A DNA stretch of 64,000 nt from Neocallimastix lanati (nom. inval.). Taxonomy: Eukaryota > Neocallimastigomycota > Neocallimastigomycetes > Neocallimastigales > Neocallimastigaceae. A model generated the notes under the pieces. The model saw nothing but the letters and a program-made list of their open reading frames with translations, searched no databases and was not told the DNA's origin. Positions 1 through 64,000 of the stretch are shown in pieces (positions within the stretch are counted from its first letter, which is position 1; each line of letters opens with the position of its first letter). The position numbers and the translations under genes are program-made. The stretch spans positions 222,501 to 286,500 of the forward strand of contig JACVTC010000063.1 of NCBI GenBank assembly GCA_016946835.1, written 5' to 3'.

Positions 1-3000
1 TAGTTGAAGTATTGATAGAAGGCATAGAAGTTGCTATTGAATAGTTATCCTTTAAAGAGTTCAAGAAAAATTTAAGAGTAGTAATACTTTCTCTTAAGGT
101 ATCAATAATAATCATATATTCTTCAGTAATTCTCCTTTTAACTAAATCAAGATATGAATCGGTTTGATTATTGGTTCTGATACAACTTTCGTTTAAGCTA
201 TGACTCTTCATTATTCCTGATACATTAGAGGTAAGAAGATGATTTTTATTCCTTAAGGAAATAAACGAACTTGGTAATGATTTTATTTCATCTAAAGAGT
301 ATTCCTTTCCATTATTTCCATTTAATAAAGTCATTGTATTAGAAAATTCTGATCTTTCTGAAAGATTCAGGAATTTTTCGACAGTAATTTTTCGAATTTC
401 ATTATCTGAAGTGGTATAATCTAATTCTTTAATGAAATTCTTGTCACAAAATTCTTTCATATTATTAGCGACCATTTGATATAATAATTTTAATTCATTA
501 TATTTATGATCAAAAATAAATGTAATATCTCTGATTTTTTGCCAGAGTATATCATATTGAATTTTATTATATTTATGGTCTTTATCAAATATCTTTTTTT
601 CATTTCCTTCAGTATTCATATCAGTCTTACCAATATCTTTAGATTTAATTCCTCTTTCATTTTTATTTTCAATTTCATATTCATTTTCATTCTTATTTTC
701 GATTTCAGTTCTCTTTTCCTTCTTTTCTTCTTGACTTGGATCTTCTTCCTTGTTACCTTCTTTAAGATTTTCAAAATTCAAAGGTTCATTATTCTTAATT
801 GAATCAACAATCTCTTCCAATGAAGAATCCGAATTAAACCTTTTGAATACTTCCTCCATATCTTTCTTTGTTTTCTTTAAACTTTCACAAAGTTTCTTTT
901 GTTCACTTAATTCCTTCAATAAATCCTCTTCCTTGGTACGATAGTTTCTTATTTGTTGATTAGCCTTCTCAATTTCCTTTTGAACATCGGTTAACGACTG
1001 ATTAATCATTTTTTGATCCTCCTCTCCTTTTCGCTTTAATTTATCATTTTCATCCTTAAGTTGATTTATACTATTGAACTGCTTCTTATTTAAAGTTTCT
1101 AATTCTGTACATCGACTATTATACTTTTCTATTGTTTTTGTATAGGAGTCCAATTCCTTAACTAAATCTTCCTTTTCTTTCATGATTTCATCATATTGAT
1201 GGCTCTTTTCTTGAAGTTCCTTTTTGATCTCATCATAGTTATTGTTTTTATCTTTTTCCTGAAATTCTTGAAGTTCAGATATATTTTTTGCTTGGGCATC
1301 ATTCAATTTATTAATTTCTTCTTTGGAACGTTCAAGTTCATCCAAAAGAGCATTGTATTCCTTTTCTTTCAGTGAGAGTTGACGTTTTAATACATCTACG
1401 GTACTTCGAACTTCACTATCTTTAACGGCCATGGAATCCTTAAGTAATTGAAGTGAATTTTTAATATGAGAATATTCATTTTCCTTTTCAGACATAGAAT
1501 CTTGAAGATTTTGAAGCGAATTTCTCATTTTATTATTTTCATTTTCTTTATTGAAGATAGATTTTTGAAGTTGTTGAAGTGAGTTCTTCATTTCCTCATT
1601 TTCATTGGCTTTTTCTACTATCGAATTTTGAAGTTGTTGAATAGAATTACTCATTTTTGCATTTTCATTGATCTTTTCAACAATAGAATTTTGAAGTCGT
1701 TGAAGCGAATTATTCATTTCAGCATTTTCTTTTTCCTTTTCACTGATAGAATTTTGAAGTTGCAGAATGGAATTATTCATTTCAGCATTTTCATTATTCT
1801 TTTCAACAATCGAATTTTGAAGTTGTTGAAGTGAATTATTCATTTCAGCATTTTCTTTTTCCTTTTCACTGATGGAATTTTGAAGTTGCTGAATGGAATT
1901 CTTCATCTCTGCACTTTCATTTTCCTTTTCCGCAATAGAGTTTTGAAGTTGTTGAAGTGAATTCTTCATCTCAGCATTCTCATTTTCCTTATCATTAAAG
2001 TTGGTCTTCAATTCCTGTAATAAATGAAGAATAATATTATATTCACTCTCTTTTTTATCTATTAAATCCTTCATATCATCCATTTTCTTTTGAAAAAGTT
2101 CTTTTTCTTCAGTACAAGTTGCCAGTTCATTCTTAAGATCATTAATGGTGCGAGTTAATTCATCTTTTTCATTCATATTTTGAATTATGGTCTGATCAAG
2201 ACTCTGTAGATCAGAATTTAATTTGTCATTTTCATCTTGCTTTTTAATAATATTTTCAGAGAGGTGTTTGAAAGAGTTTCTAACCTTTGTAAGTTCTTCA
2301 TCCTTTTTATCAAGTGTAGCTTTCAAATCAGATAAATTATTCTTTAAACGGTCATTTTCAGTTTTTGTTTGGTGTAAGACATCATTTAAATCATCAATAG
2401 ATTTCTTCATTTCAATTCCTTCTTGTTCCTTCTTCATAAGATCACTTTTAAGTTTTTCAAGACTTTCTCCATGCAAACCCCTTTCTTCAAATGCCTGTTG
2501 AAAATCATCATTATTATTCTTTAATGTTTCAATAGAATTATTTAATTGTTCCTTCTCAGAATTGTAGTAATTCTTGGTAGATTCCAGCTTTATCTTTAAA
2601 TCATCAATTATACTATTTAATTTATTAGCTTCTTCCACCTTGGCCTTCTTTATTTCATCCAAGTTTTCTGAAATAGAATTGTATTCTTCTTCTTTCGAAT
2701 TAAGCTTATTTGTCAAGTCAGATAATTTCTTATCTTTTTCTTCAGACTTTGAAATGATGATTCCATTCAACTTTTCTAATGATGATAACTTTTTTAATAG
2801 GGACTGATTACGATCTTCCATATTCTTAATCTCTTCATTAAGAGAAGAAATCTTCTTATTTAATTCTTTATTTAATTCTAATATTTCAATTCTTGAGGAT
2901 TCAATTTGACGAATCATCACGACGTACTTTTTATTTAAATCCTTTTCTCTTTCCACTTCTTTACCGATTTCTTCTTGATTACTTTCAATTTCATAAATAA

Positions 3001-5375
3001 TTTCATCCTTTTCATGAATCTTATATAGTAAGGATTCAATGTAACATTGAAGAAGTTCCAATTCATAACGTTTCTTATTAATTTTAACATTCAATCTTTC
3101 AATTGTTAATTCGGTTTCACTTAATTCTTTCTTACTCTTACTATTTTTAATTTCTTTCAAAATAGAATGACTACTATTATCCTTTAACCATGAATGATTA
3201 CTCCTAATACTTTTATTACCTTTTAATAATGAATGACCTTTTCTAATACTTAGATTATCAATCAAAAATGAATTGCTATTGCTATTGCTTCGATTATCAT
3301 TTATAAATGAATTACCATTGTTAATGCTTTTATTATTCTTTAATAATGAATTACCACTTTTAATACTTTGATAATCTAATGGAATAAATTCACTATCAAA
3401 ATCAAGGAAATTTTCAAAGATCTTGGAAGCTTTATCAAGGGTATCTATATATTCAAAGGAATTACTATTATCATAATTTATTTCACTTTCTTCTTCCTTC
3501 TCCTTTCCTTTTCCTTCTTTTTCTGCTTTATCCTCTTCTTTCACATCTACATCTTGTTTTTTATCATCTTTTTTATCTTTTTTTTCATCTTCATCATCAT
3601 TTTCATTTTTTACTTCATCTTTTACTTCATTTTTTATTTCATTCTTCATTTCATTCTTTATTTCCTTTTCTTTTCCTTTTTCTTTATCATTTACATTTTC
3701 ATTTACATTTACATCTACATTCTCATTCTCATTCTCATTCTCGTTCTCATTTTCATTCTTGTTTTCTTTTTTATCTTCTTGTTCAATTTTCATATCAATA
3801 GTTGAAAGAAGTTTAACGAAACTATTCTTACGTGAAGTGGATGGTGAAAAATGAGCATTGGAAGCACTCTTAATGGAACGTTGATCATCATCACCCTTAC
3901 CATTTTCATCCTTATTCGAAAGTGAAGAAAGGAATAATTGATTATTGGAGTAGAGTTTTTGATAATTTTCCTTTTCTTTTTCCAATTCTTTATTTAATTT
4001 ATCATTTTCCTTTTGAAGATCATCTATAGTGCTTTGAGATGATAAGAATTTTTCTTTATATTCATTTATCTTTTCGTCATTAAGATTACTAAGAGTTTTA
4101 TTTTTTTCATCAGCAGATTTTAATTTATCTTCATATTCTGAAATTTGTTTTTCCTTTTCTGAAATAAGATCCATTATTCTATCTTCTAAGTCAGCAATAC
4201 GATCCTTTTGTTTTTCAATTTGACTTAAATAATTCAAATTTCGATCTTTTTCTTTCTCAATAGTAAATGACTGGGTTTTACACTTCTTATCCAATTCCTC
4301 TTTTATTTCCAGCTGATGACTTAAATTAGTTTTTGTTGTTAAAAGTTCCGATTGAGCCTTCTTCAAGTCTTTTTCACTGGTATTAATTCTTTCTTTTAAT
4401 GTATTGATTGTAGAATCCTTTTCATATGAATTATAACGGTATTGAATATTTTCTTGTTTTAAATCTTCGATTTTATGTCTAAGATCACTATTTTCCTTTT
4501 TTAAAAGTTTCTCCCCATCCTTATACTTTTCTAATTCTTTAGTACACTCGTTATATTCTTTACTTTGCTTAAATAAGTGCTCATTTTGTCTTGAAATTCG
4601 ATCTTCAAATTCATGACACTTTTGTCTGAAGGAACTAATTTGTTCGACTTTTTCACTCAACAATTTTTCATAATAAGCCCTAATCTTTTTCTCATTTTCA
4701 TCTTGGTCATTGGACGATTTTTCTTTAGAGTTTTCATCGTCTCTATATTTATTTACAATAATTTCATAATTTTTAATACGTTTCTCATAATTATCTGATT
4801 TATGTCGAAAATCTTCTTTCTGAACTTTCAACTCACTTTGTGCATATTTCAATTGATCTGATAAATCTTTATTAAGGTTTTTATTAGTGGTAAGCTCATT
4901 TTCATATTTATCACATTTATTTTTCAAAAGAAGAATTTGATTTTGAAGAGAAGAAGAGGTATCATCAGCATTACGACTAATATTACCTTCATTTTTAACA
5001 TTATTATAATTTGCTTTTAAATCATCATAATCTTTTAATAATTTTTGATAGGCATTTTCTTTCTCCTTCAATTTTTCTGACAACTCAGAATTCTGATTTA
5101 TATTTTCTTGACCTTTCTCTTTCAATGAGAGGTTACTATTTTTAAATTTTAATGATTGATTAAAAATTTCATTCCAATTAGATTTCGATAAATGTTTAAT
5201 ATTTTTTGATGAGCTTCTTGAATTCACATTTTCCATAAGCTTTAAATCAATAATTAAAGAAAAATATGAAATATTAAAATATAATAATAATTATAATAAT
5301 AATTATATTATTATTATTGTTGTCGTTGTTATTATTGTTGTTATTATTGTTGATATTATTGTTGTAATTATTATA

Positions 5376-5414
<39 letters not shown>

Positions 5415-6300
5415 ATTATCAATTATCATTGGGGATGTTATTATAATACAGATTTATGTATATATTTATACATTTGTTAGCATAATAAAATATAAAAATT
5501 GTTATTAAAATAATAATTATTAAAATAGTAATATAATGAAAAAGTAATAATAATAATAATTAATAATAATTAATAAAAAATTAAAAATAAAATTTAAAAA
5601 GTTCATATCATTTACCAATTTAGAATTTTCTTCTTTACTATGGTCTAATTCCATTTGAAGTTCTTTTATTTTATTTTGGTAAGTATGCTGTATGTATTTT
5701 ATTAATTCATTTGTATATTTATCAGTTTCCTTAGAAGCTATAAATATTATATATTATTTTAATGATATTTTTAATAATGTCATTAATTAAAATTATAAAT
5801 TCATCATTTAATATTAATAAAAATAGCATTAATAAATGAATATAAATAATAATTATTAATAATACCAAGGTCTAATTGTACTAATGCAGCATCTCTTGAT
5901 TTTTTATCAGTATGAGCTAAAGCCAATTGTAAGGCCGAGTCTCTAATTCTTAATTCTTTTTTCAAGCGTTCTTGAATGGAATTTTGATGTTGTTGAATTA
6001 AATCGAACTTTTATTATTAGTAGTATCATTAGTATTATTAGTAGTATTAGTATTATTATTAAAATAAAATATAATATAATAATTATAGTTTTTTATAAAA
6101 TATAAATTAATTAGTCAATTAATACTGTCCATACTAATAATAAATTTGTAATAATAAGTTATTAATATATATTAATGAATATATATATATTATACCTGGG
6201 ATGAGCCATTGTTAAAATCATAATTATTATAATTATAATTATTATAATTATTTTTATTTAAAGCGCTCAAATCCATACTCTTTGGCCTCATATTATTCAT
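1..6300 (-). CDS. Long coiled-coil protein, 3' end beyond window (4 exons seen)
   Basis: I do not recognise a specific family. The start codon is at 6300 (protein begins MNNMRPKSMDLSALNKNN). Exons are 6300-6196, 6007-5866, 5737-5616 and 5239 to the window edge, joined by GT..AG introns that keep the frame. About 1870 residues are visible and the last exon is still open at position 1. The protein is almost entirely heptad-like and rich in K, E, N, L and Q. After an Asn/Tyr-rich N-terminus, the visible part is one long predicted coiled coil, interrupted by an acidic low-complexity stretch (about 3480-3800) and a short-repeat stretch (NSLLK..NKSI type, about 3170-3370). A 21-residue tandem repeat lies at 1440-2000. 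The last visible part, about 1-700, is less repetitive and may hold a folded domain. Such proteins are often tethers or scaffolds (golgin, spindle-pole or Mlp/TPR-like), but nothing here decides between these. Confidence 0.8.
1440..2000 (-). repeat. 63-bp tandem repeat coding three heptads per unit
   Basis: Within the coiled-coil gene, a unit of the form NSLQQLQNSIxEKxNExAEMK recurs every 63 bp (for example at about 1624, 1687, 1750, 1813, 1876 and 1939 on the plus strand). There are about nine copies, which become more divergent toward the lower coordinates. The length is 21 residues, exactly three heptads, so copy-number change keeps the coiled-coil register. Confidence 0.85.
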
Positions 6301-8445
6301 TTTGGATAATATTTTTATTTTATTATTGTATTTTAACTTAGAACATAAAGATTTAAAAATTTAAAAATATACTATCATAGACTAAAATATAATTCCAATT
6401 TTTTTTTTTTTTAATAAATATTTACAAAAATTTTTTTGATATTCTAATTATTTTAAAAATTTTGGTATACTTTAAATTTGGTATTCTTTTATCAAAAACA
6501 ATATTTATTTTACTTAAAGAGTTTAACAAAAACTATATTTTTATTTAAAAAAAAAAGTATGAAAAAAAAAATTTTCGAAAACTGTATCTAAATCTTTTAA
6601 TTATTACCAAAATTTCAAATAAAGTAAAAGAAAAAAAAAATAAAAATTAAAATTAAAAAAAAAAAATAAAAAAAATGTATCTAATTTAAAATATATATTA
6701 ATTAAAATTTTAATTAAAGATTTTTTTTTTTTTTTTTAATTTTAAAAATTTTAATTAATTTCTTTAATTTTTAATAATTATAAAAAAGGAAAGTAATTAA
6801 AATAACTAATAAAAAAAAAAAATTAAATAAAAAAATAATAAAAAAATAAAAATTTATTTAAATGGGTAATCGAATTACACAGTAATTATAAATTATATAG
6901 AGAATAAAACAGAAAGGTTATAGCATTATTAAATAATTGATAATAATTGTTTCAATATTATTTAATATTAAAATTTATTTGATATAATAATTAAGTATTA
7001 TTATTATTATTATTATTATTAATACTTTATATAATTAGTTAATATATTTATTATTATAATGATATCAAAGTATAAAAAAAAAAAATTTATATAATGATAA
7101 AGTCATTTATATATTTATATATTTTTATTTTTTTTTTTTTTTTACATTTGTTATAGCGCTTGAATAATATTTTTATTTTTTATTGAAAGTGATACAAAAA
7201 AAAAAAAAAATAAAATAAAATAAAAATAAAATAAAACAAAGATTTATAGCATTACTTGTAATATAAGCTTATTTAGTCATGAACATATTTTTTATAATAT
7301 ATATGCATATTATAATAATTTTGTTAATGTTTAATATTCTTTATTTATATTCTATATTTACATTTACATTAAAAAGTATTCATTTTTATTATTGAATGTA
7401 CAAATAAAAAAAAAATAAAAAATAAAAAATAAAAAAGTTAATTTAAAAAAAAATTTAATTTATTTTTTTTATTATTTAAAATATTTTAAAATTTTTAATT
7501 TACTTTGGAATTAAATTAATTTAAAAAAAAAAAAAAAAAAAAATAAAATGTGAATGTCACTGTCGTCACTGTCACATAATAACAATACTGTTATTAAAAT
7601 TAATAATTAAAAGAAAAAATATTAAATCACAAATAATAAATAATTAAAAAAAAAATTAAATAAAATAATGAAAAAAGAAAAAATATATATATATATATTT
7701 AATATTCTTACAATTAATTAAAAAATAATTATATATAATAATATATAATATCATATTGTAATAATAAATTAATAAGAATAAATATTAATAATAATATACT
7801 GATAAGAATAAAAGCTAGTAATAATCAAATAATAAATAGGTATGAATAAAAACTAGTAATAATCAAATAATAAATGGGTAAAAATAAAAAACTTGTAATA
7901 ATTCACTAATAAACAAATAAAAGAATAGTTTAATTAAATAGCAATAATAACAATAAGTAACCAATAATGAATAATATTTAATAATAAATGGCAATACTTT
8001 CAATTTAATTATAGATAATATAATTATTTATTCTATTAAATAGTAGTACAAATTTTATTTATTAAAAAGAAAAAAATAATATTAATATTAATAACTTTAT
8101 TAATGAATATTTTTTTTTTTTAGACTTTATTAATGAATAAATAATTATATTTTTGTATATATATTTGATGTTTTTTTCTCTTTTTTTTTTTTAATGACTT
8201 TTTTTTTCACTCACTATAAAATTATTTTTTGTTTTTATTTGAAATAGATATTCAAAATACAAAAATAAAAGATAATAATTAATTATATAATTATTATCCA
8301 ATAATTTAAAATAAAAAAAAAAATAAAAAATGAAAATTTTTTTAAATTAATAAATTTTTTAGTGAGAATTATTAATTTCTTATTTTAATATATAAAAAAA
8401 TTAAAATACATATAATATATTATTTAATATATATTTATATTTTTA

Positions 8446-8481
<36 letters not shown>

Positions 8482-8548
8482 AATATTATAAATACATTAT
8501 AAATTATGGCTAAATATTTATGGCACATATTCGCTTTTAAATATTTAG

Positions 8549-8579
<31 letters not shown>

Positions 8580-8878
8580 ATGATAATTTTAAAATTATTA
8601 TATTAATTTATTTTTTTTTTTTATTTATGTTTTTTTACAAATTATTCATTGTAGAGCTTTAAATAATACTAAGCATTAATAATAAATATTGTCAATTATT
8701 AATTTTTTGAATGCTCCTTTTATTTTTTTTTTTTTTTTTATGAATTTAAGTTTAAATTTAAATTTTTTTTTGAACTTTTTTTTTTTTAGTAATTTTAACT
8801 TATTTTTTATTTGATCTTAAAATAATTTGGATTTAACATTTTAATTCGCTTTTTGCCATTCCTACAGTAATATATACT
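6301..8878. other. Gene-free AT-rich spacer
   Basis: This lies between the start of the coiled-coil gene and the 3' end of coronin. It contains only A/T homopolymers and short AT microsatellites. It must carry the promoter of the coiled-coil gene next to 6300, but I see no distinctive element. The only notable item is a short T-tract ending in TAGAC at 8110-8125. Confidence 0.6.
8110..8125 (-). mobile_element. Possible LINE 3' tail remnant
   Basis: A T-run followed by TAGAC matches the 3'-end signature (GTCTA plus poly-A, read on the minus strand) of the LINE family found at 52257-57194. No adjoining LINE sequence is recognisable, so this may be chance. Confidence 0.25.
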
Positions 8879-9385
8879 TTATTTGTTAAGATTCATTTGT
8901 TCTATTTGTGCTTCTAATTGTCTTATCTTAACATCCTTTTGAGTAATGGTACTCTTTAATTGTTCAATTTCCTTCTTCATTTCCTTGTAGGCTTCCTTCA
9001 ACTTTTTTTTTCATAGTAATAAGTTATTAAAATTTCATTGAATATATTTAATATTTTTATCATTATTAACATATACAATTTAAATCAATATACACATTTC
9101 TCTTTAAAATAAACTATATTTCAATACTTTAAAAATAAAAAAAAAAAAATACTTACTTCCTTTTCAGTAGTTGGCATCTTTTCTTCATTATGTGCAAGAG
9201 AAGCAGCAGCAGCTTCATTATCAACACTGAATTCACGTTTAATTGGAACAAAACCGTCCTTAAGACTAAATAATATTGGGTCAGCATCTTTACCAGAGAA
9301 GAATTCTTCACAAGTTAAGGCTGGCTTACCATCACAAGTATCAGTGTAAATATCACTAGCAAAGTTATCAGACTATTTGAATACA

Positions 9386-9440
<55 letters not shown>

Positions 9441-11807
9441 AATATTTAATATTATATATATAAATATATATTCATTTTTATAATTTATTAGACAACTATT
9501 CATTATAAAAAAATTTTTTTATATTTTAAGGTAAAAAGAAATAATTTATTCAAAATATTTACCTTTCTTGGAACACGGAATGAAATTGGTTCAACAGCAT
9601 TATGATGAAGCTTATATAAACGAGCAACTTCAACTTCTGAAGTGTTAACAGCACGCTTTGGTAAGTAACCCATACCACGTTGTGGTTCACTACTCTTGTA
9701 TTCTATTGACATGAATGGTTATTATTATCATTAACATTATTTTTTTTTAAATTTATTTATTATAATCATTAAAAAATAAAATGACTTATTAAGTAATTGT
9801 TCATTAATTTAATACCAATAATATACATATGCAATTAAATTTTAATAAAATTAAAATATTTCATAATATTTACCAGAAAGGAAGTATAATTGTTTATTGT
9901 CATCAACAAATTCGTAGTAACGAATGTTACCATCACCTTTACCAGCTAAGTAAATCATTCTAGTATCATTATCATAAAATGGCATAAGAACACCAGAACT
10001 AGTATCAATATTTTCTTGAACAATTGGACTACCAAAGTTCTTAGTATCGAAAATGAACAATTGACGATCACTAGTTCTGCTGAAACCAGTAGTAGCAATT
10101 TTATCTAAATCACCCATCCAAACAGCTCTTGAGCCCTTAACACCTTGATGACCACTAGTTTCCTATTAACATTGAAAAAAAAATAAATATTGAATTTTTT
10201 TTAACAGAAAAATTATAAAAAAAAAAAAAAAAGGATAATTTAATTATTAGTAATTATTTATTAATACTTTAATTTATTTTCTTTAGATAAATTAATACAA
10301 ATTTACTTATATATAAATTTATTAATTAATTATTACATACCATAGTAATTTTACCAGCACGAACATCAAATACTCTAAGAGTCTTATCTCTACAACTAGT
10401 ACATAATAAACTACCATTGTAACTCCATGAAATAGATTGAATAATTTCAGAATGACCACTTAATTGTACCTTTTCTTCACCATTGGTAATATCCCAAATA
10501 CGAACAGTTAAATCACCACTAGCACTAGCTAAAACATTATCAGCAACTGGATGGAAAAGAACATGACCAACCTTACGATCATGACTTTTTTTTATATAAA
10601 AAAAGTTTTTTTACAAAATATTATTATATTATATAATCGAAAATTAATATCATTTGAAAAATAATTAATATTAATATTACTCTATATACATTCATTATTT
10701 TCTATTATTTATTTATATTTAATTTTTTTTTTAAATTCAAAATATATATATATATATATTTTAATATATATTAAAAAAAAGTATACCCATTAAGAGAAAT
10801 GACTGGAGTAGTAATGTTATCCTTAAGACCTTCTTCTGGAATATTCCAAATCATAACCTTACAATCTTCAGAAGAAGAAGCGATAATATTATCATTGAAT
10901 GGGTTGAAATCTGTATCTAATACTGGAGCGCTATGACCATTGAAGCATGGTAGATTATCTTGTTGTTTTCCAGTTCTTTCTAATGGAATAACGGCAAAAG
11001 AACCACCACCACCAGCTTCTAAATTAACAGATAAGAACCTATATTTTGAAAAAGTTTATATATATATAATTAATACTTCTTATACACATTTAAATGTACA
11101 TATTTAATATATACATTAAATATATATATTTATATAGTAATATTTATTTACTTTGGGTTAACTTTAACAAGATTGGTATCCCAAGCACTTCCACTGACCT
11201 TAATATTTCTAAAATAATTTTTTTTAAATAAAAAAAATTATTTCAATTACCATTTTGGAAAAAAAAAAAATACATTAATATTTTACGTATTCTTTTCAAA
11301 AATTTAACTTTATATAATATTTAATAACCAATAAATATAATTGTAATAATTTTATATCTATGTATAATAAATTAATATTAAATGAAATTACAAAAAATCA
11401 CATATTTTTTAAATGAATTTTCATTATTATTATTATTATTATTATTAATTTCTCTCTTTTTTTTTTAAAAAAAAATTATTATATATACTAATATTATTTA
11501 TTTTCTTATTCCTTTCTTTTTTTGTTCTTTAGTCTTTTCTTATTTTTCTATTATTTGTAATAAAAAAAAAATCTTATTATTCTTTTCTATTTCAAAAAAA
11601 TTTATCCTTTTTTCCTCCCTATATTGTTTTTATCTTCATTAATTTATCTTTAAATATTGGTATTATTTTGGAACTGTTATGAAAAGTATGTTTAAAATAT
11701 TAACTATAATAAAATCTTGATATATACTCATAAGCGTTGTCTGGTCTTTTAGCACCAGTACCAAAAACGTGTCTAAACTTTGAAGAACGAACAAATGATG
11801 GAGGCAT
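8879..11807 (-). CDS. Coronin, WD40 actin-binding protein (8 exons)
   Basis: Coronin binds F-actin and works with Arp2/3 and cofilin in actin turnover at cortical patches. Exons are 11807-11728, 11208-11152, 11038-10787, 10584-10341, 10162-9874, 9702-9563, 9372-9157 and 9001-8879. They sum to 1401 nt, that is 466 residues, with all junctions GT..AG and in frame. The N-terminus has the coronin signature SSKFRHVFG, followed by NIKVSGSAWDTN. WD40 blades follow (SSSEDCKVMIWNIPE, SASGDLTVRIWDI, TSCRDKTLRVFDV), then the conserved stretch LAGKGDGNIRYYEFVDD and EPISFRVPRK. The C-terminal ~40 residues form the short coiled coil used for oligomerisation (LKEAYKEMKKEIEQLKSTI). Length is typical of short class-I fungal and amoebal coronins. 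The seven introns are AT-rich, one carrying a ~50-nt poly-A run. No neighbour appears functionally linked. Confidence 0.95.
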
Positions 11808-14800
11808 ATTTATTTATTTATTATTTTTCTTTTATTTAAAATATATATTTTTTTATTTATTTATTTATTAATATATTATTATGTTAATGCGTTTTATTTG
11901 GTTTTTACTAAAAAAAAAAATAATAATAATAGGAAAACGATAATTAATTAAAAGTAAATAAAATTAAATAAATATTTAAAATAAAAAGATTTAAAAAAAA
12001 AAATTAAAAATAAAAAATAAAAAACTAATTAAATATTAAAATAAAAATAATTAAATAAAAAAAAATTTTTTTTATATTAAATTTAATTATATTCATAAAA
12101 GTAAAAAAAACATAAAAATAAAAAATAAAAATAAAAATAAAAAAAAATTAATTAATTATTTAATTAAAAAATTAAAGTATCATAAAATTAACTTTAAAAA
12201 AAAAAAAAAAGGTTTTTTAATATTTTATTAGTTAATTTACTCTGTAATAATAATTATAAAAATTTTATATTATGAAAAAGCATTATTCATTCATTTGTAT
12301 ATTATTATTAATTAAAAAATATATATATATATTAATTTATGGATATTTATTTAAATTTAAGAATCATGTTATTAATTATAAAAAAAAAAAAATTGACACG
12401 TCTTTTATTTATTTTTCCATTTATTTATTTGTTTATTTATTCATCTATTTATTTGTTTATTTATTTATTTGTTTATTTATTTATTTTTTTTATTTATTTA
12501 TTTTATTCATCTATTTATTTATTTATTTGTTTGTTTGTTTATTTATTTATTCATCTATTTATTTGTTTATTTATTTATTTTTATTCATCTATTTATTTGT
12601 TTATTTATTTATTTTTATTCATCTATTTATTTGTTTATTTGTTTATTTTTATTCATCTATTTTCTATTTATTTATTTATTTATTAATATTAGGTATAAAT
12701 TATAATTAATATTTATGATTGTTTATTGAATTATTAATAAAATATTTTTTAATTTATTAAGATTAATGGATAATACATAAATATTCATAAAATGAATGAT
12801 GATTTATTATTAAAATAATTAAATTTTTTAATAAATGTGGTTGTTAAAATTTTTAATTTTTATTTATATTTATATTTTTTTAACATTTCATTAATACCTT
12901 TTAATATCTTTTTATGTTTTTATTTATATTATATTTATGTCAATATTAAAAATTTTATACATACAATTTTAATATTATTATTAAAATGAATAATAATTAT
13001 AAAGAAAAGAAAATTAAAATTTTGGAATATTATATATAAATTTATATTTAAATTTATATATATATTATATTTTCTTTATTTTTTTTTTTTTTTTTTTTTT
13101 AATTTAAAAAGAATTTTTTTAAATTCTTTTTTTTTTTTTCTGTTTCTATTATATATTTATATTTCAATATAAATATTTTATTTTTTTTTATTATTTTTTG
13201 TGGCAATAATTTAAATTGATTATATATTATTATTATGTTATTTAATTCCTATATATACTATTCTCTTTATTTTACTTTTTAATTAATATTAATATTCATT
13301 TTTATTTTATTTTTTTATTTTATTTTATTTTTTTATTTTTTTTTTTTTTTATTTTTTTATTTTATTTTATTTAATTTTATTTAATTTTATTATTTTCAAC
13401 ACAAAATATAAAAAAAAAAATAATTAAAATAATTAAACTAAACTTTAAATAATCAAATGTTATACTTTTAAATAAATATATTTAAAAGTACCAAATTCAG
13501 ATTAAAATTTTTATAATAAATAAGCCAAAAATAAAAAAAAAAAAATAGTTTAGTTATTTGAAAAATAAATTTTAAATACATAAATATTATATAAAATTAT
13601 GAATTGATATAATTATTTTAATATTTTGTAAAAAAAAAATTATAATAATTTTTTACAATGTTTTAAGTTTTTTTGTTTTTAAAAAAAGATATAGATTACT
13701 AAAAACAAGATTAATTATATTTAATATTGTTAAGATATTTTTTAGTCTATTAGTTTATATAGGTTTGTTATAATTATTAATTTATTTAGTTATCAACAGT
13801 GTTATTAATTATTTTAATCTAAAATTTTAATTTTTGTTAAATAATTTATTTATAATAATAGTTATGCAATATATTAATAGCTTCTTCTTTTTAACATCAA
13901 TATATTTTAATATTATATTAATTGCAAAATAATGTTAAGATTTCATCATCTTAAAAAGAAGTATACAAATCGAGATATATTCTCATCGAGATTAATATTT
14001 AATACTAATTTTATTTCTTCAAAATCTTCGATTAAACCATAATAAATTATAAAATAAAATTATTTGTAGGCTAATAATTCAATAATAATTTATTTATTAT
14101 TGTATATATAATTTTTTAATTAATCAAATAATTTACTTTTTCTGTAAAAAAAATAAATAAATAAATAAATAGCACCTTTTAAAAATTTAATTATTTGATA
14201 TAAAATATAAATAAAAAATTATTTTATTTCGTTAAAAAATTAAATTTCATCTATTAACTTATAAAAATTAATACTAATAAAATTTTAATTCACATAAATA
14301 AACATAGAACTACAATATATATTATTTAGTTATTCTACTATTATCTATTATATAATATTGTTTAAACATTAAATTATATTATTATAAGCACGTAACATAG
14401 ATTCATTAATTTACAATACTTATATTGACATTTTATTGAAGGTTACTTATCATTAACCATTCAAGTTCCATCTTGACAAAGATTTTTATAACAATTTTCT
14501 TTTTTTTTTAATATAAAGTAAAACATTTTTTTTTTATGGTCATATTCACTCTAAAGACAATTATAAAACATAAATCTTTATACAAATTTTATATTTGGAT
14601 CCATTAATATTATTTAAGTAATTAGTAATATTAGTTTCTTTAATACAATTATCTTGATGACAATTTAAAGAAAATTAATAAAGACCATTCTTACATCCTT
14701 GATGGATCTTCGTTATTTGTGATTATTATATTAACAATTTTTGTTAATAACAAACATTTATTAAACTATATATATATTATATAATTCTAGCATATTTATA

Positions 14801-15178
14801 CCTTCATATAAAAAAAATAAGCTCAATTTAAAAAAAAAAAAAATGAATGAAATTAATCATTAATTAAAAGTAAATTCAAAATTAATGAAATTCAAATTAA
14901 AAAATAAAAATATAATACAATAAAATAAAAATTAAATTATAATAAACTAAAAATAAAAAAAAAAGAATAAAATAAAATAAAAAAAAAACTTTTCTTAAAA
15001 AAATAAATAAATAAATAAATTAAAAAAGGAAAAAAGGAAAAAAGGAAAAATTTTAAATCCAAAAAAAATATATATATATATAATTTTTTAATTTTTTAAT
15101 TTAAATAATACATAATATATTATAATATATCATAACAAAATAATGTTGTAATATACAATCCATAGAGATATATTAAAA
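11808..15178. other. Gene-free AT-rich spacer upstream of coronin
   Basis: Contains the coronin promoter next to 11807, a TTTA/TTTG tetranucleotide array (12418-12690) and many homopolymers. Open frames in the array are purely repeat-derived. I see no supported gene. Confidence 0.6.
12418..12690. repeat. (TTTA/TTTG/TTCA)n tetranucleotide array
   Basis: About 270 bp of tandem TATT-type tetranucleotides with regular TTTG and CATC interruptions. It is open in all three plus-strand frames because the unit has no stop, giving false I/Y/L/F-rich reading frames. Confidence 0.9.
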
Positions 15179-15400
15179 TTTTTTTTTTTTTTTTTTAGAC
15201 TATCCCTTGTAAGTCTTGATCATATCATCCCAGCCACAACAGACAACTAATATCAGACAAACTTTATAGCGGGTGTATCAGGATACAACAAAGTGCTCCC
15301 ATGCCATACCATTTCGGCGTCGACGCTCTCAGTCACGGATTACAGAACTACAAGATTTGGAGATGATGGATACGGCAAGCCACAACCACATACACATTAA
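15179..15400 (-). mobile_element. LINE 3'-end remnant
   Basis: A T-run ending in TAGAC (15179-15200) is followed by GC-richer sequence. On the minus strand this reads a relic of the LINE C-terminus (a segment like TESVDAEM, matching KSVDVVTIRQ near the C-terminus of the intact LINE ORF at 52383-56468). It is heavily 5'-truncated and shows no long open frame. Confidence 0.65.
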
Positions 15401-17066
15401 AAAATATATATATAATATATATATATTTATTTTATATGAATATAAAAAAAAAAAAAAAAAAAAAAACATTAACAAATTTTATATATTTAGATTATAAAAG
15501 GTTATTATATTAAATTTATTCATTGAAAAAGTATAATTATACAATATAATTTAAGGAATGCACAATATTAAAATATTTGTATTAATTTTATTATGGTAGC
15601 ATCACAAATTAGATTTACTATATTATTTTAAATATTAATATTTAAAATAAGTACTAATAAATTTAGACTTATAATAATTTCTTTTTTTTTTTTTTTTTTT
15701 TTTTTATTCTTTTTAACTTTTTTTTTTTATTTCTTTTTAATTTAAACATAATTTATATGGGTGACATGACTTTATATTTTTTATTTTTTCATTCTTTTTC
15801 TTTTTATTTAATCTCTTTTTATTTGAATTAGTATAAATTTTTTCATTAATTTATTATTAATTATAAAACTTTATATTAAATTATTTCTTTTAAAAATACA
15901 TTTTAACTTTTCAATTTATGTAAAAATTATTTTTTAACCATTTAAAATTTGCTAATATTAAATAGATTATGAAATATATACATTAGTATTTTTCATTGAA
16001 TTTATAAATTCAATTAAGTATTTCTTAATCTTTTTTAAAAAAAAAAAAATAAAATAAGATAAAATAAATAAAATAAAATAAACAAAAAAAAATATTAAAA
16101 AGTAATATTAATAATAATCATTAAATATTAATACTTTTATTAATAATAATAATTAAATATAAATACTTTTATTTTATGAATATAGGGTTATATCTACTAA
16201 AATTATAAAATAATGATAATATGTTTAAATTCCTTATTCTTAAATAAATTTGTATCAAACTCAAAGTAATATTAAAATTTATTATTAATTTAGGGATATT
16301 TATTATAGTAATGCAATATATTATAATATTTTAACAACTATAGTATATATGTATATTGTTTAAAAAAATATATTTCCAATTAATTATCATAATATTATTA
16401 CTTTATTAACTATTATTAAAATTACATATTAATATTAATATATATATATATCATTGTTATTAATGTTTTTATTACTAAATGTATTATGGTTAAAAAATAA
16501 ATATTATATTATTAAAGAATATTTATATACACTATTTAATATTTTAATAATTTTAATATTTACTTACATTATGTTTTATAATATATAATAATTTTATAAT
16601 ATAGCATATGTATAAAAATATATTCTATTATTTAACCTTTAACTTTAAATACTCTATTGTATAATATAAAAAAACATTCATTTACTATTTCGTATTATTT
16701 AATTTATAATATTTATTTTATAATATTGTTTTTGTTTATATATTCTCTTTATTTTATTATTTAATGAACATAAGTATCTTTTTATTTTTATTTTTATTTT
16801 TTTTTTTTTTTTTTATTTTTTTTTTTTTTATTTTTTTTTTTTATTTTTTTCATTAAACGAATAAATATATATATAATAGCAATAATAATATACAAATTTT
16901 AAATTAATTGTTTTATATTAGTAATGACGAAAAAAAAAAAATAAAAAAAAAAAACAAAAAAATAAATAAATGAATAAAAAGATTTTTTAAAATGATTCTT
17001 AAATGAATTATTGAAAAATATATTATTTTTTTCTACATTACTAAAAATTAAGATAAAAGATTTATA

Positions 17067-17135
<69 letters not shown>

Positions 17136-17537
17136 TATATTTAAATAAATATTATGTAAAAGATAAATTTTACATATATAAAATTTTTATATTAAAAACT
17201 ATTATTTTATGTTCTAAAAATAATTATGAACCATTATAATTATTTCATTTTTTATAAAACAAAAAACAAAAAAAAAAAAAAAAAAAAAAAAACTTTTTTA
17301 TTTTAATAATAATATTTTTTTATAATGTTTGACTTTGTTTTGTTTATTTATTTTTTTTTTTTTAAAAAAAAATATATATATATATATAAGATACAAGGTT
17401 ACAAGATTATTAAAAAAAAATATATATTTTTTTTTTCTTTATAAATAAATTAATAAATTATATATAAATAATGAATTACAATATACAAAATTCAAATAAA
17501 AATAAAAATAAAAATAATAGTAAATTTTATTTGCAAA
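15401..17537. other. Gene-free AT-rich spacer
   Basis: Only AT-rich low-complexity DNA is seen here, including an (AAT)n array at about 17068-17128. It is downstream of SYF2 and holds its 3' UTR. No gene is supported. Confidence 0.6.
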
Positions 17538-17772
17538 TTATAAGGCAGTTCCTCTTTCCAAATTTGCTTTGATTTCTTCGGTATATTTATCATAGGCTCT
17601 TGATAATTTCTTGTTGAAACGCATATTTCTTTCATTAATGTAGGTAACTTCAGCATCATCATCCCAACGACGACGTCTAGAGAATTTGTTTCTTCTTTCA
17701 ACTCTGTTTAAATTAAATTTAAATTTATATTAGTTAATAATTATTATTATTACAAATATAATTTATATTAAA

Positions 17773-17852
<80 letters not shown>

Positions 17853-18178
17853 AAATAATTCATTATCAATTATAATAAATTTAATATATTAAATATATAT
17901 ATATATAAGAGATTAAAATTACTGTTTCTCAAGATCCTTGACTAATCTGTTAACCGCTTCTGTGCTTGGCTTAGAATCAATACTAGCGTAAGCTGTTGAA
18001 TTAGCATCTCTGTAAAAGTCTGAAGTATCTCCAGTATTCACAGAAGATAATAAAGCAATTTGTTTCTGTTTATTATATTCATGTAGGTTAGGTTTAAATT
18101 CATTAATTTGTTTTTTATATTTCTTGGCTGCTATTTGTGCATAATCTATTTATAGCATTTATTATTTTTTTTATTTTA

Positions 18179-18209
<31 letters not shown>

Positions 18210-18245
18210 ATCAATTACATTAGTTTATATAAAATTTTATGAAAA

Positions 18246-18279
<34 letters not shown>

Positions 18280-19701
18280 TATATTCTATTTATATATGTA
18301 TATATATATATTGTATTTCTCTAATATTTATCAATATTCAAAATACTACAGTTTATATTCTATTATAGTTTCTTTATGTTATTTAATAAAATAAATTATA
18401 ATATTTTAAATAAATTGATATTTTTAAAAAACTAATTCGTACCTGTAAAACCAGTATCTGCTCTTTTAGCCTTCTTTTTTTGTTTCTTTTCCCAACGTTC
18501 TACATCCTCGATAGTATATTCCATTGCTCTCTTTCTTTCATAATCTATATCATTTTCTTCCGCCAACTATACATTTATTATATTTTATTTTATTTTATTT
18601 TTTTAATTTTTATTTTTATTTTTATTTTTTATTTTATTTTTTTTTTTTTTTTTTTTTTTTGGAAAAATAATTATTATAATTTATAAATTTTACAATTTAT
18701 ATATAAATATTGTTATTATATAAAAGAAATTTTGATTTTAAATATATACATGCATAATATTATATAAAAAAAATAATATATATATAATTCTAAATTAATA
18801 TAAAATTTATTTTATTTTACTCTATAAAATATATTAATATATATATAAAAATCATAAATTTTTATATTTTATAATAACTTTTTTTCATTATATACTTTAC
18901 CTTTTTATCTAATAAAATTTCTGCTTTTCTTCTCTTTCTTTCTTGACGAGCTTCCTCTTTTGGATTTTCTTTCGATTTACTATGTTCTTCATATACATCC
19001 TTTCTATTTTCATTTATTGAATCATCCTATATATAAATATTAAAAAAATATTTCATTCAATTAGTATTTATTTATTTAAAAATAATAATTATAATAAATA
19101 ATTAATAATATAAAAAAGTATAATTAATGTTTTTAGTGTATATGTCATTTTTTTAAAATATATTTGAATTATATTAATATTCTTATACTACATGAAAACT
19201 CAATATTTTTGAAATTTATATATGTTTTAATTATTATTATTTTTTCTTTTTATAATAACAAAAAATACTAATACAATTTATAAATATAATATTTCATCCA
19301 TTTTAGTAAAAATTATTTGATGAATAGATGAACAAAAAAAAATATATATATATTTTAATTCTATTATTTTATTAACAAATTATAAAATAATGTTCATTAT
19401 ATTAATCATTTATAGAAAATAATTACATAAAAAAATAGCAAATAACAAATAAAAGAAAAAAAAAAATTAATAAAAGCTTTTTTTTTTTTTTTCTAAATAT
19501 AAAAATTTTCAATATATTTTATATTTTATCATGTTTTATTTTTATATTTAAAATTTAATATATATATAATAGAATATAAAAATTTACCAAACGTTCTTGT
19601 AATTTCTTAAATTTTTTCAACCGTTCTAATCTTCTTTCTTTTTGGGATAATTTTTTATTAGAGATTACTTCTTTATTATTATCGGATTCTTTATCTGACA
19701 T
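17538..19701 (-). CDS. SYF2: Pre-mRNA-splicing factor SYF2 (5 exons)
   Basis: SYF2 is a subunit of the Prp19/NTC-associated splicing machinery in the nucleus. Exons are 19701-19588, 19026-18901, 18566-18443, 18145-17923 and 17703-17538. They total 753 nt, that is 250 residues, close to the usual ~240. The start is the ATG at 19701 ([20 protein letters not shown]). The N-terminal half is a charged helix ([30 protein letters not shown]). The family core follows: [34 protein letters not shown], then [56 protein letters not shown] and the hallmark ending ERGTAL. All introns are GT..AG and very AT-rich; the last one holds a long (AAT)n array. It is divergently arranged with the 5-phosphatase gene across a 0.9 kb spacer. 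Confidence 0.95.
17770..17851. repeat. (AAT)n microsatellite in SYF2 intron
   Basis: About 27 uninterrupted AAT/ATA units lie inside the last intron of SYF2. It is one of many trinucleotide AT arrays in this genome and is likely length-variable. Confidence 0.85.
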
Positions 19702-20609
19702 TTTTCTTATTTTTTAAAAAAAAAAAATAATTTTTAAAATTAAAATTTCTCTAGAAATGATTTAATGATTAGTAGTAGCTAATATATTCAAATATAAAAT
19801 TAAATAATAATCCACTTTTTATTATAAATATGGTGATATTCACATGATAACTTGATATATGATAAATATACATTTTATTATAATAATTTAACATAAAATT
19901 TATATAATATAAATAAACATTTTGATAAATTTTTCCAATTCTTAAATATAAAATAAAATATATTCTAATATATTATATAATTACTTTATAATTAATATAT
20001 TATCATATTACTATTTTTTTTTTTTTTTAATTATCAAATAAAAATTAATCAAAACTTTTCTTTTTTCTTAAAAAATTATAAAATAAAAAAAAAATTTTAT
20101 TGTTAAATATTCCCTTTACAAACAAAAAAATTTTTTTTTAAAAAAATAAAAAAAAGAAAAAAAAAAAAAAAAAAAAAAAAAAAGAAGGAAAAAAGTAATA
20201 ATGAATAATTTTTTATATATTATTTATTAATAAGATTTATTTAATTATTTAATTATTTTTAAAACTGTTAAAAATAAATAATTAAATAAATTTAAATAAA
20301 TAAAATAAATAAAATAGTAAAAAAAAATTATTTATAATTTATTTTAAAAGAAAGCAATAAAAATATTAATTAAGTAAATAAATTTACCTAATTAAAATTT
20401 TTAATTAATGACTTACTAAATTGTAATAGTTATATTAAACAACAAGTAACTATCATAACCGTTGAAGTAAATAATTTCATTGTGAATAAAATTATCTTTT
20501 ATCCAAAAAGAAACAACAAGTAATTATATTCTTCTTATATTATTTATCTATAATTTTTGAAATTATTTTCTTAAAAAAAAAAATACAATAAGGAATAATA
20601 TTAACAAAA
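19702..20609. promoter_or_regulatory. Divergent promoter region SYF2 / 5-phosphatase
   Basis: This 908-bp spacer separates two divergent start codons, so it must contain both promoters. It has poly-T and poly-A tracts (a ~25-bp A-run at about 20157-20185) typical of nucleosome-poor promoters in AT-rich genomes. I see no specific binding site that I can name. Confidence 0.5.
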
Positions 20610-22596
20610 ATGACGACGACAACTGAAAATTCATTAAATTCATTAAAAATTTTATGTGGTACATGGAATGTTGGTGGTTTTCAACCAAAAGTTAAAGTTG
20701 ACTCAAATGAACCATTAGATTTATCAGGTTGGATTAAAGTACCAGAAGTGGATTTTATTCCAGAAATTATTGTTTTAGCTTTTCAAGAATTAATGAAGCC
20801 AACTCAAAGTTTTATGAGACCAAGAACTTTAGTTCCATTAGAAAATTCAAATAAAATTGTTGATAAAATTCTTTATGACAATTGGATTCCTCAAATTCAT
20901 ACTAACCTTGATAATATTTTCCCAAATGAAATATATACTGTTGAAGTAGTTCACAGATATTTCGGACTTGGTATAATTGTTTTAAAGCGCAGTCATTATG
21001 ACAATGAGACTGGTGATTTACAATTAAATGGAATTAATTCATCCTCTTATGATATTAAGAGTATTTCTATTGGTAGTGTTGGTACTGGTCTTTTTGGTTT
21101 TATTGGAAATAAAGGTGCCGTCTCTGTTGGTTTAGAATTAGATGTTGGCTTAAGTGAACCATTAAAACCATGCTTTATTGCTACACATTTACATGCTTTT
21201 CCAGGTATTAATAATTTTGTTGAACGTAATGAACAAGTGAATTATATTCTTGATACTTTAATTCTTAGTAAAGTTGAAAAAAAAGAAGCAAACAGAGTCA
21301 TTCCAATAAATAATGGTAAAGAAGGTTGGACTTGGATTTTCTCAAGACAACTTTCAAAGAATATTTTCAGTAAAGTTCAAGATTATGATTTCACTGTGAT
21401 TATGGGTGATATGAATTATCGTTTACTACAAAAGAATGGTGAGGAGCATCATAATCAAGTTTCTAGTTTTGTGGATCAAAATAAATATGATGATTTATTA
21501 GTTTATGACGAATTAAGACATATTCGTTCTCGTAAAACATTTAGAGAAGTTAAAAAGAATCCAGAAGTTAAGAAAGCACCGGAAGTTAAAAAGAACCCAG
21601 AAGAAAATCAAAATCAACCACAAGAAACTGGCATGAGAGGTATTATTATTGAAAACCCAACACCAGCCACAAATCACACTTCAGAATTATTATTCAATGA
21701 ACAATTTATTACTGAAGATTTCAAAAAAAGTTGGGATTTAGTTAATACCTTAATGGATAATGACTCAAATAAGCTTTATAATCCATTTTTAGGTTTTTCT
21801 GAAGCACAAATTAGATTCCCACCAACCTATAAATATAAGGTTACTAATCAAGGTAATATATAGAAAAAATAATTATTTTATACTATATTAATCATTAATA
21901 TATATATCATTTTAATTTAATTTAACTTAATTTAATTTATGTAATAAATAAATGAATTAATTAATAATAAAAAATATATATATATATTTATTAATTTTTG
22001 TATTTATATATATATATATATATAATTCATATATATTAATTTAACCATTGATAATAATATTAAATGAATAATTAGCACCATATATTGATTATGATTATAA
22101 AACTTATGGTAAACCAGTATTCTCAGGAAAAAGAATTCCAGCTTATACTGATAGAATATTATTCAGAATTCAACATGCAAGATTAGATTATGATAACATT
22201 CAATACTGGCAAACCTATAATAAAACAGTAATAAAAGTTAAACGTTACGGTACGGATAGACGTTTAATGTTAAGTGATCATAAACCAGTAAGTGCCTCAT
22301 TTGCTATTGATTGGAAATTATTAAGAAAATACAATAGTAGATTCCCAAAGGTTGAAACTTCAAAAGGAATTATTCTTGAACTTCCAGAAGAAAATCCAGA
22401 AATAATTTCAAAGGGTATAGAATCTGATGAATCTGAACCTTTAATTTCTGTTGTTGATAATACCGATTTCACTATTAATCCAATGTACATTGCAACTATG
22501 AAACTTCAACGTATCCTTAAGAAAAGTAAAGTACTTGTATTCAACACAGTTGTATGTACAGGTTTATTATGTTATTTATATTTCTTCAATTATTAA
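20610..22596 (+). CDS. Inositol polyphosphate 5-phosphatase, C-terminal membrane anchor (2 exons)
   Basis: Removes the 5-phosphate from phosphoinositides such as PI(4,5)P2. Exons are 20610-21852 and 22076-22596; the GT..AG intron joins in frame to give 587 residues. The catalytic IPPc motifs appear in order: GTWNVGG (about 17), AFQEL (57), GNKGAVSV (165), THLHAF (191), GDMNYRL (265), FPPTYKY (402), PAYTDRIL (435) and SDHKPV (480). A roughly 90-residue low-complexity insert with EVKK repeats sits between YDELRHIR and the FPPTYKY motif, inside the catalytic fold. The last ~20 residues form a hydrophobic helix (VLVFNTVVCTGLLCYLYFF) with a basic KKSK in front, predicting a tail-anchored protein with the enzyme in the cytosol. 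There is no Sac1, RhoGAP or SH2 domain, unlike synaptojanin, OCRL or SHIP. The substrate is inferred from the family. Confidence 0.93.
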
Positions 22597-24474
22597 ATTA
22601 TATATATATATATTTTTCCCCTATATTCAAATTATAATAACTATCCTAATTTAAATAAAAAAAAAAAAAATTAAATTAAATAAAATAAAATAAAATAAAA
22701 AATAAAATAAAATAAAATAAAAATAATAAAATAAAATGAATTTTTTAAATAAATTTTTTTTTAAAAAAAAAAAATAACAATAATAATAATAGTAAATAAA
22801 TAAAAAAAAAAAAATAAAAAAGTAATAATCATAATAATATTGATAATAATAATAATTTAATAGTAATTTAAGAGTAATTATAGTAAATTGACAAAATACT
22901 TTCACCAAAAAATAAAATAAAATAAGATAAATAAAAAAAAAAAATTTAATTTAATTTTATATATTTTTATGTATAATACTTTTTAATAATATCATCTTTA
23001 TATTATTTTATTTTTTTTTTAAAAAAAAAAAAACGAACCTCTATTCCCTTATTATATAATATATTTTAATTTTTTTACTTTTCATAAATAAAAAATTTTT
23101 TCTTTTTTATTTGATAATTTTGTATATTTTTATTATTTTTTCATAATCAAAATAAAATTTATATAAATTGTTTATAATTACAAAAAAAAAAATCAATTTT
23201 ATTATTAAATAAACTTTTTATATTATTATTGAATTGTTTTACATCTATAAATTAAATATTTCTTTATTTTATTTATTTATTTATTTTTTATTTATTTATT
23301 TATTATTTATTTATTTATTATTTATTTATTTATTATTTATTTATTATTTATTTATTTATTTAATAATAATAAAAAAACAATTGGTGGCAATTGATTACTT
23401 TTTTTAATTTTTATTAAAATTTTAAAACTTTAAAATAAATAAATAAATAAATATTAAATAAATAAATATTAAATAAATATTAAATAAATAATTAACAAAT
23501 AAATAATTAATTAATAAATAAAACAAAAACTTTTTTCTATTTTCTTTTTATAATTAAAAAAAAAAAAATTATTGTTTATTTTTTAGAAAGTAAATTTGAA
23601 AGGACCTTTTTTTTTATAGTAGTATATAAAAAAAATGATAATAGTAGAAATAAAAAAAAAAAAAAGCTATTTTATTTAAAAAGATTTTAATTTTCATAAT
23701 TAATGGATAACAGAATTATTTTTTTTTTTTTATTATTATTTTTATAATCCTTCAAAAAAAAAAAAAAAAAAAAAAAGTAAACTTTATTATTCATTTAAAA
23801 AAAAAATTGCTTTATTGTAACAATTATATTAAAAATAATAATATATAAAATATTGCTATTTGTAAAACTTTTTTTTTGTTTATTTTAAATATAAATTACA
23901 ATTTATTTATATAATATAATCTTTTTCAATTTTAAAAAAAAAAAAAAAAAAAAAGAAAAATAATAAAAGAAGAGTATTTAGTACTATTTATTCTTAAAAC
24001 TTTGAAAAATAAATGTTAATTTATAAATTATTAAATAATACAGAAAATATAATATGATTTATTTATAAATTTTATTTATCTATACAAATTATTTTTTTTC
24101 TCTCTCTTTCTTTCTTTATCTATTTTAAATGAATAATTCTGTCTTTTTTTTTTTTTTTTTTTAATTAAATATTTAAAACTATTTATATATATGTATAAGT
24201 GTTGAAAATTTTATATCTCAATAATTATTTTTTATTTCTAATATTAATCTTATTTTTTTTAAAAAAAAAAAAAATAAATAAATAAAATAAAAAGAAGAAA
24301 AAATATGAATAGAATAAGAAATAAAAGTAGTATTGATAAATAAGTAAATAAAAGAATTATATTATAATTAGAATTACATAATAGTAATTAATAAAAATAA
24401 TAATTATTCATTATTATTTATTATTATTATTATTAATTATTAATAATTATTATTTTTATTATGTTATTATTCAC

Positions 24475-24535
<61 letters not shown>

Positions 24536-24559
24536 ATTATTATTATAATTATTATTATA

Positions 24560-24613
<54 letters not shown>

Positions 24614-24636
24614 TATTATTATTATTATTATTATAA

Positions 24637-24676
<40 letters not shown>

Positions 24677-24783
24677 TTATTATTATTAATTATTCATTAT
24701 TATTATTAATTATTATTAAAAAAATAATATATTAATTATTAATAAAAAAATAATAATAATAATAATGAAAAAGACTTCCCACT
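22597..24783. other. Gene-free AT-rich spacer with (ATT)n array
   Basis: Lies between the 5-phosphatase and the tRNA. It contains A/T homopolymers, TTTA arrays (23270-23360) and a (TTA)n array at 24470-24715. Frames through it encode only poly-I, poly-L or poly-Y. No gene is supported. Confidence 0.6.
24470..24715. repeat. (TTA)n microsatellite
   Basis: About 245 bp of TTA/ATT units with a few interruptions, immediately downstream of the tRNA-Ile gene. Confidence 0.9.
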
Positions 24784-24790
24784 AAAAAAA
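24784..24790 (-). terminator. Pol III terminator of tRNA-Ile
   Basis: Seven consecutive T on the minus strand, starting 5 nt after the discriminator base of the tRNA. This is a standard RNA polymerase III stop. Confidence 0.8.
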
Positions 24791-24795
24791 TTATT

Positions 24796-24888
24796 TGCTC
24801 ATGGCGGAGGTCGAACCCGCGATCTTCGCGTTGCATAAGAGGATCACCCTTATAAGCACGACGCCTTAAACCTCTAGGCTACACGAGC
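24796..24888 (-). tRNA. tRNA-Ile(UAU) with 19-nt intron
   Basis: Read on the minus strand, the acceptor GCTCGTG pairs with CATGAGC and the discriminator is A. The D arm is GCCT..AGGC, the anticodon stem TCGTG pairs with CGCGA, and the T arm is GCGGG-TTCGACC-TCCGC. The anticodon TAT (24854-24852) reads AUA. A 19-nt intron (24850-24832) follows position 37, the canonical place, and part of it (CTTAT) can pair with the anticodon region. The mature length is 74 nt. An A box (TAGCCTAGAGG) and a B box (GGTTCGACC) are present, so the gene looks functional. Its sequence closely resembles, from memory, yeast tRNA-Ile(UAU), which also has an intron. Three LTR retrotransposons sit directly upstream. Confidence 0.96.
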
Positions 24889-24901
24889 TTCACGTTCATC
24901 G
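24889..24901 (-). other. tRNA 5' flank used as retrotransposon target
   Basis: These 13 bp are all that remains of the original tRNA 5' flank before element A. The pre-insertion site can be read by removing the three elements: ...CACGTTCATCGATGGTG. The last five bases here (CATCG, 24897-24901) are the left target duplication of element A. Targets of A, B and C all fall about 9-18 bp upstream of the mature tRNA 5' end. Confidence 0.85.
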
Positions 24902-25459
24902 TGTAAAAGGTAAGTTTATTATTAACTAGAATAACGAATAATAACTAAATTTAAAGGCTAAGATAACTTAACACCTCTCTATTCGAGTTGTTAATAATAA
25001 ACACTAAATTTAATTAACTCTATAATTATTATTTCTTATTACACGAGAATATAGCGCAGTACTTTATAACTCTTATTTGTTATCAGTTACTGGGCTTACA
25101 CTGAGTAATATTTTTGTTTAATAATTATAATTTTATTTATTAATATTAATATTTATAATAACAATTTACGTTAATAGTAACGCTAGTGCGTTACAGTTAC
25201 AAGTTCAATTATTATTTATACATGTCAATAATATTATGATTGGTAAATAATTTAATTTAACTTAGTTTACTAATCACTAAATAAAATATATTTAAATAAG
25301 TATTTAACTATATAATTATTTATAAGATAATAAAATTTAATGTACGAAAGTAATAAAAGATTTTATTTGATTAGCCGAAATTGCTAGCTGTTTAGAGATA
25401 CGTTACGTAACCAAAGAACTATCATTGGATAGGCTTGAAGTTACCATGTATCTGTTACA
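24902..25459 (-). repeat. Element A 3' LTR (558 bp)
   Basis: Matches 31903-32460 along its full length by eye, with TG..CA ends. Just inside it (25460-25475), the minus strand shows a purine-rich run (GGGAGAGG), the likely polypurine tract that primes plus-strand DNA. Confidence 0.95.
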
Positions 25460-25483
25460 AGGCCTCTCCCAAGGAGCAAGCTA

Positions 25484-28400
25484 CTAATGGTTGACGACGC
25501 TAGCAATGAACTGGCTATAGCTAAAATCTTGGTAATCCTCCAGCAATTCTGCGTAGTGAGGATTGTCGTCGATCACGTCGGCGTTGACCCACTCTTGTTT
25601 ATCATTCTGGTACGCAACCAGGTATTGATAAAGTCCTTGGTGTTTCCTTGATCCAAGGATATGAATTATCTTTTGGTTTCCTGCAGGAGCCGGCACTAAT
25701 GTTTTGGGTAATTTGTAGAATGGTTCCAATTCACTCACATGGAACACTGGGTACATATTTGGGAAAGGTGAACGACTTATATCTAATCTATAATTCTTCT
25801 TTTCTTCGTCGACACCAACTACCTTGAATGGTCCGAATTTCCTTGTTGCAAGTTTGTAAAATGGCAACGCGTCATAATTTTCAGGTTTCTTTAGCCATAC
25901 TTTATCTAACAATCTGTACCTGGGGTAATTATCTGTACGGGTCCTATCCATATTATCCAGGTATCTTGTTTGGGCAATTTCCAGGATGTGCTTTAGGTTT
26001 CCCAAGTTGTGAGCAAAGCTATCGATCATTTTAGCTTCACCTAACGAATGTACTAAATCGGCTGTCTTAGGGGAGTTATGTACCTGGTAGTTATATAAGG
26101 TGAGGAAAGGAGATTGTTGGGTAGAAGCGTGGATTGCGTTGTTATGACAGAACTCTGCCAAGAACAAGTAGTCCATCCAACTTTCATCATCGTAGGTTCC
26201 CACAAAGCACCGTAAATAAGTCTCTACGTAGGCATTATTCCTTTCTACTTGGCCTACTGTCTCGTGGTGACTAGTGGTAGCATGATTTACTTCAGTCCCG
26301 AAGAACTCTAGTAGCTCCTTCCATACCTGACTGGTGAACTGAACTCCTCTATCAGTCGTAACCACCTTAGGGAATCCATGCAACCTGTAAATCTCCTTTA
26401 GGAATGCGTCAGCTGTCTCGTTAGCGTTGGGCACATGTTTGAATCCTATTAGGTGTATCATCTTGGTTAATTTATCGCAGCATACTAAGATACAACCTGC
26501 TCTTTTCGTTTCCCAAACATATCCACTATTGGTCCTTACTCTACTCTTCACTGGCAGATCAGTTATAAAATCCAATTGTACCTCTTGCCAGGGTAATTCT
26601 GCAACCGGAACTCTTACCGCAGTACCATATTCTTTATGGCGATCATCCTTCTTAGTAGCGCAGGTTCTACAAGCTTTCACGTAGCCTGATATATCCTTCC
26701 TCATCTTCGGCCAGTAGAAATTCCTAGATACTAGGTCCGAAGTCTTATCAATTCCTAAGTGTCCTGCGTACTCCGAGTCATGGTTTAATTGAATAATTGT
26801 TTTCCTGAACGTTGTGGGCACGTAAATTTGTTCAGGGTTTTCCTTTCTAACCAGAAGACCATCTACTTCTAGCCAATGCTTCTTGTTGTAATTATTTCTG
26901 GCATCTTCTGCTAGATCTTTCATAATCTCTTGGGCCATTTTGTCCTGTCGGTAGGCCTGCTTGATATCATCCACGAAATTGATAGCTAAGGCTAGATAAC
27001 TGGCTTCTCCATCTACGTCATCAAATCCTACCAATTGATCGGGTTTTAATAGACTATCTTTATCAAATTCTTTACCCTCAGTTTTCTCTGTTTCAACTCT
27101 TGAGAGGGCGTCAGCTTTACCATTTTTCTTCCCAGGTCTGTAAACTATTTCAAACCAGTATGTGGCGAATAGTTCTTGCCATCTAATTTGCCTAGGAGTT
27201 AGTAATTGTGGTTTGGTAGCGAACAACAGATTTCTGTGGTCACTATAAACAATAATTTTATGCTTCGCACCTTGAAGCAAGTGTCGCCATTCTGTAAAAG
27301 CAGTCTTAATGGCTAATAGTTCTTTCTCTGTAATCGAATAATTTACTTCAGCCTTACTAAGTGTCTTCGAATAATAATATATGGGATGAAGGGTACCATC
27401 GTCTCCTTTCTGTGACAACACACCTCCTATCGCGTAATTACTAGCATCGCATTCAACGAAAAACTGTTTCTCGTGGTCAGGATAAGCTAGTACTGGCGGA
27501 GAGGTAAGCATTTCCTTTAATTTGTGAAACGCGGCCAGTCCTTCTTCGCTCCATTCAAATTTTTCTTTCTTTGAGGTCATCTTAAATAACGGTTTGGCTA
27601 TTTCAGAGAAATTCTTAATAAAATTCCTGTAATAATTGCAAAAGCCTAAGAAGCTTTGCATCTGCTTGATATTTTCTGGTTGTGGCCATTCTGCCACGGC
27701 CTTAATCTTTTCCGGGTCAGTCTCTACACCATCCTTGCTGACCACATGGCCTAAAAATGAGATCTTTAACTTATGTAGCTCACATTTGGACATCTTAGCT
27801 ACAAGTTTATGTTGTATCAGCTTCTTTAAAATTGTTCGAACATGCTCTACATGTTCCTCCAAGGTTTTGGAATATACTACGATGTCATCTAGGTAGACCT
27901 GACAGTACTTCCCGATATCCTCGCTGAAGACATCATTCACGAAGCTTTGGAACACCGCTGGTGCATTGGTTAGCCCAAAAGGCATTACCAAATGTTCAAA
28001 GTGTCCAAACTTGGTGTTGAAGGCTGTCTTGTACTCATCACCTTCTCGAATACGTACCAAGTTATAGGCAGATTTTAGGTCGAACTTGGAGAACACAACT
28101 GCTCCTTTCATAGCTTCGAACACTGCACTAATTCTTGGGATCGGATAGGCGTTGCGTTTAGTCCATTGGTTCAGTTTACGATAATCCATGCACAGTCGTA
28201 GCTCACCTGATTTCTTCGGCACGAACAATACAGGGTAACCCGCCGGAGATTCTGACCTTCTTATAAACCCCTTAGCCAAATTTTCATCAATATATTCTTT
28301 AAGTGCTTTCTCTTCTTTAGGACTCGTTGGGTAGATAGCTCCTTTATAAAGTGGTGCATCAGGCTCTAATTCTATTTTACAATCATACGGCCTGTGCTCT

Positions 28401-31162
28401 GGTAGTGTCTCAGCGATTTCTTCATTGAATGCTTCCGTTAAGTCACCATAATACTTATCTATAATTTCGCCTATTGACAATAGCTTCTCAAGTCCCACTT
28501 TTCTGATTGTTTCCGCTACCGAATCCTCTTGTGTGATCATGGCTAGATGATCTTTTGTCTGGCTATCTTTTTGTGCACTACTTTCCGTAGGGTTTTTATT
28601 GATTTCACTCTCCTTTAGGTTTTTAGTCTTCTGTACCTTGAACCAATCCGCCCATTTATCGTAATCCACTAAATAATCGTAGTAATCCATCGTATACTCA
28701 ATTCCTCTATCACGGTAATATTGCCTAGTTAATTCATACACCGTGTCCTTCAACTTCTGGTTATCAATAACCTGATTTATAATTTTGGTAATTCTCGCTG
28801 TAGGTTGAATCTCCTTTTGCACAGCTTCTTCTCTTTCTTCTGGGAGTTGCACCATGTAGATACTTTCACCTGCACACTCTTCTGGTGAGTCTACATCTGG
28901 TAGCCCTGGTCTTTCACCATCTATTTTATATACCTTAGGCTGTTGATCATGGACGTCAATCTTTCTATAGATTAAATGTCTATCCATGAATCTTGATCCC
29001 AGGATAATCGTTCTCGGCATAGCCTCGGCTAGCCTGCATCTTGTATTAAAGTCATACCATTTGACTTTACCAGTACGCTCTTCGACCAGCTTAATCTTAA
29101 TCTTGAACTCTTCCGTAACCTGTGGTATCAGCACTTTACCAGCGGCAGTAGTGAATGTTAAGGGACGGTCTTCTGTCTTGAGTCCCATCTCCTTGGCTAA
29201 CTGCGGATGGATCATGTTGATCTGTGATCCAGTATCGTACAGCACATTTAAATCTTGGAGCCCCTCTTTGGTACGAAGATTACTTATCTTGGCCTCAGGC
29301 ACAAATACTTCGTCCTCAGACCCAGCTTGCATTAGTAGTGCTGTCTTGGGGATTGGATTGTTACTGCTGGTACGTGAGTCTTTATAGTAATTTTGCTTTT
29401 CACTTGGTCTCGTACTAAAATCTTTACCACTATTGTGGTTATATCCATCTTTCTTGTTTCTATCGTAATTGTTTTGCTTAGTAGGCTCTTTCCTACTGAA
29501 ATCTCTTTTGTCGCCTCGGCGATTTTCGCTGTTCCTCCTTCTTTTGGCTTCAATATCCTTGGAGGGTCTTCGCGGGTCCATCATTCCAAGTAGGGCCATG
29601 ATGGCTATCTTCCTCTCGCGGTTGTATTCGTATCTTTCTAGGTAATCGTCTTTGTAATCCGCGGGGAATGTGTCGCATCTCCTTAGACAAGTCACGTAAT
29701 CTTCTAAGGTTTGCTTTTCTGCAGGTAGATCATAAAAGGCTTCACGAACCGAGGGTCTAACTTGTTGTACGAGTAGCAGTCTTTTGGTTTCATCCGTTAG
29801 CTGAAGTATTCTGCTTAACCTATTAAATTCTGATAGGTATTCATAGGCTTTACCCCAATCGTGCCTAAGTTTAAGCATTGCTGTTTTAACTTCTTCCAAC
29901 GTTCTTTCACTTTTAAATTCCTTCAGCAATCTATCCATCAACCTTTGAGGTTGTGGGTCATCTCGTTGTTTGAATACTTCGTCCATTTGGTACCACTTCT
30001 TAGCAGTTCCTTGTAAGTGGTCCTCAATAAAGTACAACATAGCCGTGGGCTCGCTTTGGTAATACTTCTGGTGTCTACCAAAGTACCTTTTTAACCTGTC
30101 AATAAATGATTCTACATCTCCATTTTCACCATTGAACATTGGGATGTCTCGTTCGTACTCCACAGGGTACGCGTCGGTCATGACCACATCTTCCATCGCA
30201 CTTTTGGTCATTATAGGCGGCGTGAAGTGGTGATAACTACCGTATCTTGCTTCTTTAGTATCTATATGTAGTGGGAAAGGTTTGCTTGCCGAAGCCTGCT
30301 CCTTATTCTGAGCATCCAGAGCCAGTTTACCCAGTCGCTCGATCTCCTGTTGCTGTACCTGGTTAATGGCCATTAGCTTCTCGACTTTTTCTTCAAGCTC
30401 ATTCAATTGTGCCTTATCCCTTTCTTGGTTCGCATCCAAGAATTCCTCAATCTTGAACAACTTCTGACCTTTATCCTCTAGGTCTTGTTGTATTTGTTTT
30501 CCTTTTATCTGGTCCGCATCCAGATAGGTTTCAATCTTCTTGATTTCAGCTTTAACAGCGGCCTCTTTATCTTTACTTTCAGCAAGTTGCTGACTTAGAT
30601 ACGCTTGTACCTTTTGAAGCTCTAGCACACTAGCTTGGCTACTAGACTCCTCGTCTTCCACACGCCTCTCAACCTCTCCAAATCGTTGGTCCACAGCGGG
30701 GATAAAGTTGCTTAGTTCGGCTTCAATTTTAGCGAATCTCATTTCACTTTGGTTCTGCATCTGTTCTATCATTGCAGCCGTCTGTTGCTGAGTGCTTATT
30801 ATCATGTTCTTAAAGTCCTCCATCTGCTTACTCAGCAAAGCAGCAAAGTCCATCGCTCCCGCATTAACATTTTTGCTTGAACTTTCCCCTTGGTTAGTTT
30901 CTGGCCTACTGGCTTCAGGTTTACTAGCCTCAGGTTGACTCTTCTCAGGCGCCACAGCTGGTTTAGGTTTAGAAACAGCTGATTTCTCAGGAGTGGTAGT
31001 CATTTTCTTGTCTCCTGTATTTCGGCGTCGAGATGGAGGTGCTTCTGCAGGCGTAGGGCTACTCTCTGCAGTCACGCTGCCCACCGAACTCTTCAAGGAA
31101 CCACTCCTTGTGGTTTTTCTTGTGTTTTCGGGCACTTTATTATTCTTATTCTTTTTATCCAT
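25484..31162 (-). CDS. Element A gag-pol polyprotein (1892 residues)
   Basis: Single open frame starting MDKKNKNNKVPENTRKTTRS. The N-terminal ~330 residues are charged and coiled-coil rich, followed by a capsid-like gag region (MFNGENGDVESFIDRLKRYF, about 345). A protease DTGS motif lies near 643. The reverse transcriptase has YLDD near 1091, and RNase H has DASNYAIG near 1240. The integrase has an HHCC zinc domain near 1465-1505 and D,D,E residues in QLDFITDLP (about 1530), TTDRGVQF (about 1602) and the following GQVERNN. The C-terminus (about 1830-1876, HILGSRKHQGLYQYLVAYQN then ELLEDY) resembles a divergent chromodomain. I see no CCHC knuckle in gag, as in Tf1-type elements. Gag and pol are fused in one frame. 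Confidence 0.93.
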   Translation of the reverse strand: MDKKNKNNKVPENTRKTTRSGSLKSSVGSVTAESSPTPAEAPPSRRRNTGDKKMTTTPEKSAVSKPKPAVAPEKSQPEASKPEASRPETNQGESSSKNVNAGAMDFAALLSKQMEDFKNMIISTQQQTAAMIEQMQNQSEMRFAKIEAELSNFIPAVDQRFGEVERRVEDEESSSQASVLELQKVQAYLSQQLAESKDKEAAVKAEIKKIETYLDADQIKGKQIQQDLEDKGQKLFKIEEFLDANQERDKAQLNELEEKVEKLMAINQVQQQEIERLGKLALDAQNKEQASASKPFPLHIDTKEARYGSYHHFTPPIMTKSAMEDVVMTDAYPVEYERDIPMFNGENGDVESFIDRLKRYFGRHQKYYQSEPTAMLYFIEDHLQGTAKKWYQMDEVFKQRDDPQPQRLMDRLLKEFKSERTLEEVKTAMLKLRHDWGKAYEYLSEFNRLSRILQLTDETKRLLLVQQVRPSVREAFYDLPAEKQTLEDYVTCLRRCDTFPADYKDDYLERYEYNRERKIAIMALLGMMDPRRPSKDIEAKRRRNSENRRGDKRDFSRKEPTKQNNYDRNKKDGYNHNSGKDFSTRPSEKQNYYKDSRTSSNNPIPKTALLMQAGSEDEVFVPEAKISNLRTKEGLQDLNVLYDTGSQINMIHPQLAKEMGLKTEDRPLTFTTAAGKVLIPQVTEEFKIKIKLVEERTGKVKWYDFNTRCRLAEAMPRTIILGSRFMDRHLIYRKIDVHDQQPKVYKIDGERPGLPDVDSPEECAGESIYMVQLPEEREEAVQKEIQPTARITKIINQVIDNQKLKDTVYELTRQYYRDRGIEYTMDYYDYLVDYDKWADWFKVQKTKNLKESEINKNPTESSAQKDSQTKDHLAMITQEDSVAETIRKVGLEKLLSIGEIIDKYYGDLTEAFNEEIAETLPEHRPYDCKIELEPDAPLYKGAIYPTSPKEEKALKEYIDENLAKGFIRRSESPAGYPVLFVPKKSGELRLCMDYRKLNQWTKRNAYPIPRISAVFEAMKGAVVFSKFDLKSAYNLVRIREGDEYKTAFNTKFGHFEHLVMPFGLTNAPAVFQSFVNDVFSEDIGKYCQVYLDDIVVYSKTLEEHVEHVRTILKKLIQHKLVAKMSKCELHKLKISFLGHVVSKDGVETDPEKIKAVAEWPQPENIKQMQSFLGFCNYYRNFIKNFSEIAKPLFKMTSKKEKFEWSEEGLAAFHKLKEMLTSPPVLAYPDHEKQFFVECDASNYAIGGVLSQKGDDGTLHPIYYYSKTLSKAEVNYSITEKELLAIKTAFTEWRHLLQGAKHKIIVYSDHRNLLFATKPQLLTPRQIRWQELFATYWFEIVYRPGKKNGKADALSRVETEKTEGKEFDKDSLLKPDQLVGFDDVDGEASYLALAINFVDDIKQAYRQDKMAQEIMKDLAEDARNNYNKKHWLEVDGLLVRKENPEQIYVPTTFRKTIIQLNHDSEYAGHLGIDKTSDLVSRNFYWPKMRKDISGYVKACRTCATKKDDRHKEYGTAVRVPVAELPWQEVQLDFITDLPVKSRVRTNSGYVWETKRAGCILVCCDKLTKMIHLIGFKHVPNANETADAFLKEIYRLHGFPKVVTTDRGVQFTSQVWKELLEFFGTEVNHATTSHHETVGQVERNNAYVETYLRCFVGTYDDESWMDYLFLAEFCHNNAIHASTQQSPFLTLYNYQVHNSPKTADLVHSLGEAKMIDSFAHNLGNLKHILEIAQTRYLDNMDRTRTDNYPRYRLLDKVWLKKPENYDALPFYKLATRKFGPFKVVGVDEEKKNYRLDISRSPFPNMYPVFHVSELEPFYKLPKTLVPAPAGNQKIIHILGSRKHQGLYQYLVAYQNDKQEWVNADVIDDNPHYAELLEDYQDFSYSQFIASVVNH

Positions 31163-31891
31163 TTACTTTTCTTAATAATTTATCTAGTATTAAGAAATGT
31201 ATTCACTCACTTTTAGTTTATTTAAAAGATTATAATTTGTTCACTTACTTAAATTTATTTAATTGATATGATCGTTCACTTAATTTTTTTTTTTTTTTAA
31301 AATAATAATATAAAATAAATAAAAATAAAAATAAAAAAAATAAATTTTTTTTTTTTTTAAAATTAAATGTATAGAAATTAATAATTTAAATAAATAATTA
31401 TTTTAAAAATTTTTTTTTTTTTTTTTCGCTTCCCGAGTCACTACAAATATAAATTTGTACGAAAAATGACTACCTATCAAGCAAAAGCGAATTTTATTTG
31501 GTAAAGTACGAAATTTTTATTAATTAAAAATCGGTACTACCAAAAATTTAAAATTTTTAATTAAATAACGATTTATAATTAAATTATTAATAAATTAAAT
31601 TTCGGATATGCGAAATTTTTAAAAATTTAAATTTTTAAATTTTTGATCAAAATTTTATTTTGAAGCCGAAAAAAATTTTTTTTTGTGGCTTCCTCCGCTA
31701 CGTATTGTGGCGTAAAATTTTGTGTCAAAAATTTTCTAAGTTATACAAATAAAAGTAAACAAAGAAAATAAATAAACTATGATTTATTTTTTAAATATTA
31801 ATTTTATTTTATAAAACTAACTATTCTATCTATTAAATTATTACTTAGCGTTTAAATTTTTATTTAATTATTATCGGCTATTTAGTTATAA
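31163..31891 (-). other. Element A 5' leader
   Basis: AT-rich untranslated leader between the primer-binding site and the gag start, with several homopolymer runs and two GC-richer patches (about 31430-31480 and 31680-31720). Confidence 0.6.
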
Positions 31892-31902
31892 AGCGTTACT
31901 AT
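31892..31902 (-). promoter_or_regulatory. Element A primer-binding site, self-primer type
   Basis: On the minus strand ATAGTAACGCT directly abuts the 5' LTR with no gap. It is the exact reverse complement of AGCGTTACTAT inside the LTR (32175-32185). It does not look like the complement of a tRNA 3' end, which would begin TGG. The pattern matches Tf1/sushi-type self-priming, where the 5' end of the element RNA primes minus-strand synthesis. Confidence 0.75.
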
Positions 31903-32460
31903 TGTAAAAGGTAAGTTTATTATTAACTAGAATAACGAATAATAACTAAATTTAAAGGCTAAGATAACTTAACACCTCTCTATTCGAGTTGTTAATAATA
32001 AACACTAAATTTAATTAACTCTATAATTATTATTTCTTATTACACGAGAATATAGCGCAGTACTTTATAACTCTTATTTGTTATCAGTTACTGGGCTTAC
32101 ACTGAGTAATATTTTTGTTTAATAATTATAATTTTATTTATTAATATTAATATTTATAATAACAATTTACGTTAATAGTAACGCTAGTGCGTTACAGTTA
32201 CAAGTTCAATTATTATTTATACATGTCAATAATATTATGATTGGTAAATAATTTAATTTAACTTAGTTTACTAATCACTAAATAAAATATATTTAAATAA
32301 GTATTTAACTATATAATTATTTATAAGATAATAAAATTTAATGTACGAAAGTAATAAAAGATTTTATTTGATTAGCCGAAATTGCTAGCTGTTTAGAGAT
32401 ACGTTACGTAACCAAAGAACTATCATTGGATAGGCTTGAAGTTACCATGTATCTGTTACA
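31903..32460 (-). repeat. Element A 5' LTR (558 bp)
   Basis: Identical by eye to 24902-25459. It carries the promoter and self-primer sequence described separately. Confidence 0.95.
32175..32221 (-). promoter_or_regulatory. Element A core promoter and self-primer
   Basis: The minus-strand TATAAATA (32221-32214) is followed 36 nt later by AGCGTTACTAT (32185-32175), which is complementary to the primer-binding site. If transcription starts there, the RNA 5' end is the primer. A 7-bp hairpin (GTAACGC-ACTA-GCGTTAC, 32195-32178) overlaps the predicted start. Confidence 0.65.
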
Positions 32461-32470
32461 CATCGATTGT
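32461..32470. repeat. Overlapping target-site duplications of elements A, C and B
   Basis: Ten bases, CATCGATTGT, hold three interlocking 5-bp duplications: CATCG (32461-32465, element A, partner 24897-24901), TCGAT (32463-32467, element C, partner 45963-45967) and ATTGT (32466-32470, element B, partner 39565-39569). The last includes the first three bases of element C's LTR. Confidence 0.9.
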
Positions 32471-33449
32471 TGTAATAATCATACTAAGTTCTATCACTAA
32501 ATATGATTATTAACTTCAACTTAATGACTAATTCATTAAGTTGAGAAATAAAATAAAAATAAAAACTTTACCTAAAAAGAGAGTTTATTATAAAATTAAT
32601 TATAATAACAACACAAAAAGTAAAAGAAGGAATATTTAGATAAATTTAGTTTTAAGAAATATGTTTTTTGAATAAAATGTTTTATTAATTTATTAAAATT
32701 TAAAATATAAAATTGCTATTATTATAACTATATTTTTATAATAATAACTCTTGATTTCTTAAAGGGAAATCAAGAGCCTTATTTATATTTTTTTATGGAA
32801 ATAAGGTTAAATAAAAAGGTTTTCTAATCTTAAAAAATATCTTATCTAGAAAAAGATTAGAAGAAAAAACTAGATAAGTTTTTTGATCGATATTCTATTC
32901 ATATCGATCATCGTATATATTAAGTAAAACCAAATATATTATTTTATATTTGGATAAAACCTTAATATATCGATTTCCTAAATTTTAATTTAGATCATCT
33001 AATAAAAGGAAAAATCAATAATAACCGGAATGATCTAAATTATTCTATTCTATCTTTCTAAATATTATTTTTAAAATCTAATCTAAACTTATTAACATAA
33101 AACTATCTTTAAACTAGAATACAGAATTATAAAAAATACAGAAACTTATTAATTGTTCTTTTAAATGTACAATGTAAAAAATAAATAAAACTAATGTTTA
33201 CATTAACTTGATAATTAAATGAATAACTAAATAAAATTAATAATATTAATAAGTGTACATATAATAATTATTTAAATAAATTTTCTAATATTATTTAAGT
33301 GTATGAATAATTACAATTATAATAAATTTGATAATAATATCTCAATGTATGAATTAATTATAATTTAAATAAATTTATAATTATTATCAATAATTATAAA
33401 GACTAAGAAATAATAATTATTTATTAGTAAATAATTATTATTTCTTACA
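32471..33449 (-). repeat. Element B 3' LTR (979 bp)
   Basis: Matches 38586-39564 by eye, from TGTAATAATC to CTTACA. Next to it, the minus strand AAATGGAGCAA is the likely polypurine tract; element C has the similar AAGGAGGTGCAA. Confidence 0.95.
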
Positions 33450-33458
33450 TTGCTCCAT

Positions 33459-36400
33459 TTATAATGATGGTTCTTCCAGTTCTTTATTTCTTTTTACGTA
33501 AGGCTCCAACTGTGAGATATGAAATACCGGATGGAGTCGTAAATTTTCCGGGAGTTCCAAACGGTAGTTCATTCTTTCCCTCTTTTCGATTATTTTAAAC
33601 GGGCCTAAATATTGAGAGGATAATTTCTTAGCTGGTTCATTTGTAAAATAATGTCGTTTAAGATAAACTAAATCATTGACTTGAAAATTGGGGCCAGTAG
33701 ATTTTCTTGTATCACCATATTTTTTAAAATCTTCTTTGGCTTTGCTTAAATGTTGACGAAGAGCATCAAAATGAGCAGCCCAGTCTCTTGTAAGAACTGA
33801 AGCATTATCTTTAAGTAAAATAGGAGGAGAATCAATAACAGCATTAGGATGAAAGCCATAATTAGCAAAGAAAGGAGAATGACCAATAGACTTGTTCATC
33901 GAATTATTATAAGCAAATTCACAGAGGGGTAAGTAGAAGCACCATTCACTTTGAGCAGAAGAACAGTAGCATCTAAGATATTGTTCAATGACTGCATTAG
34001 CTCTTTCCACTTGACCATTTGATTGCTGATGATGAGCTGTAGCAAGTCTTGGTTTAGCACGAACAGCGGAGCAAAGAGAAGTCCAAAATTCGGATGAAAA
34101 CTGGGAACCATGATCGGATACGATGGTTTTTGGAAAACCATGATATTTAAAAACATTAAACAATAGGAGCTTGACAGTAAGATCAGCAGAAGGGACGTCG
34201 GCACAAGGCATTAAATGAACCATTTTTGTTAAATGGTCAGACACCACCATTATGCAAGTACAGTTTTGCGAAGTTGGCAGGTAGACAATAAAGTCGACCC
34301 CTATTACTTCCCAGGGTTTAGAAGGAATAGGAAGTGGTTGTAACTTACCATAAGGTTTATGCCTGCGGATTTTACTTCGACAACAAACATCACACGATGC
34401 AACATAATTCTGTACGTCTTTCTTCATATTGGGCCACCAGTAGTACCTTTGAAGTTTTTCAAAAGTCCTATCTACCCCCTGATGCCCACTAGTTGGTGCG
34501 TCATGGAACGATTTTAATAGCCTGGCCTTTAACGCGGATGGGACAATAATACGTTTTTGAAAGTGAAGTACACCTTCAATGTAACTGAACAAAGAACTTT
34601 TTAACTTTTTATCATGTTGTTTGATTTTTTTAAGAATTTCATTGCAGTATTTATCAGCTTTTTGGGCTTCAATTAAACCGCTAATATTATCGCTAATTGT
34701 GTAACAGAAAGCTTTTTCACTAATAACTGACTGCGAAACAACCGGAATATCTTTTTTATAATCCGGCCTTCTTGAGAGTGCATCTGGTTTACCACCTTTA
34801 GCACCGGGTCTATAAGCTACCCTGAAATCAAACTTGGAAAGGAATAAGCTCCAACGAATTTGCCTTTGATTTAAGTGTTGGGGCTTCTTTAAATATAACA
34901 GATTTTTATGATCGGTCAGGACTTGCACAGGGAACTTGGCACCTTCTAGATGGTACCTCCAGGTATCAAAAGCAGTAATAATTGCAAGGAGTTCCTTGTC
35001 ATAAATAGTGTAATTTAACTCAGCTTTATTAAGGGACCTGGAGTGGAAAGCAACTGGATGAAGTAAATTATCCTTATCGCAAACCTGAGAAAGGACGCAG
35101 CCAATAGCAAAGTCACTAGCATCCGTTTCAACTATGAATTCTTTATCATGGTCTGGGAATATTAAGACTTCATCAGTTTCAAAGGCACTCTTTAATTTAT
35201 TAAATGCAGAATCAGCTTCATCGTTCCAAATAAACTGATTTTCTTTTTTGAGTAGCTTCCTTAATGGTTCCATGTTTTTTGCAAAGTTTTTAATAAATTT
35301 TCTGTAAAAATTGCACAAACCCAGGAAACTTTGAAGTTCCTTTAAATTCTTAGGGATTGGCCACTCCAAAACCGATCTTACCTTGTTTCTATCCATTCTT
35401 AATCCATTAATAGATACTACGAAGCCAAGAAAAGTGGTTTCTTTAACATGAAACTCACACTTTTCCAATTTTGCATAAAGACCATTCTTAATTAAAAGAG
35501 AAAGCACTAATCTGACATGCTTAACGTGATCTTCTAAGTTCTTTGAGTAAATTATAATGTCATCTAAATAAACTTGAGCGCAAGTTCCAATGACTTCATC
35601 AAGAACGTCTTGAATAAAACGTTGGAAAACCGAAGGGGCATTACGAAGACCAAATGGCATTACGAGATATTCATAATGACCAAGAGGAGTTCTAAATGCA
35701 GTTAAATATTCATTACCTTCTTTTACTCTGACTAGATTGTAAGCGGATCTGAGATCTAGCCGAGTGAATATTGAAGCTCCTTTGAAAGACTCAATCAAAT
35801 CACTGATTCTTGGGATAGGATAACTATTACGGATTGTAATAGCATTGAGTCTTCTGTAATCAACGACAAGCCTTAAAGTTCCATCATGCTTCATAACAAA
35901 AAGAATTGGAGCACCTGCGGGAGATTTAGATTTTCTTATAAATTTTTTCTTCAAGTTTTCTTTAATGTATTTCCTTAAAGCCTTTAATTCTTTAACGGTT
36001 AACGAGTAAATCGGGCCATAGTAGAGTTGTCCTCCAACAATAAGATCGATAGAAATATCATACTTCCTGTGTGGAGGAAGTTTCTCAGCTTCTTTCTTTT
36101 CAAAAACAATTTTGAGATCAGAATAAAATTTTTTAATAATCGATTCATTTCTTGATTTTTCTTTGTTGCCTTCAGTAGAAGTATCCATTGCAGCACAGAC
36201 ATCCTCGTAGAGTTCATCTTCAGAAATAGTAGTAGGAATTATGGAATCCAAAATTTCTTTAGCAGTATAAGAGTCCTCATCCAGCATTGGAGCTGTAATA
36301 TTAGAATTTTGAATAATAAATTTGTTTTTCCTTGATGAAGGACAATGAGATTTACAATGTTTTCCCAAAAAGTAGATTTTATTCCTTTCATAGTCAATGA

Positions 36401-37646
36401 AAGGATTGTGTTTTCGTAGCCAATCTCTACCCAAGATACCATTGACTCCTTCAAGTGATATATTTCCAATGCAAAATTCAAAATTCTCAGAGTGATCCAA
36501 AGTCTTCAATTTAAGTGGTTTAGTGGTTTGCTTAATGGTCATGCATTTGTCATTAGGCAACTGAATCTTAATTGGAGAAGAGAGACCAGAAGTAGGGATT
36601 TTATTAGCATTAACAAAATTCTTGCACAAGAAACTTCTGCCGGAACCAGAATCAATAAGAATGTTAGCTCTAAGGTTTTTATTATTACAGGAGATGAAGA
36701 ATGTAGTTGTTACTGTTAATTTTCCCGAAGGAGTGTAATTAGCTGACAAGATTTCCTTATTTGGCTTGTTTTTTCTGAATTTAGATTTCTTAAAGCGGTT
36801 CTCCGTTTTTGTAAGTTCTTTTCTTTTTCTATGGAAAGACTTACTAGCTTTACTCTTATTATCGGATTTATGACGAATGCAGCTTTCAAGATAGCATTTT
36901 TTGTCAATGCCGATAATCGTATTGGTAGCTTCAAACAAGGTATCGGGTTTATTAAGTTTATCAAATTCTTCTCGAACCCGATCAACGAGACCCTTTCCAA
37001 TGATATCGATTAGTACTTCGTCAGGCCATCCCAAACGTCCAGCTAACCTTCGGAACTCAATAGTGTATTCGGCAGCTTCACCAAGACGAAGCTGTTTTAA
37101 TCTCCAAAGTTTGTCCATAATTACATACTTTTGTTTTTTCTCACTACCCGAATCAAAATTTTCCAAAAGAAGAGCTTTGAATTCATCAAATCTTAGGGAT
37201 TTTAAAGTACCGTCACCAAGTAAAGAGAGACCCCATCTTCTTGCAGTTCCTGCAAGCTTATTTATTACAAATGAATTTTTTGATTCGTCGCTTCTAAAGG
37301 ATTCTGGGTGTTCCTTAAAGAAATCTTCGCTTTGAATGATGGTTTCGAGGACAGTTGGTTTACTTTTTCCCTCGTTTTCTTTAACTAATATTCCTCCTGG
37401 AGAAAAGAATGCAGGAATGAAATCAGTAATAGCTGTAATGAGTTTGGAAGCACTGCTGTTCTGGGTGATGTGATTTGTAGTGAGATTATTTGGGTTATTA
37501 TTAATAAGGAGATTATTTGGATTATCATCCTCTACAGTGAGATTATCTGAGATATCACTATTGAATTCCATCTTCCTAAATCTAAAAATTAAATTGATAA
37601 AATAAATAATAAAATAAAGATAAGTGTAATATGTAATATTTGACAA
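33459..37646 (-). CDS. Element B gag-pol polyprotein
   Basis: One open frame of up to 1395 residues. The first Met at 37646 precedes a hydrophobic, AT-derived stretch, and the Met at 37571 (MEFNSDISDNLTVEDDN) is the more likely start. Gag (retrotransposon gag core around 37000-37420) ends in a basic region without a CCHC knuckle. Protease has LIDSGSGRSF (about 36650). RT has YLDDIIIYS (about 35565), RNase H has ETDASDFAIG (about 35120), and integrase has a zinc domain (HQGVDRTFEKL, CDVC) and a catalytic core (GVDFI, SDHGSQF, NGQVERAN; about 34500-34000). It ends soon after HPVFHISQLEPY, with no chromodomain seen. Confidence 0.93.
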   Translation of the reverse strand: MSNITYYTYLYFIIYFINLIFRFRKMEFNSDISDNLTVEDDNPNNLLINNNPNNLTTNHITQNSSASKLITAITDFIPAFFSPGGILVKENEGKSKPTVLETIIQSEDFFKEHPESFRSDESKNSFVINKLAGTARRWGLSLLGDGTLKSLRFDEFKALLLENFDSGSEKKQKYVIMDKLWRLKQLRLGEAAEYTIEFRRLAGRLGWPDEVLIDIIGKGLVDRVREEFDKLNKPDTLFEATNTIIGIDKKCYLESCIRHKSDNKSKASKSFHRKRKELTKTENRFKKSKFRKNKPNKEILSANYTPSGKLTVTTTFFISCNNKNLRANILIDSGSGRSFLCKNFVNANKIPTSGLSSPIKIQLPNDKCMTIKQTTKPLKLKTLDHSENFEFCIGNISLEGVNGILGRDWLRKHNPFIDYERNKIYFLGKHCKSHCPSSRKNKFIIQNSNITAPMLDEDSYTAKEILDSIIPTTISEDELYEDVCAAMDTSTEGNKEKSRNESIIKKFYSDLKIVFEKKEAEKLPPHRKYDISIDLIVGGQLYYGPIYSLTVKELKALRKYIKENLKKKFIRKSKSPAGAPILFVMKHDGTLRLVVDYRRLNAITIRNSYPIPRISDLIESFKGASIFTRLDLRSAYNLVRVKEGNEYLTAFRTPLGHYEYLVMPFGLRNAPSVFQRFIQDVLDEVIGTCAQVYLDDIIIYSKNLEDHVKHVRLVLSLLIKNGLYAKLEKCEFHVKETTFLGFVVSINGLRMDRNKVRSVLEWPIPKNLKELQSFLGLCNFYRKFIKNFAKNMEPLRKLLKKENQFIWNDEADSAFNKLKSAFETDEVLIFPDHDKEFIVETDASDFAIGCVLSQVCDKDNLLHPVAFHSRSLNKAELNYTIYDKELLAIITAFDTWRYHLEGAKFPVQVLTDHKNLLYLKKPQHLNQRQIRWSLFLSKFDFRVAYRPGAKGGKPDALSRRPDYKKDIPVVSQSVISEKAFCYTISDNISGLIEAQKADKYCNEILKKIKQHDKKLKSSLFSYIEGVLHFQKRIIVPSALKARLLKSFHDAPTSGHQGVDRTFEKLQRYYWWPNMKKDVQNYVASCDVCCRSKIRRHKPYGKLQPLPIPSKPWEVIGVDFIVYLPTSQNCTCIMVVSDHLTKMVHLMPCADVPSADLTVKLLLFNVFKYHGFPKTIVSDHGSQFSSEFWTSLCSAVRAKPRLATAHHQQSNGQVERANAVIEQYLRCYCSSAQSEWCFYLPLCEFAYNNSMNKSIGHSPFFANYGFHPNAVIDSPPILLKDNASVLTRDWAAHFDALRQHLSKAKEDFKKYGDTRKSTGPNFQVNDLVYLKRHYFTNEPAKKLSSQYLGPFKIIEKRERMNYRLELPENLRLHPVFHISQLEPYVKRNKELEEPSL

Positions 37647-37742
37647 GTAAATATAAATAATTATAACAGCAAAATTATTATGATTTTATAATTAAGCTTC
37701 TGAATTGATTATTAATATTTTAAGTTTTATTAAAAAAAATTA

Positions 37743-37827
37743 TTTTGCATGCTGCTGTTCACCAACCGGCTTGGTCGATGAGCTGAATGTAGATTTCAGT
37801 TCTACCAGCGAGGGCCAGGATGCAAAA
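37743..37827 (-). other. Possible structured leader RNA in element B
   Basis: An 85-nt GC-richer block in the AT-rich leader is closed by an inverted repeat, TTTTGCAT (37743-37750) with ATGCAAAA (37820-37827). It could be a packaging or translation signal. The fold is inferred by eye. Confidence 0.4.
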
Positions 37828-38046
37828 AATTTTATTAATAAGAGGCTCAAAACAAAATAAACAAGACTTTCCTTAATTATTCAATTATAAAATTTTCTCT
37901 CTGAAATAATTATTAAATAACTTATTATTTTTAAAAATTATAATTTTCTATCATTAACTATATTTATCTAATAATTTATTTAATTTACTAACTATTTTAT
38001 TTTATATTTTGTTTATTTATTTTTTATATCAATTCGTTGATACTCA

Positions 38047-38088
<42 letters not shown>

Positions 38089-38311
38089 TTAATTTATTCA
38101 ATTTATCTATTTACTAATTATTTCATTCATTTATTACTCTATAATTGATTTATCTATTTAATAATTATTTAATTTATTTATTTTTCTATAATTGACTTAT
38201 CCATTTATTAAATCATTAATTTATTTAATTTATTTATTTACTAATTTTATTTACTAATTTTATTTACTAATTTTATTTACTAATTTTATTTATTTATTTA
38301 ATTATTTACTT

Positions 38312-38358
<47 letters not shown>

Positions 38359-38573
38359 AAAATTATTAATTAAAACTAATTTTTTTTTTTTTTTTTTCCA
38401 ATCAAAATTGCCAAAAAAAAATTTTTTTTTTTTTTTTTTTTTACGCCACTCTAGCTATATATTATTATTTTATTCTAATATATATATTTTTAATATACTA
38501 ATTCACTATTCCAATGTTACACTATTCTAAAAATTTTCCACATTTTATCTAACCCTAAACTAATCTAATCTAG

Positions 38574-38585
38574 AAGAGTTATTAT
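38574..38585 (-). promoter_or_regulatory. Element B primer-binding site, self-primer type
   Basis: The minus-strand ATAATAACTCTT abuts the 5' LTR. It is the perfect reverse complement of AAGAGTTATTAT within the LTR (38867-38856). It is not of tRNA-3'-end type. Confidence 0.75.
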
Positions 38586-39564
38586 TGTAATAATCATACT
38601 AAGTTCTATCACTAAATATGATTATTAACTTCAACTTAATGACTAATTCATTAAGTTGAGAAATAAAATAAAAATAAAAACTTTACCTAAAAAGAGAGTT
38701 TATTATAAAATTAATTATAATAACAACACAAAAAGTAAAAGAAGGAATATTTAGATAAATTTAGTTTTAAGAAATATGTTTTTTGAATAAAATGTTTTAT
38801 TAATTTATTAAAATTTAAAATATAAAATTGCTATTATTATAACTATATTTTTATAATAATAACTCTTGATTTCTTAAAGGGAAATCAAGAGCCTTATTTA
38901 TATTTTTTTATGGAAATAAGGTTAAATAAAAAGGTTTTCTAATCTTAAAAAATATCTTATCTAGAAAAAGATTAGAAGAAAAAACTAGATAAGTTTTTTG
39001 ATCGATATTCTATTCATATCGATCATCGTATATATTAAGTAAAACCAAATATATTATTTTATATTTGGATAAAACCTTAATATATCGATTTCCTAAATTT
39101 TAATTTAGATCATCTAATAAAAGGAAAAATCAATAATAACCGGAATGATCTAAATTATTCTATTCTATCTTTCTAAATATTATTTTTAAAATCTAATCTA
39201 AACTTATTAACATAAAACTATCTTTAAACTAGAATACAGAATTATAAAAAATACAGAAACTTATTAATTGTTCTTTTAAATGTACAATGTAAAAAATAAA
39301 TAAAACTAATGTTTACATTAACTTGATAATTAAATGAATAACTAAATAAAATTAATAATATTAATAAGTGTACATATAATAATTATTTAAATAAATTTTC
39401 TAATATTATTTAAGTGTATGAATAATTACAATTATAATAAATTTGATAATAATATCTCAATGTATGAATTAATTATAATTTAAATAAATTTATAATTATT
39501 ATCAATAATTATAAAGACTAAGAAATAATAATTATTTATTAGTAAATAATTATTATTTCTTACA
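38586..39564 (-). repeat. Element B 5' LTR (979 bp)
   Basis: Identical by eye to 32471-33449. It contains the TATA box, hairpin and self-primer. Confidence 0.95.
38856..38902 (-). promoter_or_regulatory. Element B core promoter and self-primer
   Basis: The minus-strand TATAAATA (38902-38895) lies 35 nt before AAGAGTTATTAT (38867-38856). An 11-bp perfect hairpin (CTCTTGATTTC with GAAATCAAGAG, 38863-38891) spans the space and overlaps the first five bases of the primer. Confidence 0.65.
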
Positions 39565-39566
39565 AT

Positions 39567-40354
39567 TGTAATAATTTCTATAAATTATAGAGATTATTAT
39601 TTATAATTAATATTAACTAAACTATTAAGATTAAATAAAAATTAAAATAAAAATTAAAATAAAAATAAGAATTTAATACTTATCTTTAAAATTAGAGCTT
39701 ATTATAAGAAAATATAATAGACCTTAAATGAAAGAGAAATAAAATATGTTTTTATCAAAAGAACTTTATTAATCTATTTTATTATTAAATATTTTATTAT
39801 TTTTTTTTGACAAATTTTAAAATAACTATTTTATATTAATTGAAATATTAATGTCTTTTATTGTTATTATATTTTTCTTAAAATAATAACTCTTGATTTT
39901 CTAAAGACGAAAATCAACAGCTATTTATATTTTTACAAAAATAAATGTATTTTTCTAATCTTAACAATGATTCTTTCCAGAAAAAGATTAGAAGAAAAAA
40001 CTGGAAAGATTTTTGATCAATAATCTATACTTATTGATCATCGTGTTATTAAATAAAACCAATTATAATTAATCGGAAAAACTTTAATAACCGATTTTAA
40101 TAACTAAAAGAATTAAAAAGAAAAAGGATAAAAAAGAGAAGGATAAAATAATGCAGAAATTTTATTAAATACATTTTTTCTATGAAATAATACAGAAGTT
40201 ATATTAAATACATTTTTTCATATAACAATTAATACATTAATTGGTATAATTGTTTTTAAATGAAATAAATTTTTTAAAGAATAATAATTATGAAATAATT
40301 ATTAATTAATAAGAAATAGAAATAAATTATAAAAATTTATATCAATTTCTTACA
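39567..40354 (-). repeat. Element C 3' LTR (788 bp)
   Basis: Matches 45175-45962 by eye. Its first three bases are also the end of element B's target duplication. Confidence 0.95.
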
Positions 40355-40364
40355 TTGCACCTCC

Positions 40365-43300
40365 TTATGATGCATCCACTAGTTCCGGATTTCTTTTTGT
40401 ATAAGGCTCCAACTGGGAAACATGAAATACCGGATGTAAATGTAGATTTTCTGGCAAATCTAAACGGTAATTCATTCTCTCCCTCACTTCCAAAACTCTA
40501 AACGGCCCAAGATATTGTGAAGAAAGTTTTTTGGATGGCTCATTTGTAAAATAATATCTTTTTAACCATACAAAATCATTTACTTTGAATGAAGGTCCTG
40601 TAGCTTTCTTCGAATCTCCAAACTTCTTAAAATTTTCTTTAGCTTTTTGTAAGTGTCTCTTCAATGCTTCGAAATGTGAGGACCAATCCCTGGTTAAAGC
40701 GGAAGCATTATCCTTTAGAAGAACAGGAGGCGACTCTATAGTACAGGAAGGATTAAAGCCATAATTAGCAAAGAATGGTGATTTACCTATGGACTTATGC
40801 AGGGAGTTGTTATAGGCCATTTCACATAAAGGAACATAATAACACCATTCATTTTGGGACGTTGAACAATAACATCGGAGATACTGCTCAATTACTGAAT
40901 TTGCACGCTCAATTTGTCCATTGGATTGTTGATGGTGAGCTGTGGCAAGTCTTGGATTAGCGTTAATAGCAGAGCACAACGAAGTCCAAAATTCTGATGA
41001 AAATTGAGAACCATGGTCCGAAACAATTATTTTAGGGAATCCATGGTAGCGAAAAACATTGAATAGAAGCATTTTGGCCGTCAGATCAGCGGAGGGAACA
41101 TCAGAACAAGGGACAAGGTGAATCATTTTGGTCAGATGGTCAGCTACAACCATTAAACATGTACAATCTTGCGAACTGGGAAGTGAAGTGATAAAGTCAA
41201 CGCCAATTATTTCCCAAGGTCTACTGGGAACCGGTAAAGGTTGTATTTTACCATATGGCTTGTGTCTTCGGAGCTTATTTCTTCCACAAACATCGCATGA
41301 GGATATGTAATTCTTGATGTCTTTTTTCATATTTGGCCACCAATAATTTCTTCTTAATTTTTCAAAAGTTTTATCTACTCCTTGGTGACCATTAGTTGGA
41401 CCATCATGATACATATTCAATACCTTGGCCTTGAGTGAAGAAGGGACAATTATTCGGTTCTGAAAATGCAGAACCCCTTCGACGATGGTAAAAAGCGAAC
41501 TTTTTACTTCATTTGACCTTGTTTTAATTTTATTGAGTGTATCCTTACAGTATGTGTCAGACTTCTGAGCTTCAATTAAGGCTTTTAAGTTGTCAGAAGG
41601 TGCACAACAAAATATCTCTTCATCTAACAGAGGATAACCTTCATTGGTCGAATCCTTGTTGACGTAATCAGGGCGTCTTGATAAAGAGTCAGGTTTACCA
41701 CTCTTAATACCGGAGCGAAATGAAATCCTATAAGTGAACTTTGAGAGAAAGAGACTCCATCTAATTTGTCTTTGGTTTAATTTTTGAGGTTGCTTAAAAT
41801 ATAACAGATTTCTGTGATCTGTGACTACTTGTACTGGGAATTTAGCACCTTCTAGGTGATGGCGCCAGGTTTCAAAAGCTACGATTATTGCAAGTAATTC
41901 CTTGTCGTAAATAGTATAATTGATTTCAGCAGAAGACAAGGACCTAGAGTAGAAAGCAACCGGATGGAGTTTATTGTCTTTGTTACTAATTTGAGATAAA
42001 ACACAACCAACAGCGAAATTGCTAGCGTCCGTTTCTACAAAGAATTCTTTCTCTGGATCTGGATAAACTAGGATTTCTTCCGTCGTAAAAGCTTCTTTGA
42101 GTTTGTTGAAAGCATTGTCTGCCCTAACATCCCAAATGAAGGAAGAGTTCTTCTTCAAAAGCCGACGGAGAGGTTCAATGATCTCGGCAAAATTATTTAT
42201 AAACTTCCTATAGAAGTTACAAAGTCCTAGAAACCCTTGGAGTTCTTTAATATTTTTTGGGATAGGCCAGTCGATAACAGCTTTAACCTTATTCTTGTCC
42301 ATTGAAAGACCATTTACAGACACCACAAACCCTAAAAAAATAGTTTCTTTAACATGAAAATCACATTTTTCCAATTTCACGTAAAGACCGTTTTTAATTA
42401 GAAGCGACAATATTTTACGAACATGTTGAATATGTTCGTCCAAACTTTTTGAATAAATTATTATATCATCCAAGTATACTTGAACAAATATGCCAATTGC
42501 ATCAGATAAAACATCCTGGATGAATCTTTGAAACACCGAGGGGGCATTTCTTAAGCCAAAGGGCATTACTAGATATTCAAATTGGCCTAAAGGTGTTCTA
42601 AAAGCAGTTAAATATTCATGACCTTCTTTAACGCGGACAAGGTTATACGCAGATCGAAGGTCCAAACGAGTGAATATTACTGCCCCCTTAAACGATTCAA
42701 TCAAGTCAACCAATCTTGGGATAGGGTAGCTATTCCTAATTGTAATAGAATTTAATTTCCTATAATCAACGCAGAGTCGTAAGCTTCCATCTTGTTTTTT
42801 TACAAACAGGACAGGGGCACCAGCAGGTGATTTTGACTTCCTTATAAACCCCTTATCTAAATTTTCTTTTAAATAGTTTTTAAGAGCTTCCATTTCGACA
42901 ATCGTAAGAGAGTACACAGGTCCATAATATAATTGACCACCAGGGACTAGGTCAATTGATATATCATATTCACGATGTGGAGGCAATTTGTCTGCCTCTT
43001 TCTTTTCAAATACAATTTTCAAATCTTGATAGTATATGTTGATAATTTCATCTTTATCAGTTTCATTTACTACAGCGGCGCAAATATCTATATCAAAAAG
43101 TTCGTCACCAGATATTGAGTATGTTTCTGTTTTATCTTTTGATACATTGTTGTTTTCGTTGTTTGGCAAAATTGCAGCAGTAACATCTTTAGAGTGAAAA
43201 ATGAATTTATTCCCTTTTGCTGAAGGGCAGTGATTTCCGCAGTGGTTCTCTAAAAAGTAAATCTTATTATTTTTGAAATCTACGTATGGCATATGAATAC

Positions 43301-43598
43301 TCAACCAATCTCTTCCAAGGATGGCTGATATTCCCTGAAGTTGTAAGGTAGCTACGTAGAATTCATAGCTTTCCTTGTGGTCCATGAAGGCAAGGCCTAA
43401 TTTCTTCGTTACTTGTCTTATATTCATACTTTTGTTGTTCGGTAACTGAATGTTCAATGGTGAAGACAAGGTAGATAATTGAATTCTGTTGGCGTTTACA
43501 AAGTCTCTACAGATGTAACTTCTTGCAGAACCAGAATCAATAAGGACGTTTATTTTCATTTTCTTTCCATTATTATTTAATATAAATGTAGTGGTCAT
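40365..43598 (-). CDS. Element C pol polyprotein
   Basis: Open frame of 1077 residues. It begins within protease (LIDSGSARSYI, about 43540), then RT (YLDDIIIYS, about 42465), RNase H (ETDASNFAVG, about 42020), the integrase zinc domain (HQGVDKTFEKL, CDVC, about 41390-41280) and the catalytic core (GVDFITSLP, SDHGSQF, NGQIERAN). It ends after HPVFHVSQLEPYTKRN, as in element B, with no chromodomain seen. The protein is clearly a cousin of element B's pol. Confidence 0.92.
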   Translation of the reverse strand: MTTTFILNNNGKKMKINVLIDSGSARSYICRDFVNANRIQLSTLSSPLNIQLPNNKSMNIRQVTKKLGLAFMDHKESYEFYVATLQLQGISAILGRDWLSIHMPYVDFKNNKIYFLENHCGNHCPSAKGNKFIFHSKDVTAAILPNNENNNVSKDKTETYSISGDELFDIDICAAVVNETDKDEIINIYYQDLKIVFEKKEADKLPPHREYDISIDLVPGGQLYYGPVYSLTIVEMEALKNYLKENLDKGFIRKSKSPAGAPVLFVKKQDGSLRLCVDYRKLNSITIRNSYPIPRLVDLIESFKGAVIFTRLDLRSAYNLVRVKEGHEYLTAFRTPLGQFEYLVMPFGLRNAPSVFQRFIQDVLSDAIGIFVQVYLDDIIIYSKSLDEHIQHVRKILSLLIKNGLYVKLEKCDFHVKETIFLGFVVSVNGLSMDKNKVKAVIDWPIPKNIKELQGFLGLCNFYRKFINNFAEIIEPLRRLLKKNSSFIWDVRADNAFNKLKEAFTTEEILVYPDPEKEFFVETDASNFAVGCVLSQISNKDNKLHPVAFYSRSLSSAEINYTIYDKELLAIIVAFETWRHHLEGAKFPVQVVTDHRNLLYFKQPQKLNQRQIRWSLFLSKFTYRISFRSGIKSGKPDSLSRRPDYVNKDSTNEGYPLLDEEIFCCAPSDNLKALIEAQKSDTYCKDTLNKIKTRSNEVKSSLFTIVEGVLHFQNRIIVPSSLKAKVLNMYHDGPTNGHQGVDKTFEKLRRNYWWPNMKKDIKNYISSCDVCGRNKLRRHKPYGKIQPLPVPSRPWEIIGVDFITSLPSSQDCTCLMVVADHLTKMIHLVPCSDVPSADLTAKMLLFNVFRYHGFPKIIVSDHGSQFSSEFWTSLCSAINANPRLATAHHQQSNGQIERANSVIEQYLRCYCSTSQNEWCYYVPLCEMAYNNSLHKSIGKSPFFANYGFNPSCTIESPPVLLKDNASALTRDWSSHFEALKRHLQKAKENFKKFGDSKKATGPSFKVNDFVWLKRYYFTNEPSKKLSSQYLGPFRVLEVRERMNYRLDLPENLHLHPVFHVSQLEPYTKRNPELVDAS

Positions 43599-43707
43599 TG
43601 AATTTGAGGTGTTTGGTGTATAGTTAGCCGAAAGGATGCTTTCTTTGTTTTGATTTTTTCTGAATTTCTTGTGTACTTTGTTGTTCTTGAATTCCTGTTT
43701 TGGATGC

Positions 43708-44361
43708 TCATCTCTTTTTCTTTTTTTGCGACTTGTTGGTTGACTTATTTGTTTTGGCTATGTTGTTAATGAAACATTTTTTATCGATGCTGATGATTGA
43801 ATTTGTTGCTTCAAAAAGGGTCTTTGGTCTTTCGATTTTATCGAACTCCAGACGAACCTCCTCAAGAAGGCCTCTCCGGATAAGGTCAATAAAAACATCG
43901 TCGTTCCAACCAATTCTTGACGCTAATCTTCTGAATTCAATAGTAAAGAAAGCTGCCTTTCCGAGGTGAAGCTGTTTAAGGTTCAAAAGTTCTTCAATTA
44001 AAACAAACCTTTGTTCCTTTGTATCTCCAAAATTTTCTAACAATAACCTCTTAAATTCCTCATAGGTGAGAGAATTAAGTGTTCCATCAGCCTTGAGAGA
44101 TAATCCCCATTTTTTAGCTGGTCCATAAAGTTTGCTGATAACGAAAGCGTTTCTAAAGTTGTCATTTGGGAACGAATTGGCATGTTCATCAAAGAACAAT
44201 TCACACTGTTCCGTTAGTTCGTTTAGATTAAGCTTTGTGTTGTCTTCATTGCGGGCCAACACACCGTTAGGTGAAAAAAATGTGGGAATAAATTCGGTAA
44301 TTGCAGAAATTAATTTTGACGCTTCAGCTTCCTTAGTAGCTTCCATACTGATTGAATTCAT
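43708..44361 (-). CDS. Element C gag
   Basis: Open frame of 217 residues starting MNSISMEATKEAEASKLISA. It contains the retrotransposon gag core (FISKLYGPAKKWGLSL-like block, then YEEFKRLLLENFGD, AAFFTIEFRRLASRIGW) and a Lys-rich C-terminus without a zinc knuckle. It is homologous to the N-terminal part of element B's polyprotein. Confidence 0.88.
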   Translation of the reverse strand: MNSISMEATKEAEASKLISAITEFIPTFFSPNGVLARNEDNTKLNLNELTEQCELFFDEHANSFPNDNFRNAFVISKLYGPAKKWGLSLKADGTLNSLTYEEFKRLLLENFGDTKEQRFVLIEELLNLKQLHLGKAAFFTIEFRRLASRIGWNDDVFIDLIRRGLLEEVRLEFDKIERPKTLFEATNSIISIDKKCFINNIAKTNKSTNKSQKKKKR

Positions 44362-44475
44362 TAAAATACTAAATAGACTTTTTTAATATAGATCTTTAAA
44401 ATATCTTTAAAATATCTTTAATATATGTATATAATTGTAAAATATAAATTATTTATATTAATAATAGAAATTTAT

Positions 44476-44747
44476 AACTTCGGAGTCTAGAAGAACACTT
44501 CCAATATTTTAACAAAAATGAGCATTTCCAACCAATTTTCCAGAAGCCCCTGAGTTTGAGTGATAGTATGCGCTATACGACCAGCTTACCTATTAATGGT
44601 GTCTTGTTGCCGCGCGCACCACGATTGCAATCTGTTTACCATTAAAACAGACCAGTTCAGAGCCTCCCGCACAGCTTGTCGTGAAGGGTAAACTTAATCC
44701 GGAAATCACTCAGTTACAAGACTCAGGCTACTCCTGCTTCTAAAGTT
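44476..44747 (-). other. GC-rich structured leader in element C
   Basis: A ~270-nt block far richer in GC than its surroundings lies between the primer-binding site and gag. Its ends can pair in two steps: AACTT with AAGTT (44476-44480, 44743-44747) and AGAAG with CTTCT (44489-44493, 44737-44741). The position suits a packaging, dimerisation or translation signal. The function is inferred. Confidence 0.45.
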
Positions 44748-45026
44748 CGTACTAATTCTCATTATATTGTTTATTTTTGGAAATAACTTCTAGAATCCTT
44801 TATTATAAATTAATATTATTAAATATAAAAAATTTAATTGTTAGTATAATTTATAGTATATAATTTACGTATTTATTATTATTGTTATTGTTATAATTAT
44901 TTTATTTAATAATATAATTTTACTATCTATTAATATATACAATTTAATTTATATAATTATAATTTACTATTAAAATTTTTTTTTTTTTTTTTTATTATAT
45001 TATTTATTTATCTGATTGGAAAAAAT

Positions 45027-45061
<35 letters not shown>

Positions 45062-45162
45062 CTCTAATATTATCTATTTATTTATTTGATCGGATAAAAT
45101 AAATTTTTTTTTTTTTTTACTTTTGTACTACAATATCATAATACAATTAACTAATTATCTAG

Positions 45163-45174
45163 AAGAGTTATTAT
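45163..45174 (-). promoter_or_regulatory. Element C primer-binding site, self-primer type
   Basis: The minus-strand ATAATAACTCTT abuts the 5' LTR and is perfectly complementary to AAGAGTTATTAT in the LTR (45502-45491). It is the same 12-mer as in element B although the LTRs otherwise differ. Confidence 0.75.
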
Positions 45175-45962
45175 TGTAATAATTTCTATAAATTATAGAG
45201 ATTATTATTTATAATTAATATTAACTAAACTATTAAGATTAAATAAAAATTAAAATAAAAATTAAAATAAAAATAAGAATTTAATACTTATCTTTAAAAT
45301 TAGAGCTTATTATAAGAAAATATAATAGACCTTAAATGAAAGAGAAATAAAATATGTTTTTATCAAAAGAACTTTATTAATCTATTTTATTATTAAATAT
45401 TTTATTATTTTTTTTTGACAAATTTTAAAATAACTATTTTATATTAATTGAAATATTAATGTCTTTTATTGTTATTATATTTTTCTTAAAATAATAACTC
45501 TTGATTTTCTAAAGACGAAAATCAACAGCTATTTATATTTTTACAAAAATAAATGTATTTTTCTAATCTTAACAATGATTCTTTCCAGAAAAAGATTAGA
45601 AGAAAAAACTGGAAAGATTTTTGATCAATAATCTATACTTATTGATCATCGTGTTATTAAATAAAACCAATTATAATTAATCGGAAAAACTTTAATAACC
45701 GATTTTAATAACTAAAAGAATTAAAAAGAAAAAGGATAAAAAAGAGAAGGATAAAATAATGCAGAAATTTTATTAAATACATTTTTTCTATGAAATAATA
45801 CAGAAGTTATATTAAATACATTTTTTCATATAACAATTAATACATTAATTGGTATAATTGTTTTTAAATGAAATAAATTTTTTAAAGAATAATAATTATG
45901 AAATAATTATTAATTAATAAGAAATAGAAATAAATTATAAAAATTTATATCAATTTCTTACA
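45175..45962 (-). repeat. Element C 5' LTR (788 bp)
   Basis: Identical by eye to 39567-40354. It is followed directly by the target duplication TCGAT. Confidence 0.95.
45491..45537 (-). promoter_or_regulatory. Element C core promoter and self-primer
   Basis: The minus-strand TATAAATA (45537-45530) lies 35 nt before AAGAGTTATTAT (45502-45491). A 9-bp hairpin (TTGATTTTC with GAAAATCAA, 45501-45525) lies between them, as in element B. Confidence 0.65.
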
Positions 45963-45967
45963 TCGAT

Positions 45968-46818
45968 GGTGAGAAAATAATAGAAATTGTTAATCTACTT
46001 TAAATTTGCCTAAAATAACTTAACCCTTTAATAAAATTATGGTCTTTCTTATATCTACTAGTAAAACCTTTTTTTTTTTTTTTTTTTTTTCTATATTCAT
46101 AAAATTTGTCATTATTTCCAAAAAATTATTAATAATAATTATTCATTATCTTTTTTTTTTTTTAAAAAAAAAATAATAATAATTTTATATTAGCATTATG
46201 TATCCAGAAGAAATCTGAATTATTTTTTCTTATGAATTATAGATTGTAATAATATTTTATTTTTATGATTAATATCCTAGTCTTTTTCATCAATATTCCA
46301 TTTATTATTACTTATAATAATAAGCCTTCATTAATATCACTATCAAAAAATTATTTTATTATTCTCTATTTTTTTTTATTTAAGTCTTTTATAGTATTAT
46401 TACCCTTATCAATATATTATTATTATTTTCCAATACAGCAATTATTGGAGTATCTCATGATTAACGACTAAACTTCATATTAGTAAATTCAAACTTAACA
46501 ATTATACCCTAATAATTCATAATTTTTTTTTATGTAAAATATCATTACAATATAATTAATTTATACTCTTAATAAATTATTATTATTACTATTATTATAT
46601 AATAAGGTAAAAGATATGAAGTCTATATTACTTATTTAATCCCTAACTCACATATTCCAAAATATTCGTATTCCTACTTAATCACAATTTAATAATAAAT
46701 TTTAATTATAAATTCAATATTTTAAAATAATTTTTATATTTTAAATAGTTTTTTATCAATATAATTTGGCATCCTAAACTAGTCGATAAGACAAAATGAT
46801 AATTATTTATCAGTGATA

Positions 46819-46856
<38 letters not shown>

Positions 46857-47077
46857 ATAAATAAAAAAGAATAAAAAATTTTATAAAATAAAATCTATCA
46901 TTTAATATATGAAATTTTTGATATTGAACAACACCTAATATTAAAATAAAATCATTTATAGGGTTAGAAAATTTTTTAATAATTTATAATAATAACCACA
47001 ACTTTTTTAAAATAGTATTTACTATTTAATATGTAAAAAAAAAATAAAATTATTGAAAAAATGTTAATATCAAAACC

Positions 47078-47110
<33 letters not shown>

Positions 47111-47219
47111 TTTCTTATATTATAAAATAAATCACCTAAGTTTTATTTAGTTAAAATTATTTATTTTTCAAAAATTAATAAATAAATGAATAAAATTAAA
47201 TAAAAAAATAATTATAACC

Positions 47220-47259
<40 letters not shown>

Positions 47260-47565
47260 TATAGATAGATAGATAGATAGATATAACTAATAAAGAAATA
47301 AAAATAAAATAGTAATAATAATAATAAAATATATATATATATATTATAATAAAAAAGCATAAAATAAAATAAAAAGTAATAAAATATATATATATATATA
47401 CAATAAAAGCAATAAAAAAAATATAAATAAAACAATATAAAATAAAATAAAAAATAATAATACAGAATAAAATTAATGAAAACTTAAAATAAAATATAAT
47501 TCAATAAAATAGTTGTTTCAACAAAGCAATTTTATTTTCTAATTCATAAAAACTTTTAAAAGATT

Positions 47566-47603
<38 letters not shown>

Positions 47604-47619
47604 AAGTAATGATATACTG
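45968..47619. other. Gene-free AT-rich flank
   Basis: The original DNA upstream of the tRNA, now 21 kb away. It holds (AT)n arrays at about 46820-46853, 47237-47263 and 47565-47600 and a short GATA repeat at about 47262-47282. I see no gene. Confidence 0.6.
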
Positions 47620-48540
47620 ATGGATCGCCCTTTTTTTATGAATAGAAACTATCGATGTGATTAATCCACGATTTTGGAAAATCGCCATTCCAAATATTTC
47701 TGTTAATGATATAATTGATAAATCATTAGCAATGGAATTAATAGTGTTAATGAACTTTTTCAATTATATAATCTAATGAAAGTTCTTCATTTTCCTAATT
47801 TTTCACTAAGAACTTCAAATTTATTGTGATAACATATTTCTTTATAAAGCTCAAGACATCTTTACCTATCCCACCAAGCAAATTTTTTTTTTTGGTAACA
47901 AAAAATGATTCATCTGTAGTAGTTTTCTTACAATAAACTAGGAGAATTTTATGATCAGATACCGAAGGGTAGTCAACAAGATAAGCACTTGATATTTTAT
48001 CCAGTATACTTGAGATGACTAACGCATGATCAATATCTGATGAATATCTACCTCTAGTCCATGAAATAGGTGAACCATTAATCGGAAGAATAAAACCAGT
48101 AATTAAGGTTACTGTTGATTAATTTATCTTGTAAATCAGTGGTGCTCATGTTTAAAGCCTCCAAGAAGAATAGATGGATGATTCGTATGTGATTCTGAAG
48201 CCATGTGAAAACTTCAGAGAAGGCATATCGAACCTTGTAATGAGTGTTTCTTAGTAGGAATATAGATATTACCTACAGAACACTTAGAGTGATTCCATTA
48301 GACTATTATGTTGTTACAAGAAATAAGATGAGTTATTGAAATTATCTTCGAGTACTGCTTGACATAAGACGTGATACCCAAGATATAAACCTCTGCAATC
48401 TGGCGTAGTTGGATCCATTTTTTTTCTGGAAATATTTGTAGTTTGGAAATGTTACTTTATATGGATTTTGAGCATCATTGGTACCATTACCTGTTTCCTG
48501 AAAACATAAAGAATAATGGTTTAAAAATAAATTGTATTGA
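47620..48540 (-). mobile_element. Decayed LINE fragment (endonuclease to early RT)
   Basis: Minus-strand frames carry relics collinear with the intact LINE ORF at 52383-56468. They include an endonuclease-like segment around 48250 (WLQNH), a WTRGRYSSDIDHALV segment matching WSNGGKNSCIDFIVV around 48050, a YPSVSDHKILLVYCK segment matching the SDH motif, and a WNGDFPKSWINHIDSF..KKGDPS segment around 47660 matching WDGDFPNEWN..KKGDLS. Frames are broken by several shifts and stops, and the linker between endonuclease and RT is much shortened. No 3' end is seen. Confidence 0.75.
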
Positions 48541-50209
48541 AGTACTCAATATACTATCTCTTTTCACAAAATACCAATGGATGGAATTTTGTGAAAAATT
48601 AAGTAAAGTTTTTCTTAATCATGGTGTTGTATTTATTACTGTCATTTTATTAAAAAAAATATAAAAAGCGCACATATAAAAAAAATGTAAAAATGAAATT
48701 AATTATTTTATAAAGTATTTAATATAATTTTATTATTAAATATTTTTTTAAAAAAACTTTATGGAATTATTATATAACAGAAATATTAATAAACTTTATT
48801 ACTAAATATTTTTAATTAATATTATTTTTTAATAAATATTAATTATTTGAAAAAATTTACTTAATCATTAATAATAAAACTCTTATTTAATATTTACATG
48901 TTTAATTAATACACATAAATATTTTAATTACATAAGATATATTTTATTTTATTATTATAGTGATTATTAAATAAAAAAAAAAGGATAAAAGAAAGAAAAA
49001 TTTTCAATTATTTTGAACTTCAGACTTTTAAAAAATTAGAAAAGTTATTTAATTTAATTCCAAAAAAAAAAAAAAAAAAAATTAAATATCATTGATAATT
49101 AACAGTGAGAAGAAATTGAAAAAAAATTCAAATCAAATGAAAAATAAAAGAAAAAACATTTATTAAGGTAATCATATTGTAAATAAAACAACTAAAAGTC
49201 TCATCTTTGGAATCCTTAAAAACCATTGGAAATGAATTAAAATAAGAAAAAGAAAAGAAGAAAAAGAAAAGAAGAAATAAAAACTACCATGGAATTGGAT
49301 TCTATTCTACTCTATTATTTTTATTTGATTTTTGTTTTAAAAATAAATCAGGTATTTATTTTTTATCAACAAATTTTAAATAAAAATGAAATTTTTATGA
49401 AAACAAAATCCCTGTCTTGTATTAGACAGTTACTGCAATCTTTTTTTGATAATATTTTTATGAATTTGAATAGCCATGACTTAATTTAGACAGTTTCAGC
49501 AATAAAAAAAAAAGATGTTAAGTTTTAAAATACTGTCTAGTGTCAAATCAATAAATTATCCATTGATGAGCATAATGTAATTCGAATATTCTAAATTAAA
49601 AAGAAAACAAACTGAAAAAAAATCTCTTTGATATTTAGACGAATTCAGCAATTATTTTTTTTTTAAAAAAAAAATTATTTTACTATTTTTTTTTATTAAA
49701 GTTTTGAATTCTTTTCAAAATGAAAGAAAAAAAAATAAGTTTCTATTTTAATTCTATTTATATAAAATAAAATAAGAATTAAAAAATTTATTTATAATTA
49801 AATATATAAATATAATTTTAATAAAAAATAATAATAGAATTATTATTTTAAATAGAAACAAAAAAAAAAAAAAAAAAAAAAAGATAATTAAATAAAAGAA
49901 TTAGCATTCGTCTAGTATTCAAAAAACAAAGAAAATAAGTTTTTTTTTTTTAATTAATTCAATTTTATAAATTAAAATATGAATTAAAAAAATTTATTTC
50001 TTAAATGTATAAAATATATTTGAATTAGAAATAATAGAAATTCTAATATAGAAAGAAATATATGTAAAACAATGTTTCTTTTTATATATTATTTTTAATA
50101 TTTTTATTTTAAATATAATATTATGACTAAATAAAATATTAAAATAAATAAAAAATTAGAAAAAAAAATATTAATCTAAAATAGTAATTAATTTAAAATA
50201 AAAAAAAAA

Positions 50210-50252
<43 letters not shown>

Positions 50253-50634
50253 AAATAAAATAAAATAAAATAAATAAAATGTACTAATCAATAATAAATT
50301 GAATAAAGCTATAATAATATAATCAAATTTAAAAAATAAATGTGTTTATTTTTTTTGTTATTTTTATCATGATTCCTGATAAATATGATTCAAAAGAATC
50401 AAGTGTAAATGATAATAATATTTTATCATGGTTTAAAAACTTTAATTAGTCGTATTTGGAATATTTGGAATACTAATTTTTTCTAATTCATGGAATAATG
50501 CATCTATTTTTTTTTTTTTTTAATAGAGGTGATTATTGCGAACTTTAATCTCTATATTTATTTATTCAATTATTAATTACATTAATATTTTTTATATTAC
50601 AAAAAAAAAACACGAAATTAATAAAAAAAAATAA
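48541..50634. other. Gene-free stretch, function not seen
   Basis: AT-rich with homopolymers. Short open frames near 48443-48664 and 49289-49489 lack recognisable motifs and codon bias. A recurring TTTAGACAG / TCTAGT-like pattern near 49420-49550 may be part of an old repeat, but I cannot name it. Confidence 0.45.
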
Positions 50635-50979
<345 letters not shown>

Positions 50980-51070
50980 TAGAATAGTAATGTGAAAAAA
51001 AAAAAAAAAAAAAAAAAAAGTAATATTCAAAAAATAAAGTGTATAAATAAAATTCAGAAAAAAGTTCATA

Positions 51071-51330
51071 GGTAACGAATCTCACCTTCATATTACTTAT
51101 TCTGGATTAGGGTTTGAATTGACTATCTGAAAAGAAATTATAGTCTTCTTCCTTCAGAGGCAACGGTCCTGCTAGCCTGTCTTACTTCATTTTCAGTGCT
51201 TGATGCTCCTGAGTTAGTTTGCGTTTCTACCACCATCAGAATAGCAACCCTTGTCGAGTAGTACTAGCCCTATAAGCATTATTTTTGTAAAATGACGCTG
51301 CAGATTGCGCCAAAAATGGCTTTTTTTTTT
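51071..51330. other. Unexplained GC-richer patch
   Basis: About 260 bp stand out from AT-rich surroundings. On the minus strand a short frame reads VETQTNSGASSTENEVRQ and then ends; another frame reads LIGLVLLDKGCYSDGGRN. There is no RNA fold or domain I recognise. It could be a relic exon or part of a LINE of another subfamily, whose 3' tail (51476-51503) lies just beyond it. Confidence 0.35.
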
Positions 51331-51475
51331 CTTTGGAATATTAATCAACAAAAAAAATATTTTGATTAATAAACAAAAACACCCAAAAAAAATGTTCAAT
51401 AATTTTCTTATGAATAATCAGTAAAATATAAATGAATAAAAATAAAAAAAAAAAAAATTTTTTTCATCAACAAGA

Positions 51476-51600
51476 TTTTTTTTTTTTTTTTTTTTTTTTA
51501 GACTAGGAAGAGAATAAACTTCCAGTGCTTTATTGAATAGGTTAAAATATTTTTACGTATTACATTTAATAAAAAAATACATTATATATTTAAAGATGAA
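51476..51600 (-). mobile_element. LINE 3'-end remnant
   Basis: A T-run ending in TAGACTAGG (51476-51506) is followed by AATAAACTTCCAGTGC, close to the start of the intact LINE 3' end (TAGACTAGGAATAAAC). It is strongly truncated, and the next LINE tail begins about 210 bp further on. Confidence 0.6.
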
Positions 51601-51713
51601 AAAAAAAATAAAGTGTATATAAAAGATTAAGTAAAACAAAAAAAAAAAAATTAAATATAAATATATTTTAATTAATCATAGTAAATTTAATGTAATAAAT
51701 TTTTTTATTTTTA

Positions 51714-52253
51714 TTTTTTTTTTTTTTTAGACTTAGAAAATAACTTTATTTAAATTATAATAATCATATTATTACATGATTTAAATACATGAAATGAAAT
51801 ATTATATATTGTAAAATTATAAAAAGTACGTCAGAAGCAATAGTTTCTAACTTTTACCATTCATCGATGATAACACCACGTCCATTATTGCGAGTAATAA
51901 TTTCAGTATTAGTGTTTATCAACCGAATCTGTATCAGATCTTTTCACTGAGAGGTGACAATTCATGCCTTATCATTTCGACCTCGACGCTCTTGGCAACG
52001 GTAGATTCAATAGATTCAATGGAATACCATTTCATCATCAATCTAAAAAGATCAACAAATTAAATGGTATTACGTTTGTTAGCAATCCCCACACAAATAC
52101 ATGTAGGTGAAAAGTAAATTTGAAATTAAAAATAAAAAATTTAAAAATAAAAAGAAAAAATAAAAAAACTAGAAAATACTATGTATTTCGTACAAGTTGT
52201 ACTATGCGGGAATTTTTCCCTTCCTAACAAATAAAAAAGAAATAAAACCTAGA

Positions 52254-52256
<3 letters not shown>
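51714..52256 (-). mobile_element. Older LINE 3' remnant, split by the full-length LINE
   Basis: A T-tract plus TAGAC (51714-51732) marks the 3' end. Minus-strand relics of the LINE C-terminus follow: a GVIIDEW segment near 51860, matching GVIFDEW, and KSVEVEMIRH near 51990, matching KSVDVVTIRQ. Stops and shifts show decay. Positions 51766-52256 are repeated at 57195-57685 on the other side of the intact LINE. Confidence 0.75.
51766..52256. repeat. 491-bp direct repeat, left copy (target-site duplication)
   Basis: Identical by eye to 57195-57685 (constant offset 5429). The intact LINE lies exactly between the copies, with its poly-A tail touching the right end of this copy. Confidence 0.93.
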
Positions 52257-52289
<33 letters not shown>

Positions 52290-52382
52290 CTAGGAATAAA
52301 CTTTATTTAATAATATTTTAATAATAAAAAATACATGAAGTTTAAATACATGAAATTTTTTTTTTATATTAATATTAAAAAA

Positions 52383-55300
52383 CTACGTTATGAGATTCGA
52401 GGACGAAAAGGCCTCTAACTCTTCCCATTCATCGAAGATAACTCCATGTGGATGAAAATTATCATTCGAATCTGTATCAGAATTTCTTCTTTGCCTTATC
52501 GTTACGACGTCGACGCTCTTGACAACGGTAGGTCTAACACTATACAAATCGATCATGGTGTAAAAATCACCAATCACAATAGGCATAACGTTAGTAAGGA
52601 ATTCCGCAAGCCCCACAAAATATGAAATCGGGAAAGAAGACTCGTTCGAAGGTGATTGAAAAATATTATTAATATATCGCCTTCTTTCCCCCGAGCCGAT
52701 CTTTAAGATTTCAAATACTGCATTTCCGCCAAGAAGGAGACACAGCACGTAAAAATTGATATTATCATCAAAATCTTCCTCTTTATCATCAGGAATGTTC
52801 AATGATTTCTCATGAACAATTAGAGAAAAATTAATAAAAATTTCATCAACAAAGGGAATGAAATGTTGCCTAAATTCTTCAAATTTAGGACATAAAAGTA
52901 TCCAGTGTGTAAAACTAGGTATGCTGTTACTCTCACCACAACAAGGGCAGTATGTTGGGCAATTTTCTGATACTAGATTACTTTTAACATACGTTTTTAC
53001 ATCAAATTTGAATCCACATTTAATTCGTCCAATCCAAAAAAATCCAAGAGAAAATTGTGAATATTTAAGTGATAGACGTTGAATAAATTTTTTAAAACCA
53101 AATTTAAATTTCTTGTATTTTGTAGATCTGATCGCAGGAGTGCTTGAATAATGAATATTTTCCCAGTAAAACTTCCTTATTTCTCCAGGAAGTTTATTAT
53201 TGTGCTTGTGTACTGCTAAACTCCGTGCTTTTTTCGTCCATGAATAGTGAGAAAGTGTAGGTATATTTTTGACTAAATGAGAAATAATACAAGAAGAATC
53301 TTTCCACTTTTTAAAGCATCGAATCATCGCCTTAGCACAAAAACTAGCTATAGGAGGTATAGAAAGTTCCTTAGACATATTGTAAATTGAAGTATTGGAG
53401 GTTTTATTTTTAAACCCGAAACTCCAATACAAACCTCGATTAAAAGCAGTTTGAGCTTTTTCAGTATTCTTTTTATTTGAACCAAGTAAGGGAGCATAAT
53501 AAAGAACTGAACTAAGGACAAAAGAAACTAGTATACGAGTTTTAAAGTAGAAAGGAACATTCCTATTGGTTAAAAATCTAAAGAAAGAGTTAACTGTATA
53601 ATTAATTTTACTGTTCATCTTAGCAATAATAGGTTTTAAATCCAACGATTCATTAAAAGGTATACCAAGATATGTATATTGATTAGTGCTTGGTATATAG
53701 TTCATACCAAGTCTAAAAGTAGGATTTTCATAATGTCTTGAAGGAATAAAATTCTTTGGTTTAACAACTAGTGAAGCGCATTTATTGATTCCAAAGGTCA
53801 TTTCATTTTTAATACCCCAATCATGAGCAATATTCAAAAGGTTTTTAAGTGAAGATTTTGTAGGAGCTAATAATACAATATCATCAGCAAATAATCCACC
53901 ACAACACTTTTTCTTTTCAGTAATCACACCATATCTTTTACATTTATCAAAAATATCATTGATAAATATATTGAATAAGATAGGTGAGAGAGGACACCCT
54001 TGGCGAACACCACGGTGTATTGGAAATTCTTTTGAAAGTTTACCATTAAAGTTTGCACGAGCTTTCGAGGTAAGGTATAAATTAGTAATGAATTGAAGGC
54101 ATTTACCACGAATACCAAGATTATCTAGTTTAGTAAGTATATTGTAAATTGGAACTGAATCATAAGCTTTTTTAAGGTCAAGAAAGGCAAGAAAGGTAAA
54201 TTTATCCTTAAATTTTCTTCTTTGACAAATTTCACGAATGGATACAAATAAACTAATACATTCTTCTTTATTTCTAAAACCAAACTGTTCTGGTCTAATT
54301 ATTCCATTAGAAAAAGCATAGTCCGATATTCTTTTAGTGACAATTTTTGATAGAATTTTTAAACCTACATTGATGAGTGAAATACCACGATAATTATTAC
54401 AATCTGAAAGATCCCCTTTTTTAGGAATAGAAACAATAGAAGCAGAGTTCCATTCATTAGGAAAGTCACCATCCCAAATTTTATTAAAAAGTAATAACAG
54501 ACACTTTGCACAATCGGAATAAGTAACCTCTTGATTAGAGTCATCCTGAGAAGAATTTCTACTCTCAGAATTAAAAAATGCTTTAAAAAATTCTGTAGGT
54601 ATACCATCAGGACCAGGTGCTTTGTTATTTTTCATTGAAAGAACAGTTGAATGAATTTCTGACATGGAAATAGGTTGATTAATATCCCATGATTCCTGAG
54701 GAGTAGAAGAATTATTAAGTATTCTTTTCCAATAATTTTCATTAAGACTGTGACCAGTTATATCAGAAGCAAGTTCTTCATAGTGTTCTGCAAAACGATT
54801 GAGTTGATCTTCTTGGGATACTAGAACATTACCTTCTTTATCTTTAATGTATACAGGTGATTGGGAAGGAGAGTAAGAAGGTTTAGAAATTTTCTTAAGT
54901 CCAGACCAACCACGCTGGGCATCATTTTTTAAGAAACATTCGCCGATGGAATGAATCAAATTTTTAAATCTAATATTCCTAATATTTCTTTTAATACTAA
55001 TGATATAATCAGAAAGAACACTATATTCTTTTGAGAGATCACAAAATTCTTGAAGATTTGACAAATCATTACTAAGTTTAAAATTTTTAATCCTTTTATA
55101 CAATAGATGTTTTTCATGTGATAATTTCTTAATATAAGCAGGACAATGGAACGCTAAACCCTGTAAATTTGTAGGAACTCTTGCATGAATGTCATCGCCT
55201 ATTTTATTTGCTGTGTCAAGAAGTTTTTTAACCATTGTATTAGAGTCTAGATTATCATTATGTTCAAATTCATCCAGTAAACATGTGAATTTATTATGAG

Positions 55301-56468
55301 AGAAGATTGCTTCACGTTTATCCCTACAAATTCGATTAGACCACTTAATTTGTTTATCCCGAGGGGGAGTAACAAAACCATCAGGAGATATTTTTTTACA
55401 AGAAAGAATAAGTGGTAAATGGTCAGAGATGTCATTAAAAGAGTAGCATACAGAAGCAATATTCAGATAATTTCTTAATTTATCGTTCACTACTATAAAA
55501 TCAATACAAGAATTCTTTCCACCATTAGACCAAGTAAATTGATGACCTACCATATCCATAACAAACCATTGAGGGGAAATTCTAAGAATAAGATCTTTGA
55601 GTTGTTGCTTAGTCATGTTGAAATCACCAACAATAGCCGAAGGGTTATTCTGATGGTTCTTGAGCCAATTAGCAAAATCAGTTTCTGCTTTTTCTCTAGA
55701 GTCTTTGTGTTTTTTGCTAGGGATGTAAATGTTCCCTAAAGAACATCTGACACCCCAAAAAGAGAATATATTTACTGAGAGTATATATCTATATTCAAAA
55801 TCATCATTAGTGAATTGGCAGGAGGAGTGCACACCTATATAAAGGCCCCTCATACCAGGGATTTTTTTGTCCGCACGTCTCAGTACTGTTCTATAATGAT
55901 TAAGGAATGGATATGAGTTAGAAAATGAGTTAAGGATTGAACTATTACCGACTTCTTGAAGACAAATACAAATAGGATTAAAGATTGAATTAAAATTGGT
56001 AAGTCCGTCACGTTTTTCAGAATTCCAACCATTTATGTTCCAGCTAATACAGAGGTTGAAATATTTAGTATTCGAGAAAGGGTTAGCATACAGGAGGCTT
56101 TCAGAGATGGGGAATGAGGGCTCAGAATAATACCTGGTTCTATTATGATTAACATTGCTAAATGTGCGTATCCTTGAAGTAATCTTCCAATTTATTCTTT
56201 TAACAGGTAAGTGCTTAGTAATCAAATAAATAACCTTCAAATAATCCGTATAATTATTATAGTTAACTCTTAGGATGAAGTAGTTTTCCATATTAATATA
56301 GTGTTTTTTAACGATTCCATGAATAACTTCATTACAATTTGATATCTTTTTGCTTAAAAATTCCCATAGTCTACTTTCAGTCCAAGATTCAAGATCATGA
56401 ATGAAAATTAAAACAAATTTATCATGGTCAGGACCATAATGTCGCAGACCTCTTCGTATAGTTAACAT
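52383..56468 (-). CDS. LINE ORF: endonuclease-reverse transcriptase (1361 residues)
   Basis: The protein nicks target DNA and copies its own RNA from the nick. Starting MLTIRRGLRHYGPDHD, the first ~100 residues look like a small alpha/beta domain (KFVLIFIHDLE, TESRLWEFLSKK, NYFILRVNYNNY), possibly RRM-like. The APE endonuclease runs from about 137 to 360: SWNINGW, LQEVG, IVGDFNM, WSNGGKNSCIDFIVV, ISDHLPLIL. The reverse transcriptase runs from about 560: APGPDGIPTEFFKAFF, SIPKKGDLSDCNNYRGISLI, FLDLKKAYDS (about 766), GVRQGCPLSPILFNIFI, LFADDIVLL (about 861), YTYLGIPF. A C-terminal zf-RVT finger is near 1180 (CPCC then HWILLC, C-x2-C..H-x4-C). There is no separate ORF1 upstream. The frame is intact. 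Confidence 0.93.
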   Translation of the reverse strand: MLTIRRGLRHYGPDHDKFVLIFIHDLESWTESRLWEFLSKKISNCNEVIHGIVKKHYINMENYFILRVNYNNYTDYLKVIYLITKHLPVKRINWKITSRIRTFSNVNHNRTRYYSEPSFPISESLLYANPFSNTKYFNLCISWNINGWNSEKRDGLTNFNSIFNPICICLQEVGNSSILNSFSNSYPFLNHYRTVLRRADKKIPGMRGLYIGVHSSCQFTNDDFEYRYILSVNIFSFWGVRCSLGNIYIPSKKHKDSREKAETDFANWLKNHQNNPSAIVGDFNMTKQQLKDLILRISPQWFVMDMVGHQFTWSNGGKNSCIDFIVVNDKLRNYLNIASVCYSFNDISDHLPLILSCKKISPDGFVTPPRDKQIKWSNRICRDKREAIFSHNKFTCLLDEFEHNDNLDSNTMVKKLLDTANKIGDDIHARVPTNLQGLAFHCPAYIKKLSHEKHLLYKRIKNFKLSNDLSNLQEFCDLSKEYSVLSDYIISIKRNIRNIRFKNLIHSIGECFLKNDAQRGWSGLKKISKPSYSPSQSPVYIKDKEGNVLVSQEDQLNRFAEHYEELASDITGHSLNENYWKRILNNSSTPQESWDINQPISMSEIHSTVLSMKNNKAPGPDGIPTEFFKAFFNSESRNSSQDDSNQEVTYSDCAKCLLLLFNKIWDGDFPNEWNSASIVSIPKKGDLSDCNNYRGISLINVGLKILSKIVTKRISDYAFSNGIIRPEQFGFRNKEECISLFVSIREICQRRKFKDKFTFLAFLDLKKAYDSVPIYNILTKLDNLGIRGKCLQFITNLYLTSKARANFNGKLSKEFPIHRGVRQGCPLSPILFNIFINDIFDKCKRYGVITEKKKCCGGLFADDIVLLAPTKSSLKNLLNIAHDWGIKNEMTFGINKCASLVVKPKNFIPSRHYENPTFRLGMNYIPSTNQYTYLGIPFNESLDLKPIIAKMNSKINYTVNSFFRFLTNRNVPFYFKTRILVSFVLSSVLYYAPLLGSNKKNTEKAQTAFNRGLYWSFGFKNKTSNTSIYNMSKELSIPPIASFCAKAMIRCFKKWKDSSCIISHLVKNIPTLSHYSWTKKARSLAVHKHNNKLPGEIRKFYWENIHYSSTPAIRSTKYKKFKFGFKKFIQRLSLKYSQFSLGFFWIGRIKCGFKFDVKTYVKSNLVSENCPTYCPCCGESNSIPSFTHWILLCPKFEEFRQHFIPFVDEIFINFSLIVHEKSLNIPDDKEEDFDDNINFYVLCLLLGGNAVFEILKIGSGERRRYINNIFQSPSNESSFPISYFVGLAEFLTNVMPIVIGDFYTMIDLYSVRPTVVKSVDVVTIRQRRNSDTDSNDNFHPHGVIFDEWEELEAFSSSNLIT

Positions 56469-57194
56469 AATAAAATAAAAAACTTATCTATATTAATAAA
56501 AAGTAAATGTAATATAAAAATAAAAAATAAAATTAGTAAAAAATTAAAAAATTAAAAAAAATAAAAATTTATTGCTGTTGTCTTCTCTTTCGTGTATATT
56601 GTTTGCTAAAACTTGTTTGTTTTTCTTTCTTTTTGTGTTGACTAGTTTTTAATTAATGATTTTCAATTATAAATTCCTGTTTTATGTAAAAATTTCTGTA
56701 AAATAATCATATATAATATAAAATTTAAATGTTAATGAAATAATAGTTGTGAAAAACTATAAAAAGATTCCCATCCGTTAAATAATGTCTTAAACACAAG
56801 CTTTGGAGTGAATCAATCTCCTACATTTCCATTTTACAATGGCTACATGAAAGTATAAAAAATACTATAGAAAAATACATATACAAAATTATGCTAAAGT
56901 AAAAAATACAATAGATTCATTACAATGATAATATGTAGAAACTACATGATATTATTAATTATACAACTCCAATGTTACTACATATCCAGTTTAAAACAAT
57001 ATAAAACATCAGGTTCACTTTCTACAGTCTTCCAGTATTCCAGTTTTCACTCTTCGTACTAGAAGCCACTTTAGAAAGGATAACCATATATTATCATCAG
57101 AATCACAGAAAGCTGTAATTAGTACACCTGATATAGGTTATTCCTTTTCCATCAACCCTCCATGGACCTGGAAAAACAGTCCACTTCATTGGGG
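56469..57194 (-). promoter_or_regulatory. LINE 5' UTR with presumed internal promoter
   Basis: About 726 bp between the 5' edge of the LINE (set by the start of the right direct repeat) and its ORF. Autonomous LINEs need an internal promoter here. I see no specific box, and no ORF1. Confidence 0.5.
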
Positions 57195-57685
57195 ATATTA
57201 TTACATGATTTAAATACATGAAATGAAATATTATATATTGTAAAATTATAAAAAGTACGTCAGAAGCAATAGTTTCTAACTTTTACCATTCATCGATGAT
57301 AACACCACGTCCATTATTGCGAGTAATAATTTCAGTATTAGTGTTTATCAACCGAATCTGTATCAGATCTTTTCACTGAGAGGTGACAATTCATGCCTTA
57401 TCATTTCGACCTCGACGCTCTTGGCAACGGTAGATTCAATAGATTCAATGGAATACCATTTCATCATCAATCTAAAAAGATCAACAAATTAAATGGTATT
57501 ACGTTTGTTAGCAATCCCCACACAAATACATGTAGGTGAAAAGTAAATTTGAAATTAAAAATAAAAAATTTAAAAATAAAAAGAAAAAATAAAAAAACTA
57601 GAAAATACTATGTATTTCGTACAAGTTGTACTATGCGGGAATTTTTCCCTTCCTAACAAATAAAAAAGAAATAAAACCTAGAAGT
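57195..57685. repeat. 491-bp direct repeat, right copy (target-site duplication)
   Basis: Second copy of 51766-52256. It holds the same decayed LINE C-terminal relics, and beyond it the original flanking DNA continues. Confidence 0.93.
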
Positions 57686-57895
57686 AACATCTTTAAAATA
57701 GATAGTGTGGTGTCCACTAAACTCTCCCCGGATTCATCATTTATTGAACTACTAAGGCGAGATTCACCCTTCGTAGAAATAGATGACGATCCTGTATTAT
57801 CATTATGCCTTATCAGTTCGACGTCACCTAATTCGAGAAATCCAAAAGAATCCCTTAATTGATACTTAGGATACTAAATTTTTTTTTTTTTTTTT
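57686..57895 (-). mobile_element. Another LINE C-terminal remnant
   Basis: The minus strand reads ELGDVELIRHNDNTGS, then SSSISTKGESRLSSSINDES. The DVELIRH part matches KSVDVVTIRQ of the intact LINE and the serine-rich continuation resembles RRNSDTDSND. It is a separate, truncated copy of a related LINE beside the previous one. Confidence 0.5.
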
Positions 57896-57939
57896 TTAAC
57901 GGCAGCAAACTTGTTTCATCAAATTTTATAATACTAAAA

Positions 57940-57990
57940 TTTTTTTTTTTTTTTTTTTTTTTAGACTAGGAATAAACAGAATACTAATAA
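57940..57990 (-). mobile_element. LINE 3' tail remnant
   Basis: A T-run ending in TAGACTAGGAATAAAC (57940-57976) is identical in its first 16 non-T bases to the 3' end of the intact LINE. It then diverges into AT-rich DNA, so it is a very short, 5'-truncated insertion. Confidence 0.65.
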
Positions 57991-58954
57991 AAAAATAAAA
58001 ATACAATAAATTAAAATATAAAGTATAAAATAAAAAATAATAAATAATTAAATAATTAAAATTATTTTGTTTTATCAAACTTTTTTAAATTTTTTATTTT
58101 TATTATTTTTTAAATTTTTATTTTTATTTTTTATTAATTATTATATATGTTTGTTTCGTTTTAGTTCAATTAATTTTTTTAATTTTTTAATTCTTTTTCT
58201 TTTTTTTTTCTTGGTTCCCCTTTTACAATAAATATATAAACATTATTTTACTTAATAATTCTATTTAAATTATTTTAATATTATTTATATTTATTTATTC
58301 GTTTTTTTTAGACTTTCTATTTATTTTCTTTTTCTTTTATTATTTTTCTTTTTTTACTAGTTTTTTTTTTTTAATTTTTTTAATTTTTTTATTTTTTTTT
58401 TATTTTTTTTTATTTTTTTTTAAAAAATTTATTAAAATTATTCTATTTTATTTTATTTTTGTTATTAGTTTTAATACCTTAATTTTCAAACCCATTATAC
58501 CTTTTATTATTATAATTTTTTTTGTTTGTAAAAAAAAATAAATAAATAAAAGATAGAAAAAAAATAAAGTTTATTATTAATAAATAACTAAATAATATTA
58601 ATAATCTTTTTATATTTTGTTTGTATTTTCTAAAATAAATGAATAAATATATTTACAAAAAAAATATTTTTTTTCTTCTTTCTTTATATTATGTAATTTT
58701 TAAGAAAAATAAATTTCTTCTTGTAAAAATATTAGTTAAAAAAAAATTCATTACTTCTATTTACATATTATATGAAAAAATTATTCATATTAATAATTTA
58801 AAGTAATAAATTTTAAAACTTTAAAAAAAAAACAAACATTTATTTCCAATTTACTTCTCATAAATTGAAAATAAAAATAATTAATTAATTTTTAAATAGT
58901 TTTATATGAATATATATACAATCTTATTTTTTTTTAAAAAAAAGATGAATTTAT
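57991..58954. other. Gene-free AT-rich spacer
   Basis: Homopolymer-rich DNA downstream of the acidic-protein gene. One more T-run plus TAGAC (58302-58313) could be a further LINE tail, but nothing else supports it. Confidence 0.5.
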
Positions 58955-61816
58955 TTATTCGTCTTCAGAATCAGCTTCAGCTGGAAGGCTTGGAAGATCA
59001 GATGGAAGATCATCGAGATCAACGACATCATCTTCAGAAGCACATTCGGTAGCATCTTCTACAATCTTAGCATCATCTTCTAAGTAAATAATTTCATCAT
59101 CAGAAGCACAATCAGTGACATCTTCAACAATTATATCATCCTTTTTCTTTTCATCTTCGTCTCCAGACTTGTCACCATCGTCATTTTCTTCAAGCTTCTT
59201 GTCATCTTCGTTGTCGGACTTTTCATCATCATCCTTGGTCTTTTCATCATCATCCTTGGTCTTTTCATCATCATCCTTGGTCTTTTCATCATCATCCTTG
59301 GTCTTTTCATCATCATCCTTGGTCTTTTCATCATCATCCTTGGTCTTTTCATCATCATCCTTGGTCTTTTCATCATCATCCTTGGTCTTTTCATCATCAT
59401 CCTTGGTCTTTTCATCATCATCCTTGGTCTTTTCATCATCATCCTTGGTCTTTTCATCATCATTGTCATTTTCCTTAAGCTTCTTGTCATCTTCGTTGTC
59501 GGAGTTGTCACCATCCTTGTTAACCTTTGTTAAATCAATAATTTCATCATCAGTATCACATTCGTCAACACTATTAACAATCTTAGTATTTTCATCTTCC
59601 TTTGTTAAATCAACGATTTCATCATCAGAATCACAGTCTTCAACATTAGTAACAATCTTAACTTCTTCCTTATTTGGCTTTTCATCATCTTCAGAATTTT
59701 CTGGATCAACTAACTTCTTTGGTTCTTCTGGAGTGTTTTCTTCCTTCTTTGGTTCTTCCTTCTTTGGTTCTTCTGGAGTGTTTTCTTCCTTCTTTGGTTT
59801 TTCATCATCAGCAGAATCTTCTGGGTCTTCTAACTTCTTTGGTTCTTCTGGAGCGTTTTCTTCCTTCTTTGGTTCTTCCTTCTTTGGTTCTTCTGGAGTG
59901 TTTTCTTCCTTCTTTGGCTTTTCATCATCAGCAGAATCTTCTGGGTCTTCTAACTTCTTTGGTTCTTCTGGAGCGTTTTCTTCCTTCTTTGGTTCTTCCT
60001 TCTTTGGTTCTTCTGGAGTGTTTTCTTCCTTCTTTGGCTTTTCATCATCAGCAGAATCTTCTGGGTCTTCTAACTTCTTTGGTTCTTCTGGAGCGTTTTC
60101 TTCCTTCTTTGGTTCTTCCTTCTTTGGTTCTTCTGGAGCGTTTTCTTCCTTCTTTGGCTTTTCATCATCAGCAGAATCTTCTGGGTCTTCTAACTTCTTT
60201 GGTTCTTCTGGAGCGTTTTCTTCCTTCTTTGGTTCTTCCTTCTTTGGTTCTTCTGGAGTATTTTCTTCCTTCTTTGGTTCTTCTGGATTGTTTTCTTCCT
60301 TCTTTGGCTTTTTAGTTAAGTCAATAATTTCATCATCAGATTCACATTCGTCAATACTATTAACAATCTTGGTATCCTTATCCTTGGTTAAATCAATGAT
60401 TTCATCTTCAGAATCACAATCTTCAACCTTACTAACAATCTTAACTTCTTCCTTATTTGGCTTTTCATCATCTTCAGAATTTTCTGGATCAACTAACTTC
60501 TTTGGTTCTTCTGGAGTGTTTTCTTTCTTCTTTGGTTCTTCATCATCTTCAGAATTTTCTGGATCAACTAACTTCTTTGGATCTTCCTTCTTTGGATCTT
60601 CCTTCTTTGGATCTTCCTTCTTTGGTTCTTCCTTCTTTGGTTCTTCCTTCTTTGGTTCTTCCTTCTTTGGTTCTTCCTTCTTTGGTTCTTCCTTCTTTGG
60701 TTCTTCCTTCTTTGGTTCTTCCTTCTTTGGTTCTTCCTTCTTTGGTTCTTCCTTCTTTGGTTCTTCCTTCTTTGGTTCTTCCTTCTTTGGATCTTCAATA
60801 CTAGAATCTTCTGGATCATCTAATTCACCAGTTGGTTTTTCATCACCAGAATCACTACCATCGTCTATAGTTTCAGTTGGATCGTCTTCAATAATGTCAT
60901 CTTCACCTCCAATAGTTTCGGTTGGATCTTCATCACCAGAGTCAGTATCATCTCCTAAATCGGCAGTTGTAGTTTCTTCTTCATTACCAGAATCATCACC
61001 ACCGATTATTCCAATGGTTGGAACCTCAGCACTTTCAGTAACTTTGTCATCATAATCTCCTTCATCACCACCAGTTGGTTCTTCTGGTTCAGTTTGGGCT
61101 TCGGTTTCAACTGGAGCTGGAGCAACAGAAGAAGGATCAAGTTCTTCATCTGGAGGATTACCACCTAATAAATCCTTAACAGCATCAACGGCATCATCAA
61201 TGGCATCACCAACCTTACCGATGACAGTGTCAACAACATCATCAACTGCACCGATGACAGTGTCAACAGCATCGCCAATCTTTTCTTGAATATCCTTATC
61301 GTCTTCAGCACCTTCAGTTTCTTTTTCTTCTTCAGTCTTATTAGTTTCAACATCATCTTCAGCTCCTTCAGTTTCTTTTTCTTCTTCAATCTTAGTAGTT
61401 TCAACATCATCTTCAGCTCCTTCAGTCTTATCTTCTTCAACACTTGCAGTAGTAGTTTCAACTTCTACAGCAGTAGTAGTAGTTTCAACTTCTACAGCAG
61501 CAGCAGTAGTACTAACTGAATCAACTTTTTCAGTAGTAGTTGGTTCAGCTTCTTTAACTTCACCATTTTCAACAGCTTCAGTTGCTTCAGTTGCTTCTTG
61601 AGCTTGGGATTCAACTTCTACTTCAATAGCATCATCGTTAATTTCGACATTAACTTTCTCCTTTTCGTCAATTAAGACATTTTCTGGAACTTCAACTTTA
61701 TTAGCGGCAGCTTCAGTAACATCTGAGGTATTTTCACCTTCTGGAATTGGAGAAGCTAAAATCATCATAGCGTAAGCAATGAAGGCAAGAATAATTTGTA
61801 AATTCTTTGGTTGCAT
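58955..61816 (-). CDS. Secreted, highly acidic repeat protein (953 residues)
   Basis: I do not recognise a family. It is a single exon starting at 61816. The N-terminus MQPKNLQIILAFIAYAMMIL, ending in ASP, is a convincing signal peptide. Next come an acidic TTT/VE-rich stretch, a helical segment with DAVDTVIGAVDDVVDTVIG (about 185-215), PxxTIxx acidic spacers, 14 or so KKEEP/KKEDP repeats, a 40-residue repeat (KKEENxPEEPKK..LEDPEDSADDEKP) in about 4-5 copies, and eleven EKTKDDD units. Six copies of a module KIVxxVxDCDSDDEIIDLTK punctuate these in three pairs (plus-strand positions near 60440, 60370, 59655, 59580, 59135 and 59070). There is no transmembrane segment or GPI-like tail; it ends in PAEADSEDE. 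It may be an extracellular or wall-associated calcium- or polycation-binding polyampholyte. The function is unknown. Confidence 0.85.
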   Translation of the reverse strand: MQPKNLQIILAFIAYAMMILASPIPEGENTSDVTEAAANKVEVPENVLIDEKEKVNVEINDDAIEVEVESQAQEATEATEAVENGEVKEAEPTTTEKVDSVSTTAAAVEVETTTTAVEVETTTASVEEDKTEGAEDDVETTKIEEEKETEGAEDDVETNKTEEEKETEGAEDDKDIQEKIGDAVDTVIGAVDDVVDTVIGKVGDAIDDAVDAVKDLLGGNPPDEELDPSSVAPAPVETEAQTEPEEPTGGDEGDYDDKVTESAEVPTIGIIGGDDSGNEEETTTADLGDDTDSGDEDPTETIGGEDDIIEDDPTETIDDGSDSGDEKPTGELDDPEDSSIEDPKKEEPKKEEPKKEEPKKEEPKKEEPKKEEPKKEEPKKEEPKKEEPKKEEPKKEEPKKEDPKKEDPKKEDPKKLVDPENSEDDEEPKKKENTPEEPKKLVDPENSEDDEKPNKEEVKIVSKVEDCDSEDEIIDLTKDKDTKIVNSIDECESDDEIIDLTKKPKKEENNPEEPKKEENTPEEPKKEEPKKEENAPEEPKKLEDPEDSADDEKPKKEENAPEEPKKEEPKKEENAPEEPKKLEDPEDSADDEKPKKEENTPEEPKKEEPKKEENAPEEPKKLEDPEDSADDEKPKKEENTPEEPKKEEPKKEENAPEEPKKLEDPEDSADDEKPKKEENTPEEPKKEEPKKEENTPEEPKKLVDPENSEDDEKPNKEEVKIVTNVEDCDSDDEIVDLTKEDENTKIVNSVDECDTDDEIIDLTKVNKDGDNSDNEDDKKLKENDNDDEKTKDDDEKTKDDDEKTKDDDEKTKDDDEKTKDDDEKTKDDDEKTKDDDEKTKDDDEKTKDDDEKTKDDDEKTKDDDEKSDNEDDKKLEENDDGDKSGDEDEKKKDDIIVEDVTDCASDDEIIYLEDDAKIVEDATECASEDDVVDLDDLPSDLPSLPAEADSEDE
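59218..59462 (-). repeat. 21-bp tandem repeat (EKTKDDD), 11 units
   Basis: Eleven nearly identical units at the nucleotide level inside the acidic protein. The uniformity suggests recent slippage or concerted change. Confidence 0.95.
59680..60290 (-). repeat. 120-bp tandem repeat, 40 residues per unit
   Basis: The segment with AGCAGAATCTTCTGGG recurs at about 59811, 59931, 60051 and 60171, exactly 120 bp apart, with partial copies on both sides. Units differ by only a few bases (for example GAGTG versus GAGCG). Confidence 0.95.
60575..60795 (-). repeat. 15-bp tandem repeat (KKEEP/KKEDP), about 14 units
   Basis: CCTTCTTTGGTTCTT units in perfect tandem code for Lys-Lys-Glu-Glu-Pro. The three units nearest the low-coordinate end have GATCTT instead and give KKEDP. 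Confidence 0.95.
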
Positions 61817-64000
61817 GATGGAGTTATTTTTTTTTCTATATTAAAAATAATTATATTATATATATATTGTTTAATGGGTTTTAATTATTATTAAATAAAT
61901 TTAAAATATCTAATGATATTATTTTTATTAATATTAATGTATTATTTATTATTATATAATTAATTAGTTATTGATAATATTATTTGTATTATTAAAATAT
62001 TAATAATCCTAAATATTATTATTTTTATTTTATATTATTTTTAATTAAAATCTATTATGATTTAATTTTTGTTAATTTTTTTATTATTATTAATAAAAGG
62101 TTATAAATATAAATATAATTATATTTATTTATTTTTTTTATTTCCAAAAATATTAATTTTTAATATTTTTTCTATATTATTTTATGGATTATAATTTTTT
62201 ATGAAGAAAAAAAAAAAGTTTGAGAAAATCTCACCCTTTTATATAGTTTTTAAAAAATAAATTCTAAAATAATAATTGTTATTAATTAATAGTATAATTT
62301 AATAGTTACTGAAGTGATTATTAATTTTGTTTTTTTTTTTAATAAAAAAAATAATACTCTATCTAATTTAATAATATATTTAATAATATATATTATTTAT
62401 TTATTTATTTATTAATACACATACATATATAAATTTACTATTCTTTAGAACAATTTAAAAGTTAATATATAAAATATATTGAATAAATAATTTTCTTTTG
62501 TTTTTTAAAAAAAAAAAAATAATAAATAATAATAATAATAATAATAATAAATTATTTTAAAAAAAATTTTATTTATTTATTTTATTAATAAATTTAATAG
62601 TTTTATTTTATTTAATATTTATAATTATTTATATTAATTAATAATTTAATTAATTATAATTAGAATATTTATATATATTTCTTATTTTTTATTTATATAT
62701 AATATATCTATATATATATTTTTTTTTTTTTTTTTTTATTTTAATTTTTCTATTAATAAAGTTTATAAGTTTTAAACTTTTTATTAAATAAAACTTTAAA
62801 TTTATATATATTATATATATTATATATTATATATATATTTTTTTATATTTTTTTTGTTCAACTTTTTCATAACTACTAAAACTTTAGCCAAAAAAAAAAA
62901 AAAAGTTAATAATCATCGCATTTTCCATTTTAAAACTTTAATTGTTATTAAAATAATTAATTAATTGGTTATTCATTAATTAAATATTAATTATATTTAT
63001 ATTTATATTTATATTTATATTTATATTTATATTTATATATAAATTTTTTTAAAAAAATAAATGAATAAATGGATAAATAAATAAATATATCAATTAATAA
63101 ATACATACATACATACATAAATAAATAAATAAATAAATAAAAAATGAATCGTTAAATTCAATTTATCATGAACTTTAATTAATATAAAAAGTATCTAATT
63201 TTATTTAATTTATTTCTCAAAAAAAAAATTTTTTTTTCAATAATTTGACCTTTTTGTTTATAATAAAAGAATATACTTTTTAATGATTATTATTTTTTAA
63301 TGATTATTATTTATTATTTATAATTTATTATTATTATTAAATATATCTATTTATAATTTATTACTATTATTATTATTATTATTTAATAAATACGAAAGTA
63401 TTATTATTTTTAAATATTTGAATATTTATTATTATTTTTTAATACATAAATATTGACAAAAAAAAAAATTCAAAAAAAAAAAAATTTTTTTCCTTACTGA
63501 AATGTGGTTTATAATAAAAATAAAGGCTATCTAAACCTAATAAACCATGATATATATAATTTTAGATTTTATATATGCATTGGCACCTATAAATATTTTT
63601 GTATATTTGTTTATATATTATTTGTTTATGATCATTTTCAATTTTTTATTACAAAATGTTATCAAACATTAGCAAATCTAATAAATTTTTGAACTTTACC
63701 ACAGCGTACAATTCAATAAGACTCTTCTATATAGAACACAATATATTATATTACATTATATAATATTATAATATTATATAATATTATAATATATTATATT
63801 ACATTATGTTATATTAAATACATATCTTTTGACTTTATATTACAATACAAAAACAAAAATGATGAGATTCTAAATAGAAATTATACTGTTTTAGTTATAT
63901 TTAAAAAATTTCTACTATTAAAATGATAGTTATTATTAGTATATAAATTATGAAATAGAAATAATGACAAGAAATAATAATAATAATAATAATAATAATA
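61817..64000. other. Gene-free AT-rich region upstream of the acidic-protein gene
   Basis: Contains the promoter of the acidic-protein gene next to 61816, a (TTTATA)n-like array near 62995-63040, TTTA and ACAT arrays near 63070-63140, a palindromic AT tract at 63738-63815 and an AAT array at the right edge (63974-64000). No gene is supported. Confidence 0.6.

Follow-up and report, generated by a model that had tools for sequence, protein, structure and literature searches.

Three Ty3/gypsy elements upstream of a tRNA gene

The window, a stretch of 64,000 nucleotides from the ~199-Mb genome of Neocallimastix lanati (Neocallimastigomycota), contains a minus-strand, intron-bearing tRNA gene (24796-24888; detected by ARAGORN and matched to RF00005 at 49.2 bits) that is the target of a stack of three Ty3/gypsy elements. 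In the RF00005 match, the anticodon loop is interrupted by an intron-like insert of 20 nt. The ARAGORN isotype call was inconsistent between runs, and we take the gene to be probably tRNA-Ile(UAU), from its resemblance to yeast tRNA-Ile(UAU). The stack consists of elements A (24902-32460), B (32471-39564) and C (39567-45962), all on the minus strand, where their long ORFs and the tRNA gene likewise lie. Each has a pair of LTRs with TG..CA ends and a target duplication of about 5 bp, as is typical of Ty3/gypsy elements (Metaviridae). The LTRs measure 558 bp in A (24902-25459 and 31903-32460), 979 bp in B (32471-33449 and 38586-39564) and 788 bp in C (39567-40354 and 45175-45962), and the members of each pair are 100% identical (558/558, 979/979 and 788/788).

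The coding regions are also on the minus strand. The pol-containing frame of A (25484-31162; 1892 aa) encodes protease, reverse transcriptase (RT), RNase H, integrase, an SH3 domain and a C-terminal tail of ~77 aa. B has a gag-pol frame of 1408 aa (33459-37685), and C has a pol frame of 1130 aa (40365-43757) with protease, RT, RNase H, integrase and SH3, overlapped by a gag frame (43708-44382; Ty3_capsid). Pfam recovered the Ty3/gypsy (Metaviridae) order of protease, RT, RNase H and integrase in all three elements and matched Ty3_capsid in B and C; the Pfam search of A gave no gag match, its pol order being present.

Target duplications read from the sequence establish the order of insertion. 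The duplication of A is CATCG (tRNA side 24897-24901, distal side 32461-32465), that of B is ATTGT (32466-32470 and 39565-39569) and that of C is TCGAT (32463-32467 and 45963-45967). The last three nucleotides of the tRNA-side ATTGT are a copy of the first three of C, and the distal ATTGT overlaps the last two nucleotides of the C duplication and the first three of C. Since the distal copy spans the end of the C duplication and the start of C, B inserted at the junction of C. The order was therefore C, then B, then A, with C the oldest element and A the newest. Counted by eye, A lies 13 bp from the tRNA 5' end, B lay 18 bp from it before A arrived, and C 15 bp before B arrived. The borders and duplications thus bear out the first-pass annotation, which had described a stack of three elements whose duplications interlock at 32461-32470, at a site about 9-18 bp upstream of the tRNA.

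We give almost no credence to the possibility that the stack is an assembly artefact or a product of LTR recombination. The mean PacBio read of 7,821 bp (PMC8561657) is close to the length of an element, so that single reads spanning the 21-kb stack may be lacking. Each element, however, has its own intact duplications, and like junctions, which are short enough for single reads, recur at dozens of places.

Neighbors of A, B and C across the genome

The proposal that these elements integrate position-specifically at Pol III start sites called for the distance of other copies to the nearest tRNA gene. Plain distance was given up as a measure because it would mislead: in a stack, other LTRs stand between an element and its target. 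We instead read 92 outer 3' flanks from a genome sample (36 of A, 28 of B and 28 of C). By pattern, an A/B-box pair lay within 40 nt in 12/92 flanks, compared to 5/4000 random positions. Addition of a tRNA-Met gene located 32 bp from A (L041), outside the usual 11-13, brings the flanks with a Pol III-type A/B-box sequence no more than 40 bp away to 13/92. Most of the remaining flanks abut another LTR within ~10 bp. Most sampled copies touch no tRNA gene. A joint pattern of the A end, 52-82 nt and a B box occurred 9 times genome-wide (reversed control, 0) and its antisense form twice (control, 0). These counts agree with the earlier argument that such closeness exceeds chance.

The orientation shared with the tRNA gene holds for A, B and C in the window and fails as a fixed rule elsewhere. 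By pattern, A was sense at 9 promoters and antisense at 2, and in L079/L081 a C copy lay antisense at 16 bp from a tRNA confirmed by Rfam. Orientation is biased, not fixed. The check that confirmed the tRNA beside this antisense C also confirmed L152.

The view from the tRNA genes was strongly asymmetric. Among 20 tRNA copies chosen by score from the Rfam list, 19 had a motif resembling an LTR terminus at 10-18 bp upstream and none had one downstream (0/20; random positions, 217/5000); L124 was the single tRNA without a nearby LTR end. Flanks matching other loci were found upstream in 12/20 copies and downstream in 1/20 under a strict BLAST filter, and in 15/20 and 7/20 under a loose one. Furthermore, tRNA copies with a common downstream flank had different upstream LTR ends, whose distances agreed to within 0-4 bp. 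Junction starts were recurrent in 46/80 (control, 1/300). Note that the motif sets for junctions and tRNA flanks and the gap classes of older elements were drawn up after the flanks had been read; junction-start recurrence, the A/B-box test and the upstream/downstream BLAST comparison are independent of those motif sets. Loci L009-L016, which came from the very short pattern GTTACA, later served as a control.

It could be argued that elements insert at random and survive only in harmless spots such as the upstream regions of tRNA genes, which have been described as safe sites (PMC5911963). Selection of this kind would hardly fix position to a few base pairs per family or bring different elements to nearly the same bases, and the 100% identity of all LTR pairs in the window leaves little time for sorting. 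We regard this explanation as highly improbable.

Duplications also document insertion at the promoters. In copies of A that touch a promoter, both 5-bp duplications were intact in 8/9, and in the window copy as well. In L023, L029/L050 and L049, the rest of the A duplication reappears beyond a newer LTR, exactly or with one change, so that the order of insertion can be read in several other stacks too. Where A joins another LTR, only 1-3 letters of its duplication were common to both in 11/12 readable rows, a degree of agreement that chance often gives. Family-specific distance, duplications and upstream/downstream asymmetry together support position-specific integration at Pol III starts in the sampled copies of A, B and C.

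Spacing ruler and junction gaps

Where a promoter is in view, position and precision of insertion can be seen directly, and copies show the insertion range that characterizes Ty3, Tj1 and DGLT-A, ~5-20 bp ahead of a tRNA gene or another Pol III gene. Measured from LTR end to start of the A-box pattern, the distance d was 18-19 for A (5 copies), 23-25 for B (4) and 23-24 for C (3), and ~22, by eye, for LTRs of the ..TATCA/..ACCA/..AACA type. If every element is measured from the same Pol III gene and the newest lies nearest, the gap between neighbors is predicted as TSD(new) + d(old) - d(new). For ends of the ..TATCA/..ACCA/..AACA type before A, the predicted gap of 8 was seen as 7-8 at 13 places; for ..TTACA-type ends before A, the predicted 9-11 was seen as 9-10 at 8 places; for A before A, the predicted 5 was seen as 5 at one place. 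Among assigned flanks (8/80 were left unassigned), gaps were 0-2 behind an older A in 25/28, 3-7 behind an older B in 19/21 and 3-7 behind an older C in 22/23. Two junctions depart from this pattern: L028 had a gap of 12, or 4 under another reading of its neighbor, and the C-to-B gap in the window was 2 vs ~5 predicted. For the most part, junction gaps thus agree with a ruler that starts at the Pol III gene.

A different reading would have the elements recognize the ends of other LTRs, with tRNA genes as incidental neighbors. The abundance of flanks that abut LTRs favors it, as does the lack of a promoter in 3/5 of the 8-kb walks downstream of A. Walks from L049 and L050 reached A/B-box sequence and those from L047, L048 and L051 did not: L048 had a single pattern match, which did not adjoin any recognized LTR end, and in L047 no promoter followed A and the TGGTACG LTRs before a further LTR-like end (BLAST). 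These three may represent longer stacks in which the walks are unfinished. Recognition of LTR ends is nevertheless hard to reconcile with the distance to the A box, which does not differ between true tRNA genes and LTR heads, with a shift of ~4 bp in gap size from an older A to an older B/C in step with their tRNA distances, and with the exclusively upstream location of LTR ends at tRNA copies. In L007, moreover, A apparently lies within an LTR head at a depth of ~18 nt, its position set by the A box and not by the LTR end, the start of this LTR being inferred. We therefore consider this reading very unlikely and favor a ruler anchored at Pol III promoters, at which stacks would generally end. 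Against such a ruler speaks L042/43, where A lies ~13 bp inside another LTR with its duplication intact and its 40-nt flank contained no A/B box.

Two classes of targets

True tRNA genes and the A/B-box heads of other LTRs are both targets, the latter making up 9/13 of the Pol III-type neighbors. None of these nine tRNA-like neighbors matched a tRNA in Rfam at E<=0.1. Their repeated units extend ~270-650 bp; in groups i-iv, the copies share a ..GTTACA terminus, after which their sequences differ. TATA-like motifs occur in groups i, ii, iv and v, and in group ii the 40 scored matches included 7 pairs on the same strand, spaced 5.2-5.3 kb. We read these neighbors as LTR heads, LTR nature being best shown for group ii. 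For the same reasons (no Rfam tRNA match, unit length, common ..GTTACA ends and group ii pairs), an identification as SINEs or tRNA pseudogenes was rejected. Some retroelements thus seem to carry landing pads, which would presumably recruit Pol III factors in vivo.

LTRs with Pol III promoter features are known elsewhere. Helenus (TRIMp3), a short non-autonomous TRIM, has tRNA-like sequence in its LTRs in fungi, animals and plants (PMC10886601). LTR groups i-v resemble it in that their LTR heads combine an A box with a B box and go unrecognized as tRNA by Rfam. In contrast, the group ii pairs are 5.2-5.3 kb apart rather than short as in a TRIM, and LTR heads are here landing sites for other elements. 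Cassandra and Ajax also harbor a Pol III promoter inside the LTR, but theirs is derived from 5S and not from tRNA (PMC10886601).

A model of promoter-side insertion

It is highly probable that A, B and C insert at near-fixed, family-specific distances before tRNA genes and A/B-box sequences, or behind the LTRs already there, likely through integrases tethered to TFIIIB, with newer copies entering on the promoter side. Pol III initiation factors (TFIIIB) would assemble at a tRNA gene or an A/B-box LTR head, the integrase of each family would be held by the assembled TFIIIB and insert at its own distance, and a newer copy would enter between older element and promoter, building a stack with the newest member nearest the promoter. 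TFIIIB is thus an inferred tether.

Targeting of Pol III genes by Ty3-like elements is already known from Ty3, Tj1 and DGLT-A; our literature search on Ty3-like tRNA targeting found no report for early-diverging fungi. The first-pass comparisons with Ty3 and DGLT-A are apt, as is one with Tj1; that with Skipper-2 is not, since this element inserts downstream of tRNA genes (PMC5006619). Tj1 of Schizosaccharomyces japonicus was found in one orientation only, whereas A and C occur in both. DGLT-A of dictyostelids has no chromodomain; in D. purpureum it lies 13-16 bp ahead of tRNA genes, and single tRNA genes with several elements have been noted (PMC5006619). It thus resembles B and C in lacking a chromodomain, in upstream distance and in multiple elements per tRNA gene. 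It differs in residing, in few copies, in compact amoeba genomes, for which the available part of that source describes no A/B-box LTR-head targets. The setting also differs from that of Ty3 and Tj1: the usual explanation for the targeting of tRNA genes is adaptation to a compact genome, and here such targeting operates in ~199 Mb, at tRNA genes and at mobile A/B-box sequences.

A broader proposition, to which we assign even chances, is that of a retrotransposon community creating landing sites for itself. LTRs with tRNA-like Pol III promoters would multiply, Pol III-targeting families, some with chromodomain-free integrases, would use them together with tRNA genes, and arrivals would insert promoter-side. 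If so, stacks record order of arrival and the number of tRNA genes sets no limit on them. Stacks provide an insertion-order record resolved to the base pair with a built-in ruler, which could make the targeting rules of many families readable from one assembly.

Integrase tails

In Ty3 of Saccharomyces cerevisiae, a vestigial chromodomain that touches Brf1 serves as the ruler (PMC8632968). In contrast, Pfam detected no chromodomain in A, B or C, and the integrases of B and C end 11 aa past the SH3 domain. All three elements are nested among chromodomain-bearing relatives, yet the integrase C-terminal chromodomain that is the hallmark of chromoviruses is absent from B and C; tails are 0-12 aa long in their clade of 16 proteins. 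VIA alignment with Ty3 gave no match for the tail of A among the alignments listed, which excludes nothing. This tail is predicted to form a strand-strand-strand-helix arrangement at model residues 403-452 (mean pLDDT 69.9, pTM 0.42; tail blocks 67-80). Insertion at nearly the same position without a chromodomain (B and C) and with a diverged tail only (A) separates two ideas on how Ty3 measures its site.

Three elements stacked beside a tRNA gene

Positions 24796-45967 of the window hold three Ty3/gypsy elements, here called A, B and C, together with a tRNA gene. The gene (24796-24888, minus strand; probably tRNA-Ile(UAU)) was confirmed with ARAGORN and Rfam RF00005 (49.2 bits) and carries an intron-like insert. 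As the first-pass annotation had proposed, the three elements have intact LTR pairs and target duplications (TSDs) of their own: the LTRs are fully identical in A (24902-32460; 558/558 bases), B (32471-39564; 979/979) and C (39567-45962; 788/788), and the duplications are nested. Because of how they nest, the order of insertion was C, B and A, leaving A closest to the tRNA. A stands 13 bp from the tRNA 5' end; B stood at 18 bp before A came, and C at 15 bp before B came. The common orientation claimed for this site was also recovered, with the tRNA and the long frames of A, B and C all on the minus strand. Each element encodes reverse transcriptase, RNase H, integrase and an SH3 domain (Pfam). 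B and C share 71-74% DNA identity over aligned pieces, and sequence comparison indicates that they are related and that A is of a different lineage.

Elsewhere in the window, a non-LTR retrotransposon frame of 1366 aa with endonuclease and reverse transcriptase lies at 52383-56483 (minus strand). A 961-aa frame without Pfam match occupies 58955-61840 (minus strand), and a 655-aa frame on the opposite strand overlaps it.

Pol III-type neighbours across the genome

Neocallimastix lanati is a member of Neocallimastigomycota, and a gene at 20592-21863 of the window matches a protein of this species with 100% identity over 98%. The assembly searched comprises 199,045,447 bases in 762 contigs, with the window on contig C588 (1,021,624 bases); the genome publication (PMC8561657) describes 970 contigs totalling 200.97 Mb, from PacBio reads of 7,821 bp on average, so that the two sets are not identical. 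Patterns for the 3' ends matched 346 places for A (reversed control, 34), 155 for B (control, 0) and 110 for C (control, 0). Of these 611 flanks, 114 were read: the first loci of each search, then more places down the list, with the outer LTR chosen wherever a pair could be seen. They comprised 22 that ran into the element itself and 92 outer flanks, which are partly non-independent given some duplicates (e.g., L080/L083 and L165/L167 among the numbered loci). The second A set omitted places read before, including L053 and L054, both known to face a tRNA, which lowered the tRNA count. Loci L009-L016 and the window outside the stack supplied the control positions.

A pair of A and B boxes within 40 nt was matched by pattern in 12/92 outer flanks versus 5/4000 random positions, and a tRNA-Met at 32 bp in L041, missed by the pattern, raised the total to 13/92. 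Four of these 13 neighbours are true tRNAs by Rfam (L027, L041, L074 and L152); the remaining nine (L020, L025, L030, L031, L062, L072, L078, L156 and L183) are tRNA-like sequences with no Rfam recognition at E<=0.1. Most outer flanks (80/92) held no pattern match. A joint pattern of A end, gap and B box occurred at 9 places genome-wide (reversed control, 0), among them the true tRNAs of L053 (61.5 bits) and L057 (69.9 bits) and tRNA-like heads; its antisense form occurred at 2 places (control, 0). In L079 and L081, which have a common flank, C stands in antisense and begins 16 bp upstream of a second tRNA gene (632-740; Rfam, 55.0 bits), whose sequence is very close to that of the window's tRNA. 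The flank of L082 opens with the same five letters, TCTTG, as that of L079/L081, which would fit a target duplication if L081 and L082 were the ends of one element; the two lie 12 kb apart, however.

The view from the tRNA genes

An Rfam search scored 63 of 9278 tRNA candidates. On contig C555, a large tRNA array (170732-399007; 228 kb) holds 34 of the 63 scored matches on one strand, 31 of them with equal top score. For 20 copies of one tRNA outside this cluster (L105-L124), the 200 bp before and the 150 bp after each copy were read. In 12/20 a second tRNA, read as tRNA-Asn (Rfam, 63.8 bits in L112), precedes the sampled one at 90-92 bp and forms a repeated tRNA pair; here LTR distance was counted from that second gene. 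LTR-like end motifs occur at 10-18 bp on the upstream side of 19/20 tRNAs and on the downstream side of none (0/20; random, 217/5000). BLAST to other loci gave matches upstream in 12/20 and downstream in 1/20 with a strict filter, and in 15/20 and 7/20 with a loose one, most of the seven downstream matches being, as read, short and AT-rich. tRNA copies with common downstream sequence bear different upstream LTR ends, at distances 0-4 bp apart.

Together with the 13/92 outer flanks (5/4000 at random), the 19/20 tRNAs support in the genome sample the position-specific integration at Pol III starts that the first-pass annotation had proposed. Its finding on the stack is right and larger than stated, and represents a variant of targeted integration of an already known kind. 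A review table of tRNA-associated elements covers Ascomycota and dictyostelids only (PMC5911963). Among the entries listed by searches of the open-access literature, none described retrotransposons targeting Pol III genes in early-diverging fungi, anaerobic gut fungi included.

LTR heads as targets

The tRNA-like targets (L049, L062, L030, L025, L020 and others) sort into five groups of LTR-like repeats (i-v) whose heads carry both an A and a B box. Copies within a group have about 270-650 bp in common, with only 77% identity in group v. Groups i-iv end in ..GTTACA, followed by differing sequence, and TATA-like motifs are present in groups i, ii, iv and v. Group ii had 470 first-look candidates, and among 40 scored there were 7 same-strand pairs 5.2-5.3 kb apart, so that these repeats are the LTRs of a larger element. 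In having a tRNA-like promoter within the LTR the five groups resemble Helenus (PMC10886601), but the spacing of the group ii pairs is too wide for a TRIM. A, B and C stand before LTR heads as they do before tRNA genes, as the spacing common to both shows. The promoters in the LTR heads are presumably functional.

Distance from the promoter

The stretch between the LTR end and the first base of the A-box pattern (d) measures 18-19 for A (n=5, unselected copies), 23-25 for B (n=4) and 23-24 for C (n=3). A recount with fixed motifs, which includes copies chosen by the joint pattern, drops one false match and has one A row labelled 'i' that is a tRNA-Asn, gave 18-22 (n=12), 22-23 (n=2) and 22 (n=1), respectively. 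A ruler anchored at the promoter in every family would predict, for the gap between an older and a newer element, TSD(new) + d(old) - d(new). A gap of 8 is predicted between A and a preceding end of the ..TATCA, ..ACCA or ..AACA type (d about 22, by eye), and 7-8 bp was measured at 13 places. For ..TTACA-type ends before A the prediction is 9-11, and 9-10 was seen at 8 places; the one place with A before A has a gap of 5, exactly the predicted value. L028 is off the ruler (gap 12 or 4), the gap from C to B in the window is about 3 off the prediction, and some flanks had no clear end in the junction scan. With 8/80 flanks left unassigned to a class, the gap was 0-2 behind an older A in 25/28 assigned flanks, 3-7 behind B in 19/21 and 3-7 behind C in 22/23; this shift of about 4 between older A and older B or C equals their difference in promoter distance.

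Stacks and target duplications

Among the 80 pattern-negative flanks, 46 start with sequence recurring at another junction (random, 1/300), and in 74 an LTR-like start falls within the first 16 nt (random, 558/5000) by a motif set composed after the data had been read. Where A touches a promoter, both 5-bp duplications are intact in 8/9 copies and in the window copy, those of L054/L056 being runs of A and hence weak; the ninth, L008, retains 4/5 letters. Where A adjoins another LTR, only the first 1-3 letters are shared in 11/12 readable rows, the exception being L042/43; L028 shares no letter. Since one or two shared letters often arise by chance, the stronger evidence comes from three stacks where the remainder of A's duplication turns up again on the far side of the newer LTR, exactly in L023 and L029/L050 and with one letter changed in L028/L049. 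The target duplication made by the newer element in L049 copies the final 5 bases of A. An A/B-box sequence follows after one further LTR or element in five stacks: L023, L029, L039, L040 (<=1.5 kb) and L049 (<=3.3 kb). Walks of 8 kb reached such a sequence in 2/5 cases (L049, and L050, which coincides with L029) but not in the other three (L047, L048 and L051).

Other arrangements were also observed. An antisense A lies directly behind B, with a gap of 3, in L150 and L153. An LTR-like family at L155, L160, L173, L179, L182 and L047 starts with TAATACAG and apparently ends with CTGTATTA, not TG..CA. In L047 (112-6015), a TGGTACG family has three LTR copies with 4-bp duplications and a protease frame on the strand opposite to A.

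Integrases

A tree was built from 72 proteins, consisting of A, B, C and 69 relatives picked by chromodomain label from 156 pol proteins. The 16-member clade that holds B and C (support 100) consists of proteins that stop 0-12 aa past the aligned integrase. A belongs to another clade, of 17 proteins (support 99), 15 of which have tails of 70-81 aa, and no member has a Pfam chromodomain, judged from precomputed Pfam lists for relatives and by direct test for A, B and C. Both clades lie among chromodomain-bearing relatives (8 label changes versus 23.9 in shuffles). The A tail is predicted to form three strands and a helix, a model compatible with, though not proof of, a diverged chromodomain as in Ty3. 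The Ty3 chromodomain touches Brf1 and serves as a ruler (PMC8632968); unlike Ty3, B and C must manage without a chromodomain ruler.
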